From Muricea muricata (Eukaryota > Cnidaria > Anthozoa > Malacalcyonacea > Plexauridae): 64,000 nt of DNA. This document shows, piece by piece, positions 1 through 64,000 of the stretch (positions are counted from its first letter, which is position 1; each line of letters starts with the position of its first letter). The translations under genes were made by a program, and so were the position numbers. The notes below the pieces were generated by a model. It had not been told where the DNA came from. It saw only the letters and a program-made list of their open reading frames with translations, and searched no databases. The stretch spans positions 9,138,883 through 9,202,882 of the forward strand of contig OY979725.1 in assembly GCA_963855995.1 (NCBI GenBank), read 5' to 3'.

Positions 1-1598
1 GACGTTTCTCGACATGTTTGTGTTTATGTCTACAATTTGTTTTAAGAAAGAGTACAAATGTGCTATTTTTTCTTGGTATATACCAGTATATGTATTATAT
101 TTGTGAGTGAGTTATAAAGTAGCATTATTTACTACCAGAATTAATGGTGATTTGTCATCACCAGTCACCATAGTCTTTAATAGCCTACCAGCCTTCACGT
201 GGTCTCTTTAATCAAGTTGGCATTTTGAATGGATAGTTGGGTGAGAACTATTATGCTTCAACATTTTTGTCGCGGCAAGACACATATTTTCGTAGTTATG
301 TGCAAATTTTTTTGCGATACTTGATGTTTTCAAGGCTGTGTGGGTTTTTGACAAAAATGTCGTTTTGACATTTTGCATGGTGACTTGAACATAGACGTGC
401 CCCTTAATGTTTGGACAGCTACTTTAACAAGATGGAAGGCTATCATATTTACTCTTCCCAGGCTATCAACTGTACCTGTACTCAATGATTACTGCTGTAG
501 ACAGATGATAGTCAAAAGTGATAGTTGACTGAGAATGCATTAACCAGATGTCTCGCTGACTCTCAGTTTCCCTGCTTTTTGTGTTCACAATTTTTAAGCA
601 TGCTGTTTACATGTTACATCCCAAATCACACACACAGTTGCATGTCTGTATTAGGTGCAAATCATTGTTATATGAAAAAGATTTTATAGTAAGGTCTAAT
701 CTCTATCAAATTATTGATGCTAATTTCTGGAACCTGACTTGGATCACATATAATTGCTACGACCCTAGTCATCACAGCATCTATAAGTAGGATCAATGTA
801 GAAGTCTCGCTTGTGCTAGTACCATTGATGTTCATGACCAGAAAGCTGTCATTTTCTTATTAAATAAACCTTAGCTTAGGTTAAGTAGTTTCTATCCATC
901 CAATAGAGATTTTAGCCACCTAGTGTTTTAAAATTAAGTTGTAATATCATGCTTGTTAAAAATTAAGTTGTAATATCATGCTTGTTAACTGGACAGACAC
1001 AGAGATATGTGTTATAATGCATTAGTTCGCACCATTGGTTGTTGCAAGCACAAAAAATCATGTGCATAAATCTGTAAATTGCCAGACGAAGAGGATTTAT
1101 ATTTATGGAGCATAGAAACATAACTTGATTACTTGAACAGCACACATCCAAAGGAAGTGATCAAAATCAAGCAATGGTTATTGGCACAAGTCTTCAAGAA
1201 GTAGATTATAATCTAATCTGTAATGACTGACAAAGGGTCTTTGCTTGAAATGTTGATTTTTTTGCTTCTGCAAATTATTTGCTGAAGTCTTGATCATTTT
1301 CGAGTTTGCTAAGGCATTGACATATTGCAGCCGCTGGCCTGTATGGCAAATATGTTTTGTTATGATACAATTTAGCAAAGTTATTATAATTAAAGTGGTT
1401 CGGAATTCGGATGAGGCAAAGAACAAATAGATGCTGTTCTTCTGTAGTTTGTAAATTTTGTATTTTGTATAGTTGAAAATTGTAATTTGCCTCAGCATTT
1501 GCTTCTCCGATTGCCAAGTGCCGAAACAAATTTTGAGGGTTGTATTAATACTGAAAGCAATTCTGAATTAATATAGATTGTTATGTTATTGTTTTCAG
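1..1598. other. Non-coding, 5' part of the SNAP-25 locus
   Basis: AT-rich sequence with no supported exon. Because the first coding exon at 1599 is preceded by a splice acceptor, an untranslated exon and the promoter should lie in this stretch or upstream of the window; neither could be located. The only clear structure is a 30-bp tandem duplication near 932-988. Confidence 0.5.
932..988. repeat. Two-copy 30-bp tandem repeat
   Basis: The unit beginning aattaagttgtaatatcatg occurs twice in direct succession with essentially no mismatch. This suggests recent replication slippage. Confidence 0.85.
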
Positions 1599-1690
1599 TC
1601 TACTTGGAGCGCTACATCATGAATGACGAAGAGCGCATGAGAGCTGAGATCCTCGCTATGCGAGAGCGTGGAGACCAAATCACAGATGAG
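1599..1690 (+). CDS. SNAP25: SNAP-25 first coding exon
   Basis: The acceptor gttttcag ends at 1598. About 20 untranslated bases follow, then ATG at 1619 and 24 codons ([20 protein letters not shown] and four more) up to the donor gtacca at 1691, phase 0. The acceptor before the start codon implies an upstream untranslated exon. Confidence 0.9.
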
Positions 1691-4600
1691 GTACCATGCA
1701 CCTATATAACCTTATTGATTTATGTCAGCTAATTAATATCTCATCCCTTGGTATGTCTGTTGAATGTTTGTGCTAAAATCAATTTTCTGTTCACAAAAAG
1801 AAATTCAAGCTGGGCACAGTTGGGAAAAATTATCAACTATAGTTTCTCTAGCAGGAATCAAACCCGCACCTGTGCAATGTCGGTGCAGTGTTCTGAACAA
1901 TGCTCAGCTATTCTCTGTGGTTTTCGTTTTCCCAAGTGTTCTTAGTTTGAATTTCATCATGTGTGTCCACTCGAGATCAAGACATGTTAACCCTCTGGAT
2001 TATTTTGGCAGTGCCTAATCATGCTAATAATAATCAATATCAACTTAAAATGCACCTAAAGCATGAATTTGAACGCTCAAAACTGTAGTGTAACCTCATT
2101 TGAAGATTTTTGTTTCCATGTAATTTTGACAACAAAAGATTGTCAAACAATTCATTGTACACTTTCAAGAGTTCTTTTGTTTGGAAAATATATTTAGACC
2201 CTGTTTACACTAGGGCAAAAGATTCCAGATTTTTCACTAATCCATATGTTTTGATATCAGATTCGTTTTGCCATTTACACTAAGGAACATGAATCCGATA
2301 CAAAATTGATCATCACAGATAGATTATGACTCTGGAACTTTCGAATCCAGAAAAGTTTGTGGTAATATTGTATCCAAGAAAGTTTGAATCCGGGCAAAAC
2401 GTCTCGTGTAAACTCTTTCCATAAAGAATTTGAGTGAACTTGCCCCCATGTATGGTTTTTTAATGTATTGCCATTAATTTCAACTGTCAAAGTCAGTCAA
2501 AAAATCACAAAATAAGATTGGTAGAATTACGGTTGTGCTTCATGTATTGACAATTGCTGTGTGAGGCTGTGGAGTGTAAACACTCTAGACCTGAAAGACA
2601 AGAAATGCAGATATTTTCACGAATTCAAAAAATTTTGCTCTTGTGTAAACAGGGTCTTATTTTAGTACTTGAGTTCATTACCTTTTTTGAACAACATGAT
2701 TTTTTCTACAAGGTTGATTTGCAGAAAAAATAATGAGTAGATTTCAAGTCTGAAAAATATTCCTATCCATATCGTACAATTTTGTATGATGTAATGTGCT
2801 AACACTGCAATTCGAGGGGCTGTATTATGCAACATAATTTTACATTTTGATTTTTTATCATAAAACTTCATGCAGGGGCAGATTAGATTGTCTGGCAGTT
2901 TAATGTGGAATCCCTGGGTGGACCTGGTTTTTATTTGTGAGGGGGCTTGCACAGTTGATCAGGGGTTCCTGATTGCTAACCAACTGAGTACTATGTACAA
3001 TCGATCTAATAGTAGTAAAAATACAAAAACATTTAGAAATGCAATAAAACAACACCATACTGGAACAATCAAACCAAAGTTTGGCCAACCAAACGTGATA
3101 CACAGAAGAAAAACCGGAATTATAGTGCATTAATATTAAACATGCAATCAATTCTGTTCTATTCCTGTAATTTTGAAAAACTGTTTGAAAAGATGCAAGT
3201 TCCACCCTTACTGACGGTCCTTGTCCGATGGTGCATAATCTAACTCAATTATGCTCTAATTTCCATGTGGTTTCCCACCATATCTCAACCTTCCCATCCT
3301 TAGTCAATCTAACCTTATCTTGAACCTCCTTGTACCACACATCAGCAGACTTGATACTGTATTTTCAACACAGCTTCCAGTACATCCTTAACCCCATGTG
3401 GCCATGCCTTCTACTGTACAATACCCCAAACTGTTACTGCCTCAAATTTTTTGAGGTTGAATCCTCCATGGTCCCAGGGGGGGGGGAGATGTTTGTGCAC
3501 TCTTCATGTCAGCATTGATTCATGTTTTGGAGATTTGGCAGTGAGCATTTTATGTCGCATGAAAAATGTTGTGTTTGTTTGGCTGGTGAACGGAAACAGT
3601 TAACTATATATTAACCAGCAAAATTGCATGATGTTGCAATGATTTGTTGCAATGGTTTGAACAAGGCCTGCAGGACTGTTCAGTGGTTTCATCTTAACTT
3701 TCTTATTTTTTCTTTGTAATTAGTCATGAAAGTCAGAAATTATTACAACCATCAACATAGTACTGTACCAAATCAAAGTATTTAGCTGTTCTGTTATCAC
3801 AGGCGATTTCAAAAAACTTTTGCCAAAATATTTCAAATTTCGTTTCAAAATTTGCAAGTTCGTACCTGTTGCTTTGCACAGGTGTAGGGGGGGGGGGGGG
3901 GGGGGAGTAGTTGTAAAGGAAATATAAGATACATTCTCTAAAGGTATGTCTGGGAGTTAATACGTGACTCAGAATGCAGCAAATTTCACATTTGGTATTA
4001 AAATTTGATATTGCTAATAAACATGTGTACCCCAAAATTTTGACAGCCCGAAGAATTTATATTTCGGATTAAGTAATTCCATTTAGAGTACGGAGAGACC
4101 ATTGTTTGCAATTCACTCTTTCACCTTTTACAAACTAGACGCATGTATTCCTGTTTAAAACATTCAAGTTGTTCAATTTTAACAGTATCTGCATGAACAT
4201 TGCATTGTTATTTTGATTTAAATCAAAGTCAAAGTGCCATTATAAATTTTAAAATATTTTATGTCATATTCAAGCAAAATAGCTTTTTGTATTACATTTC
4301 CCACTAGTAAAAGTTGCTTGATCTACTTCATTCTGCGTATAAAGGCATCCCAGTGCCAACTGCAATTGTAGCCAAACAGATCATTGAGGAAGGTGTCGAT
4401 TGCGTAAAATTCCTCGTGGTCACGTAGGAACTGATGGAGGCATTGCAACTGTTTCGGACCCATTGGGACATAGGGGCCAAGCTTTCCCATAAACATACCC
4501 AATTCTTTAGGAATGTCGGGGCCCGTGTCTTCGACCACCATATAGTCCCCCACCTCAAGGTATCGATGGAAGTACTCCAAGACGCCGTCAACGTTGCAAT

Positions 4601-7600
4601 GTGCGTCCTCGATGAACACCCACGGATGAGGAAGGCTCTTCAGGAATTCGTCGGTAAATGTTTTCTCAATCTGGTACGAATCCCCTTGAAGGAAAGTTAC
4701 ATTTTTCGGCTTCAGCTTGTTTACGATCTCGCTTCGATTACTTGGGTCCAAATCCATGCTGTATATGTGCGACTCGACACCCAGCAAGCCAAGTGTGTCT
4801 GCCATCCAAATAGCCATGCCTCCAGACAAAGTTCCTAACTCGATCACTGTCTTCGGCTTCACCATATCAAACAACTGGTGATACAAGACGAAATCCACAG
4901 GAGACTTGCATACATCAAAGCCACGGTATCTCACCAAGTTCCTTCCAATGCTGGTGTTTTGCCTCGTTTGTAAAGGCACGTCGGTACGCTGTTCCCTCTC
5001 GCTGATGCGTTGAAAACGTTTTTCGCTTGATAACATCTCGTTTCGTATTAGCTCCTGGTTTGCACGAAATTCCCTGTAGGACTCGGGTTCATTGGCAAAT
5101 GGGGGAACGTATTTCTCGCCTTTCACGTAGACATTGCTGTCTGCAGTGGAAGGACTTTGCGACATTGTTCAGTGGGATCAAGTTGTGTTGGTATTGTGCA
5201 ACAATATACATCTAATCATCCATACATGAGGAATATCATATTAACATCCAGGTTTTCTGATTGGTTTGCTGTAATTATCAGTACTTATCTACTTCCGGAA
5301 GCAATCAAGATTTTACACTAACCATTTCTGTCAACACTTCACCTCAGGCAGTCACGAATTAATAGGTTTGCCTTGGCTGTGCCGTTTAGTTCATTCATTC
5401 TTTCCGATTTCATTTATGTATTACTTAATTAATTAACTATGCAGTGTGCATAAAAAAAATAAAATATTGCATAAAAATTTAAAAGGGTTTAAATTCATAT
5501 TAGCAATAACACCTTGTAGTAATCTGACAGCTTTAATCCCTCGTAAAATTAATATGCGTAAATACACACCACTCAAATCTTAGTTTTTGCGCACAGTTTT
5601 GTCCCATCAGTACACGCCCTTGTGTTTTAACACATTACTTCAAAACAATTATAGCTGTCAAATTACTAAAATACGTTACAGTTAATTTGAATTTTAAATT
5701 TTTAAAATTTTTTTATGCACACTTTAGTACAAGAAATGTCCACTTAATCCGCAAATAAAAAATGCCAATCGATGCGCATAGTTAAAATTTCTTTATAAAA
5801 ATATATTCTTAATATATCGATGGTTGAAACAAGCCTTACATTAGAATAATTAGATATTAACTAGGATGCCAAAAGGTAGCGAGGTGCTGCCATATTAATT
5901 TTACTAAATCAGCACTAACAAGTCCATACTTTAATTTTAGAGAGCTTTAGATATATAACTGTAAAGATCCTCGCGAAAGATCCTCCTAAAATTCGCGAAA
6001 GACGCACAGAATTAGATAGAAAAATATGTCCAATTTAATATTAACTCAACAACTAATTTTTCTCATAACCTGCTTCAACATGAAATAAAATTATTGCTGA
6101 ATCATTTATTTATTTCCAACTTACCCACAACTAAATCGTATTTACCATTTAACCACTATTTATGGTGATATGTTACGCGTGAATATTTTTAGGTATTTTA
6201 CATGACACAGTGAATATTGGTATAGTGCGAAAACAACCCTCACGTGACTTTTGAAAATGCATATATTATCATAAGTATTTAGACTGCAAGTCTAAATTGA
6301 TCTGAAAGCGAAGTCTGCGGTAAAGTCTATGACTCTTGACCTTGTGTACTGGTCGTATCTGCCATCAAAGCAAATTCTCCCTGCGTTGTGTTGTCTAACC
6401 GCAAAATGTCGCAAGATCCTCCTTCAGCTGTCAGCGATGTCTACGTTAAAGGCGAGAAGTACGTTCCTCCATTCGCCAACGAGCCCGAGTCGTACAAAGA
6501 ACTCCGTGCGAAGCAAGAGTTAAAACGAAACGAGTTGTTATCGAGCGCGAGACGTTTTCAACGCGTGAGCGAAAGGGAAGACCGGACAGACGTGCCTTTG
6601 CAAACAAGACAAAACAGGAGCAGTGGAAAGTACCTAGCAAGATACCGTGGCTTTGATATATGCAAGTCTCCTGAGGATTTCGTCTTGTATCACGAGTTGT
6701 TTGATATGGTGAAGCCGAAGACAGTGATCGAGTTAGGAACTTTGTCTGGAGGCATGGCTATTTGGATGGCAGACACACTTGGCTTGCTAGGTGTCGAGTC
6801 GCACATATACAGCATGGATCTAGACCCAAGTAATCGAAGCGAGATCGTAAACAAGCTGAAGCCGGAAAATGTAACTTTCCTTCAAGGTGATTCGTACCAG
6901 ATTGAGAAAACATTTACCGACGAATTTCTGAAGAGCCTTCCTCATCCGTGGGTGTTCAGCGAAGATGCACATGCCAACCTTGACGGCGTCTTGGAGTACT
7001 TCCATCGATACCTTGAGGTGGGGGACTATATGGTGGTTGAAGACACGGGCCCCGACACTATCAAAGAGTGTGGGATGTTCATGGGCAACGAAGGTACCTA
7101 CATTCAAGTGGGTCCGAAACCGTTGCAATGCCTTCGACAATTCTTGCGCGACCACGAGGAATTTTACGCAATCGACAGTTTCCTTAATGATCTGTTTGGC
7201 TACAATTGCAGTTGGCATTGGGACGGATTTATACGCAGAATGAAGTAGATAGCAAGTTTGACCATATAGTTTGAAATATGATATATAACATGAATTCAAT
7301 GAGATAAATGTTATACAAAAAATTAATAATTAAAATTTATACAACGTACAATTTTACAACGGAACAAGATGCATGCTGGTATAGCTTCAGTACAAGCAAT
7401 TCCATATAAGGTATGATAAATTAATTATTTTGTACTGAATCTAAACCACAATGCACCATGCTTTGTAGTTCAGAAAAGGTCTATGTGATTCTTGGTGCCG
7501 ATAATAATTCTAAACTGCCATTAAACATGAATAGAAGTCATACTATTATTTCAGTCTTCAAGACGTCATGAAGGAAATATGTCCTTCAAGGTGTTAGATA

Positions 7601-10600
7601 AGGTGTTACTCTTTGTAAATAGAAAGTTAATGTTACTTTAAAAAGTATTTGAAGTCAATACTTTTATTCATTAAATGTTTGCAAAGTTGAGTAAATTATG
7701 TACTTGTTGCAACAAGTGTGATTTTGGGCAACTGTCATGGGGAAAATGTTTATATTTCATAAATAAAAAGTCATTATAAAGTATTCCAAGAGAGGAATCA
7801 TTTAATATTTTTATGTAAGTTATTTCCAATTTACATGTATGCTGAAAGGCTCTGCTGACATCAGGTTGATTTTTTAAAAGAAATTAATTGGGCAGAACAT
7901 GAATATATGAATGGTTCTATAGCTGATGTGTTTGTAGTATTTTTTACTTTGGGGTCTACAGCTGACATTTTGAAAAAAAAATTAATTGGGCAGAACATGA
8001 ATACATGAACGGTTCTATAGCTGATATGTTTGTAATATTTTTACTTTGGGGTATACAGCTGACACTTTCTAAAAGAAATTAATTGCACAGAACTTGAATA
8101 TTTAATCCCTACCCTAACAACTCTGAGTCCTCCAGATAGTGCTTTGATAGCACAATTAAAATGGCAGCTGTACAGTTTCCAAATAATGCATTGCAGTGCA
8201 AAATCTTTAATTTAAGAAAGCAAATAGATGTCTTTTAAAAAATAGACTTACATAGCCAGGGGCCAATTTGTGTTTATTCTGCTAAAATTTCTCATCTTGA
8301 TTGTGTCATCTTTATTCAGTAATTTTCAATTGACATTGCCAATACATCCTAACCCTAGTAAAATGTGCATGTGGACATATTTTTCTGTAATCATGGACTG
8401 AGAATTTTCAATTGACATTGTCAATACATTCTAGCCCTAGGAAAATGTGCATGTGGACATATTTTTTTGTAATCGTAGACTGAAATTTTAATCAAAGTTA
8501 TCCACATTTGAAATCAGACTTTGGAGATTGAAATTCAGTGATAAGTGTGTTAACTATCAAAAATGACCTAACCAAAATGAAATTTGTTGCACAGTTTTAC
8601 ACCAAAATCATACACATTTGTCACCATTTGAAGTCAGACTTTAGGGTCTAAAGGTGGCACGTTTGTAATATTGCTTACTTTGCAGTCTGTATAGCTAACA
8701 TTTTACAAAAGAATTAATTGGGCAGAATAACATGAGCATATCAGTACACACACAAACACTCGTTGGGTCTATAGGTGACGCAATAGTATTATAGTAATGT
8801 ACCGATCAATTCGAAACTTCAACATCCCCCCCCGGGCAGACCCTGGGAATTTGACTCCAAATTCTTTCCGGGAGTAGGGAATTTGACTATGTTCCGGATG
8901 GGGCGGGGAATTTGAACCGGAAGTATCTTCGGTTAAACCGGAAATGTCCGTTTGTCCGTTTTCCCGCGCAAAAACTGAAAATGGCGGCTGATATAATATG
9001 TTTAGACGATTTTAAAGGAAAAAAGAAACTTAAAAAGGATAATAAGCCTATTTGACAAGCAGAAATACCATTTGCAATGTTGTTGTTATTATAGTTCAAA
9101 AGCGGGGTTCTACACCACAGAATATAGACAACACAGAAACGGAACTCCTGCAGAGAAATACATAGCACGCTATCTTTTAAGTAATTGCCATATAGAAAGA
9201 CGTTCAGAGAGGTGACGGTCTCTACTTGAGGCACTTGCTAAAAACATGACGGTATGGGGAATCATGATGAACATTGACGGTCCCTGTCATGAACCCGCTT
9301 ACCCAAAAAGCAAGACAGTTCTATTTCTGTGCAGTCTAGTATATTTTGTGTCTATTCTGCTTATTGACTTTCTTGATTACACATTTGTTTAAGCACGTTT
9401 AGCACTTAACCAAAGCAAAAACGTTTTTAAATAGATTTTTTTCTACACTTTTTAGTTTAATGTACTGATTGTAGTTATATACAGCTATTTCAAAAAATGT
9501 TGACCTTCAAAAACATAAAACCTTAAACTCTAAGCGCGCAAAGGATGATGGGTAAGTTGCTATTTAGGGTCTGAAATGAGTAACGTTTACCTTGCTATAA
9601 CACTAGAATACATAATAAACACATTTGATACCATGTAAGCTGTTCACCGGATTACTGACCCATCAATGACTCTATTCATTCCTTGCGCGCTTTAATAGAC
9701 TTTAAGATTTTATGTTTTTGAGGGACAACCTTTTCTGAAATAGCTGTGCCAGACTTTAAATATATTGTTGTTGAAAGTATGAAAGATATTACCTTTTTGT
9801 ATGGGGTATATTATTACTTCATGGTATAAAGACTATATAGTCTCCCTAGACATGTATAGTCTCCCTGATTCGTGAACCTGATTCATGATTATTATGACGT
9901 ACAATATCCGCCAAAATTGTACAGTAGATTTGTACAATTGTACTTCCAATATACGTGTAAGTTTGCATTTCAACATTCAACATTCAATTCCTGTTCATAA
10001 TCGAACATTGTAAAGTTTACGATTCTTGGATTTGTTTTCATTTTTCCAGAATTGAACATTGTAGATCGCTCTATTCAACTTCCTACTTTTCATTATTGAA
10101 CATCGTAATTTACGATTTCCAACTTCCAACCGCAATCCAATCTCGAACCGTCTGCGCGGGCTCAACCATTCACCAATTTTCACCCAGTAGGGTAGAGAAC
10201 GGTTAATCAATTCCACCCGTTATACCCCCGATAGCTGAACTTTTTGCCCTAGCAACCGAGATTATGCAAATTATGATGCGGAATAATACAAATTAATTAT
10301 GATAAGGATTATACAAGATGGCGGCCGATAAAATAAGCGAAGTTCGTTCGTCTCTTTTGAAGGCCGTGGAACGTCTTTGCGAGATGCATCAAACACACAA
10401 GGTATTTGTTTAAACGTTTTTAATGTGATTTCTTAGTTATTAAAGGAAATACATGTACATATACTAATTACAATCACAATATTCCGAGCTTTCCATTTAA
10501 AATCTTTGTTCACATGATGACATTAATCGAAGTGTTAACATTTAAAAATACATTCTCTAGCATATTTTTACTACAATCAGATTAGATAAGCAATTATTTT

Positions 10601-13600
10601 TGAGGAATGGTCTCAACTAGCAACGGAACGATCGAAAACAAAATCATTTTGCAAATCATCACATATAGCATGGCCATCGTAAACAAATTGAGCCAGCAAT
10701 CAGCAATGCCATGCAGTTAGAGAATCAACACAATAATAGACAATAATTGTTACTGAATTGACCCCAAAAAACATACAGGATTTTAACTTGCCTAATACAT
10801 TAATCCCGGCATACTGTAATATCACACACATGCTATCCTGAAATAACATTATGTTAATTATGCACGTGTTTAACTAAATTTTTTTATTATTGAATGTTTC
10901 ATTTGTGAAGAACCTTTTTCTATGAATGAAATAGCAGAACACCAAAGATTGGTCTATCCTGATGATTTTTCACCTCTAGCGGTTAGCTAGCTGTAGCAGT
11001 AGTGTGTAACATCAGTCTGCTGCAACTAGCACTGCTGACTGTAATACATGTATGAAGCAAATACTTGGTAGTAAATTTTGCAGCTAAAAATGTAGGATTG
11101 GAATAATTTTTGAAACCAAAATATCAAGAGAATCATTCCTGGGGGGGGGTACAAGGGGGGAGGGCATGGCCCTTACCCAGTCACACACTTTTTACACACA
11201 ATTCTGTAATTTTAAATTCACTGTAACTGAAAATCATTGCCTACTAGTTATTGACAATTGAGACTGCAAAACATGCCAAATATGTGGGTTATAATATATA
11301 TGCTCTTATTTCAGAAACAAAAGACTATTGATACTATTGTTGATTTGAGGTAGTAAAAATGTATAAACTGGGCTAAAAACATCTAATTCAGATACTCAAG
11401 ATCTCAAATTGACATAGTCAGTGCGTGAAATGTTTTGAATTCACTGAAAAATTCAATGAAACCAAATAAACAAAATTTAAGGCCCTTTTTCAGGCAGTCA
11501 CTTAATACATTGTTTCAGACTTTCAGGTATTGAAATTAGGTAGTGAAAGGGCGTATTCTTTTCAAGGCACTTGTGGTATAAGTGAGGGACCAAAATTTTG
11601 AATTTTTAAAATATAGTCAGGCTTTTATTCTAGGCTTTTAATTGAAATGTAAAGGTACGGACAACTATGTCATAAAATTAGTACTAATTAGTGATTGAAG
11701 AAGCATACGTTTTCTTGCTCATATAAAAATGTTTTCAATTTCAAGTAGAAGCTGATGTGTTTGATAGCAATCTATGCTATATGTGTCTATAGTACGACAA
11801 AATGATTTTGTTTTCGATCGTTCCGTTGCTAGTTGAGACCATTCCTCAAAAATAATTGCTTATCTAATCTGATTGTAGTAAAAATATGCTAGAGAATGTA
11901 TTTTTAAATGTTAACACTTCGATTAATGTCATCATGTGAACAAAGATTTTAAATGGAAAGCTCGGAATATTGTGATAGTAATTAGTATATGTACATGTAT
12001 TCCCTTTAATAACTAAGAAATCACATTAAAAACGTTTAAACAAATACCTTGTGTGTTTGATGCATCTCGCAAAGACGTTCCACGGCCTTCAAAAGAGACG
12101 AACGAACTTCGCTTATTTTATCGGCCGCCATCTTGTATAATCCTTATCATAATTAATTTGTATTATTCCGCATCATAATTTGCATAATCTCGGTTGCTAG
12201 GGCAAAAAGTTCAGCTATCGGGGGTATAACGGGTGGAATTGATTAACCGTTCTCTACCCTACTGGGTGAAAATTGGTGAATGGTTGAGCCCGCGCAGACG
12301 GTTCGAGATTGGATTGCGGTTGGAAGTTGGAAATCGTAAATTACGATGTTCAATGATGAAAAGTAGGAAGTTGAATAGAGCGATCTACAATGTTCGATTC
12401 TGGAAAAATGAAAACAAATCCAAGAATCGTAAACTTTACAATGTTCGATTATGAACAGGAATTGAATGTTGAATGTTGAAATGCAAACTTACACGTATAT
12501 TGGAAGTACAATTGTACAAATCTACTATACAATTTTGGCGGATATTGTACGTCATAGATTATATACCTTGTATGGTCTTGTCTTTTATATTGTAATTTTC
12601 TGTATGACGGTGGGGCATTTGAACACATTTTTTGCCCAGGTGGCGGGGAATTTGAAAAGTCAGATTTTAAAAAATTCAAATTCCCGGCGTCTGCCCGGGG
12701 GGGGGGGATGTTGAAGTTTCGAATTGATCGGTACATAATAGCCTAGGTAGCCCAAAATAAATGGATGTTTGAATTATCAAAACACTGAGCAATTTTGGGC
12801 TACCTAGGGTAATAGGTGACAATATAGTAATATTGCTTACTTTGGGGTCTATAGCTAACATTTTATAAAAGAATTGAGCAGAACAATATGAGTATATGGA
12901 TATACACACTAACACTCGTTGCCATTTGAAGTCGGACCCTGGAGTCTATAGCTCAGGCGTTTGTAATATTTCATGAGCTTTCAGTTTTAATCGACATTTA
13001 ATCAATTTGAAGTCGGACGCACAAACACTCGTTGCAATTTGAAGTCGGACTTTGTGTCTATAGCTGAGGCGTTTGTAATGTTTCTTGTTGAGGCTATAGC
13101 TGACACGTTTGTGGTGTAGACGCATGCCAAGAAGATAAACTGCGACACGCAAGGAGATTTCCTTTTAATTTTATATCATTAATAATTCTGAAATCACAAA
13201 TTTACATAGATTATGGATAACGCATTCCAATCATATTTTTACAATAGCAAAGATTAATATATAAGAAAATTGGCTAGAATCACTAATACAATAAACTAAC
13301 ACTAAGAATTGCTGACGGAACTATAAAACATTAAGATTATACCTGAAGGGTAGATCTCCTTACGCTCGAACTTCTTTGAAATCAATATTTCGCGACTCTG
13401 CGTACGCGTGTCCCCTCTGTTTACTAAAATGTAATTACTAAAAGCGCAAATAAGACCGCTTACTGTTCGCAACAGTTTCAAATTACGCACCGTTCAACAT
13501 CAACTACAATAACTAACTAAACTAAAATAACATAACGTAACGAGTAAAATATTAATTAAGCTAAAATGTCATAGAATAGTCAATTGTTTTAAACAGTTTG

Positions 13601-16600
13601 TAATATTTCTTGAGCTTACAATTTTAGTAATATTTCTTCAGCTTTCAATTTGAATCGAGATTTGATCAAATTTCCGAGTTTTTTCCGACTTTTGTTGACC
13701 AACCCCCTCATTTTAAAAACCAACCTGAATACTTAATTTTCCCCCGGAATTGCTGACATCTCCACCGCACAAATCGAGATTTCGACTAAATATAACTCGG
13801 CCGGGGAACTGGACACGAAAAAGCAAGAACTTCGTGTAACGTCAAGAATAGTGTGCTGCCTCGCTGGCGCTCGGCAGCAATTATTAAACGATACCTGATC
13901 TTTTTCCCTGTGCTTGACATCAGGGTGTTAGCTGGCCCATATAGTGTCCGTTTGACGGACTCTTCCCAATTGAGATAACTAAGGAACTTTCCCAATCAGA
14001 AGTGGGAAGTTTCTATTTTATGAATTTCTATTTCATAAGATGAATGTGACTGTGTATATTTTTATTTACTTTTATCGTTATCTATACTATAAAGAAAATA
14101 CTGTAAATAAAAACAACATTTTCCCAATTTACCAAGAACGGACTTAAGTTTGGTTTTCCAGCTAACACCCTGGACATGTTAACACAAGTGTGTAATGTGG
14201 GAAGGGATATTACGTAGAGGGGACCCCCTCCCTAAGCACCCTTGCCCCCTGATTTTGCTTCCCGTAGCTCGTTCACTGCAGTGCCAATGTAATGTTGATC
14301 TGATATTTCGTGTTTTATATGCAGTTGTTAGAACATGTAGTTACGCGGGAATACGAGTAAACTATTTTGGGTACAATTATAGAATACTTGGCCACATAGG
14401 ATTAGGGTTAGGGTTTGGGTCAGAGTTAATGTTAGGGTTTTGAACTGGCCAGGTATTCTATAATTGCTCCCTATTTTGAATTCCTAGGGATCTAAAATCT
14501 ATTGTGCTTGAAAACAAAGTGAATATTTTAGAATATTAAGTGTTGGGTTTTTTATACACCTTGGTATGGGGTGTATCAATACATAGTAGGCCCTTTGAAG
14601 CAGCTGCAATTTAAATTAGCCGCAATCTGTTTTACTAATTTGACAGCTCAGAATGCTTCGAACGAAAAACACAAGGGAAAAATCGGTAATAACAATCAGT
14701 GGATGGTTCCGGCAATTCTGAGATAAGGAAATTTTTCAAAACAGAAACTGAAAAGTGCAGCAAATTCATCTTTTCAACTCTTTTATTTCAATGGGAGAGA
14801 CAAAAAAGCTTACCCTTTTTCATCTCATAAGTAATTTCTAGAAAGACTTGGGTGCTCTGAATAAACACCCGCGGGAAAAACACCGATAAGATACTTCAGA
14901 TAAAAAAATGCTAATCGATGCGGATAGTGTAAGAAAAATTACTTAGTGAAAAATATAGTCTTGATATATCATTTTGGAATATTGTAAAACCATTTCATTA
15001 GTAGAGGATATGAAACAAGCCTTACATTACAACATTAAATTACATATTAACTAGGATGCCAAAAGGTAGCGAGGTGCTGCCATATTAATTTTACTAAATC
15101 AGCATTAGCAAGTCCATACTTTAGCTTTAGAGAGCTTTAGATATATAATTGTTAAGATACTCACATCGTAAATTTGTGAAAGACGCATAGAATTAAATAG
15201 AAAATTATGTCCAATCTACTATTCATGTAACAAACAAAAAAGAGATAAAGTGTGTAGATTGTTACGATGCTATCTACATAACCTGCTTCTGACATAAAAT
15301 AAAATTATTGTTGAATAATTTATATCCATATTTTATATAACCATGTTTTTTACTTACAAAACATATGATGTTGTTTGAAATGATTTCTGCATCTGGTTCA
15401 CAGCTTGCTTTATAGAGCTGCATTACTTTTCTAATCACGTAGCGGGTATAATTACCAAAATATGATGGGGATATTTTTTTCTTAATTCAGGGCAAAAATT
15501 ATTGGTACCCTACTTTAGCGCCCACTGGCTGAGACATTTTATCTTTTTAAAAATATCAGAAACATGTACAACAGGATTCTTTGGAGAATAAACTTCTTTG
15601 CATAACATGTGCATTATTTTAAATTCTCTGTGTTTCCACTGAACTTCTAGCCATTTATGATTTAAGGTATAATTTCATTTTTATTTTGTTTTTTAATTAA
15701 CAAGACGCCTGCTGAGGCGTTCACTCCGCCTGCCGAGAAGAAAATAGGTACAGCTTTAGGTGTACTTTCGTAAATAGAGTAAATAAGTTGCTGACTTAAA
15801 CTGTACAACGGTCCTTTAAGGGCTATGCAATTATACATTGCTAATTAAATAAATTGCTTCCACGCTATGATTCTGATTTCTATGATTTTGATTTGCTACG
15901 TAACTAAATTGTAATTTACGAACGGGCAATGTGTTAAAATTTTCGTAGTAGACCCTCTGTCCTGGCCTGTTGCTGGAAATTGCAAAAAGATCAATAGTTT
16001 AAGAAACACTCAGTACTTGTAATGTCTGTAATAATATATATATATATAATATATATACACAATAATATAATATATATAATATATATATATATACACAATG
16101 CCTCCACATTAAATTTAAAAAAGAATGGCAAAATATAGACAACTATTTACAACAATATTTTATAGCGCTACATTATACAGCAAAATGAATGTACATAGAG
16201 CCAGAGGCCTGCAACAGTTAAGTTCATATCATATGGGACTGAAACAATGCTACAGTGTTTGAAAAATGTTATTCCAAGTTACTGTTTGCTTGCATTTTCT
16301 ATAAAATGCTAGTGATTAGATGAAGTTTACCATGTTTTAGACATATTTTTTGTGTACTGAAGTAACTGGACACATCAAATTCCATACATGCATGTTTTTG
16401 CTGCATTTTTGGCATGTGAGAAGTCAAAAATTTAATTTATTTTCCTTTATTAATCACAGTATTAGGTTAATGTGACACAGACCTCTCTGTAACACTGGAT
16501 ACTGATATGTTACAATGAAAAATATCACTTGAGATGATCCTTTTCTAGTAACCAAGAGTTGTCATGCAGAGCAAAACCAAAATCTTTTAAGTTTCTTCTT

Positions 16601-19600
16601 TACATACTATGTTCAGGGGCAGCACCTTCTTTTGAATGGGTCCTGAACCCCACCAGCAAATCATTGAATTATTTACACATGAAATATGAGCATCTCAGTG
16701 TAGGTAGAAACTACAATAAAAACATTGAGAAATGTCATTATAAAAAATTAAAACAACAAATAGGTAAATTTGTTTTCCTAATCTTATCATTCTCCAAACC
16801 TCCCCCCACCCCCTCCACCAGGACATTTGGAAGCCTTTTTTGTGCAGGTGCCAGACATTTGTACTTAATAAGTTTCTCCCACAGGCCAGGTATTGTGTTC
16901 CCTCTTAGCATCTGTGTTGCCTTCTGCTGAGAAGACATCCCATAAATAGACCTCCTCAGCTTGCATATAAATTAACCCATTTCAGATCGCATGATTGTTG
17001 AATGGCCAATAAGCCATTTCAGATCATGTGATCTAAGATGGGTTAATTTACATCTGAGCTGAGCAGATCTATATGCAGTCTAATATTCATGAAATATATG
17101 GGTCAATTTGTGGATCAAAATGTGAATCTGGTTTCGATTGGTCAACATTCGTACTAACTGTAGTTATCTTTGACTGGCATTGTCAATGTCACACTTTCCT
17201 TGCCAACCACAGGGCAGTTGTACACTTGAAGAAAAAACAACTTGCAAGGGTGTGCCAGAGAGGGACTAGGTAATGATATTTTGACTCTTTACTCTTGCAA
17301 TACCTCTATGACATGTGCATTAGAGATACACAGTGAAAGTTTAAATCTCTTTAACAAAATCTTTATCATTTTGCTTTTCACTACTAGTAATCATTCAGAA
17401 AAATCGAAATGTTTAACTCTCCTCTTGACGCAATATAAAGTTCAGGGGTAGGAGCTTCTTCTGTTGAATTGTCTCGAGTCTGGGTCTCGAACCACACAAC
17501 TCAAGCTATTGAATATTTCTGGTATGAACACGCAATTTTACACGAAATATCAACGTACCTTTACTTTCCAGCAAATGCCATCCCATTACCCGTCTTTCGA
17601 TGAACATTCTTCTTTTCTGTTCAAACATTACAATTTACAAAAGCAGAGTATTCTCACATATTTGATTTCAAGTTCGCCATAACCAAAACATTGTCTATTG
17701 CATATTAAAATTCGGAATTTGGCAGGAAATTTGGAACACATTTGGAAGTCAAGATTCACTCCTTGACGCAATCCATCAAAATTTGTCGTTTTAAAACATT
17801 TCGGGTGAAATGTTTTGCATAAAGAATATACTACTCCCTTTCTGTTTACTATCTTCGTGTTTAAGATTAATTGTGTTTTGTGTAGTATATGAGTTTGATC
17901 GATGTGTAGAAATTTAAGTGGAAACACAGCTGAAAATGACGGAAACACGCTCTGAAAACTTCACCGCGATTCACCGCGTCTGGCGAAAGCCTCGCGATGG
18001 AATTTGTCGTTATAAAACACTTTGGATGAGAATTTTTGAACGTACAACCTTCTTACTGCTTAGATGTTGTAGTATCCATGTTAAATTGTGTGTTTTGGAG
18101 ACGTACTCTGCTAGAAATTGAGTTTAAAAGTCTTGGTGACATGGGCTCAGACGGCATTGCACAGCGGTATCACCCATGAGCAGCAGCCCAACTTTCGACA
18201 TCGAAAAAAACCCAGAAAAATTGAGCGAGGCGAATTTATAACTCCGCCACGCCCTACGGGCAGGCGGAGTAAAAATTATTCGCCGAAGGCAAAGTGATTA
18301 TTGGTGATTATTATTTATTGGAAATATTTTCGGAGTTTTAATTGGTTAAGAGCTAAAGGTGAAATCGTCATATCTGCTTGGTAGTTGCCCAAATTTGGGG
18401 TTGAAAATAAATATACGACATTATGACTCATTTCGTCGTATATTGAAAACAAATATACGATATTATGACTCATTTCGTCGTATTTTGAATGACCTTGTAA
18501 TCTGACAATCGTTTTAAGAATATTTTTTGGCTTATTAAAGTTTCCGAACAATTCCATGCTGTTCCATTATTAGCAGCTTGTGTCTTCTTAATTACAAAGC
18601 AAGCGTTTAAACTGAGTTTAAAACATTTTCAAAAAATAATAAAACAATTACTGAATTCGGTTCTCGCAGGATATGAGGAATTTTTAAGGGCTCGGTTTGT
18701 GTTATCTGATAGCACAAACCTCTGCCTTAATAATTCCTCATATCCTGCTTGACCTCATTCAATAATTGAATCAAGTATTCGCCTGAGGCAAATAATTGTT
18801 TAAGTATGTTTTCTTTAGTAAAAAATGTTTAAAATGCACTTCTTTCACGATCAATACAGTTTACTTTGGTAAATTCTTAACTAAAAACTCAAGTTTATTT
18901 GTAATTTTTAAATAGTGAAAAAAATATTTAATAAGTTATTTGCAGACGATATATTATTACCTTAAGATAGTTTAACATCAAAGTTTGTTTATATTCTTTG
19001 ACTTTGTGTTAATGCATTTCTCCATTTGTTAATTTCTGCAAAAGTATGAAACATCAAAACGACTTTCATTGGCGGCCATTTTGAAAAAAATGCCAATATA
19101 ATCTACTCAAACTCAACGATTTTATTATCTTTAAACTCTACATGCTTTAACACATTTTACAAACACAAACACACCATCTTATTCCCCTTTCTCGTCCCCA
19201 ATCCCCAGCGTCTGACTTGTACAGCACATCTCCCCTTTTCTTCATGAACGAAACGTGTAACTCAACCCAGTTATAACTAACTAACTTTAACCTGTTTTGT
19301 GTTTTTCCTGATACCTATAATAAAAGTGCCACAATGTTCTCACTTATCAGGAAATGTTGTTCATTAATCAATAATACGAAAATATTCAATCCATTACTGT
19401 CCCAGCTCAACAGATTTCTTCTTCATAATATTGTGGTCGAATGTCTCGATTTTCTCTCCTTGAATATCGCCTTAATTGCTGGTCTTGCTCGGCATTATCG
19501 ATCTCGTCTGATATATCCCTGCGATATCATTTTGTGGACCTTCTTGTTGCTGGGCTGTCTTTTCTTCTTCTTCGCTGCTGCTAAAATATGGATCGTCTAC

Positions 19601-22600
19601 TTGTTGCAAGTAAGGAATTACACGCTTGAAAATGTGACGAATTTCGTGTAACCGTAACTCCTCTGCGCTTTGCTGTGATCTATGATCCTTTTATACCTGT
19701 TACGCGATATGGCGATGGATCCCAAGGTAAATATAACTTATTTCTTTGATTTTGTTTCAACAATACCAAATCTCCGATTTAGCTCGGTTTCTTGTATCCG
19801 CACGATCCTTTATTTTGTTTTTCTCCCTAGCGTCTCTTTGAAGTACTGCCTCACGACTTGTAGTAGGAGACGTTTCATTCGGCTGAGAATTATCAAGCAT
19901 ACTTTCTTGATTTCCCTCTTTCGCTTCGGGGATCAACGCGTTGCTGTCCGGTAGTCTGTTTCGTATTTGTCGGTTGAATAATAGATCTGCCGGTGCAATC
20001 CCAGTAGTGACATGTGGTGTTGTACGATAATCTAGGAGAAAACGATAGAGTTCCGTTTTCCAATTCTTTCCTTGTGAGTGAGCAATTCTAACTGATTTTT
20101 CAATAGTCCTCATGAAACGTTCTACGTATGTGCAGTGTTCACGTGATACACGTGACACGCCTCATGTATATTGTTCTGGGGGATTGGTAAAGGAAGGACA
20201 ATGTATAGAATAAACAGACTAAGAACATTTTATTGCAATGGCGACGAGGAAAATAAATAGCACGAGACCTAGAATCGTTCGAAAATTACAATGATTTAAC
20301 ATGGCAACTGCGGCAAGGATAGAGGTGCCTCTCCTTATCCCATTTGATCCGATTTCGGAACCGACATCAGTAAGTCAGCGCTGGAAAGCGTGGAAGCGCC
20401 GTTTCGAAATATATTTAATTGCTGTAAATGTGAAAGATGACGCCCAGAAGCGAGCATTGTTGCTACATCAAGCAGGGGAGGCGACACAAGAAATCTTTGA
20501 TACTCTAGAAGAGACAGGTGACGACTACAAGACGGCAATCGAGAAGTTAGATAAATACTTTACTCCGAAGAAAAATGTGGATTATGAGATATTCCAATTC
20601 CGCCAAGCTAAGCAAAACAATGGCGAGACAACTGACCAGTTTGCAACACGACTTCGCAAACTAGCAGCTCACTGTGAATTTGACGATTTAGATCAGGAAA
20701 TAAAAACTGCCATTACACAAAATGGCCGATCAAAACATCTCCGGCGATTTGCATTAAGACAAGACAAAGTAACGCTTAAAGATCTATTATCGAAAGCCAG
20801 AGAGTTAGAAAACAGTGAACGAGAAGTCCAAACTTCCTGCCCGTATAGAAAGATGGAATTTAAGGATTCAAGACTTTGATTTTGATGTAGTGTACACCGA
20901 TGGGAACACTAATCCCTCTGACTTTTTATCGCGCCATCCTTGTCCTGAAACAGACAACAAACATGAAACATCAGCCGAAAATTATGTCAATTTCATTACT
21001 ACCCATGCAGTTCCAAAAGCGATGACGGTGAAAGAAATTCAAGATGCTACTAAGAACGATGAAACACTGCAGCACCTCGCTGAAATCATTCGTAAGCAAA
21101 CATGGAATTCAATAAATGACATACAAACGTCTGCAGAAAATTTGAATGAATTAAAGTTGTTTGCAAAGGTAAGAGATGAATTAAGTGTTGACGAACAGCT
21201 GGGTATAATTCTTAGAGGAACTCGCATCATCATGCCTTACTCCCTTCGCCAGAGAGCTATAAAGTTGGCTCATGAAAGCCATCAAGGCCTAGCAAAAAGG
21301 AAGCAATTAATTAGAGAGAAACTTTGGTTCCCTAGAATTGATAAGAATGTTGAGGAGTTGATTCGTAGTTGTATACCTTGCCAAGCAAATTGCACAGCAT
21401 CCCACCCTTTAAGAGTAATGACATTGATTGTACATGAAAGAAAATGGAATTAAACATCAACGCATAACACCACTATGGCCTCAAGCCAACTCAGAGGTAG
21501 AAAACTTTATGAAGCCAATGGAAAAGGCTATTCAAGCTGCTTGCATTGAACAAAAAAACTGGCGAAAAGAACTGTTCAGTTTTCGAATAAATTATCGAGC
21601 CACCCCCACACAACAACAAAATTCTCACCCGCTGAGCTGTTATTTAATCGGACAATTGACGTAAAGAAAAAATGAAAATGAATGCAGACAAGTTTAACCA
21701 TGCAAAAGAACATACCATTCTGGTTGGTGATACAGTATTAGTACGACAGCAGAAAAAGAACAAATTGTCAACAAGATTTGATCCAGAACCATATCAAGTA
21801 ACACGAGTGGAAGGAGCAATGGTGACTTTAACCCGTCCAGGACATTATGTAACAAGGAACATCTCATTCTTTAAGAAAATTTCACCACAGCAATCTCACC
21901 GACAAGACACAGATCGAGAAGAAGAGGAAATCTGGGACGAACTGAATGACAGTGACAGTGAAACAAATGTCGAGAGAAATAATGTGGTGGACTGAACAAT
22001 GGTGAACTGGTTGATAGACGGTATCCTTTAAGAGATAGAAGACCTATCTATAGATATGGTCAAAACATTTATAGTTAGGAAGAAGTTACTGTTAATAACA
22101 TTGTTGACATTTTGTTAGAGTATATCAGGACTCAACAGGAACAGTTTAAAGTAAGGGAGGGATGCAGTGTTCACGTGATACACGTGACACGCTTCATGTA
22201 TATAGTTCTGGGGGATTGGTAAAGGGAGGACAATGTATAGAATACACAGACTAAGAACACTCTATTGCAGTGTGCATTGGCCTGTGGCCCATATGGTGTA
22301 ATCTTTCGATGTTTGATTCCATTTTGCACTAAATAGTTGTGAAATTCGTGTCCGTTAAAAGGGTGGACCATTTTCGCTAACAAATTCAACTGGGAATCCA
22401 TGAACTGAAAATATTTTCTCGAGCCTTTCAATAGTGACTGGCGTAGAAGTTGATCGAATGATTTCTACCTCAGGGAATCGAGAATGTTCACCATTAATAC
22501 TAAAAGAAGTCTCCGCTGGGAAATGGTCCACAAAAATCCCCATGAATTACTTGCCATGGCTTGGGTGGCATTGTGGTCGTTCTCAATGGTTCAACTGTTT

Positions 22601-25600
22601 TAGAAATGTTCGCAGCTTGACATTGTATACAGGAAGCAATAAGCGTTTCAACTAGGCGATCTATTCCCGGCCACCAGACTTTTGTTCGGAGTAAAGTTTT
22701 GGTTTTCACGATACGCGATGTTGCGCATGTGCGATATTTAAGGTGTGGCCTCTCAGTTTCTTGGGCGTAACAAGTCGGTTTCCTCGTAGTACAATACCAT
22801 TATCTGAAACTGTTAGTTCGTTTCGAATACTTTTATATGGCGTTAAATCAATGTTTCGATCGTTTCTATTCTTGGCAGTTTTCCCAGCTGGTTTTCCTGG
22901 CCAGCAGTTTGTTCTAATAGCCGCTATAAGAGCTTGAATTTCAGCATCCCTCTGACACGCTTCTTCCATTTCCTGCCTGTTCATTGATTTAGGCACTAGG
23001 TGGTCGATTAAAAAATTTACATAGTCTTCTGCAATACTGTTCTTTTCGAGTGTTAGCAATGGTTTACGGGATAGGACATCAGCTGGATTCGTTTTTCCAG
23101 GTCGGTGTCGTAGTTTGAATTGGTATTGCTGTAACCGAAGGGCCCATCGTTCAATCCGTGCGGACGGTTTTGCTTTGGGATGGTATATAACTTCTAAGGG
23201 TTTATGATCCGTATCTAACTCAAATTCAATTCCGATAAGATATATGTGGAATTTTTCGCAACCAAAAACTACCCCGAGCGCCTCTTTCTTCGTTTGTGAA
23301 TATCGTTGTTCGACCTTGCTGAGGCTACGGCTTGCATATGCAACAATTCGCTCATCATCGTCACTATCAAACTGTGATAAGATAGCCCCCAATCCGACCG
23401 GACTTGCGTCAACTGTTACTCTAGTTCTTTTAGAGGGATCATAAAAAGCAGTGGTACAATCTTTTCCAATTTCTTCTTTGACTTTGTTGAATGCCTGTTG
23501 GTGCCTATTTGTCCATTTCCAAAGAACGCCTTTATTGGTTAACTCGCGCAATGGTGCTGTAATGGACAATTTGCATGTTAGACTAACTTTCAGTCAAGCC
23601 AAGACAAACAAAATCTTTTACCACAGTTAAAAAAGAGCACCCTAAAATTAGTAGAATTGCCAAGTTTGGTGGCGAAATGTTGTAAAGCATGGAAAATATG
23701 GCGTCGCAAAGTTTGCAAATTTGTATACATTTGTATTACGCGAGGAAAAAGTTACCACTTTTCAGCTAAAATTGTATCAAAAGTGGTAACTTTTTCCTCG
23801 CGTAATACAAATGTATACAAATTTGCAAACTTTGCGAGGCCATATTTTCCATGTTTTACAACATTTCGCGACCAAACTTGGCAATTCTACTAATTTTAGG
23901 ATGCTCTTTTTAACTATAGTAAAAGATTTTGTTCGTCTTGCCTAGATTGAAAGTTAGTCTAACATGCAAATCATCTACTGTTGCTAGGTTATGTATAAAC
24001 CGTTCACAATATGTAGCCAAGCCCAAGAAGCTGCGTAACTGGGAAACGTCTTCTGGCTCTTTCATGTTAACTAATGCTGCAATTTTGGTTTTGTCTGCCG
24101 AGATGCCATCCTTTGATAAAGTGTAACCATAGAACCGAATGCTGTCAACATTAAACTTACACTTAGACGCATTAGGGGTAAGATTGTTTTCTGAGAGACG
24201 TTTCATAAGAGCTTCAAGGTGTGTGTCATGTTCTTTCTGGGACTTTCCCCACACAATTATATCTTCGGCAATGTTCCGTACTCCCTCCATTCCCTGGAGT
24301 GTTTGTTGAATAGCATATTGAAATTGCTCTGGTTCCGAAGCTACTCCAAAACACAATCGTTTATATCGCATAAGACCTTTGTGGGTGTGAAAAGTGGTAA
24401 GAGATCGTCACTCCTCGTCAAGGAGCAACTGGTGAAACCCTGCTGTCAAATCCACTTTTGAAAACTTTGTAACCCCAGCCATGTCCTTAAAAAGTTCCTC
24501 AACATTAGGGATAACATGTCGTTCTCGCTCAATCATTGGATTGACATGGCGCATGAGTATACATACTCGGACTTCAGCTGGATTATTGGGCTTTGGTGCA
24601 ACAACAAGGTTTGACACAAAAGGTGTAGGTGTCCCTGGTGGAACAAATTCAATAATATCATTTTCTTCTAGTTCTTTCAGTTTATTTTCTGTTTGTTTAC
24701 GGAGATGAAAAGGTATCTTTCGGGGTTTTTGGACAATAGGTTTAGCATTATCTTTAAGGTGTAAGTGTACTTCGTGACCCTTAAGTTTCCCAATGCCACC
24801 AAAAACTGTTGGATACTCGTTTTTAAACTGTGACATTTCTGGTGAATCAGGTTGATTGCTCTTAGGAATTTCTGGATTTTCATTACCAAACTGTTTATGA
24901 TCCTCTCGAGGATCAGTGTAAGATGTGGAACTAGGCTGGGTAACAGCATGCACATTCATTTTCACAATATCTAGCCCTGTGGCTGTGGAATAACTTAGCA
25001 ATGAACCACCGTCCCCATTTACAACATGGAATGTTGTAACAACCATTCTGTGTTTTGACTCAATAAGTCCTTCAAATTTTCCAAGGACAGGCAAAGGCTG
25101 AAATTGCATGTAAGCATAAATTTTGTGTTTTGACGGTTGCAAGTGTAAAGTGGGGTTTTTCTTTTGGATTTCATTGAATGCTTCGGCATCTAAAATGTTT
25201 ATTGTTGCCCCAGTGTCGACAATCATTTTTATATGAGCCTTTTCAATAATAACTGGAATGGTTTTAACTGCCTGTGTAGTTGGTGAAACCCTGTTTTCTA
25301 CTGGTGGAGAGACAACAAATGCATATGAATCTTCATCAGAGGAATCTGGCTGCTTGTCAGTATGGTTGATAGATCGAATGTTTTCACCTTTGGGTTCTGG
25401 AATAATGTCCCGAGTACTTTGACGACTACGGCACATAGCCACAAAATGATTTTGTTTACCATATGCAAAACAAAATTTCCCCTTAGCTCTACACACACTA
25501 AGATGACCTGCATGATAATTTTCACCACAGTTATAACATAATTTCTTACCATCCTGTTGCTATTCACGTGATTTCACTTGGCCTGCATTCTTAGATTGGT

Positions 25601-28600
25601 AGGAATATCGATTGCTGTAGGATACTGGGTTGTGGGTTGATGTCTGTTCGTTTGTTGCCGGTACTGGCCTCACTTTTTTTGTTGATTATGTATAGCATTA
25701 AAGTGTTTATGAAACGAAATTTTCTCCCTCAATTTTTTTATTGCATTGGAAAGATCAGTTAAAATTACAGTATAACTTCCTTGATAGAATTTTTGTAACT
25801 GCTTTACTTTTCGAGATATTTAATTTTATTTGATTTGAAAATAACACAACCAGTGACGTCATTGTGCATAATCACTTTTCATCAAAGCTGAATTAATTTA
25901 AAAAGCACTCAAGATATAACACTTAAATACCCAGTTCTGGATGTTCAACATAGCCTACACGCATGTAAGTGTAGTTTTAGTTATTTTTCGCTATTATATG
26001 CTACAAAATAAGCAATCTAACAGTCACTCATTATACAGTATGACGTCGGTGGTTGTGTTATTTGCATATCCTATAAAGTTGAATATCTTGACAAGGAACG
26101 GAGTTACAAAAATTCTGCCAAAGAAGTTATGTTGTTATTTTATCTCATCTTTCCAATAAAACCAACAAAATGTTGGACAAAATTTCGTTTCATAAACACT
26201 TTAACTGCACTCGAGGGGGAAGCTAAATGACCACAATCTTCTTCTAATATTTTGACAGCTTTATCTGGCATATAATAAGATGTCTGCTAACGACAAATCA
26301 TCCTGAATGGCTTTTCTCCGCACTCTCGAAGGCAAACATCCCTCAACAAGCTGGATTTTAATCTCATTTTCACTGTTAGAAAATTCACATATGATGGCTT
26401 GCTGTCGAAGCCTGGTGCAATATTGATCAATTGTTTCCTCAGTTACTTGTTTTAACTGGCGAAATTTATGAGTTTCAAATAAAACATTTTTCTTACGTGA
26501 AAAATACTCGTTTAGCTTTTCAACAGCTTTCTTGTAATCTTTGTCTACTCCCACATCAGACAACATTGCAAAAACTTTTTCTACTTCGTATAACAATAAG
26601 GCACGTTTCCGAGTATCGTCTTTTATATCCATAGCTACCAGAAAACGTTCGTACCGCGTAAAGATAATGTAGTTGGATCCAAATAAGGATCAAAATTGCC
26701 CAAACTTAATTGGCAAATCCAATGCCGTCGCCATAGTGAATATTTCCAAAATTTTCTCGATTTGATTTCAAACTTGATAAAAACACTAATCCAAACGTGT
26801 ACAGTCTCTCTTACAAGTGATGATCAGTAGCGAAGCCAGCCCGACAATTTGTATGCAAATTTTTATGCAAATCATGGTATGCAAATTTAAATCAGTATCA
26901 TTATTCATTTCTTTAGAAATTCATTCCTTACACGGTCAAAAACACAGAAAAATTTGCATTCGCATGACTAAATGTCGGGCTGGCTTCGCTACTGGTGATG
27001 ATGTTTCTGTAGTAAAATGTTTTTTTTATTTTAGTCCTCTTCGCCAATATTATATACTCAAACTCAACGATTTTATTATCTTTAACTCTCCGTGCTTTAA
27101 CACATTTTACAAACACAAACCCGCCATCTTATTCCCCTTTCTCGTCCCCAATCCCCAGCGTCTGACTCGTGCAGCAGAGCCAATTAGTAAGTAATGCCCA
27201 CTGAGCTCTATTAATTGAGCTCAGTGGTAATGCCTCAAATTTACTGGTCAGGCAACCAATCAAAATGCTTTAAAAGAAATTATTTACCAAATTTATTGCT
27301 ACATAAAAAGCAAAAAGCTGTAGTCACTTGTAACGTGCATAGAGCCACAGGCAAACCAAACAATGTAACGTGCATAGAGCCACAGAAAAAAATTTCGGAG
27401 ACATCTCTCTTTACTTCCAACTTACTCACAACTGAATCGTATTTACAGTTTGGACTATTTATATAATAATATGTTACACGTGAATGTTTTTAGGTATTTT
27501 ACATGACGCAATGAAAGTATTGATGTAATGCGAAAACTACATGCATGCGTATTTTCCCAAGGACTACGCTTCTATTCATACTGAGTAAAAGTACATATGT
27601 TGTCAGATGTTAAATTAGTTATTTTCCACTCCTTGGAAAATCCCGCGTTACCAAACTCTTAGATCGTAGTACATATGCTCACGCGATATATCGTCTCTCG
27701 TTAAACTCTGGTGAGTGACTATCACTTTCAACCGATCCGAACGTTGTATTCCAATAAAATTACTGGTTACAACGTTTGATAATTCCAATAGTTACTGGAA
27801 TTGTCATTTCATGCATATAAAATGAACCCTTACCCAGACCCCAACCCTGACCCTAACCCTAACAATCCCAGTAATTTATTGGAGACAATAATTTTATTGG
27901 GATACAACGTTCGGATCGGGTGTCACTTTAGAGGCAGTGAATCTTGACCGATCAGAATGCAGAAAAATCAACAGACACCCGAAAATTTATACTAAAGAAC
28001 TTAGTCGAGTACATAATAGGTATATTAATATTCCCCCTCCCCTCCCGCTCCCATCAATTTGCTATCTTTGCTCCTCCTGAGGATCGAATATGTTGAAAGT
28101 CGCAAGAAAAATTGCAGCTTATATAAGTCCGTTTTCCACTTCAATCGTAGGCGAAACGTAGCGCACTTCATTGCTTCGTAGAAAACTCGAGCAGGAAAAA
28201 TGATATGGAGACAATAGAGTTACGGAACATGAAAAGATAACCTAAATTTCTGAGATAATACGCATTGATAATGAATTTATAGATCGCTCAAGAACTTGAT
28301 TCAATTTTACATCGCTAAATCAATGCAAAGCCCAATCATCGAACTGCAAAGTTTCGGCACTCGGCTCTCACGTGACTTTTGTACATCCATATATGTACTT
28401 AGACTGCTAGTTTATAATTGACTTGAAAGCAAAGCTCGCGGTAAAGTCTATGACTCTTGACCTTGTGTACTGGTCGTATCTATACCATCAAAGCAGATTC
28501 TCCCTGCGTTGTGTTGTCTAACCGCAAAATGTCGCAAGATCCTCTTTCAGCAGTCAGCGATGTCTACGTTAAAGGCGAGAAGTACGTTCCTCCATTCGCC

Positions 28601-31600
28601 AACGAGCCCGAGTCGTACAAAGAACTCCGTGCGAAGCAAGAGTTAAAACGAAACGAGTTATTATCGAGCACGAGACGTTTTCAACGCGTGAGCGAAAGGG
28701 AAGACCGGACAGACGTGCCTTTGCAAACAAGAAAAAACACAAGCAGTGGAAGGTACCTAGCAAGATACCGTGGCTTTGATATATGCAAGTCTCCTGTGGA
28801 TTTCGTCTTGTATCACCAGTTGTTTGATATGGTGAAGCCGAAGACAGTGATCGAGTTAGGAACTTTGTCTGGAGGCATGGCTATTTGGATGGCAGACACA
28901 CTTGGCTTGCTAGGTGTCGAGTCGCACATATACAGCATGGATTTGGACCCAAGTAATCGAAGCGAGATCGTAAACAAGCTGAAGCCGGAAAATGTAACTT
29001 TCCTTCAAGGGGATTCGCACCAGATTGAGAAAACATTTACCGACGAATTCCTGAAGAGCCTTCCTCACCCGTGGGTGTTCGTCGAAGATGCACATGCCAA
29101 CGTTGACGGCGTCTTGGAGTACTTCCATCGATACCTTGAGGTGGGGGACTATATGGTGGTCGAAGACACGGGCCCCGACATTCTCAAAGAGTGTGGGATG
29201 TTTATGGGCAACGAAGGTACCTACGTTCAAATGGGTCCGAAACAGTTGCAATGCCTTCGACGGTTCTTGCGCGACCACGAGGAATTTTACGCAATCGACA
29301 CCTTCCTCAATGATCTGTTTGGCTACAATTGTAGTTGGAATTGGGACGGATTTATACGCAGAATGAAGTAGATAGCAAGTTTAACCATATAGTTTGAAAT
29401 ATGATATATAACATGAATTCAATGAGATAAATGTATACAATTGACGAAGTTAAAATTTACGCATGACAAATATTAAATTATGAAATGATACTTGATCTTT
29501 TTCCCTGTGCTTGACATGTCAATTAACACGAGTGTGTAATGTGGGAAGAGATATCACGTAGGAAGAAGAATACCCCTCCCCAAGCATCCTTACCCCCTGA
29601 TTTTGCTTCCCGTAGTTCGTTCACTGCAGTGCCAATGTAAAATCTATTGTGCTGTTATACATCTTGCTACAGGGTGTATCAATACAAAGTAGGCCCTTTC
29701 AAGCAGCCGCAATTCAAATTTGCCGCAATCTGTTTTGTTAATTTCACAGCTCGGAAATACCGGGTTTTGTACAAGGGAAATCGATAATAACAGTCAGTGG
29801 ACATAGGACGGTTCCGGCAATTCTAAAATCAGGAATTTTTTCAAAATAGCAACTGAAAAATAGCTAAAGGGAATTTTATCCGACCTCCTGAAATTGCTAA
29901 ATGTTCTGAAACATGATGACGGCGTGCGTGCTTGGCACAAAATTTTGAAGTAGCGAAAGACTTAATTGATGAGAAAGCATTACTCTTATTCAGAAGATAG
30001 GGAAGTTTTACAGCAAATGTTTTTCCGAAGCTAGACGATGTTTTTCCAAAAGAAAGTTTTTGAACTTTTTTTTAAATAACGGCACTTTTGAAATTCATGC
30101 GAGATACCGCTGAAAAATTACACGGGCACCGTATGGACAAATAGACAAATACGACACTTTTTTGTCTTTCCTACATAGATAAAAGACTTGAAAAGACGAA
30201 TTTGCTGCACTTTTCAGTTTCAGCATCGAAAAATTTCCCAATTTTAGAACCGTCCATAGATTAATAACATACTAAAATTCCGTAAGATCTCGTGCCGCTT
30301 TTCGAATCATTAGTTCGAAGCATTTCGAGGTGTCAAATTAATACGGCAGATTCCAGCTAATTTGAATGTGCGGCTACTTCAATTAAGGGTCTACTTTTTT
30401 CTATACCCTGTATAGGGCATCCCAAATATTGAATTCACCTATTGTCAGAACTTGACTGACCTAACACTAAACTCAACCATTAAAACGATCGTCGCTTTTG
30501 TTTATATTATTTTTTAAGTAGTAAATTGATTACAAAATTCCTCCTGTCTTATTTCTTACACATTAGGGACCCGGGGATGTTCATGCATTATAATTTATCC
30601 ATCAAACTGAAACGAAAGGAAAGGGATTCAGTCTGAGTTATTTATTGTTAACAACATTTGGCTTTTTTTTTCAGTCTCTAGAAGCCACTCGTCGTATTTT
30701 GGGAACTGCTGAAGAGGTAATGACATTGAATTCATTCGTATTCGTATTTTTTCTTTAAATTTTGTTGAAAGGGCGATATTCATTATCTAACGGCTTGGTA
30801 TTTTTAACTGCGAAAGCATTATTTCCCGCAGATTAAGTATTTTGCAAGCTAGAGCATACCAACGTGTGATTACTGTCTCTATACCACTTCTCTCTACCAC
30901 TTTTATCTCACCACACCACCACCACTCCAAATTTCTGCAGACCTCCTGGAATGAGACAGCATCAGATAGAGAGCGACGTAGGTCGCTAAAAACCTAAATT
31001 TCCATGTTTTGAGTGAAGGCAAAGTGGAAATGTTTTGCTAGAATGGGGATATGGTGTGGTGCTGTTTGGTATGGTATAGTATGGTGTATGGTGTGGTGTG
31101 GTGTGGTGTGGTGTGGTGTGGTGTGGTGTGGTGTGGTGTGGTGTGGTATGGTATGGTATGGTATGGTATGGTGTAGTGGTATGGTATAATGGTATAGTGT
31201 GGTATGGCATTGTTTGGTATACTTCGCTTTGCTTTGCTATGGTTTATTTTTGTTTGGTTTAGTCTAGTTTATTATTTTCTTCATGCACTTTTGATTTAGC
31301 GAATTTTCCTAACAGAATACCGCCAAATCTTAGTAGATCCGTACAAATTGGTTTAAATTATCATACAAGGGTCATCTGCTGGTATAAAGTATCAAGCAGA
31401 ATTTTCAAACAAGCTGCGTACATCATTCGCGAATAAGAAATGTTTCTTAGGTGAATGTATTCATGATGGAAGCCAAAAATTAAGAAATCTCAACAACTTT
31501 TTATGTTGAGGGGGGGGGGGGGGGGGAGAGGAGCCGCTTCACGCCACTTCCAGTTCACCTCAACTTGATCTTCTATGCAACGGACCGAAGAAAAAACCCT

Positions 31601-34600
31601 AAAAAACCCAGGATTTTAAATTTTGGTGTACAAAACACATTGCTATTTTTCTCTTCAGTATTTTAGTCTCAAGTAGTTTCTACTCCAGTAACATATATTG
31701 AGCTCGCTGCTTACATCTCGCTTTCTAGACCCAAGATGTTGGAATTCGAACTCTGGTCATGCTGGACGAACAGGGGGAGCAACTGGACAGAGTTGAAGAG
31801 ACATTGGACGACATAAATATCGACATGAGAGAGGCAGAGAGAAATCTTACAAACTTAGAGAAATGCTGTGGTCTGTGTGTTTGCCCTGGCAGGAGGTGAG
31901 AAATTTACACTCAATCACTTTTAACCATTGATCTATAATACAACTAAAACGCTAACTCAATACAAAAGTTCATTTAATGGGTAAAGCCAAGTTAGTTTTT
32001 TTTTCAAATACTTAACGCCTAAGATCGGACCGTATATCAAATTGAAGCCATCAAAAAGTTATCAAGTCTTTAGACCAAAAAGAAATACTTCAAAAATACG
32101 AAAACAACTGCAATTTTGTAAAATACGGCGAATTTCTTTTCACAGGTGTTTTTCCTTTACCGGAAGTCTTCGTTATAGATAAGACGAGATATAGCCTAGT
32201 AGAGCTGGAAATTTTGCTTGTAAAAGAGCAACTGGTAGGGCTAGCTCTCATATTTTTTAGGGCACTAATCACAAATTCTAGCGTGTAAGCGCAAACTACA
32301 GGCTTTGAAGCCTTTTTTACCTTAAAAATAGTTGTTCCAGCGCATCTGTAAAAGCCCTAACCATCAATGAGAACAAAATTGATGGCGGAATAGCTAGAGG
32401 GGAATAAATCTATGATTTTTAAGGTCCGTCTTTCTTAATATCTCGAGGTATTGAATTGTCAAGTTGTTTGTTTCAGAGCCAAAAGTTTTGAGAAGACAGA
32501 TGCGTACAAGAAAGCTTATACTCCAAACGATAAAGTTGTCACAAAACAGCCAGGTGAAGCAACGTTACCGCGGGCATTTTCATTTATATATTTGTTGTTC
32601 ATTTAAGATTTGATGGTGGCACTATTTGTGCCATCGTAAAAAATCAAAAGAATGGACGAGAAACGCGAGTTAAAGGGTTAATGTTGCTGATGCAACATCC
32701 GTGATACGGCCTCAACAAGAACAGCAATGTCAATTGAACTGCCGACTATAAAAACTTTTTGAGGAAGTAAAAAGGCCGAAGTTAGCGATATCAGTGACGA
32801 TATTTCAAAAGAAGTTTCGTTAGTAGCAATATTTGAATCAAATGTGTTGCACAGGCGTTTTCGCTAGGAAACTCATCGTGATACTTCATTAAGTAGGCCA
32901 GGTCATGCAATTTTTCAGCATGTTCTTTTTAAAATATAGATTACTTTCTTAACATTCTGTAAATGTTTTATTGAGATTCGCCAAGGCAATTTGTGCTCTG
33001 CCAAGACAAGAAAAAGAAAAAAACTGTACCAAAGTCTGCCGACTTTCTAGGTCTCTAAGTTAGTTGTAATGTATAATGTACAACATCTTATTTTCTTAAG
33101 GTGGTTCCAATGACAATGCCAGACAGCAGAGAGGTGGTGGATCAGGGGGATATGTGCAAAGGTTGCAGTATTTATGTTTGTTAACTTCAGGGAGACAGTT
33201 ACTTAAAGCAGAGTTTCCACTTCCAAGTCCAGGAAATTTCCTTCAAAAAGCATAGCCAATCACATGTCTCCTTCTTTCTTGCTCTCAGAGCCTAATTTTC
33301 TACGAGTGACCGACTAATTAGAAGGCTTTGAGAGAGGGGCAGAATAGCCCCATGCAGTTCTCGATAGTATCCACGTATTTAGCCAAAGGATACAGGCAAA
33401 TCCACCCCTGATCATGTAAGTTATATTGTACCGTTATTTTTCTAGAGTCACCAATGACGCGAGAGAGGATGAGATGGATGAAAATCTGGCGTAAGTAAAA
33501 TAACGCGGTTTTTATAACTCTAAAACGTAGAGGTAATTGGTTTAAACTCAAATGTCTACAAGTTAATATGCCATGCCTCATAAAATCGACCCATTTTTAT
33601 TGGCTGATTATTATCACGTGATGTCAAAACTATCAATTTTCAATATTACTGACATTAATTTGTGTGTTTTATAAGATGCGCAACCGGTGATACCCGTCTT
33701 TCCTTCCCCCTTTTTTTCCGTTCCCGTCTTTATGCTAGAGAAATTCCGGCAAAGACCTCGCTTTCGTGACGATTAAAATTTTATTTGCATTTTAGTCAAG
33801 TCGATGACATCGTGGGTAATTTGAAATCCATGGCCGTCGACATGGGGAAAGAAATTGACTCTCAAAATCGCCAGATTGATCGAATCAATGACAAGGTAAT
33901 GTTGTTTGACTGTTGTCGACCCTATTAACGTTTCTGCAGAGCTCACAGTTTGCAATGGGCGTGTCCCTGAAGGCATTGGATGAGACAAACTGAGTATCTT
34001 TAGCAGGGTTGGAAAAAGTATTTTCCTTTCTGGGACCATAGGTCCGATATAAAAATATTTCTGCAAACTGAAATTGTTTGTGCAAAAAAAAACAACAATC
34101 AGTTTTAGCCGCTATTTAGCCAAATAAAATTAATTTTTGATAATCATTCGAAAATGTTTTATGCAGTTATATTAGCTCTCGATCTCTCATGATCAACCTG
34201 TCTAATTATATGAGAGATGTTCAGATGATTTTGTTTGATGTTTCCAATACAGAATTTCATCATGTAATTTTTCTCCTTACATTCAACTGATGCAGAAACT
34301 AGTATAGTACAATGTAAAATATTGTCAGGAAACTTGTGTACAAATCCATTTTTTTTATCAAAATTTATTTCACCTAAAATATTTTATAAATGTGAACTTG
34401 AAATATTTTCTGGGAACCCCAAAATTTTCTGGGACCAATGGTCCCGTGGTCCGATACATTTTCCACCCCTGCTCTTTAGACTAAAATAGAATAGGACAGT
34501 GGCGTCACTACTATTGCTTCAAATCATAGAAATGATAGACATAGGATCGGTACTCGCTCCCGAATCATGTCACTACTTTTTGCTAAGCGCACCCATCGAA

Positions 34601-35347
34601 ATTATAAATAATACATAAAAAAATTTTCTCCTCGTGTAGCGAAATTCCTCGCCACAGGAGCTTGGGACGAGCCAAAGTGCCCTTCTAAATCCGACATTTC
34701 GTGGAGGCAAAATTTTTTACTGAGAAAAGATAGAAGTGCGCACTCTATGTCTTTTAATTCTATGGCTCAGACCTGTTCCGAACAAGGGCCCCAAGTCGAC
34801 AGGACCCCTTGTCAGGCTATAAGCCAGTAAGGAATCGTTACGAGGACTCTCATGATTTCGTTTTTATCGTTAGAATACGGTAAAGTCTCCCCCAAAGCCT
34901 AGGGCTAGGATGTGGCATTTAGAGAATATATGTAAACGTTCTCCAGGCAGGGGCATGCCTTTCTGCACTTTTTATGCTTGTGTTTTTTGGCATTCGTTAT
35001 AGAGCTCCGTAAAATTACTGTCACACGCTGCAATTTTCCTCGCAATTTGCAACGCAATTCTACCGTTAAGACATGTTAATTGATGAAGAATGATTGATAT
35101 GGGAAGAAGCAACAGCAAAATGTAACGAAGGAGCGTATTTATCATTTCAACACCTCTCAAAAGTATAATTTCGTTGAAAATTGCAATAAAAATTGCAGCG
35201 TGTAGCAGTGCCCTTAAACCTTGGCCCTGTTTAAAATCGACATCGACTGATGTGCAGTTGAATTTCCTTTGACTTCAGGCTGAATCAAACGACGTTCGTA
35301 TTGGAACTGCAAATCAAAGAGCCCGACAAATTCTGCAAAATGCGTAA
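1619..35347 (+). CDS. SNAP25: SNAP-25/SNAP-23 family t-SNARE, whole spliced gene (8 coding exons)
   Basis: Qb/Qc-SNARE that pairs with syntaxin and a vesicle R-SNARE to drive membrane fusion at the plasma membrane. Coding exons are 1619-1690, 30675-30716, 31729-31895, 32477-32553, 33101-33161, 33446-33490, 33796-33895 and 35279-35347. All borders are AG/GT and phases match, giving 210 residues against about 206 in the family. The first SNARE motif spans roughly residues 15-82 with its central glutamine at Q53. A cysteine cluster (84, 85, 88, 90) suits palmitoylation. The second SNARE motif spans roughly 141-204 with its central glutamine at Q178. Residues 120-140 form a Gly/Arg-rich linker. 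The intron after exon 1 is about 29 kb and carries nested genes and transposons. SNAP-25 and SNAP-23 cannot be told apart from sequence alone; the family assignment is firm. Confidence 0.93.
1842..1925 (-). repeat. tRNA-derived SINE-like fragment
   Basis: Read on the minus strand it contains a TAGCTGAGCATTG segment resembling an A box. About 35 bases later comes GGGTTTGATTCCTGC, resembling a B box/T arm. The cloverleaf is imperfect, so a degenerate SINE head is more likely than a functional tRNA. Confidence 0.4.
2196..2657. mobile_element. MITE with terminal inverted repeats
   Basis: The ends are inverted repeats: agaccctgtttacacta at 2196 and tgtgtaaacagggtct ending 2657. The direct repeat TATTT flanks both sides (2191-2195, 2658-2662). 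The motif tttacac/gtgtaaa recurs internally. There is no coding capacity. The superfamily is not assigned. Confidence 0.75.
2663..4322. other. SNAP-25 intron 1, no gene seen
   Basis: No exon or ORF of recognisable type. Contains G-runs at 3477-3486 and 3887-3905 (19 consecutive G); otherwise AT-rich intron sequence. Confidence 0.6.
4323..5165 (-). CDS. CmcI-like SAM-dependent methyltransferase, copy A
   Basis: Intronless ORF of 280 codons plus stop. It resembles the CmcI/cephalosporin hydroxylase family, which also contains rhamnosyl O-methyltransferases: Rossmann-fold, SAM-binding enzymes with a catalytic metal. Visible motifs: [10 protein letters not shown] (SAM motif I, residues 107-116), YSMDLDP (135-141), EDAH (186-189, probable acidic metal ligands) and VVEDTGP (210-216). 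There is no signal peptide or membrane segment. By hand count it matches copy C at 247 of 280 residues. It is divergent from and head-to-head with copy B, 1.24 kb apart, and nested antisense in SNAP-25 intron 1. It is visibly richer in G+C than the surrounding intron. The substrate is unknown; the family is mainly bacterial, so acquisition by transfer is inferred, not shown. Confidence 0.85.
   Translation of the reverse strand: MSQSPSTADSNVYVKGEKYVPPFANEPESYREFRANQELIRNEMLSSEKRFQRISEREQRTDVPLQTRQNTSIGRNLVRYRGFDVCKSPVDFVLYHQLFDMVKPKTVIELGTLSGGMAIWMADTLGLLGVESHIYSMDLDPSNRSEIVNKLKPKNVTFLQGDSYQIEKTFTDEFLKSLPHPWVFIEDAHCNVDGVLEYFHRYLEVGDYMVVEDTGPDIPKELGMFMGKLGPYVPMGPKQLQCLHQFLRDHEEFYAIDTFLNDLFGYNCSWHWDAFIRRMK
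5166..6405. promoter_or_regulatory. Shared 5' region between divergent methyltransferase copies A and B
   Basis: Gene-free, very AT-rich. Any promoters for both copies must be here. Segment 5750-6115 recurs at 14890-15335, and 6117-6240 recurs at 27415-27540, upstream of copy C. The last 150 bases before the copy B start are conserved before copy C and include a cacgtgac E-box-like site at about 6240. No TATA box or start site can be assigned with certainty. Confidence 0.5.
6406..7248 (+). CDS. CmcI-like SAM-dependent methyltransferase, copy B
   Basis: Intronless, 280 residues, starting at the ATG in gcaaaatgtcgcaag. An in-frame extension upstream has no ATG, and this ATG aligns with the starts of copies A and C. 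The same motifs are present: ELGTLSGG (109-116), SMDLDP (136-141), GD (161-162), EDAH (186-189), VVEDTGP (210-216). It differs from copy C at 18 of 280 residues by hand count, and most changes avoid these motifs (S185 replaces V or I just before EDAH). The open frame suggests a functional gene. Its 3' flank matches that of copy C for about 100 bp, then is interrupted by inserted DNA until about 13885. Confidence 0.87.
   Translation: MSQDPPSAVSDVYVKGEKYVPPFANEPESYKELRAKQELKRNELLSSARRFQRVSEREDRTDVPLQTRQNRSSGKYLARYRGFDICKSPEDFVLYHELFDMVKPKTVIELGTLSGGMAIWMADTLGLLGVESHIYSMDLDPSNRSEIVNKLKPENVTFLQGDSYQIEKTFTDEFLKSLPHPWVFSEDAHANLDGVLEYFHRYLEVGDYMVVEDTGPDTIKECGMFMGNEGTYIQVGPKPLQCLRQFLRDHEEFYAIDSFLNDLFGYNCSWHWDGFIRRMK
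7249..7864. other. 3' flank of copy B, then unassigned intron sequence
   Basis: The first ~100 bp match the 3' flank of copy C (29372-29462). The rest is AT-rich without a recognised feature. No clear polyadenylation site was assigned, although aataaa-like strings occur. Confidence 0.5.
7865..8790. repeat. Degenerate tandem/dispersed repeat region
   Basis: A unit of roughly 100-130 bp recurs with much variation. Its hallmarks are tctatagctgacat, ttaattgggcagaacatgaa and tttgtaatattttttacttt (near 7865, 7965, 8040, 8640 and 8764). A second internal duplication, ttttcaattgacattgccaa, occurs at 8325 and 8405. The same family resumes at 12809, so element 8798-12735 sits inside this array. Confidence 0.7.
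9481..9748. mobile_element. Nested hairpin MITE
   Basis: The arms acagctatttcaaaaaatgt (from 9481) and its inverted match ending near 9748 pair over about 65 bp, including an aaaacataaaacctta/taagattttatgttttt core. It lies in the part of element 8798-12735 that has no counterpart on the right side. Confidence 0.65.
9894..10651 (+). repeat. Left arm of 758-bp inverted repeat
   Basis: Every base p pairs with base 22449-p of the right arm, with no indel seen and only a few substitutions. The start (atgacgtacaatatccgcc) and end (aaaatcatttt) match the right arm exactly. The near identity implies a recent duplication or gene conversion. Confidence 0.93.
10318..10401 (+). CDS. Gene-start-like exon in left arm (28 codons plus donor)
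   Basis: The sequence aagATGGCGGCC matches the start-codon context of many animal genes with short leaders (TISU-like). It opens 28 codons, starting [20 protein letters not shown], that end at AAG followed by the donor gtatttg at 10402. The length, phase 0 and splice donor look like a captured first exon. I do not recognise the protein and found no second exon in the spacer. It may be a pseudo-exon. Confidence 0.45.
10652..11797. other. Spacer of the fold-back element
   Basis: 1146 bp between the arms, AT-rich, with a G-rich patch at about 11141-11162. No ORF, transposase or exon is recognised. Confidence 0.6.
11798..12555 (-). repeat. Right arm of 758-bp inverted repeat
   Basis: Reverse complement of 9894-10651. 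Two amino-acid differences are seen between the arms in the longest shared open frame (I to M, Q to R), which shows how slight the divergence is. Confidence 0.93.
12048..12131 (-). CDS. Gene-start-like exon in right arm (mirror copy)
   Basis: Mirror image of the exon at 10318-10401, with the same ATGGCGGCC context, 28 codons and gtatttg donor on the minus strand. The two copies point towards each other. If both promoters worked, transcription would converge on the spacer. Confidence 0.45.
12742..12808. mobile_element. 67-bp mini hairpin element
   Basis: The perfect 17-bp ends cctaggtagcccaaaat and attttgggctacctagg enclose about 33 bp. TAATAG occurs on both sides (12736-12741 and 12811 onward), a possible target duplication. 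It lies right beside element 8798-12735. Confidence 0.7.
12809..13150. repeat. Continuation of the ctatagctgac repeat array
   Basis: Repeats of tttggggtctatagctaaca, cactcgttgc(a/c)atttgaagtcgga and gcgtttgtaatatttc match the array left of 8790. This supports an insertion having split it. Confidence 0.65.
13921..14172. mobile_element. 252-bp hAT-like MITE
   Basis: The ends are cagggtgttagctgg (13921) and ccagctaacaccctg (ending 14172), flanked by GACAT on both sides (13916-13920, 14173-14177). The paralogous sequence downstream of copy C (about 29503-29525) reads straight through gacatgtc without the element, which acts as an empty site. Confidence 0.8.
14372..14467. mobile_element. Small hairpin with telomere-like loop
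   Basis: The ends caattatagaatacttggcca and its near-inverted match near 14446-14467 enclose gattagggttagggtttggg, resembling the TTAGGG animal telomere repeat. The paralogous flank of copy C lacks it. Confidence 0.7.
14890..15335. repeat. Displaced 5' flank of methyltransferase copy C
   Basis: Matches 5750-6115 upstream of copy B, for example the shared aactaggatgccaaaaggta and gcgaggtgctgccatattaa. The match continues at 27415, upstream of copy C. About 12 kb was therefore inserted between 15335 and 27415. Confidence 0.75.
16030..16096. repeat. AT microsatellite
   Basis: Runs of (AT)n with two interspersed cacaata strings. Confidence 0.95.
16946..17072. mobile_element. Hairpin MITE
   Basis: Arms atagacctcctcagcttgca and aaattaacccatttcagatc pair with gatctaagatgggttaattt and the gagctgagcagatctat end. 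The loop is about 30 bp. A related end, gaggaggtctatt, occurs near 36580. Confidence 0.7.
17700..18272 (-). repeat. Interspersed repeat family R1, copy 1
   Basis: Reverse-oriented copy of the repeats at 49130-49720 and 57331-57740. Shared marks are a terminal hairpin (ctccgcctgcccgtaggg on the minus strand), a gataccgctg block, caatttctagc and the agcgtgtttccgtcatttt segment. It has no conserved reading frame, so it is a non-coding interspersed repeat of unknown class. Confidence 0.8.
18401..18487. repeat. Two-copy 43-bp tandem repeat
   Basis: The unit ttgaaaa(t/c)aaatatacga and following catttcgtcgtat is present twice. Confidence 0.85.
18666..18748. mobile_element. Hairpin element
   Basis: gcaggatatgaggaatt at the left and aattcctcatatcctgc at the right pair, with a second inner pairing ggtttgtg/cacaaacc. 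The loop is about 11 bp. Confidence 0.7.
19091..19226 (-). repeat. Gypsy-1 3' LTR
   Basis: 136 bp, matching 27041-27176 over its whole length with about ten differences or small changes. It begins TG and ends CA in plus orientation. Confidence 0.75.
19757..20130 (-). pseudogene. Gypsy-1 integrase C-terminal half
   Basis: The minus-strand frame includes [11 protein letters not shown] and [20 protein letters not shown], the conserved region after the third catalytic residue of Ty3/gypsy integrases. Its upstream part lies at 22270-22543; the insertion of Gypsy-2 separates them. A leftward acidic tail (SSSEEEEK near 19570-19600) is likely the end of pol. Confidence 0.85.
20131..20237 (+). repeat. 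Gypsy-2 5' LTR
   Basis: 107 bp. It includes the internal palindrome acgtgatacacgtgacac and differs from the 3' LTR at about seven positions. It is followed by atggcgacgagga, where a tRNA primer site is expected. Confidence 0.9.
20301..20879 (+). pseudogene. Gypsy-2 gag, truncated
   Basis: Starts at ATG 20301 ([20 protein letters not shown]). It contains the retrotransposon gag domain pattern [11 protein letters not shown], near residue 80 [11 protein letters not shown], and [20 protein letters not shown]. The last residues after about 20820 are read out of frame from pol. No zinc knuckle remains. It would form the capsid-like particle in an intact element. Confidence 0.85.
20828..21453 (+). 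pseudogene. Gypsy-2 pol fragment: RNase H end and integrase zinc-binding domain
   Basis: [15 protein letters not shown] and [11 protein letters not shown] mark the end of the RNase H region. Further on, [11 protein letters not shown] and CIPCQAN form the HHCC zinc-binding domain of integrase. The frame starts inside the deletion junction near 20820, so there is no real start codon. Confidence 0.85.
21428..21995 (+). pseudogene. Gypsy-2 integrase C-terminal fragments
   Basis: Two frames (to 21664 and from 21672) hold [20 protein letters not shown], the block with the third catalytic residue of integrase, followed by a [23 protein letters not shown]-binding domain. A frame break lies near 21665. 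The first catalytic Asp residues are missing. Confidence 0.8.
22163..22269 (+). repeat. Gypsy-2 3' LTR
   Basis: 107-bp match of the 5' LTR, preceded by the purine stretch gtaagggaggga, a plausible polypurine tract. Confidence 0.9.
22270..23568 (-). pseudogene. Gypsy-1 pol: RNase H and integrase N-terminal/core, broken frames
   Basis: Frames 22706-23569, 22500-22709 and 22270-22543 on the minus strand together cover RNase H ([35 protein letters not shown]), the integrase zinc domain ([20 protein letters not shown]) and core ([21 protein letters not shown]). Frame shifts occur near 22710 and 22540. The integrase continues at 20130 beyond the Gypsy-2 insertion. Confidence 0.85.
23569..23971. 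mobile_element. 403-bp near-perfect hairpin element
   Basis: Two arms of about 190 bp start at atttgcatgttagactaac and end with its reverse complement. The loop is only about 20-25 bp. It interrupts the reverse transcriptase/RNase H junction of Gypsy-1, so it inserted later. It has no coding capacity and no clear target duplication. Confidence 0.85.
23972..25496 (-). pseudogene. Gypsy-1 protease and reverse transcriptase
   Basis: On the minus strand: a degenerate zinc knuckle ([14 protein letters not shown], second Cys changed to Tyr), protease motif [12 protein letters not shown], then reverse transcriptase motifs [12 protein letters not shown] and [13 protein letters not shown]. The usual Asp-Asp pair reads IAEDII, so the first catalytic Asp is Glu here. 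In-frame TGA at 24408-24410. The thumb region [11 protein letters not shown] follows. A nonfunctional relic. Confidence 0.9.
25497..25697 (-). pseudogene. Gypsy-1 gag zinc-knuckle region
   Basis: [19 protein letters not shown] fits a CCHC knuckle. An in-frame TAG lies just upstream of it, near 25561-25563. The rest of gag lies beyond the 25702-26200 insertion. Confidence 0.7.
25702..26200. mobile_element. 499-bp TTAA-flanked element
   Basis: Inverted ends agtgtttatgaaacgaaatt and its complement ending 26200. TTAA occurs directly outside both ends (25698-25701, 26201-26204). This is the target signature of piggyBac, and also of Kolobok. There is no transposase ORF, so non-autonomous. It splits the gag of Gypsy-1. 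Confidence 0.85.
26205..26734 (-). pseudogene. Gypsy-1 gag N-terminal part
   Basis: ATG at 26734 (MATALDLPI), a frameshift near 26690, then [32 protein letters not shown] and [15 protein letters not shown]. These match the gag of Gypsy-2 block for block. It ends at the TTAA element. Confidence 0.8.
26825..26994. mobile_element. 170-bp hAT-like MITE
   Basis: Inverted ends cagtagcgaagccagcccga and its complement. An exact 8-bp target duplication gtgatgat flanks it (26817-26824, 26995-27002). The CAG terminus and 8-bp duplication are typical of hAT elements. It is inserted in the leader of Gypsy-1. Confidence 0.9.
27041..27176 (-). repeat. Gypsy-1 5' LTR
   Basis: 136-bp partner of 19091-19226. 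On the minus strand the LTR/leader border carries tggcgaagagga, similar to the post-LTR sequence of Gypsy-2. Confidence 0.75.
27331..27386. repeat. Two-copy short direct repeat
   Basis: gtaacgtgcatagagccaca occurs at about 27331 and 27366. Confidence 0.8.
27729..27922. mobile_element. 194-bp MITE with telomere-like interior
   Basis: Ends caaccgatccgaacgttgta and complement of cacccgatccgaacgttgta. TCACTTT occurs on both sides (27722-27728, 27923-27929). The interior holds accctgaccctaaccctaac, resembling telomere repeats. The copy B flank lacks this element. Confidence 0.8.
28529..29371 (+). CDS. CmcI-like SAM-dependent methyltransferase, copy C
   Basis: Intronless, 280 residues from the ATG in gcaaaatgtcgcaag. 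The frame extends upstream but without ATG, and the start matches those of copies A and B. Residue map: SAM motif ELGTLSGG 109-116, SMDLDP 136-141, GD 161-162, EDAH 186-189, VVEDTGP 210-216; the C-terminus ends FIRRMK in all three copies. It is closest to copy B (262 of 280 identical by hand count). It is predicted soluble and cytosolic, with no signal peptide. Reaction partner unknown. All three frames being open suggests selection for function. Confidence 0.87.
   Translation: MSQDPLSAVSDVYVKGEKYVPPFANEPESYKELRAKQELKRNELLSSTRRFQRVSEREDRTDVPLQTRKNTSSGRYLARYRGFDICKSPVDFVLYHQLFDMVKPKTVIELGTLSGGMAIWMADTLGLLGVESHIYSMDLDPSNRSEIVNKLKPENVTFLQGDSHQIEKTFTDEFLKSLPHPWVFVEDAHANVDGVLEYFHRYLEVGDYMVVEDTGPDILKECGMFMGNEGTYVQMGPKQLQCLRRFLRDHEEFYAIDTFLNDLFGYNCSWNWDGFIRRMK
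29372..30674. other. 3' flank of copy C and end of SNAP-25 intron 1
   Basis: 29480-29870 matches 13885-14770. No exon until the acceptor tttttttttcag ending 30674. Short frames are not recognised. Confidence 0.6.
30675..30716 (+). CDS. SNAP25: SNAP-25 exon 2
   Basis: 14 codons ([14 protein letters not shown]), phase 0 at both sides, donor gtaatg. Part of the first SNARE motif. Confidence 0.93.
31050..31215. repeat. Pentanucleotide microsatellite in SNAP-25 intron 2
   Basis: Runs of (GGTGT)n followed by (GGTAT)n, about 165 bp. Intron 2 (30717-31728) also has a 17-base G-run at 31510-31526 and no other feature. Confidence 0.9.
31729..31895 (+). CDS. SNAP25: SNAP-25 exon 3
   Basis: 167 bp, residues 39-93 plus two bases. 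It holds [18 protein letters not shown] with the central-layer glutamine Q53, and the palmitoylation-type cluster CCGLCVC. Donor gtgaga. Intron 3 (31896-32476) contains no recognised feature. Confidence 0.95.
32477..32553 (+). CDS. SNAP25: SNAP-25 exon 4
   Basis: 77 bp after the acceptor tttcag, encoding the linker with KTDAYKKAY, well conserved in SNAP-25 proteins. Donor gtgaag. Intron 4 (32554-33100) holds nothing recognised. Confidence 0.92.
33101..33161 (+). CDS. SNAP25: SNAP-25 exon 5
   Basis: 61 bp, Gly/Arg-rich linker ending GGYVQR. The donor gttgca is weak, but the phase joins exactly to the next exon, giving R-VTNDARE as in the family. Intron 5 (33162-33445) is unremarkable. Confidence 0.85.
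33446..33490 (+). CDS. SNAP25: SNAP-25 exon 6
   Basis: 45 bp encoding [14 protein letters not shown], the start of the second SNARE motif. Acceptor tctag, donor gtaagt. Intron 6 (33491-33795) holds nothing recognised. Confidence 0.93.
33796..33895 (+). CDS. SNAP25: SNAP-25 exon 7
   Basis: 100 bp encoding [20 protein letters not shown] and the following [10 protein letters not shown] with the central-layer glutamine Q178. Donor gtaatg. Confidence 0.95.
33896..35278. other. SNAP-25 intron 7
   Basis: No gene. Carries the TAA-flanked element at 35013-35214 and an otherwise AT-rich sequence with the motif tgggaccatagg/tgggaccaatgg at about 34033 and 34432. Confidence 0.6.
35013..35214. mobile_element. 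Degenerate TAA-flanked MITE (same family as 52020 and 58841)
   Basis: Contains actgtcacacgctgcaattt and an inverted gcagcgtgtagcagtgccct end, with TAA outside both ends (35010-35012, 35215-35217). It shares the gcaacgcaattctac core with the copies at 52020 and 58841. Confidence 0.65.
35279..35347 (+). CDS. SNAP25: SNAP-25 last coding exon
   Basis: 22 codons, beginning [19 protein letters not shown], then TAA at 35345-35347. It finishes the second SNARE motif. A 3' untranslated region should follow; its end was not determined. Confidence 0.95.
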   Translation, partial: AESNDVRIGTANQRARQILQNA

Positions 35348-37560
35348 AAATTATACTTCATTATTGACCGTGAGAGAAATTGATTAGATATTTAAATCTT
35401 ATGATTGTGCAACTGTAATACAGCAATTACTTGCAATTGCGATTTAATTATTGTTACTGTACTTTTTCACAGTTTACAGTGTTCTCAAAATTACCCGTTG
35501 GACATTAGCCATTCGTCTTTGTAAAATATGCAACTAAAAATTCCCTATCAAAATTACTTAACTGATTGTGAAGTTCATATGGAACTATTTGGGCTTAGGC
35601 AAAAGAAAACTTGATTTGATTCTTCGCTTCGCACGAAAAAATTCAAAAAAGTTGAATCAAGTCTGTGAAAATGATATGATATGAATGACTTGATATGATA
35701 ATGATGCAAATGATATTTGCAGACTTGTGGCATGTTGTTGAATCAAGCTTGTGGATAAAAAGTCTTGATAATCAACTTGCACCTAGCCTGTTGAAAACTT
35801 GCAGCAGACTTGTTATTATCAAGCTAGTGCTCTAGCTATGTGAACGCATCTTCGTAATGGGCTTAAAGACTGCAAGGACATTAAAGTTACAAGCCTGCAA
35901 GCCTTAATAAAACAGCACCGGACATCGGACATTTGTCCGGCTTGAAAAAATCAGCTGGTTCGGTTTTGTCCGGCACAATTTTCGATAAACCGGTTGTCCG
36001 CTGGAAGATTTTAATGCCATGCACAACAAAAACTTTCCAAGCTTTTTGTAGTTGTTTTAGTACAATTGGCTGCTGGAGACAAATAGAAGAAAAACGCGCA
36101 AGTTGCAACAAGTCTGTCGTTGCAGCGACTTGATCAACAATCGGATATGAGGATTCGAAACATGTTGCAAGTTGATTATCAAAACTTTTTATCCACAGTA
36201 AGTTGTTTCAACAAGTGGGGACAAGACCTGTACGTTGCATCTTGGTGAAAATGAGAAGTTTGTTGCAATTTGTTGACCAGTTTGAACAAGCCAGTAAAAT
36301 TGACAACTTGCAACAAGTCTGTTGCGTTTTCGGCTGTGTAAATTATTCTTTATCGTTTCTGCTCTCATGATGCACAATCGACACTGCCCTTGTTTGTACT
36401 TCGTGTATTATCTTGCTTCACTGAAAGGACGAAGAGAGGCCAGGAATTCGCTGTCGTGCCACATACTTATAGATTACATGTTAATTGCGAATTTGAGGTC
36501 ATGTGGCCTGAAATGGCTTACTTTTATTGGTTGTTCAGAAATCTTTGGTCTGAAATAGTTTAGTTTTTTTACGCGTAGCATGAGGAGGTCTATTAATGCC
36601 AACACCGGTTTGTGTTGAGTACACTGGTTTAATAATTATTCTAATTAGCGCTATGTATTTTTTTATGATTCATGCACGTTTTGACTACATAGATTAATTG
36701 GGATTGTTAGTCAATAAATTTTAGCTTTTATTGCTATGTATATTAGCTAAGCAGTGTAACACGGCTGTTGTAATACATTAATCTATTAAATTATTAGAGT
36801 GGACTCTATGCGTCCGTGCGTGTATTTCTTCATTTGAAATGTTGTCTTGATTGTCTTGATTTTCAGTTAGTTGTATTGTGTGTATCATTAATCTTTACCT
36901 AAGATATTCCCAAGTTAATTTGCCAGTCCAATGACATAGAAATTAAATATTGCACCGAGTGCCTGTATATTTGTTTTTTTGCAGGTAGCAAAAAAAATTG
37001 CAGCTAGCCCTGTGTGGTTCAAACTTGCCCACTTTGCTTGAATTAGTCAAACCACATAACACTTGTTAGTTGCGACCAAGGATCTCAGTTAGCTTCAGGC
37101 ACTTGCAGGCAGTGCCGCTGCCTAGGATCCCAACATTTGACAGGCATGTTGCAGCCTGTACCTTACCATCTGGTCCACCAGCTTCATCTAAACAGTCATG
37201 TGTACACTGTGTATTCGTATATTTTTAAAATTACTTTGTTTCAAAAAAACAATACACGTGATGTCATTAACGAACAGACCACATTAAGGCAAATTGCTTA
37301 GTTCGTCTCAAACAACTCGGGTTTGGTAAAACAATTAGCTTGTCTAGGGCTTGTTAGAAAAATATGTACAAGTATAATTCGTAATGAAACTTGCTGTGTT
37401 CAGCTTCGACTTATGAAAAGACATTGATGGACAAAGCTGCCTAGTATGTATATGTTTATGACAATTCCTGAAGGGAGGACATATTCTCATTTTCCCGGCA
37501 GGAATCTTGACTCCCATTCCCATTTTGTTTTTTTTCTGATTAATCCCATAGCAGTGCCAT
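35348..37560. other. Downstream of SNAP-25, no gene seen
   Basis: Holds a decayed inverted repeat (cttgtggataaaaagtcttg near 35750 against cttttgataatcaacttgca-type sequence near 36163-36203, reverse oriented) and many cttgcaacaagtctgttg-like strings. The rest is AT-rich and unrecognised. Confidence 0.5.
35744..36203. mobile_element. Inverted-repeat element with cttgcaacaagt motifs
   Basis: About 40-bp arms (35744-35785 and 36163-36203) in inverted order. The inner sequence is unremarkable. Boundaries uncertain. Confidence 0.5.
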
Positions 37561-37624
37561 CCTCGTACCCAGGGCCTTTCTGCTAAGCGCACCCTCGCCC
37601 AACAGAAAGGCCCTGGGACGAGGT
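37561..37624. mobile_element. Short hairpin, cctcgtacccagggcctttc ends
   Basis: The left arm cctcgtacccagggcctttc and right arm gaaaggccctgggacgagg pair over about 20 bp around a 20-bp loop. Confidence 0.7.
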
Positions 37625-37631
37625 TGGTCCA

Positions 37632-37958
37632 GTGCATGCACAATCTCGTACCCAGAGCAATGCCTGTTCGCGGGTTAGGCTGGCATTGGCTCTGGGGAAA
37701 CGGAATGAACTGCGTATGTTTTCGTACGCGCTCACTTAATGCGCATGCTCTCCACTAATAGGCTATGCTTTATTTATTCGGGCTCAACTGTTGTATTTAT
37801 GATTATTTTGCTGGAAATAAAGCATAGCCTATTAGTAGAGAGCATGCGCATTAAGTGAGCGCGTATGAAATCATACGCTGTTCATTCCGTTTCCCCAGAG
37901 CCAATGCCAGCCTAACCCGCGAACAGGCATTGCTCTGGGTACGAGATTGGTGCATGCG
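37632..37958. mobile_element. 327-bp fold-back element
   Basis: Arms of about 140 bp starting gtgcatgcacaatctcgtac. Inner ends aataggctatgctttat / ataaagcatagcctatt flank a ~40-bp loop. The arms are nearly identical, GC-rich at their outer half. The outer string ctcgtacccag is shared with the hairpin just to the left. Confidence 0.85.
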
Positions 37959-38542
37959 TGGAATCCCATTTCCCAGCCGAAAATAGGCAATTCCCAGCTT
38001 CCATTTTACCATTTCAGAGTTCTTAATTTTGTCATTCAATTTTCTTATATTAGAGTGTTTAGTTAAGTACAATATTCGTTATATTTATTCCAAGGGCAAT
38101 AAAAGGCAACAAGGATCATAAAAGGTAGAAATATGAAGGAAAAAGTCATAAATCACAAATCCGACATTTCGAACAAAAACGTTTCGTTGGGAAGTCAAAT
38201 TCTGTTTGTATTGTTTCGATAGCGAAAGATCCTGTTTTTTGTGTGCTTTTCGCTTTACTACCGACACTGGCAGCGTTAGTTCGAGATGTAATAAACCATT
38301 CGGACAGTTTTACCATGATTCGTTTCACCACCAGACCCCCGATTTTCCTTTCCTCTCCTCCTCTCCCCCTCCGGCTTTCCTATGTCCTATCTCTTTCCAG
38401 TTGCTCGGGGTTGATCGACTTGATTGCGTACAGCGTCGGTTGCCTGTCGGAAGTTCGCAAATTTTTTTCTTCTCAATTCTCAAAGCAAAAGCGAAGTTCT
38501 GATTTCTTCAAGATATCGAAGCAATCCTGCCTTTATTACAAG
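37959..38542 (+). other. Possible exon-bearing region with donor at 38543
   Basis: An open plus-strand frame runs from about 38243 to the donor gtaatatg at 38543 in phase 0, matching the phase of the exon-like piece at 38949. No ATG is convincing and the amino-acid sequence is not recognised. The sequence from this donor on recurs at about 58150. Possible 5' end of an unknown gene. Confidence 0.25.
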
Positions 38543-38948
38543 GTAATATGCTTTATTTTTTATCAGTAGTTGTAGTAGAGTATCTAGATCTCAAATGTAG
38601 TTGAGTTTTGTGAGCAATCAGGCTGAATTTAGCGAAATATTTGAACATACAAAGTTTGTACTTCGCACGTGTGAAATCTTCGTCTTTGCCACGTCACCAG
38701 CCACATATTGGAAAAGGCCTATGGTCGATTATCGAAGTAAAAACCTCAATTTATATTAAATCTATCGTTAGTTTTTATGCTTGGTCCTAGGAAAACTGAA
38801 AAGGTCTCGCAAATAAATAAAGCATTAACATTCCAGCAAAGTTTTTGTATTTTTGAGCTGTAATGCTATGTTACAAATTAAGAGGCAATATTTCTCATTC
38901 CCATCCATTTAACCACAGTGTGATTTAATTTCGTAATTGATTTGACAG

Positions 38949-39058
38949 AACCAAATAAGCTATTTGATAGCGGATTCTGATGATTCTTACCAAGATGACT
39001 GGACAGATTCCTACCAAGTTAACTCAACAGAAGGGTCACTCGAGTTCGAACCTTTAAG
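38949..39058 (+). CDS. Candidate exon, unknown protein
   Basis: Flanked by acceptor tttgacag and donor gtgtgt. The 110 bp are open in one frame, giving NQISYLIADSDDSYQDDWTD then SYQVNSTEGSLEFEPLR, an acidic and polar stretch. No match was seen in the duplicate unit near 58-60 kb. Prediction only. Confidence 0.3.
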
Positions 39059-40738
39059 GTGTGTGTTCCCATGCATACCGCGTTACACATGTTAATTTCT
39101 GCAGGTTCTGGTCAGTCATTGCCAGGATAGCAATCACTGATAGTTCTGCTTAATGTTTTAAATTTTTCTACACAAAAAGATCAATTTTTCACAATTAAAC
39201 ATACTCTGAAAATCCAATTTCATTTTTTCCTGGCTTTGAACATGAAATAAAATACTGTCAAATTATTTCAACAATTAAAATTCATGAACAATGAATGTCT
39301 ATTTATCCAAAAACCAAATATTTTATGAAACAATCCGATTGTAAAAAAGGATTTTTTATTGTGACTGAATGCGTGATGGTATTGGTTCTATTTTACCTAT
39401 AAACGCCAAATTAGTTTCAGTAATAAAACAATTGCAATGTGGTTTGTCATTATTTGACTTTGTGATATTTTTCTGATTTAAAATAAGGGAGATTAAAGCA
39501 GTTTATCTGAAACAGCCACTAAAATCTCAATCTGCTTTTGTTTCAACCATTGTTTGACTTTCATTGTTCATTTCAAAGCTTGGAAAGTTTATTTGAAAAA
39601 TCACAACAGTTCTACATGTTATTGGAGCATAATCTGAACATTATTTGATGTAATTTCAGAACTATTAAAGTGCACAAACATTAAAATTGAAAATGATTTG
39701 TAAAGTTTCATACTACTGTATCTTTTGTGATTTTGTAACAGAACTTTCCTCCTTTAAGATGAATTACTTAAGGTCAAAATAAGCTAGCATATCGTCTTTG
39801 CTTCATTGCAAAGTGGAACTTGTTTGGAATTAAGATGAACCGAAGCAGTTGAGCTTTGCAGCAAGTGCAAATTAAAATACTAATAACTAACATAACAAGG
39901 AAAATCACAACGAGACAACTAAATTCTATAAGCTATGTTTTGCATCGTGGCAAAAAAAAGATGTTAAGAGTGGTGTCATTTTACATATTTACTAAATTTA
40001 GTTTGTTGAACATCCGACCTTTCCAAAAAAAAAATAAAATGGTCTGCAATTTAGATGGAGTAAAATAACATAAATTAGTTTTGGATTTTTATAACATGGA
40101 TTTTTGGATTTTGGATTTTTTTGGATTTTTTCTTATTTTTAAAATTACAAGATATTTCCATTAACCTTCAAATTTTTTTAACTTTTAATATTGTCTGATT
40201 CTGGTGAGTTTGTATTTCGCAATTGAAATAATTTGTTGTTTTAAATGTCCATTCCATTTGCTTCAGTTCAAGTTTACTTTTCAAGTAGTTCCAGTTTGTA
40301 ATCGTAATAACAATACAGGAAAGCAGGTTTACATGGCTTTTGAGCATAGTTTCGAGAAGTAAGTAAAGATAAGATAAAAAGAGGCTTGTTTTTAATCTGA
40401 CAATGACTGCAAAACTCTCAAAATTTTTCATTCATGTTTATAATATATCTTGAAATATAAACCGGCATTTATCTTGAAAGAAAGCAAGTTTTTTTAGGAC
40501 TTATTCATTCACTTCTGTTAATTCACATTTTATTGTCCTCTTTCTGCCATGTCATGTTTTCTTCTATTGTTATTTGAGTGAGTACAAGGTTGTGGTAGTT
40601 AATCTATTTTTATTGTTATTCAAATTGTAAACTTTACAAGTTCTTTTTAATAAATTGTTTATGAGATTTGCACATGATCCTTTTTAATTAAAAATTCAAT
40701 TCCCATGGGAATTAAGAAATTGAATAAAAAAAATCCCC
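39059..40738. other. Non-coding part of duplicated unit 1
   Basis: Very AT-rich with T- and A-runs. Matches 60120-62990. No conserved reading frame between the two units. Confidence 0.55.
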
Positions 40739-40856
40739 CTACCCCAGCCAGCTCCCCAAGTGCTACTTTCACCTTTGTAGAAGTACTTGTACATATAGTA
40801 CAAGTACTTCTACTTATTTACGGTGGAAGTAGCACTCGGAGAGCTGGCCAGGGTAG
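40739..40856. mobile_element. 118-bp hairpin, copy 1
   Basis: Arms ctaccccagccagctcccca and its complement, with an inner perfect hairpin gtagaagtacttgtac. Same element at 62998-63116. Confidence 0.8.
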
Positions 40857-42770
40857 CCAGCGGAGAGAAGACCAACCTTGCAAATGCTAACGCAAATTGC
40901 TAAGTTGATCTTCCCTAGAGAGCAGCCGCGCATACCTAACAAATTAAAACAACGAACGTTAGTGACTTAAGTATACTTAACGTGCAAATTTGATTCCCAA
41001 AGCCAAAATGACAAGTGCCCCCCGCTGATCCTACCAACTGCCTACCTGCCTCAGTTCTAAGCTGTCTTCCTCGGTCCTAAGCTCCTGCATTCCATTCGTT
41101 ACCCTCGCTTTCCTCACTATCACACAGTCACTCACAGCTGATAAACCCGCATGCACCACCACCACCCCGACTGCCACCCAAATGCGAAAATTAAAAGAAT
41201 TAAAATTTCAATGAAGTATGCATTTTAAATGTAATTAACTTGCATATTTAGGTCAAACGTAATCAGAAAAAGGTCGAATGTAAAAACAAGAAAGGTCGTA
41301 TATAAAAAGAGGTGAGAATTTTACTTAAATTTACTTGCAAAATATACAAAACGTAAGTCGCATGTTTTTGAGACAAATTTAGTTGATTTTAAGACTTACT
41401 TTTTGCTGTTTAGTTCGAAGTGGCGATAGATTTTTGTTTTTAAGCATACTTTCAAAAATTTTAGTTCTTTAAATGAGCCTAACCCCATGCAACTTACACA
41501 CGACTCACACCCTCGCAGTCCATACATGTAGTTAATAAATTACATTATAAACAGAAAAAGTGAAATAAAAAGATAAATTACGTTAACTCTAGCTACTTAA
41601 ACCCACTTAGACTGAGTATTTGATTTAAGCCTTAAGCCTTAGCTGAATGGGCATGGGCTTTTCGTTGTGTTAACTGGTCCGAAGCAAATATAAACCTGAT
41701 ACTTACCAAATTCTAAGGCTGGGTCAAATAAGCATGAGAATTGTGCAAAGGTAAAAAGTAATTTAAATCGTGAAACACAACTAAAGTTGTTTTTACATCA
41801 AGATTCATCTATAGCAATTTAAATTCTTAACTGTAGTTGACATACATCCAATTTTTATTTCCTTTACCGCAATTCTCAAACTTATTTAACCGAAACGCCT
41901 TCATTTGCATGGTACCTCGCAGCTGCTCTCAAACCACTTCCGTAATTTGCTTTAGTACACACAAACAATGACTTAATTGTTCCATTGTTCCTGCTTACCA
42001 AAACAAACCTGAAAGCACCAAGATACTTATCATATTAATCAAAGAGGATTCTCGTTATAAAGTCGCCATTAATTACCGTCAAAACAAAGCAAGCTGTAGT
42101 CCCATGAGAATTAAGAATGCGAAAAAAACCCGTAATGAATCCTATACTTGGTTTTCATACATGTATGAATCAAATTAACTAAGAAACAAAAAAAATAGTA
42201 AATTCCCCTGGGAATTAGAATGTCAAGTCATATTTCCTCATTGTTTTAAACAAATGTAATTATAAAACAGAATTAATAACCTAGACTTCACCCAATTTTA
42301 AAGGTAGAATGACAGAATGGTGACAAAATGCTTCAACTAAGTGGTATTACTACGAAATGGATTGCAAAACGTTCAATCCTACATTATCAAAAATTGCATG
42401 ACTCCAAAAACATTCTATATGATTTCTTTCTTGAATTTGTTGCCTTTTTCCTCAACAAGAAACCATGATTTTTTAGTGAGAAAGAATAAAATCTATTTAA
42501 ATCCTCTTTGATTTCTCAATGATAAGTATCTTGTTTTCTACTACGTGTTTTTACCACTACTTTCTATTGCAATTCTTGTGAATTCCTCCCATTCTTGTAG
42601 ATTGTTATTGTTTTGTGGGTCTTGTCGTCCAGTTCCACATTCCATCACCTTTTGCAATGACAAAAAATGGAAATATTAGATTATGCTTACTAAAGATTTA
42701 TGAACCGATTTTCGTATTCTTCATATTAACATAAATTCTTTCCTGCAAACTTCTATGGTTTACATTTAAA
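40857..42770. other. Right part of duplicated unit 1 and unassigned sequence
   Basis: 40857-41740 is highly similar to 63117-63950. Minus-strand frames in it are not preserved as coding, since the copies differ by amino-acid-changing substitutions. 41740-42770 is AT-rich without recognised features. Confidence 0.5.
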
Positions 42771-42779
42771 TGTTCCAAA

Positions 42780-43430
42780 CACGACGTTACCAATCACGTT
42801 AAGGGAAAGTGAGGGGTTGGGGGGTTAACCGACAAAAAGGGCTTTGTGTCTTTAAATACATATATTACCCAGTGATCATTATAAAACTAGAACTCCAAGT
42901 AAATATTCCATGTTTAGATGAACCCAAGATGACAAAAATTGACGTTTAACAACCGTAAATGACATAAACAGTTTTAATACCAAGTTCCTGAACCGTAAGA
43001 ATCAAAGTGAGTAACAACCGTAGCAATCAAAGTGAAAACATTGAATCTCGATACATTCCTAGCGGAGCAGCCGCGCCCACCAAAACAATAAAAAGGGACT
43101 GGTACTTGAACGTCGATGAACTCAAACTTTTTAACCCCTCTACCCCGGAAGTTAGAAAGCTTGCATTTTTCCCCTGGGTTGGGTTTACGATGTTTCAATG
43201 TGAAACGAACTACAGATTTGAATCGCTTATAATCGTATTAATTTTTGGAAAAGAAATTTTGTTATTAACTCACGTTTGTAAACCTTGCATGTAGACCTCG
43301 CTTGTTCCTTCGATGTCGCATTCTCTAGTTTCCCACCTTTTGCGCCCTGACTAAAACAAGAAATATTTCTATTGGATACTAGAGAAAATTTCGACAATTG
43401 CAGCATACACATGTATTTGGGAAACTAAGT
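42780..43430. repeat. Duplicated block D2, copy 1
   Basis: Matches 44870-46050 (gaccgacaaaaa(g)gg, aaactagaactccaagt, gtgaaaacattgaatctcga, aaccttgcatgtagacctcg, aacaagaaatatttctatt). Copy 2 is interrupted by about 500 bp, including the hairpin at 45516-45605. Confidence 0.7.
43271..43352 (-). pseudogene. Possible minus-strand exon in D2
   Basis: Acceptor ttgttttag, then an open frame including QGAKGGKLENATSKEQARST, and a donor gtgagt at about 43270. In the second copy (about 45920-46010) the donor is gtaagt but the frame is broken. This suggests an exon decayed in one copy, or chance. Confidence 0.25.
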
Positions 43431-43556
43431 TATGATGTACGTTAGCTTATATTTCACACGCACAGTAGCGATATGGCAATATATTTTAAAGTATTGTCTT
43501 GTTCTAAAGAACTTTAAGAATTATGTAGAAAACTATTTTACACCTTTTTTTAAGTA

Positions 43557-43696
43557 ATATATCCAATCCGAGTTGGTGTTTTAGACGTGGTTTCTAACTC
43601 CGAGTGCCATGAACAATGGCGAGGCGCAGCCGAGCCATTGTTCATGGCACTAGGGATTTGGAAGCCAAGTCAAAAACACCAACGAGGATTGGATAT
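43557..43696. mobile_element. 140-bp hairpin element
   Basis: Arms atatccaatccgagttggtg and complement. The inner core gtgccatgaacaatggc pairs with gccattgttcatggcac. Confidence 0.85.
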
Positions 43697-43698
43697 GG

Positions 43699-44542
43699 CT
43701 TCTCACACATCATTACATATTCATAGCAATGAGGCATGGAATTATTACGATTACATATTGATAAAAAATAGATCTGGGACAATAAAGAGTGCACACTAAA
43801 GTGGAACTAATGACTTCAATACAAAAGAAAATGCTAGGATACGTTACGATATGGTTGAGGTGAAAAACAAATTTACCAATTACATTTGCATGAAATTTTG
43901 CATGCATGAAGTGAAACGAAGTGTTCACTTCGGCTTAGGTTCGTCGTGAATAGATCAATTGTGTTGGGAAGAGAGAATGGCATCTTCTTTTACGAAAAAA
44001 CGGTTTCGAGAGCAGGAAAGTGTTGAGCACACTATCGAAAATGTGAAGAAATCCACTCCACGTACTACTATCTACAAAAATCGATGGGGCTGTTCGCATT
44101 TTTTGAAGAGTGGCAATACTTTCAACAATTGTAGTGTTAACATTTGTTTTAACACAAAATAACTAGTTGTGTTTAAAAAGATATTTAAAGCGTGTTTACA
44201 GTGTGTATTTGTGTTATAAATAAGTTAAATTGCGACATTATCCAGGAGATATTCTCGAAAAACAGTAAAGTGTATTTAGAACAAAATTCTAAATACAGTA
44301 AACTGTATTTAGAATTTATTTCTAAATACAGTTTAATGTATTTAGAATTTATTTCTAAATACAGCAATTAAGTTTAATTGCATAATCTTTTGTTTACCCC
44401 TCAATTTCCCTCAGCTTCAAAGCCCTGCCCACTTGAATATATTAAGAGACTGACCTAGACTGGGTTTTCATGTACAGACACGTGATGTGAATGAGGAAGC
44501 ATCATTGGCCGAATTGCTATGAATATGTAATGATGTGTGAGA
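43699..44542. mobile_element. Inverted-repeat element
   Basis: Ends cttctcacacatcattacat (43699) and atgtaatgatgtgtgagaa (to 44542) pair over 30 bp. The left end abuts the hairpin at 43557-43696, so both may be one composite element. The interior has no ORF of note. Confidence 0.6.
44262..44363. repeat. Palindromic tandem repeat
   Basis: Alternating ctgtatttagaatttatttc / tctaaatacag, about 2.5 units. Any copy can fold on itself. Confidence 0.9.
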
Positions 44543-44869
44543 AACGTTGTTTAATTCTCGAGATATTTTCTTTCAAAACCATAACTTATGGTAATTCCAA
44601 TTTTTACATGTAATAATGGACATCGTTATCAACTGTTACCTAACCCCATATTCGCGGATACAGATTGTAGTATTTTTACCGAGTGATTTTGGACTTATTA
44701 CCAAAATTGGCCAACCACCATCCTAATTTGTTTTGAGTATGAATGTACATCACTAGCAGGGTGACGCGAAACTAGATTTTCTTGTCTGTTTTCAACACTG
44801 TATGAGCTATATATTTTAAGATGTTGGGAATGGTTTTACGTTCTAATCCTGCTTGCCACATCACATTCA

Positions 44870-46050
44870 GGTTGCGGGGGAGGGATGGTGGAGTTACCCG
44901 ACAAAAAAGGGGTTCATGACATGTCTATATATAAATACAATCTAATGATCTCTATAAATACTAGAACTTCAGGTGAATGTCCGATGTTTAGCTGAACCCA
45001 AAATTTACGTTCAACAAACATAAACGTCGCAAACGTTCTGTCATTCTTAACAATGTTCTCCTTGATTATGGCATGGGGTCGGTTGTCAACTAACTGTGCA
45101 GTATACTAATGGTGGGATCAGATGTCAGTTGGGATGCGAACCCTGTTTCTCTCCCCAATCACATATCTATGTTGTTTGCATGTACATTCTCCTTTTAGTG
45201 TCTGTTTATAGTAACCACGTATGTATCTGCTATAGTTGTGTTGTACTGTTAAATAAATAAATTTATCACATACCTAGTGTCAAAGTTAATTTATTCCTGT
45301 TTCTTATTGGTTAAGAACGTATCACGTGATAGTGGAGAAATTCTACTGTCTCCCTGGCAACGTAGCTAAGTGGTGGACATTACTTTTAATTCACCGGTAA
45401 ATAACAAATCCACAGAGCCTCACGGAGCCATGTCAGGTAAAAGGTAATCCTTTTTATACATGTTTGATTGATTTGTGGTACTTTTCTTCTCTTTTGACAC
45501 TCAGTATATAATAAAATACTTATTGACTGAGACCTCGGGAAAGCAGTATGTTTTGTGGACCAGACCAAAACATACTGTTTCGCTCGGTTTCAGTCAATAA
45601 GTGTTAAATATATACAGTTTTAATACGTATACCAAGTTACAAGTTCCTAAACCGTAACATTACTTCTTAAGTCAAAGTGAAAACATCAAATCTCGATATA
45701 TTCCTGGGAAAATGGTAGCAGCCCCGTTTACAAAACTGACTGGAACTGGTAGATGAAAGTCAACTTACTCAAACGTTCCTACCCCTCCACCACCCCTACC
45801 ACCCCTCAAAGTTACGCCTTTGTCGTGTATAATTAGAAGGCTTGAATTTTTCCTTCCGTGGTTTACAATGTTTTAACGAGAAACACGAGATTTACAATTT
45901 TGGGATTTTTTTGTCAACTTACGTTTTTAAACCTTGCATGTAGACCTTGGTTGTTCGTTTGATGTCTTATGCTCTAGGTTTCCACCTTATGCGTCCTTTG
46001 TAAAAAACAAGAAATATTTCTATTTGATACTAGCGAAAATATCGACAATC
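44870..46050. repeat. Duplicated block D2, copy 2
   Basis: Partner of 42780-43430, in direct orientation, expanded by an insertion between about 45020 and 45610. Confidence 0.7.
45516..45605. mobile_element. 90-bp hairpin element
   Basis: cttattgactgagacctcgg and gcagtatgttttg pair with caaaacatactgtttcgctc and cagtcaataag. The loop is about 10 bp. Confidence 0.85.
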
Positions 46051-46429
46051 GTAGGATACATAGTATGATAATATATAATACAATATAATAATATGTAATA
46101 CAACTCACAAATGGAGCTATTAAACTGAAATAACTTGCATTAGATAGTATGAAAGTATTAAACTTTGATCCATGACAGCGGGATTTTATTTTAAAAAAAT
46201 CACAAAGATATTGTTCAAAATCAGTAGCATTTGCAAAAACGCAGTATTGTTTAATTAACAAACGATGTTCATCATAGAAATAATCAGCGAAATATAAAAA
46301 AAATCAAGAAAAATTTATGACCCCTTCACTTCGCGTTTCATGCATTCTTACGTTTTTGAAGCTCTATCAAATACTCGCATGATTTCTGACGTCAGTTCTC
46401 CAGCGAACAATGCACTAAAGCCGGGATAG

Positions 46430-46705
46430 ATATATATATCTTAACGTACACTCGAAAACCTTTGTCGCTTAGAAACTCTTACATTAATTTATTGAAAAAT
46501 ATGCCCGACTGATACGTCTTTATGTTTAGCACAGCAGCCAAAGCTCGATTAATAATTGATAAGCCGATTTTCGCTAAATTTAGACACATCCAAAATGTGC
46601 CATCAATTTTGAACTTCAATATCTCCATGAATTTTAATAGTAAAATACTACCGTTGAATAGATTTACGGGAGTACCTTTTTGGGACACCCTGTATACATG
46701 CGCGG
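46430..46705 (-). mobile_element. Possible mariner-like terminal fragment
   Basis: On the minus strand the stretch begins tatacagggtgtcccaaaaa, resembling mariner/Tc1 ends. No transposase and no second end were found. Confidence 0.3.
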
Positions 46706-47152
46706 ATAATGACACCAGTATATTATCGTTATCAATGGTTATCTACCCTTAGTCCCCCACCTAGCCCTATATTCGCACATATAGATTTTAGTATTTTTCA
46801 TGCCTGTCAAATGTTGGGATCCTAGCCAGCGGCGCTACTTGCAAGTGCGTGAAGTTGAAATGAGATTATCTTGCCTATTTTCAACACTATATGTATTAAC
46901 GATATTTGAAGTCGTTTTGGAATGGTTTTACGTGGCTAACCGAGCTTGTCACAACACAAATCAACGTCATGATATCAAAAATCAATCTAAGATGGCGGAC
47001 AGGCCATTAGGTTTCTATCTTTACCGCTAAGATAAACACTAACTTGCCAACGAAGAGTCTGCACTACCAACACTGGCAATGTCAATTTTTATTGAAACGA
47101 AAGCTGAAGTGACAAAAAAATGGAAACGACAAAATAAAGTCTACAAACTTAC

Positions 47153-47287
47153 TTTTATTTTATATTTGGATCGTTGTAGCTTCGGTTGGTCCCGTTTCAT
47201 CGTGCTGTTTAGAGTTTCATCTGGTTGGTATTTTCTCTTAATACTGTAAAACATCACGTCGGTCCAGTAGGTAACCAGCTCACTCAT
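47153..47287 (-). CDS. MSELV-type exon 1 (45 codons plus donor)
   Basis: The ATG at 47287 opens MSELVTYWTDVMFYSIKRKY and 25 more residues including KRDQPKLQRSKY. It ends with the strong donor gtaagtttg at 47152. A paralogous piece lies at 54220-54324 (same start, same KRDQPK..RSKY, same gtaagtttgt donor). The flanks (tattttatgatggttga upstream) are also shared. The protein is not recognised. It may be the first exon of a gene carried by a repeat. Confidence 0.45.
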
Positions 47288-47299
47288 ATCCAGTCAACC

Positions 47300-48040
47300 A
47301 TCATAAAATAAGGAGAAAATTAAAGTCACAAAATATTTCAGAATATTGAAAACTAAACTATAGAATTTGATTTTAATTAGAATTTAATCTTACATTGTGA
47401 TAGTATTTGCATCTTGACGTTTTGTGATGGTCACTGCTAGTGATTCACTTCTAGATCGAGATCAGTTCTTTTCCGTCTTGTTCTGCCATTGGTTGAATGG
47501 TGCTGTATTCACTTTTTACCTAGAACCCTTTGAGAAAATAAACAATTGCATCTTTGAAAATTGTTTACACGATAAGCAAAAAAAACTATGTTAAGAAAAA
47601 AGTAATTATAATAGGCGTGGCCGGTCAAAGAGGTTAGTCGAAGGACAAAACTCCAATATGACTAAAAGCCTTAGACAAAGTCCCCGGCATAATGATATTC
47701 CTATAGCAGTAAATCGTGTATGTATAGGCCCACTTGGAAACAAAAACGGGCGCTCAAGAATGCCCACCACTGGGCTAAACTTATTGATTATACGAAAATG
47801 ACTCGACTATACGAAAAGATAGTAATGGTTTTCTGTAGAAATAGCGTCATACATGCGCGCGGGATGTTTACATATTTAGGGAAAACTTTTAAAAAACCCA
47901 AATCGAACTTAACCTCAGGGAAATACATCCCAAGTACATAGATGACACTATCCTGCCCAGGAAACTATTTAGTTGTTCTATAAAATAATTGCAATGAAAA
48001 TCGAGTCAACGCCAGGGAATTTAAATTACTTGTGTAGGAT
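47300..48040. other. No gene seen
   Basis: AT-rich. Short frames, for example 47720-47941, lack any recognised motif. Confidence 0.5.
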
Positions 48041-48044
48041 TGTC

Positions 48045-48260
48045 AATCGTCAGAGCAAGCGCTCGGAGGTCGTGGGTTCAGTTCCCACTTTAGACTCGTG
48101 ACACCCATGTGGGGTGTTAGTCAGTCGTGGGTTTATTCCGGCTACTCAGGTTTGCGAATGTTGACAGGAGGCTGGATTATAAAAAAATCAGTACTCGCCG
48201 AAACCCGGGTACCTAACTAAGGCTGTTGACGACGACGCGATATTAAAAATAGATTCAATA
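48045..48260 (+). repeat. SINE-like repeat with T-arm head
   Basis: gtgggttcagttcccac resembles a tRNA T arm. It is followed about 60 bp on by cgtgggtttattccggctac, related to cgtgggttttctccgggtac at 62461. It ends in an A-rich tail with aataaaag. No full cloverleaf. Confidence 0.45.
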
Positions 48261-49125
48261 AAAGTGCGTTTAAAATCAAAGTCTGAAGTGCAAGGATCAA
48301 GAAATTCAGGCATGCAGTTCAAATGAAAGGCAGTTCAAAGGTCATGGAAAGACTTGTTAAATCAGAGTTGTCACTCGGAATCGCCTTTGAACTTGAACTG
48401 GAAATCTGAATTTCCATGTTTCTTGTATAGTGTGAAACAATAGACAGAAGAGGTTTTCAAGAGAAAGAAAAAAGAAAGGAGGAATAAAAGTAAGTTGAAA
48501 CAACGTTTATAATGGATAATTAAGAACTATTGATACAACACTTAATACAGGATGATAGTCATCATTATATGGGTGTGATCTTACTGGGGAGAGAGCAATT
48601 ATTACTTGGATTACGAAAAATAATTTCGATCATGAAAATGAAATTATCAACGTAGCTGAGGAGACAGACGGCTTAATTAATTTTTTGCAAGTAAACTTGG
48701 GTAAATACCAACCTAAAGTCATCAATGTTTCTGATTTGTTCTTTAGAAAATCAATTTCTATAGTTTATTGTCTTTCATTGTTGTAGCCAACCACTCACAA
48801 AGCCTGTTAGTATAGGTTGGTGACGACCCGAAAATTTCCGACATGGTGGGGAGGGGGGGGGGGGGGCTGAAATTGCAATGATAGTAAGTATATTGTAATA
48901 TTTGGTATTCTTACCACTAAATCATCTTGAATATGCTTTTTGGTTAGGGTTCTCGTATCTCAGTTGTCATGTAATGTCTCCTTGCAACTCTCGAATATCT
49001 GAACTGTAAAGGTCAATATATGAGATGTGAAAAATAGACACATTTCAAATGGCGACAAGTACTGTAATTTCTGGAACGATATTAATCAATTTTTAGAGCC
49101 AAATGACGCAAACTTAGATAAAAAT
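48260..49125. other. No gene seen
   Basis: AT-rich. G-run at 48853-48866. No recognised feature. Confidence 0.5.
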
Positions 49126-49129
49126 TATT

Positions 49130-49720
49130 ACTCCGCCTGCCGTAGGCGAGGCGGAGTTTTTAATTCGCCCCGTTTCTGTTTTTTTATTTTTTTTCGGTGT
49201 CGCAAGTTGGGGCAGCGCTCATGGCTGATACCGCTGGGCACAAGCCGCGTGAGCCGACCTAAACGCGGCGTTTAAACTCAATTTCTAGCGGAATATGTCA
49301 ACAAAACATGCATCTTAACGTGTATGCTAGAACATCTAAACCGCAAGAAGGTTTTACGTGCAAAGATTTTCATGCGAAATATTTTAAAACGACAAATTCC
49401 ACCGCGAAACTTTACCGACGAGCGATGTATCGCGATGAAGTTTTGAGAGCGTGTTTCCGTCATTTTCTGTTGTGTTCCTACTTTTAAGGAAATTTAGAAA
49501 TTTCTACACAAGAATCAAACGCAAATTCTACTGAAATATCCATATACAAAACACAATTTTTAACATGTAATAGTTAACAAGAGGGACAGGAAGGTTCTAT
49601 ATCAAAACATTGCTCCAGAAATGTTTTAAAACGGCGAATTCTGATGGACTCCATTATTCCATGATTAAGGAGTGAGTCTAGAAAATGTGTTCCTAATTCT
49701 AAACACGTTGTGATTTCTTT
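49130..49720 (+). repeat. Interspersed repeat family R1, copy 2
   Basis: Starts with the hairpin actccgcctgccgtaggcga / ggcggagt. Then come cgccccgtttctg, cagcgctcatggctgatacc, caatttctagcg and gcgtgtttccgtcattttct. It matches 57331-57740 closely and 17700-18272 in reverse. Confidence 0.85.
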
Positions 49721-50334
49721 CCTTGGTTTTCTATTTCTACCAATGTTGAGAACCTAATATTTCGTGCAAAATGATTTATTTGCTTGTGGAATCTCATATA
49801 ATTATAAAAGGTAAAAGACATTTTACATTCCAATTCCAGAAATACATATGCTAGTCTAAAGTTCCCAACAAATTATATCGTGGAGACTTCAGGCAGTGTG
49901 CTACAGAACAGATTTAAATGATGCTATCAGGTTAATATATTGATGTATTTTATAGACTTTTAGCAAAATTTTCTTTACTTGCAAAATAAACAGCTATATG
50001 TTGGTGGTATTATGACAAAAGAATCTTGTTTAACATATGTACTATGAAAGTCTTTAATTTAAATTAAATTCTAAAAAATGCAATCCTACTAGGACTCTGG
50101 ACAGAGTGCCTGGCAAGTCACTCAGACATTGATTTTTGGTTATCTTAGTGATTACATAAGATGTGCTAGCAATGTCTTACTGGTAAAATGCCTTGGAAGG
50201 TACCCTAATAATAATTGATTTAATTTTTAAAACGTGTTGTCGGTTGTTCTTAACTCTATTTCAGAACCATCCTCAGAGATATGAAACACTAGATTCGTAT
50301 TAATCTGACACTGCAGAGAACAACGAAAAATTCG

Positions 50335-50410
50335 TTGTCTCGAGCGGGATTCGAACTCGCATCTTCGGGCTTCTAGACCGCCGCTCTACCAATTGAGCTA
50401 TCATCTACAC
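50335..50410 (-). repeat. tRNA-derived SINE head
   Basis: The minus strand carries a good A box (tagctcaattggtagagcg) and B box (gagttcgaatcccgc) about 37 bases apart, as in a tRNA. The anticodon stem (gcggtctagaagcccg) does not pair properly and the acceptor stem is poor. The flanks gagaacaac occur on both sides in inverted order. A tRNA-derived SINE or tRNA pseudogene, not a working tRNA. Confidence 0.6.
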
Positions 50411-51605
50411 TCTAGTTGTTCTCAATGTTGGGGGCCCACTACCGGTATCAAAGCGCGAACACTTGACACCTTGACCCCAAATTGATCTACAACTACTGCA
50501 AGTTAACAAATCCGAATATAAAATTTTCTTTCTTAAAGAAACTGTTATTGAACGCACAGGAATAAAGAAGGAATGAAACGCTTTATAGTTTCAGTAAATG
50601 CGAGTAGGATGGAACAAGGCAGGAAAATATTGTGGCGGCTGCAAAAAATAGGCGATGGCCGATGGGCATTTAGGTCACCGCAAGTGCAAGGTGTCCTTGC
50701 ATCTAGGCTGAAAATTAGAATTTCGAAATCTGCAACAAATCCACTTCTTAGTATTTTAGAATCAAATTTGATATATTTTGCAACCATTTACTACGAAAGC
50801 ATATTCTATTAACCCCATCTAGCAATGTTTACAAAAATTGCGACGTTCGCAACAATAATTGAGCTTTCACAGAACACGATATTTGATCTGGATAATTCTT
50901 TGGAGCACTTCTAGTTAAATTGAATTAATTGCGGTAATTATCTTACAGTAAACCGATACTGCAGGTATTATTTTAACATTTCTCTAATTTCTGCGTATGC
51001 ACTTGGGAAACACATCAAAATAACAGCTATTTTGTCTAAAACTAAGTTTAGCTTCCAAGGACCTAGCTAGGACGATGTAGCCAGCTAGCTACCTGTGATA
51101 GTAAACTACAACCTATGTACAGCTACAAACAATGTTATTATTTATAAAACTTACCATTTTTGTTACGATTTGGATAATGACGGTTGTAAATGATCTCTCC
51201 TTCGATTACGAACCGTGACTACAAACAACTATTCTGCATTTGCGCTTCTATTGTTCCGTCTAGTTTTATAGGAGGATTGGACACGCCCATTATGTTTACG
51301 TAGCAATGTCATTGGTTGGATTACGGTTTAAATATCTTGAAGGGGGGATGTCAAAGTGGCTATAAATAGATGTTACTATATAACGTTTGAATATTTGGGC
51401 GCAGGATACTCTGAATATCTCTGACATGCCCTGCTACTGTATATATTAGATATATACCCATATGTTGTTCTTGAAGTTGAAAACAAAAATTCAATGCCTT
51501 GAAAAATTCCTGAATTTTATAAAGAAGTGCTTGAATTCGTCTTGCTTTTGTTTGCAGGGTGGGGAGGGGTGACATTGAAAATTAATAAAATAAATTTTGT
51601 ATAGT
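50411..51605. other. No gene seen
   Basis: AT-rich. An 80-codon overlap of frames at 50545-50812 on both strands is not recognised and not supported. Confidence 0.5.
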
Positions 51606-51606
51606 A

Positions 51607-51862
51607 AGGGACTGGTCATAAAGTATTGGGGGGGGGGGGGGCTATAAAAATTTAATTATTAAAAGGCTAATTTTGTGTGGCCCACCCCTGATTTTCCTAC
51701 AAAATATACATGACCCACCCCCTATTTGGCACTAGAAATCCTTAAATATCCCCCCAGTATATCCTTAAAATTTTCATGACCCACCCCTTTTGTGACTTGA
51801 AAAATTTATGACCCACCCCTCAATTTCCATAGCCCCCCCCCTATACTTTATGACCAGTCCCT
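51607..51862. mobile_element. 256-bp MITE with C-rich internal repeats
   Basis: Ends agggactggtcataaagta and its complement. Next to them lie a G-run (51628-51641) and a C-run. The interior repeats catgacccacccc three or four times. Confidence 0.8.
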
Positions 51863-52019
51863 AAAAAAATCAAAGACATGTTGTCCATGAATTTTTTATT
51901 GCTTTTTATCACTGTGTCTTCGTTACCAGCACATTCACTGTAAGGTAATGGTCCTCATGATGACGTACAGGTCTGAAGTCGATATTCTCCAGGCTGTATA
52001 TCTGTGTAAAGGCCCTGTC

Positions 52020-52190
52020 ACATGATGCAATTTTTCTTGCAACTTCCAATGCAATTCTACTCTTGGGAGATGTAAAATTGGCAAATACATGTTTCCATCA
52101 CAGTTTGCCAATATTGTATTTTTAACATACCAAACATTTGTCACAAATTTACACCAATTAAGAGTGGAATTGCATCGTGTGACAGGGCCT
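52020..52190. mobile_element. 171-bp Harbinger-like MITE
   Basis: Ends aggccctgtcacatgatgca and complement of tgcatcgtgtgacagggcct. TAA directly outside both ends (52017-52019, 52191-52193). Related copies at 58841-59269 and 35013-35214. Confidence 0.88.
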
Positions 52191-52744
52191 TAACATTTAC
52201 GTAAGTTCTATCTTATCAGGTCATATCCAGAATATACTGATTGACACTTATATCACTATCGCTGATCACAAAAATAGTGAGTAGCGGCTTGTAAGTTGTA
52301 ACAAGGGTTTTACGATCTCTCCCTATAGCAAATTTTCTATGACAATTTTTTTTTTGTTAGGGGTCAACCCTTACTTTTTTGAGGCATTTTGACGAGCGAA
52401 AACTAAGGGGATAACCCTTACTTTTTTGGGGGCATTTTTGACAAAAAACGTAAGGAGTTAACTAACAAACTACTGCAACGTAACTAATGTAGAATTTATT
52501 TTAATAAGGCTTGCTGACTTTACAGCTATTTGCATTCAAGCTCAAAGCGCAATTACAATTTACAATTACAATTTTATTGAAGTTGCACACGTCATATAAA
52601 GGTAATTTACAAAGGTAAAGGGTAGTTAGTTAATGATGAATAGTAAATATAAATTGGAGTTAATAGTTCATTGTGTCGGCTCACTGGTTCATGTAAAATT
52701 TGTAAGTGATATGAGCTATTTGAAGCTTAAAGACATTATGTAAT

Positions 52745-53860
52745 TTTAGGATTCCCAAAAGCCTGTAATAAGGAGAGGCATTTCTCTGCTCCGAGCAAAA
52801 AATATGGTTCTAATACATTTATTGAGAGCTGTTCGGAGCTTGGTTAAATGAGAAGTATATGTATTACCCCAGCTTATTAGACCATAGTTTATAAAAGGGT
52901 AGATTAGAGTATAGTAGAGTTGCTTAATTAAGCATAATTAAATCAATGTGATATCTTAGTTTAGTTGTAATACCACTATTTTTAGCAATTTTGGCCTCCA
53001 CGTGTGTGATTCGTTGTTCCCAAGTAATGTCTTCGTCAATGTACATACCCAAATATTTTATATATTGTGTTTGTTCTATGTTTCCAATTTCGATTTTACC
53101 AATCTTTTTCTGTTTTGAACCGATAATCATAAAGTTCGTTTTTTTTAAAGTTAATTGATAGTTTATTGGTGTCGCAATAGTTGTAAGTTTTTTTAATTTC
53201 ACCATTCCTTACTTTTTCAATTTCACTAATTGATTGACATGAGTAAAAAAGATTTGCGTCATCAGCAAATATTCGGAACGACAGCTTTTTTGAACAGTTA
53301 GGGCCTGTTCAAACGGATGCAACATTGTTGGACCAGCATCATCAAACACTTTTCAAATAGTGCTTTGTGCTATATCAATCTCAGTTATTTTAAGGTAAAA
53401 GTTCTCAACAACAATAGATTGCCTGCGAATGTCAAACAATACGCTAGGGAAGCGCTTTATTAAAGCGCTTCAACATTGTTGCGTGTTGTTGGCCCAACAA
53501 TGTTGCATTCGGTTGAACAGGCCCTTAGGCATATCATTAATATAAAACAAAAATAATAACGGCCCAAGTGTTGATCCTTGTGGATCTCCACAAGTCATTC
53601 TTAGCATTTCAGAGTCTGTGTTGTCGATCCTAACGTATTGTTGACGATTAGTTAGATAACTTGTAAGCCATTGGAGTGGAACGCCTCGTATTCCATATTT
53701 TTGCAACTTTTCTAAAAGGATTTTATGACCAACAGTATCAAAGGCTTTCGAAAAATCTAAAAATGGACCGCACGTTTAGTTGTTTATTGTCCATCGCAGT
53801 TTTAGCTTATCAGTAAGTTCGAGAATTGCCTGCGCAAACATTTTCAAGAGTTTTTTACGT
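52745..53860 (-). pseudogene. 5'-truncated LINE reverse transcriptase (CR1/Jockey-like)
   Basis: Minus-strand frames include FLDFSKAFDTVGHKIL, GVPLQWLTSYLTNRQQYVRI, GDPQGSTLGPLLFLFYINDM and FADDANLFYS (catalytic Asp pair present), then KYLGMYIDEDITWEQRI and a C-terminal INYGLISWGNTY block. A frameshift lies near 53780, and a 224-bp MITE is inserted at 53301-53524. No endonuclease domain remains. Clade assignment is tentative. Confidence 0.88.
53301..53524. mobile_element. 224-bp Harbinger-like MITE inside the LINE
   Basis: Ends gggcctgttcaaacggatgc and complement of gcattcggttgaacaggccc. TTA directly outside both ends (53298-53300, 53525-53527). It splits the LINE between the PQGS and FADD motifs, so it is younger than the LINE. 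Confidence 0.9.
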
Positions 53861-54219
53861 TTGCAGCGTGACATTTGCCCTTTGAAACGCAGCGTTTGCC
53901 ATAGTAATTTTTACTGTTTAAAATGATCAAAACTGGAGTCTGTTTCACGTGTAACACTGGAGTCCGTTTCACGTGTAACAAACGATTATTTACACAAGTT
54001 TTATCGCTTTTGTATCATTTGAAATCCTAACGCGTGGACTACAGACGTGGCAATACTACATACAGTATTAAAGGTTAACTATATAACTATGTAGTAACTA
54101 ATGTACACAAGTTTTACCTTGAAATTAGGCATACCTTAGTATAGTAAGAAGACTAGTCTATATAATATCCTCAGTAAATATGTTTAATTTTTGCATTGTT
54201 TTATGAAGGTTTATCAGAT

Positions 54220-54324
54220 ATGAGTGAGCTTGTTGCAGATATCAAGAGGGAACGCCGAAGAGATAAAACCATAAACAGCATTATAAAACGAGATCAACCA
54301 AAGCCACGACGATCTAAATATTAG
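54220..54324 (+). pseudogene. MSELV-type exon 2 (34 codons)
   Basis: ATG at 54220, MSELVADIKRERRRDKTINS and IIKRDQPKPRRSKY, then TAG. Homologous to 47153-47287. Here the stop falls just before the conserved gtaagtttgt donor, so the copy is probably inactive, or the family encodes a short peptide. Confidence 0.45.
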
Positions 54325-54539
54325 AGTTGGCGTAAGTTTGTTGATTTTATTTTGTTGGTAGTTGCGGTCAAAAGCACACAAGAGCATAGCAATAACATTG
54401 CTGGCGTGACATAGCAAAACATAGTAGAGAATATAGGGATATACCACCTTATTTTCTACTGCATTTTGTTCTGTCACGCATGTAACCTTATAAGTAAGTT
54501 GTAACAAAAAAGGCCCTGGAGGGTACCTAATTAGAGTGG

Positions 54540-54580
54540 ACCTAATTAGGTTTCCAGGTTCAATTCCTGGAGCCATGCAA
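54540..54580 (+). repeat. tRNA T-arm-like motif in palindrome arm
   Basis: tttccaggttcaattcctgg resembles a B box/T arm. It is mirrored at about 55880-55905 on the minus strand. No matching A box. Confidence 0.35.
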
Positions 54581-56576
54581 GATGTGACCAACTAACATAT
54601 TCTAACTATACTAGAGGTAAGTGTACTAATTATAAACTAGTATTGGACACTTACAAAAGTAAGTTTACTAAGGTAACTGTAGTCTACCTTGGTGGTAGAC
54701 TAGAGTTACGTTAGTTTAGCTAAGGTAGAGTTGCTACGGATAACTCTACCTTAGTTAACTGACGTAAATCTAGTCTACTGGCAAGCTAGACTACAGTTAC
54801 CTTGCCAGCACATAGTATTTCAGATCTCTATAGTGCTCACTGTTGTTCTAGTCTTCCTCAATAGTACGCTGGAGTTACTTTAGTCAACTGAAGTAAAATT
54901 AACTAACGTAACTCCAGTCTACTATTTATTAAGGAAGACTAGAGTTAACTTAGTTAACTGAGGCAACTCTCAATGAACTAACTATAGTGGACTAGAGTTA
55001 CCTTCTGCGCATGCCATATCAACGTACCTAATGTTAACCGTAAGGCTAACCGTAATTACTAGACATCAGTGAGAACTATAAAGGTCTGAAATTCTATGGG
55101 GTGGCGGGGTGGTTAGTGGGATTAGGTACAACTGTAAGTACACTCACCTCTATATATATAGTTAGTAGAGGTAAATGTACAAATTATAAACTAGTATTGG
55201 GTACTTACAGTCGTAACTAATCCCACTAACCACCCCGCCGCCCTTACCACCCCATAGAATTTCAGACCTTTATAGTTCTCACTGATGTCTAGTAATTACG
55301 GTTAGTCTTACGGTTAACATTAGGTAAGTTTATATGGCATGCGCACAAGGTAACTCTAGTCCACTATAGCTAGTTCATTGAGAGTTGCCTCAGTTAACTA
55401 AGTTAACCCTAGTCTTCCTTAATAGTAGACTGGAGTTACGTTAGTCAACTGAAGCAGAGTTTACTAACGTAACTCCAGTCTACTATTTATTAAGGAAGAC
55501 TAGAGTTAACTTAATTAACTGAGGCAACTCTTAATGAACTAACTATAGTGGACTAGAGTTACCTTCTGCGCATGCCATATAAACTTAACTAATGTTAACC
55601 GTAAGACTAGACAACAGTGAGCACTGTAGAGATCTGAAATACTATGGGCTGGCAAGGTAACTGTAGTCTAGCTTGCCAGTAGACTAGATTTACGTCAGTT
55701 CACTAAGGTAGAGTTATCCGTAGTAACTCTACCTTAGCTAAACTAACGTAACTCTAGTCTACTACCAAGGTAGACTACAGTTACCTTAGTAAACTTACTT
55801 TTGTAAGTGTCCAATACTAGTTTATAATTAGTACACTTACCTCCAGTATAGTTAGAATATGTCAGTCGCTGCACATCTTGCATGGCTCCAGGAATTGAAC
55901 CTGGAAACCTAATTAGGTCCACTCTAATTAGGTACCCTCCAGGGCCTTTTTTTGTAAACTTAGTAATAAGGTTACAGGCGTGACAGAACAAAATGCAGTA
56001 GAAAATAAGGTGGTATATCACTATATTCTCTACTATGTTTTGCTATGTCACGCCTGCAATGTTATTGCTATGTTTTTGTGTGTCTCAACCATCATAAAAT
56101 AAGCGAAAATTAAACATATTTACTAGCATATTAGACTACAGTCTACTTCTATACTACAGGTATACTTAGGTAACACCTACACCTAATATAGTTAAAGCAT
56201 ATAGTTACTATATAGTTATATTTAACCTTACTCTACAGTATTGTCAGGCCTGTAACCATCGGTATGCTACGGAGCCCCCCATATTTTTTTCCATAAATTC
56301 CGACATTTTAAAAAGATACCACATTTTTTTTTAAATTCCAGCTTTATTTTTAAAATTCCAACTTTTTATCATACTTTGAATGAGAATTATTTTATAATCT
56401 GATTCATTGCGAGAACAGCTAGTTAGCCAGCCACAATGACTTAATATTTATGCCTATTTGCTTCGTCGTCTTTCAATATATCCATTTTGTTACCATGCTG
56501 TTACACCACATGAATATATGCCAGCTATGGCTTTGATGCATGGCTCTACATCCAAGGGAAGACGCACTGCCTTTCG

Positions 56577-56906
56577 ATGGACCTTTAACCTTTTAGACGA
56601 AATTTTGAAAAAAATTGAAACAGGCAAAAATAGTACCGAAAATTTTGTATATATTTGTATTACGGGTGGAAAATAATACCCAGTTGATACCCTTGGGTAT
56701 TCATTTCTCACGGATAATACAGAACTACAGAAAATTTGCCAACTTCGCAAGGCTATATTTTCTATAGTTTACAGCATTTTACAACCAAACTTTGCAAGTT
56801 TAGGCTCTTTCACTTTTCACTTTTGCTCTTTCAAGCAGTGGTAATATTTTTTCCTATTTCGATTTTTTTCCAAAATTTCGTCTAAAAGGTTAAAGGTCTA
56901 TTCCAT
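56577..56906. mobile_element. 330-bp hairpin-ended element
   Basis: Ends atggacctttaaccttttag and complement near 56906, about 30 bp paired, with a gaaattttg extension. The interior shares gcaaattttgtata- and tgtattacg-like strings with the hairpin at 23569-23971. Confidence 0.7.
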
Positions 56907-57330
56907 CTCAATTTTTTGAGTTACCTTTGGTACTGAGTCGCCGTCGACGCAGTCTTATGGCTCTAAGTAAACGTTTTAATTGACGAATTAGACTTACATA
57001 ATTCCGTGGAATTTGGACAAGAAGACCAGAATCTCCATAAAGGAAAAACCTAAGTTAAAATATTTCGGTAGATAAATTTCTCTTGTTTGTATTTCTCTTT
57101 CCATAGCCTTCCATGCCATTTTCATCATCACAGTTGATCGTGTTACGTTATCGAGATGATGAAGAAATGCTCCTCGGCCAGGGCTCGAAATAGAAAAAAA
57201 TATGACATGCCAAACCAAATTTTTTTCGCAGGTCAAGTACCATTTAGCCTGTCATTTTATTTTTTTACTTACCAAAAATGGCGAGGTCTCGTATGTTGTA
57301 GAAGTGAATGTTCTCATGATTGGCACTACT

Positions 57331-57740
57331 ATTTACTCCGCCTGCCGTAGGCGAGGCGGAGTTTTAAATTCGCCCCGTTTCTGTTTTTTTTTTTTTTTAT
57401 TTTTTTTCGGTGTCAGAAGTCGGTGCAGCGCTCATGGGTGATACCGCTGGAACAAACCGCGTGAGCCGACCTAAACACGGCGTTTAAACTCAATTTCTAG
57501 CGAAATGTGTCAACAAAACACGCATTTAAACGTGCATGCTAGAACATCTAAACCGCAAGAAGGTTTTACGTGCAAAGATTCTCATGCAAAATGCTTTAAA
57601 ACGACAAATTCCAGCGATGTGTCGCGGTGAAGTTTTGAGAGCGTGTTTCCGTCATTTTCTGGTTTATTCCTACTTTTAAGGAAATTTAGAAATTTCTACA
57701 CAAGAATCAAACGCAAATTCTACTGAAATATCTACATACA
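57331..57740 (+). repeat. Interspersed repeat family R1, copy 3
   Basis: Same terminal hairpin ctccgcctgccgtaggcgag, same gataccgctgg and gcgtgtttccgtcattttct segments as 49130-49720. Shorter at the 3' end. Confidence 0.85.
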
Positions 57741-58289
57741 TACAAAATGAAGATCGGTGAAGGAACTTCGCAAAAATATTCATTTTTGTACTTTCGAACG
57801 GCGTTTTTCCTATGCTTTTGACTGAAAACACCACGAACGACACTTGCCAGAGCAATTTGCGTGGCGCGTGGAATGACGTGAGCACGGGGACACAAAAATT
57901 GAGGTGATTGAGTGCGAGTTCCCTATCTGTATATATCTGATCTGTGATACAGCTTCTTCTGAATCAGGAACAAGGAACTTGCTCGGAGCATGTCGACACA
58001 AAGTGGTAGTTTCGGCGTTCCTCGGAATTCGTCGGTTTCCGACGCTGCTCGAAGATTTTCCGAATACTATTTTTTCAAAATTTTTCTCTAGCTCGAAGAT
58101 TTTGCTCCTTGAAAGTCCTCTAAATTTTCATGCATCCTAACTTTGTTTTAAGGTAATATGCTTTATTTTCTATCATTATTTGTAGCAAAGTACTTAGATT
58201 GTGCATAGAGATCGATTTTTGAGAGATCAGACTGGAAATAAGTACAATTTTCGAGTATTGTAAGTTTGTGCTTTCCAAGCATGGCTATG

Positions 58290-58525
58290 GTCGCATGTAA
58301 GATTAAGGCTGCCGCCGATCGATAGTTTGATGCCCGCACATGACGCGTCTAAAATGCTGACGATCATACGACTTCATTCGACCCGTCTTGTAACACGGAC
58401 CAAGGAGTCTAACATGTGCGCAAGTCGCCGGGTGATCGAAACCCCTGGGCGCAATGAAAGTGAATGTCCGTCTGAGGTGAGAAGCAACAATGTGCAGCAT
58501 CATCCCGCTGCACATTGTTGAAGTT
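58290..58525 (+). pseudogene. 28S rRNA fragment (D2 end to D3)
   Basis: Contains gacccgtcttgtaacacgga, ccaaggagtctaacatgtgc, gcaagtc and gcgcaatgaaagtgaa, which are near-universal in eukaryotic large-subunit rRNA before and within expansion segment D3. A D3-type stem (caacaatgtgcagc / gctgcacattgttg) follows. Only this ~200-bp part is present, so it is an inserted pseudogene piece. Left border uncertain. Confidence 0.88.
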
Positions 58526-58840
58526 GGTTCGATAATAATACCATGAAATCCGCTATAGAAACTGAATGAGGTCTTGAATTGTTGAGATTGTCGAAGAAAG
58601 TATGCTGAGACAGTTCTATGTATAGAGTTGGTTCTGGTTCAAATTTATTGAAAAAAGGCAATTTAATTTTAATTTTGTGAATTTCGATTACAAAACATGC
58701 CTTGGACTGTCGACCAATTGATTTCGTCAGGCGATTACAGACTTGTGAGAGGAGGGGGGTAGCCTAATTACTAAAATGTAGTGAAAAAAGGACTTTCCAT
58801 CTAATGGTGGGAGCAGGTTGGCGGGAACACTGGAGAATAA

Positions 58841-59269
58841 AGGTCCTGTCACAATGCAATTTTTCTTGCAACTTGAAATGCAATTCTACTATTGGGAGAT
58901 GTAAAATTGGCAAATGCAAGTTTCCATCACAGTTTGCTGGGGTTTTTTAACGTACCAAACATTTGTCACAAATTTACTTAAGAGTAGATTTTCCCTGTAG
59001 CAAAAAAGATGGCAAATGTCGATTTTACCAGAGTGCATGGCAGTCTGAAATTGTTTAAAAAGGCAAATTAACGTCTTTTGAAGAACAGACAGAAGACAAT
59101 AGGTTATTTTCACACTTGTGTTAAAATTTCAATCCAGTAGCTTTGTTTCTTGTCATCTTTTCCCACGTATTCTTTCTTGATACCTGCAATGCATTCTGGT
59201 AAAATCGACATGTCGCCATCTTTTTTGCTACGGTGAATGCAAGGAAAAGTGCACCGTGTGACAGGGCCT
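58841..59269. mobile_element. 429-bp Harbinger-like MITE
   Basis: Ends aggtcctgtcacaatgcaat and complement of caccgtgtgacagggcct. TAA outside both ends (58838-58840, 59270-59272). An inner inverted pair aaaaaagatggc / gccatctttttt. A further terminal piece (caccgtgtgacagggcctt) lies at 59326-59344. Confidence 0.85.
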
Positions 59270-59344
59270 TAAGGGTAAGAGGTGGATAGAGAAGGAGACG
59301 GAGCAGTTACAAGTGCAAGAAAAATTGCACCGTGTGACAGGGCC

Positions 59345-62300
59345 TTGAGGGTGGGAGGTGGATAGGAGGAGACGGAGCAGGATGTGGGAGTCGTGCAAGG
59401 TCGGGAGGTTAAAAAAGAACAAGGAATGTTATGTTTTTAATGCCTTTTGGACTTTTCTTGAGGCAATTAAAATTCAAACTGTCAAATCCAAACACTGTAC
59501 AGAATGGCCGACTTTACGTGGTCTTTAGTTTTTACACAACCACTTGCATTGTTATCTTTTGCAGTTTGTTTACCATTTCAGTTATCTATCTTCAATAGAA
59601 TTCTTTGAAATTTGTTTGTAGATCGACAAAATGCTTAACCTCCTCTCAACAACTGGCAGATTATGAAAAATGAAATTGTTAAAGGTATTGGAATATTGCA
59701 TGTACAATATTGAATATGGGACAATTTGGGACAGTATAATTTTGGACATGACGGTTTCATTCTCACCTAATTTGACGATTATTTTGTGGGTACACATACC
59801 GTGGAATCTCATGTGCTCCAGAAGCATTTTAATCTTAGAAAAAGTCAAATAATGATGAACTGTGTTTTAAAAGAAAGTTAGAATCTTATTTGGTTCAAAT
59901 CAATTGAATTATGGCCCAAGAGTTCATGAAAACACATACAAAAGGCTTTCTTAAAAAACTGAAATATCAAATCTAGCAATTTTATATGTTATGCCTCTAA
60001 ACAACACAATTCTGTTTCTAAAAATTGGTACCCTACTAGACCTATATGCATGATTATACTAATTTGGACATATTTATTTTTACCCATTAAAATATAAATT
60101 TGTGTTTAATCATTCGTGTTTGTCATTATTTGACTTTGTAATGTTGGTTAAACATAAGGAGATTGAGGTGACTTTGCCAGAAACAAAAACATCCATTATT
60201 ATACTAAAATTTCAATATATATAGCAATTAAAACTAACCACAGGAAATATATTTCTACTTTTTAATTGAAATGTTTCTGTTATATGCACTATATCATATT
60301 TTTGATAAAAAATTACAACACCTATGTTATTTCCTGGTTTACTATCTCAATCATCTTTTGTTTAAGCTGGCTTTGAGTGTTCATTTGAAAGTTTGGAAAG
60401 TTCATTTGAAAATCACAATAGTTCTCAATGTTATATTGGACCCTTTAAAGTTAAAAAAATACTTTGTAATATTTTATACTACTGGTAATTTATCTTAGAT
60501 ACAGACTTTGTGATTTTGTACTAGAATGTTGACTTTCAAACTTTAAGATGAACTACTTATTAAGGACAAAATAAGCTAGCATATTGTCTTTTGTTTACAA
60601 AGTGGAACTTGTTTGGAATTGAGATGAACTGATGCAGTTGTTCTTTAACTTTATCAATTAATTACATATCTTAAATGAAAAAGAAAACCACAACTTGCCA
60701 AATAAATTCTGTGGGCTCTTTTTATTAGCAAAGAAAAGATGTGGCGGATGTAAGAATTTAAGAGTAAAAAAGTTTCCTTGGACTAAAAAAATTGACAGTA
60801 TGCCAGATTTTCTAGATAAACAAGCAGTACAGATGTTGGCCAATAATAAGTATAAGTAACTACAATTTTTAATTTTAAAAGTTTTCTATTGATGCCTGGA
60901 TACAGTAAATACTTTACCAGAGTTCTTCGTATTACATCGACTTGAAAAAGTTTTAAGTCACATGAAGCTTTTAGTTGATACTGTGCAATTTCAAATTTTA
61001 CAGACTTCTTAATTAACATGCCAAATTTACCTTGTTGAACATAAGGTCTTTCCTGAGAAAAAGTAAAACTGTCTGGCATTATATGGAGTAGAATAATTTA
61101 AATTAGTTTGAGACTTTGATTTGATAACAATTTTGATTTGTACTATTTACAATACAAGTGACCGGGTTGTATCGGATATACAAACCCAAGCTGAAGGCGA
61201 GATATCTGACATACACAGATGCGAATGTTGTAAATGGCTTGTGAAACTCGTCAATTTTATACATCAGATCTATAGCAAAGTGATTTTGAAAATACCGATT
61301 CTGTAAGATGAGAAAATGATTTCTTTTGTGTTTCCTGTATGATTTATTACTTTATAAGTTTCTTAATTAAAATTACAACATATTGCCTACTGGAACTTTT
61401 TATATTGTTTGGTTGTGGTGAATTTGTATTTTGGCAATTGAAATATTTCTGAATTTGTATGTGCATTTCCTTTGCTTCAGTTCAAGTTTACATTTCAAAT
61501 ATTCCACTTTGTAATACTTGCGTGGTAATAATAATAATATAAGAAAACAGGTTTACATGGCTCTTGAATATAGTCTTTTCTACAAGTAAGTAAAGATGAA
61601 TTTATACTTCAAAGAGATATGTTCCTAACCTGACAATGGTACCTTCCAAAAAGACTAAATTTAAATTGATTCTTCGAATAAATTTTTTACTTTTCAATCC
61701 AAGATCAATCTAAGTTATGTATTTCTACTTTTATTTTGGTCTCTTTAACACTGAAACTATCAATTGTATATAAAGCAACTTCACTATCGAGTGACTTCAT
61801 TAGTTGCTGGGCAAAGCCAAAGCATTGATTTTTCGGCTGTTTTCAATGAAAAATAGAATTTTGCCCAAAGTTATCTCAAATAAATTATCACAATTTGAAC
61901 AAAAAGCTTCTGTTCTTGTGCCCACCAGAAAAATGAGATGTCTGAGACTTTCTTTGTATTTTTTTGCGAAAAATAGATCGCATGCACTGTTATGCAAAGA
62001 AAAGTGTAAGAGATTGGTTTCTGAAAAATGTCGTGCTACACACAATATTCTAAAAATGCTTGGTTTTTATTCTATGTATTTTTGAATTTTTTGTTAAAAA
62101 AAATAAAGGTAGCAATGCTTAGTGCATTTCACATTGTCAGGTTAGAAACGCAATAAGAAAAATGTGGCTCCGAACATTACAGCTTGGTCAATTTGGAATT
62201 TATAAAAAAATCGTTTCTTCGTTGTTTTTCGACGTTTTGAAGGGTTGTTTCGAGTACAAAAAAGTATTTTTAGGAAGAATTATGTGCCCACGTTACATGT

Positions 62301-62425
62301 CTCAAAGCCATCAAAATTCGTTGGTAATTCGTGCATGTATTTTTTCTGACTTATAAAAGCACAATTGATTAAAAATGATATTTTTCTTTTGACAAAAATA
62401 CCTTTCTTCTGTGAGGCTGGCTGTA
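59345..62425. other. Non-coding part of duplicated unit 2
   Basis: 60120-62425 aligns with 39440-40400 in pieces. Very AT-rich, no gene recognised. Confidence 0.5.
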
Positions 62426-62429
62426 TTTG

Positions 62430-62520
62430 AAAAAGCGTTGGTCAACGCTCCGCCAAAACTCGTGGGTTTTCTCCGGGTACTCCGGTTCTTCCCACTGGGA
62501 GAGTTGACAGGGTAGTTACA
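62430..62520 (+). repeat. SINE-like segment
   Basis: cgtgggttttctccgggtac, tccggttcttcccac and agttgacagggt resemble the 48120-48170 segment (cgtgggtttattccggctac, gttgacagga). Probably a shared SINE body. Confidence 0.45.
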
Positions 62521-62997
62521 TATGGTTATAAAAATGTGACTAACTTTTGAAAACCTTTCTACTTAGACTTGTTAAGCCTTCTCGTCATCTCTATCAGTTG
62601 CATGTTTTGAGCCACATGTTTTTCTTTGTAATTGTGAAACAACTCGTTATATGCTGGGTAAACCTTTGCAAAACTCTCAAAATTTATCACTTCAAGTTGT
62701 TTCATTGTTATAATATATTTTGAAGTATAAACATTTACTTACGTTGAAAAGACCCAAGTTTTTTAGGACTTTGTTCATTCACTTGTGTTATTGTTCTCTC
62801 TGCCATGTTCTGTTTTCTTCTGTTGTTATTTTAATAAGTACAATGTGTGGTAGTTAATCTCTTTTGATTGTTATTCAAATTGTATGTAATCTTTACAAAT
62901 TTTTTCAATAAATTGTTTACAAAATTTACTTGTGACCCCTTTTTAATTAAAAATTCAATTCCCATGGGAATTGAGAAATTGAATAAAAAAAATCCCC

Positions 62998-63116
62998 CTA
63001 CCCCGGCCAGCTCCCCAAGTGCCACTTCCACCTAAGTAGAAGTACTTATACATGTAGTACAAGTACTTCTACTTATTCACGGTGGAAGTAGCACTCGGAG
63101 AACTGGCCGGGGTAGC
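62998..63116. mobile_element. 119-bp hairpin, copy 2
   Basis: Same hairpin as 40739-40856, carried by the duplication (arms ctaccccggccagctcccca and complement). Confidence 0.8.
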
Positions 63117-63950
63117 CGGCAAAGAGAAGACCAACTTTGCAAGTGCTAATACAATTGCTAAGTTGATCTTCCCTAGAGAGCAGCCGCGCGTACCTAACAA
63201 ATTAAAACAACAAACGTTAGTGACTTAAGTACTTAGCATGCAAATTTGATTCCCAAAGCCAAAATGTCAAGTGCCCCCCGCTGATCCTACCAACTGCCTA
63301 CCTGCCTCAGTTCTAAGCTGTCTTCCTCAGTTCTAAGCTCCTGCATTCCATTCGTTACCTTCACTTTCCTCACCATCGCACAGTCACTCACAGCTGATAA
63401 ACCCGCATGCACCACCACCACCCCGACTGCCACCCAATTTCGAAAATTAAAAGAGTTAAAATTTCGGTAAAGTATGCATTTTAAATGCAATTTATTTGGA
63501 TATTTTAGATCAAACGTAAACAGAAAAAGCTCGTACATAAAAACAGGTGAGAATTCTATTTAAAATTTGCTTGCAAAATATAAAACTTAATTCGCATTTT
63601 TCTTAGTTAATAGTATAGATCAATTTAGTTGATGTTGAAACCTACTCTTAACTGTTTTGTTAGAAGTGACGACAGATTTTGGTTTTTAAGCATACTTTCA
63701 AAAATTTTAATTCCTTTAATAAACCTAACCCCATGCAACTTACACACGGCGCACACCCTCGCAGTCCATACATTTAGCTAATAAATTACGTTATAAACAA
63801 AAAAGCAAAATAAAAAGATAAATTACGTTATCTCTAGCTACTTAAACCCACTTAGACTGAGTTTTTGATTGAATTTTCAAACGTAAAACCTTAGCTGAAT
63901 GGGCATGGGCTTTTCGTTGTGTTAACTGTTCCGGAGTAAATATAAACCTG

Positions 63951-64000
63951 GGGCCGGTTGTATCAAAGGCGTTTAGCTTAAACGGTGGATAAGTGAAATT
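63951..64000. mobile_element. Left end of an element cut by the window edge
   Basis: Similarity to unit 1 stops after aatataaacct. New sequence gggccggttgtatcaaaggc begins, looking like the end of an inverted-repeat element. Only 50 bp are visible. Confidence 0.35.

Follow-up and report, generated by a model that had tools for sequence, protein, structure and literature searches.

Intronless CmcI-family methyltransferase genes of likely bacterial origin nested in a SNAP-25 intron of the octocoral Muricea muricata

Introduction

Octocorals are known for their terpenoid chemistry. The solved protein closest to those described here is CmcI (PDB 2br3/2bm8), which we take to be the 'cephalosporin hydroxylase' of the Streptomyces cephamycin pathway, with D160, E186 and D187 presumably serving as its metal ligands.

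Two further systems can be likened to the coral genes by their published descriptions. SxtX of the cyanobacterial saxitoxin cluster, which we compared by description and not by sequence, is called cephalosporin-hydroxylase-like and predicted to be an N-1 hydroxylase in the excerpts available (PMC2866473, PMC2684587). In an arthropod, the springtail Folsomia candida, cmcI sits with ACVS, cmcJ and IPNS, the last reported as laterally acquired, in a retrotransposon-flanked cluster (PMC5490193); the excerpt leaves the origin of cmcI itself unstated. By analogy, the springtail gene is an animal precedent for the coral genes. Octocorals themselves carry mtMutS, described in the available part of one paper as a laterally acquired gene fixed in the group (PMC3166940), and the mtDNA contig of the present genome gave a MutS_V match. 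mtMutS differs from the coral methyltransferases in being mitochondrial, in acting in mismatch repair and in encoding an unrelated protein.

We found no report of a cnidarian CmcI-type gene in the accessible portions of the literature on cephalosporin hydroxylase and on CmcI transfer or eukaryotes, and the sampled portions of the cnidarian literature did not mention 'cephalosporin hydroxylase'. Our searches also returned no literature pairing rhamnosyl O-methyltransferase with coral, or naming PF04989.

Results

We analysed a stretch of 64,000 nt of M. muricata DNA (the window). Its host gene is a genuine SNAP-25. Coding exon 3, taken as the reading frame that was searched (31729..31896, + strand) and not as a mapped 3′ exon end, contains the N-terminal SNARE motif and the cysteine-rich linker and matched SNAP-25 among the PDB sequences (3.5e-22). 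It connects in frame with coding exon 1 (1619..1690, + strand; 24 codons, donor GT at 1691) and coding exon 2 (30675..30716, + strand). The PF00835 (SNAP-25) profile found no match in this genome, nor in the controls, and the exons were therefore located by motif, with exon 3 verified against PDB sequences; Pfam gave nothing above cut-off for the two short exon pieces. The first coding intron spans 28,984 bp (1691..30674, + strand; GT...TTTTTTTCAG). A splice acceptor, TTTTCAG, ends at 1598, shortly 5′ of the ATG, indicating an extra 5′UTR exon and intron. Thus, the original prediction of a 29-kb first intron of SNAP-25 was right about size and host, but in rank this is the first coding intron, likely preceded by one in the 5′UTR.

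The intron contains three genes for CmcI-family methyltransferases of 280 aa: m1 (4323..5165, − strand), antisense to SNAP-25; m2 (6406..7248, + strand), divergent from m1, with 1,240 bp separating both starts; and m3 (28529..29371, + strand), sense to SNAP-25. Each is a single 280-codon frame from ATG with no internal stop and no intron, although the ORF program also listed longer frames with GTG/TTG starts for m2 and m3. The longest stop-free stretch arising by chance in 60 Markov-simulated windows was 216 codons. Proteins m2 and m1 are 94% and 88% identical to m3, respectively. These frames, together with the in-frame exons, bear out the predicted arrangement of three intact intronless genes, on both strands, within a SNAP-25 intron.

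A bacterial-type protein, encoded without introns at a coding GC of 0.48 where 2-kb windows have 0.29–0.42, is also what bacterial contamination of the assembly would produce. However, the genes are embedded between in-frame SNAP-25 exons of a 13.9-Mb contig, the highest identity to bacterial proteins is 42% in the 31-locus search described below and 46% over the core in another comparison, and one further copy carries an LTR-type element. Contamination is thus effectively refuted, its probability being negligible.

Next, we considered family membership. PF04989 (RMNT_CmcI; CmcI/rhamnosyl O-methyltransferase) matched m1, m2 and m3 with 56.6, 66.0 and 59.0 bits, and an intact copy on a second contig, C3, with 50.6 bits, all above the curated cut-off of 23.2. 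The scores of m1–m3 against the NCBIfam equivalog for rhamnosyl O-methyltransferase, NF045824, were 43.7, 44.9 and 43.0 bits, below its cut-off of 400. CmcI belongs to the same Pfam family and is the best solved match (residues 79–216 here, 3.1e-21); about 138 residues align by phmmer, preceded by 78 residues in the coral protein and 56 in CmcI. The coral D187, E212 and D213 align with D160, E186 and D187 of CmcI. The Pfam and CmcI matches confirm the predicted bacterial-type CmcI family, and the alignment of the copies confirms that m1, m2 and m3 all retain the SAM motif and EDAH. E109, G111, D138, D187, E212 and D213, which we take to be the SAM motif and the metal-binding acids, are invariant in 29/29 aligned rows. 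The AF2 model of the coral protein had a pLDDT of 82.6 and a pTM of 0.81. The coral proteins also bear an N-terminal extension of ∼27 residues that is absent from the bacterial rows aligned.

We searched prokaryotic, phage, plasmid and viral collections as well as PDB sequences for relatives. Genomes with relatives were patchily spread over five phyla (13/386, 3/195, 4/398, 5/396 and 4/247), with the strongest matches in the first. A first contig scan, with patterns built from the coral copies alone, returned nothing; a search with two short patterns, with Scytonema added, gave 31 loci, 26 of them cyanobacterial by title, a sampling that is accordingly biased. A phage or viral origin was considered and dropped, as no relatives were seen in phages, nor in viral contigs with the patterns tried. 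The cyanobacterial relatives were the strongest found (34–42% identity to the coral proteins). Those of Moorena, Okeania, Prochloron, Trichodesmium and Scytonema have RF.KISERED near the N-terminus and a GYN.S region near the C-terminus in common with the coral proteins, but lack the coral N-terminal extension, and the coral rows are not nested in the cyanobacterial clade.

Some of these relatives have neighbours of a specialised-metabolism kind: the Scytonema gene is flanked by a JmjC gene and an NRPS, the Prochloron gene adjoins a further methyltransferase gene and one for a PLP decarboxylase, and the Okeania gene lies amid TauD oxygenases and SDRs. In Moorena (L024), the two neighbouring frames scanned encode a Spond_N protein and a protein of ion-channel type, neither of which fits metabolism. 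The record of the Scytonema relative labels it 'cephalosporin hydroxylase'. Very long cyanobacterial frames were at first read as NRPS parts; this megasynthase idea was dropped because L070, L071 and L073, three of the four long frames and those that were scanned, are strings of methyltransferase domains.

In the trees, the four coral proteins were positioned among bacterial lineages, on a long branch and not inside one bacterial clade. The widest tree, rooted at the midpoint, placed the coral rows within a 37-row group (support 91/87). Support for a cyanobacterial sister clade was lost under wider sampling, and constraining the coral rows with Myxococcus/Williamsia was not rejected (p-AU 0.114), in a test whose groups were named after inspecting the first tree and from which L053, L019 and L021 were omitted as long branches. 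Five of the 31 loci are missing from the trees as near-duplicates, partial sequences or sequences with frame-shifts (L038, L049, L050, L051 and L054); of these, L051 re-enters the widest tree as L081. The widest tree also omits repeats of existing rows (L062–L065, L067–L069 and L085), the second Moorena copy L078, the plasmid locus L022 and the plasmid hits H5, H6, H8 and H10.

In the 453-Mb genome, we found at least five PF04989 matches, confined to C10, the contig of the SNAP-25 intron, and C3. Beyond m1–m3 there is one intact intronless copy on C3 in repeat-rich surroundings, one C3 copy split by an LTR-type insertion (the element was read by eye) and one fragment. None of the at least five matches is a spliced relative; an ordinary intron-bearing animal family was what the original prediction had set itself against, and no intron-bearing paralogue was found in this genome.

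These observations bear on whether the genes might instead come from an old eukaryotic family that most animals have since lost, passed down vertically or received via eukaryotes such as dinoflagellate symbionts, with the bacterial likeness reflecting shared ancestry. The long coral branch outside any one bacterial clade is compatible with this reading, as are the great age implied by the close-to-saturated synonymous differences between the C10 and C3 copies, and a tree sampling made up of prokaryotic rows beside the coral ones. Against it, four full-length copies (three in the window, one on C3) have no intron, with no other PF04989 place found (the count being a lower bound), and the midpoint-rooted group described above puts the coral rows amid bacterial lineages. 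Moreover, no animal other than the springtail has a cmcI-type gene in the excerpts of literature examined, and a dinoflagellate spliced leader was not found upstream of m1–m3 (best, 9/21 mismatches). We therefore regard a eukaryotic ancestry as unlikely, though a serious contender, and acquisition from a bacterium as the likely origin.

To see how the copies arose, we compared their flanks. The m2 unit (6239..7318, + strand), comprising the gene with 167 bp on its 5′ side and 70 bp on its 3′ side, is 94.5% identical to the m3 unit (28367..29440, + strand). A farther upstream part (6109..6237, + strand) is 82% identical to 27410–27540, a block separated from the m3 unit by 826 bp missing from m2. 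Upstream DNA common to m2 and m3 thus reaches about −300, and their duplication was clearly at the DNA level, with flanking DNA, in agreement with the predicted local amplification. Between m1 and m2/m3, homology was detected solely from the ATG to 33 nt beyond the stop. Those limits and the absent introns are what would be left if the spliced transcript of an animal parent gene had been reverse-transcribed and inserted; but the upstream DNA common to m2 and m3, the lack of a visible poly(A) tail at the 3′ break, the failure to find a spliced parent in the genome and the equally intronless C3 copy make retroposition very improbable.

We measured constraint by comparing the copies pairwise. The pN/pS values were 0.22 (m1–m2), 0.23 (m1–m3), 0.35 (m2–m3) and 0.20–0.22 (each against the C3 copy), with Fisher p of 1.6e-15, 5.0e-13, 3.5e-3 and ≤4.3e-41, respectively. 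Hence m1, m2, m3 and the intact C3 copy are under purifying selection (whole-gene pN/pS 0.20–0.35 in 6/6 pairs), and the idea that selection rather than neutral drift preserved them holds. The m2–m3 contrast by itself is weak (19 non-synonymous and 14 synonymous differences), and the intactness of these two taken alone is little proof.

Synonymous differences were unevenly distributed. In codons 85–196, limits set post hoc after an earlier look at the copies, pS was 0.10 for m1–m2 and 0.06 for m1–m3, compared with 0.51 and 0.50 before this segment and 0.42 and 0.33 after it; against the C3 copy there was no such dip (0.69–0.75). The clustering of differences was matched by 0/10,000 codon shuffles for either pair. 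These statistics show that gene conversion has homogenised a central tract of m1 and m2/m3.

Discussion

Taken together, the results suggest that m1–m3 are probably working octocoral genes of bacterial origin, encoding SAM/Mg2+-dependent CmcI-type O-methyltransferases that were duplicated, partly homogenised by conversion and selected. The ancient lateral acquisition put forward in the original prediction gains from the position of the intronless coral genes among bacterial lineages; it stays at likely, as the trees sample prokaryotes beside the coral rows and give no single donor clade.

We propose the following history. A bacterium from a radiation including cyanobacterial and myxobacterial members would have donated the gene to an ancestor. 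The coral proteins bear the N-terminal extension, and copies have occupied two chromosomal places since long ago, as the synonymous divergence shows. Duplication inside the SNAP-25 intron then separated m1 from the m2/m3 lineage, which itself split later, clearly at the DNA level. Ectopic gene conversion, as the statistics show, made ∼110 central codons of m1 and the m2/m3 lineage alike, and purifying selection maintains the proteins.

By analogy with those bacterial relatives that adjoin specialised-metabolism genes, the enzymes most likely act on a small molecule, which may be a sugar or a specialised metabolite; the secondary-metabolite or glycan substrate of the original prediction is likewise putative. 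A terpene-cyclase search gave no match in the genome, and none in the controls. It is a long shot that a bacterial natural-product methyltransferase was domesticated in an octocoral lineage, given a new N-terminal extension and kept as a gene-converting family within a neurosecretory-gene intron, where it would be expressed in secretory or neural cells and tailor a coral-made specialised metabolite.

The nested position could itself be functional, as the original prediction proposed for chromatin coupling, if SNAP-25 chromatin were used for expression in neuronal or secretory cells or if SNAP-25 transcription were interfered with. That m1–m3 all lie intact in one intron, m1 antisense and m2 and m3 sense, would fit. 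But the intact, constrained paralogue in repeat-rich DNA of another contig suggests that the SNAP-25 intron is not needed, and large introns were held to explain nested genes in early analyses, according to the available part of one paper (PMC8467205). A functional nesting is accordingly improbable, and the intron may be a tolerated rather than a required home.

The locus is a clear-cut example of intronless paralogues that are nested in one animal intron and exchange sequence by gene conversion. It allows a test of whether residence in a host gene shields nested genes, couples them to that gene or makes no difference to them. If the transfer is true, a small-molecule methyltransferase was acquired laterally, selected and amplified in animals noted for their terpenoids, and the enzyme would be a candidate for tailoring octocoral metabolites.

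Three nested genes in a SNAP-25 intron

We observed three 280-codon frames, each starting from an ATG, inside an intron of the SNAP-25 gene: m1 on the reverse strand (4323–5165), and m2 (6406–7248) and m3 (28529–29371) on the forward strand. Their proteins are closely related, m2 and m1 being 94% and 88% identical to m3, respectively. Three related genes of this length are not a matter of chance, because the longest stop-free stretch across 60 Markov-simulated windows was only 216 codons. In the host gene, coding exons 1 (1619–1690), 2 (30675–30716) and 3 (from 31729), all on the forward strand, join in frame, and exon 3 by itself matches SNAP-25 in the PDB (3.5e-22). As a splice acceptor lies immediately 5′ of the exon 1 ATG, the 28,984-bp intron housing m1–m3 is the first coding intron but probably has another intron before it.

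All three proteins scored above the PF04989 (RMNT_CmcI) cut-off of 23.2 bits (m1, 56.6; m2, 66.0; m3, 59.0). The original prediction of three intact intronless frames inside a SNAP-25 intron was right, given the frames and the in-frame exons, and these scores confirm its assignment of all three to the bacterial-type CmcI family. The rhamnosyl O-methyltransferase equivalog (cut-off 400 bits) was failed by m1–m3 (43–45 bits) and also by the four bacterial relatives tested (38.6–57.8 bits). Among solved structures, the best match was CmcI (3.1e-21, residues 79–216). Residues D160, E186 and D187 of CmcI, which we take to be its metal ligands, align with coral D187, E212 and D213. These three coral residues, and the SAM-site residues E109, G111 and D138, do not vary in any of the 29 aligned rows (3 coral, 26 bacterial). 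The AlphaFold2 model had a mean pLDDT of 82.6 and a pTM of 0.81.

The same intron holds Ty3-type LTR retroelement fragments on both strands (20301–25496), with RT_RNaseH well over its cut-off at 22706–23569 and gag-like and protease-like matches under theirs. Two ∼760-bp arms, 98–99% complementary and 1.15 kb apart (9893–12556), represent a young inverted duplication or a long-TIR element. On the 3′ side of SNAP-25, collinear blocks at 39724–41698 and 60507–63950 (74–84% identical, ∼21–22 kb apart) suggest an older segmental duplication or a large repeated element. A complex nested palindromic repeat of ∼1.7 kb occupies 54375–56082, several of its arm pairs being 91–100% complementary. Gelsolin/villin-type frames, supervillin-like by eye, lie directly 5′ of SNAP-25 (L009–L010, C10:9121278–9136074), and several GPCR-like frames lie farther upstream (L055–L056, C10:9089453–9105469).

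Other copies in the genome

The genome comprises 453 Mb in 74 contigs, the window being C10:9138883–9202882. A contig of 19,292 bp, C74, carries cox1 and a MutS_V match, the top of the 6 MutS_V matches reported genome-wide; mitochondrial MutS is described as present in all octocorals and missing from the hexacorals examined (PMC3166940). This marks the host as an octocoral, and its cox1 protein has an octocoral look too. Another cox1 match, which contains one stop, lies on C1, the largest contig encountered (L094, C1:38414782–38416095), and is probably a nuclear mitochondrial insertion.

A protein search of the genome gave 7 matching stretches and a PF04989 search 5, all at two places; such searching runs exon by exon, the counts are lower bounds, and no spliced relative came up. 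The second place is contig C3, which has an intact copy at ∼17.229 Mb (283 aa), a short fragment, and a copy split into two parts ∼6.4 kb apart. Compared by eye with the intact copy, the split one is interrupted by an LTR-type element, probably with a target duplication of 4 bp, and not by an intron. A nearly perfect GGACT array of ∼1 kb lies directly 5′ of the split copy (L005 from ∼2210; ∼17.2532 Mb on). A frame with a Pox_A32-type packaging ATPase match (L013:3795–4655, C3:17223795–17224655; 32.0 bits, cut-off 22.8) lies ∼4.6 kb from the intact C3 gene, and another is on C10 (L056:2770–3642, C10:9101770–9102642; 24.4 bits, same cut-off); both may be remains of virus-like or Maverick-like elements.

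The N-terminal ∼27 residues of the coral proteins have no counterpart in the aligned bacterial rows. Over codons 11–49, 25 (m1), 30 (m2) and 30 (m3) of 39 residues are conserved between the C10 and C3 copies.

Duplication, selection and gene conversion

The identity of m2 and m3 (94.5% across 1,083 aligned columns) extends past the gene, and the two share an upstream block (82% identical); in m3, an 826-bp stretch missing from m2 separates this block from the gene. Because of this identity beyond the gene, copying of m2/m3 was at the DNA level, and the 3′ break showed no poly(A) tail. The m1 copy is older, its homology to m2/m3 outside the gene being detected for 33 nt downstream only. Between the C10 and C3 copies, 68–78% of synonymous sites differ.

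The pN/pS values were 0.22 (m1–m2), 0.23 (m1–m3) and 0.35 (m2–m3), and 0.20–0.22 for each gene against the C3 copy, with Fisher p from 3.5e-3 (m2–m3) down to 2.4e-52. In neutral simulations, 0.45% of 2000 runs were stop-free at 0.15 changes per site, and 20% remained open at 0.04 per site, which is about the m2–m3 distance; the intactness of the m2–m3 pair alone is therefore little proof. The local amplification first proposed is borne out by the m2/m3 duplication within the intron; the intactness of the nested genes is confirmed, and so is selection on them (pN/pS of 0.20–0.35, p of 3.5e-3 or lower).

We also observed that the differences between m1 and m2/m3 are unevenly spread along the gene. 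In codons 85–196, limits picked after the differences had been counted, pS is 0.10 (m1–m2) and 0.06 (m1–m3), compared with 0.51 and 0.50 before codon 85 and 0.42 and 0.33 after codon 196. None of 10,000 codon shuffles matched the observed clustering for m1–m2, nor any of 10,000 for m1–m3; the m2–m3 differences showed no clustering (4628/10,000). Against the C3 copy the same codons have a pS of 0.69–0.75, without a dip. Our reading of the central tract of m1 is that the inverted copies underwent ectopic gene conversion, not that the tract is under local constraint; this adds to what had been claimed.

Bacterial relatives and probable lateral origin

A tblastn search of plasmids gave 10 records, the best from Scytonema (39.8% identity), where the relative has a JmjC gene on one side and an NRPS on the other; the phage collection gave none. 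In the genome contig collection, 26 of 31 loci were cyanobacterial by record title, with cyanobacterial identities of 34–42%. Whole-genome sampling of five phyla (E ≤ 1e-12), which is less biased than the contig search, found relatives in 13/386 genomes of the Scytonema phylum, 3/195 for Myxococcus, 4/398 for Parasphingopyxis, 5/396 for Williamsia and 4/247 for the Geobacter MAG, each count taking in the centre genome. The best E-values were 5e-57 for a cyanobacterial match with one internal stop and 2e-45 for Myxococcota (46% over the core). Cyanobacterial loci L070–L073 are open frames of 1133–2196 codons; L070, L071 and L073, scanned in part, are single chains of methyltransferase domains (TylF, Methyltransf_24, CmcI).

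In a 34-row tree (all roots are midpoint only), the four coral proteins (100/99) adjoin a clade of 22 cyanobacterial rows and one Methylococcaceae MAG (92/86); this sister support was 92/91 in a 31-row tree with some long rows left out. Holding the coral proteins inside a Moorena-type subset was rejected (p 0.018), and holding them with Myxococcus/Williamsia was not (p-AU 0.114). In a 56-row tree, the coral clade (99/98) fell within an unresolved 37-row group (91/87) that also takes in both the cyanobacterial and the Myxococcus/Williamsia clades, among others. Wider sampling weakened the cyanobacterial sister signal. The coral proteins thus lie among bacterial lineages in these trees, with no single donor group singled out. 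Of the lateral acquisition originally proposed, the bacterial affinity stood in these trees of coral and bacterial rows; the lateral origin itself we consider likely, short of proven.

There is a precedent for such a gene in an animal. The springtail Folsomia candida has a cmcI in a retrotransposon-flanked cluster with cmcJ, ACVS and IPNS, of which IPNS is reported as laterally acquired (PMC5490193; also PMC10051947). A Folsomia 'cephalosporin hydroxylase' transcript is listed in a cadmium table (PMC3060125). In the parts seen of the literature searched on cephalosporin hydroxylase, CmcI and PF04989, no cnidarian report of a CmcI-type gene was found.

Putative function and supposed coupling to the host gene

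The CmcI-type reaction is a SAM-dependent methyl transfer with Mg2+, and the same is predicted for m1–m3 by family. Small-molecule substrates are suggested by what lies beside several of the bacterial relatives. Prochloron has a PLP decarboxylase, a methyltransferase and DUF3326 there, and Okeania has TauD oxygenases, SDRs and a pterin-binding protein; in Rhodobacter the neighbours are rhamnose and polysaccharide genes, and in Allorhizobium they are sulfate and glycosyltransferase genes. Two frames scanned alongside a Moorena copy (ion-channel type and a Spond_N protein) have no metabolic fit, and beside the Deltaproteobacterial plasmid copy no metabolite- or glycan-type gene was found save pyruvate, phosphate dikinase. 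SxtX of the saxitoxin cluster is called cephalosporin-hydroxylase-like in PMC2866473 and PMC2684587; nothing else in the coral data hints at a saxitoxin pathway. Terpenoid gene clusters are known in octocorals (PMC12685057).

The chromatin coupling to SNAP-25 first supposed is apparently not required, as the existence of a copy on C3 suggests. The putative target of these coral enzymes may be a metabolite or a glycan.
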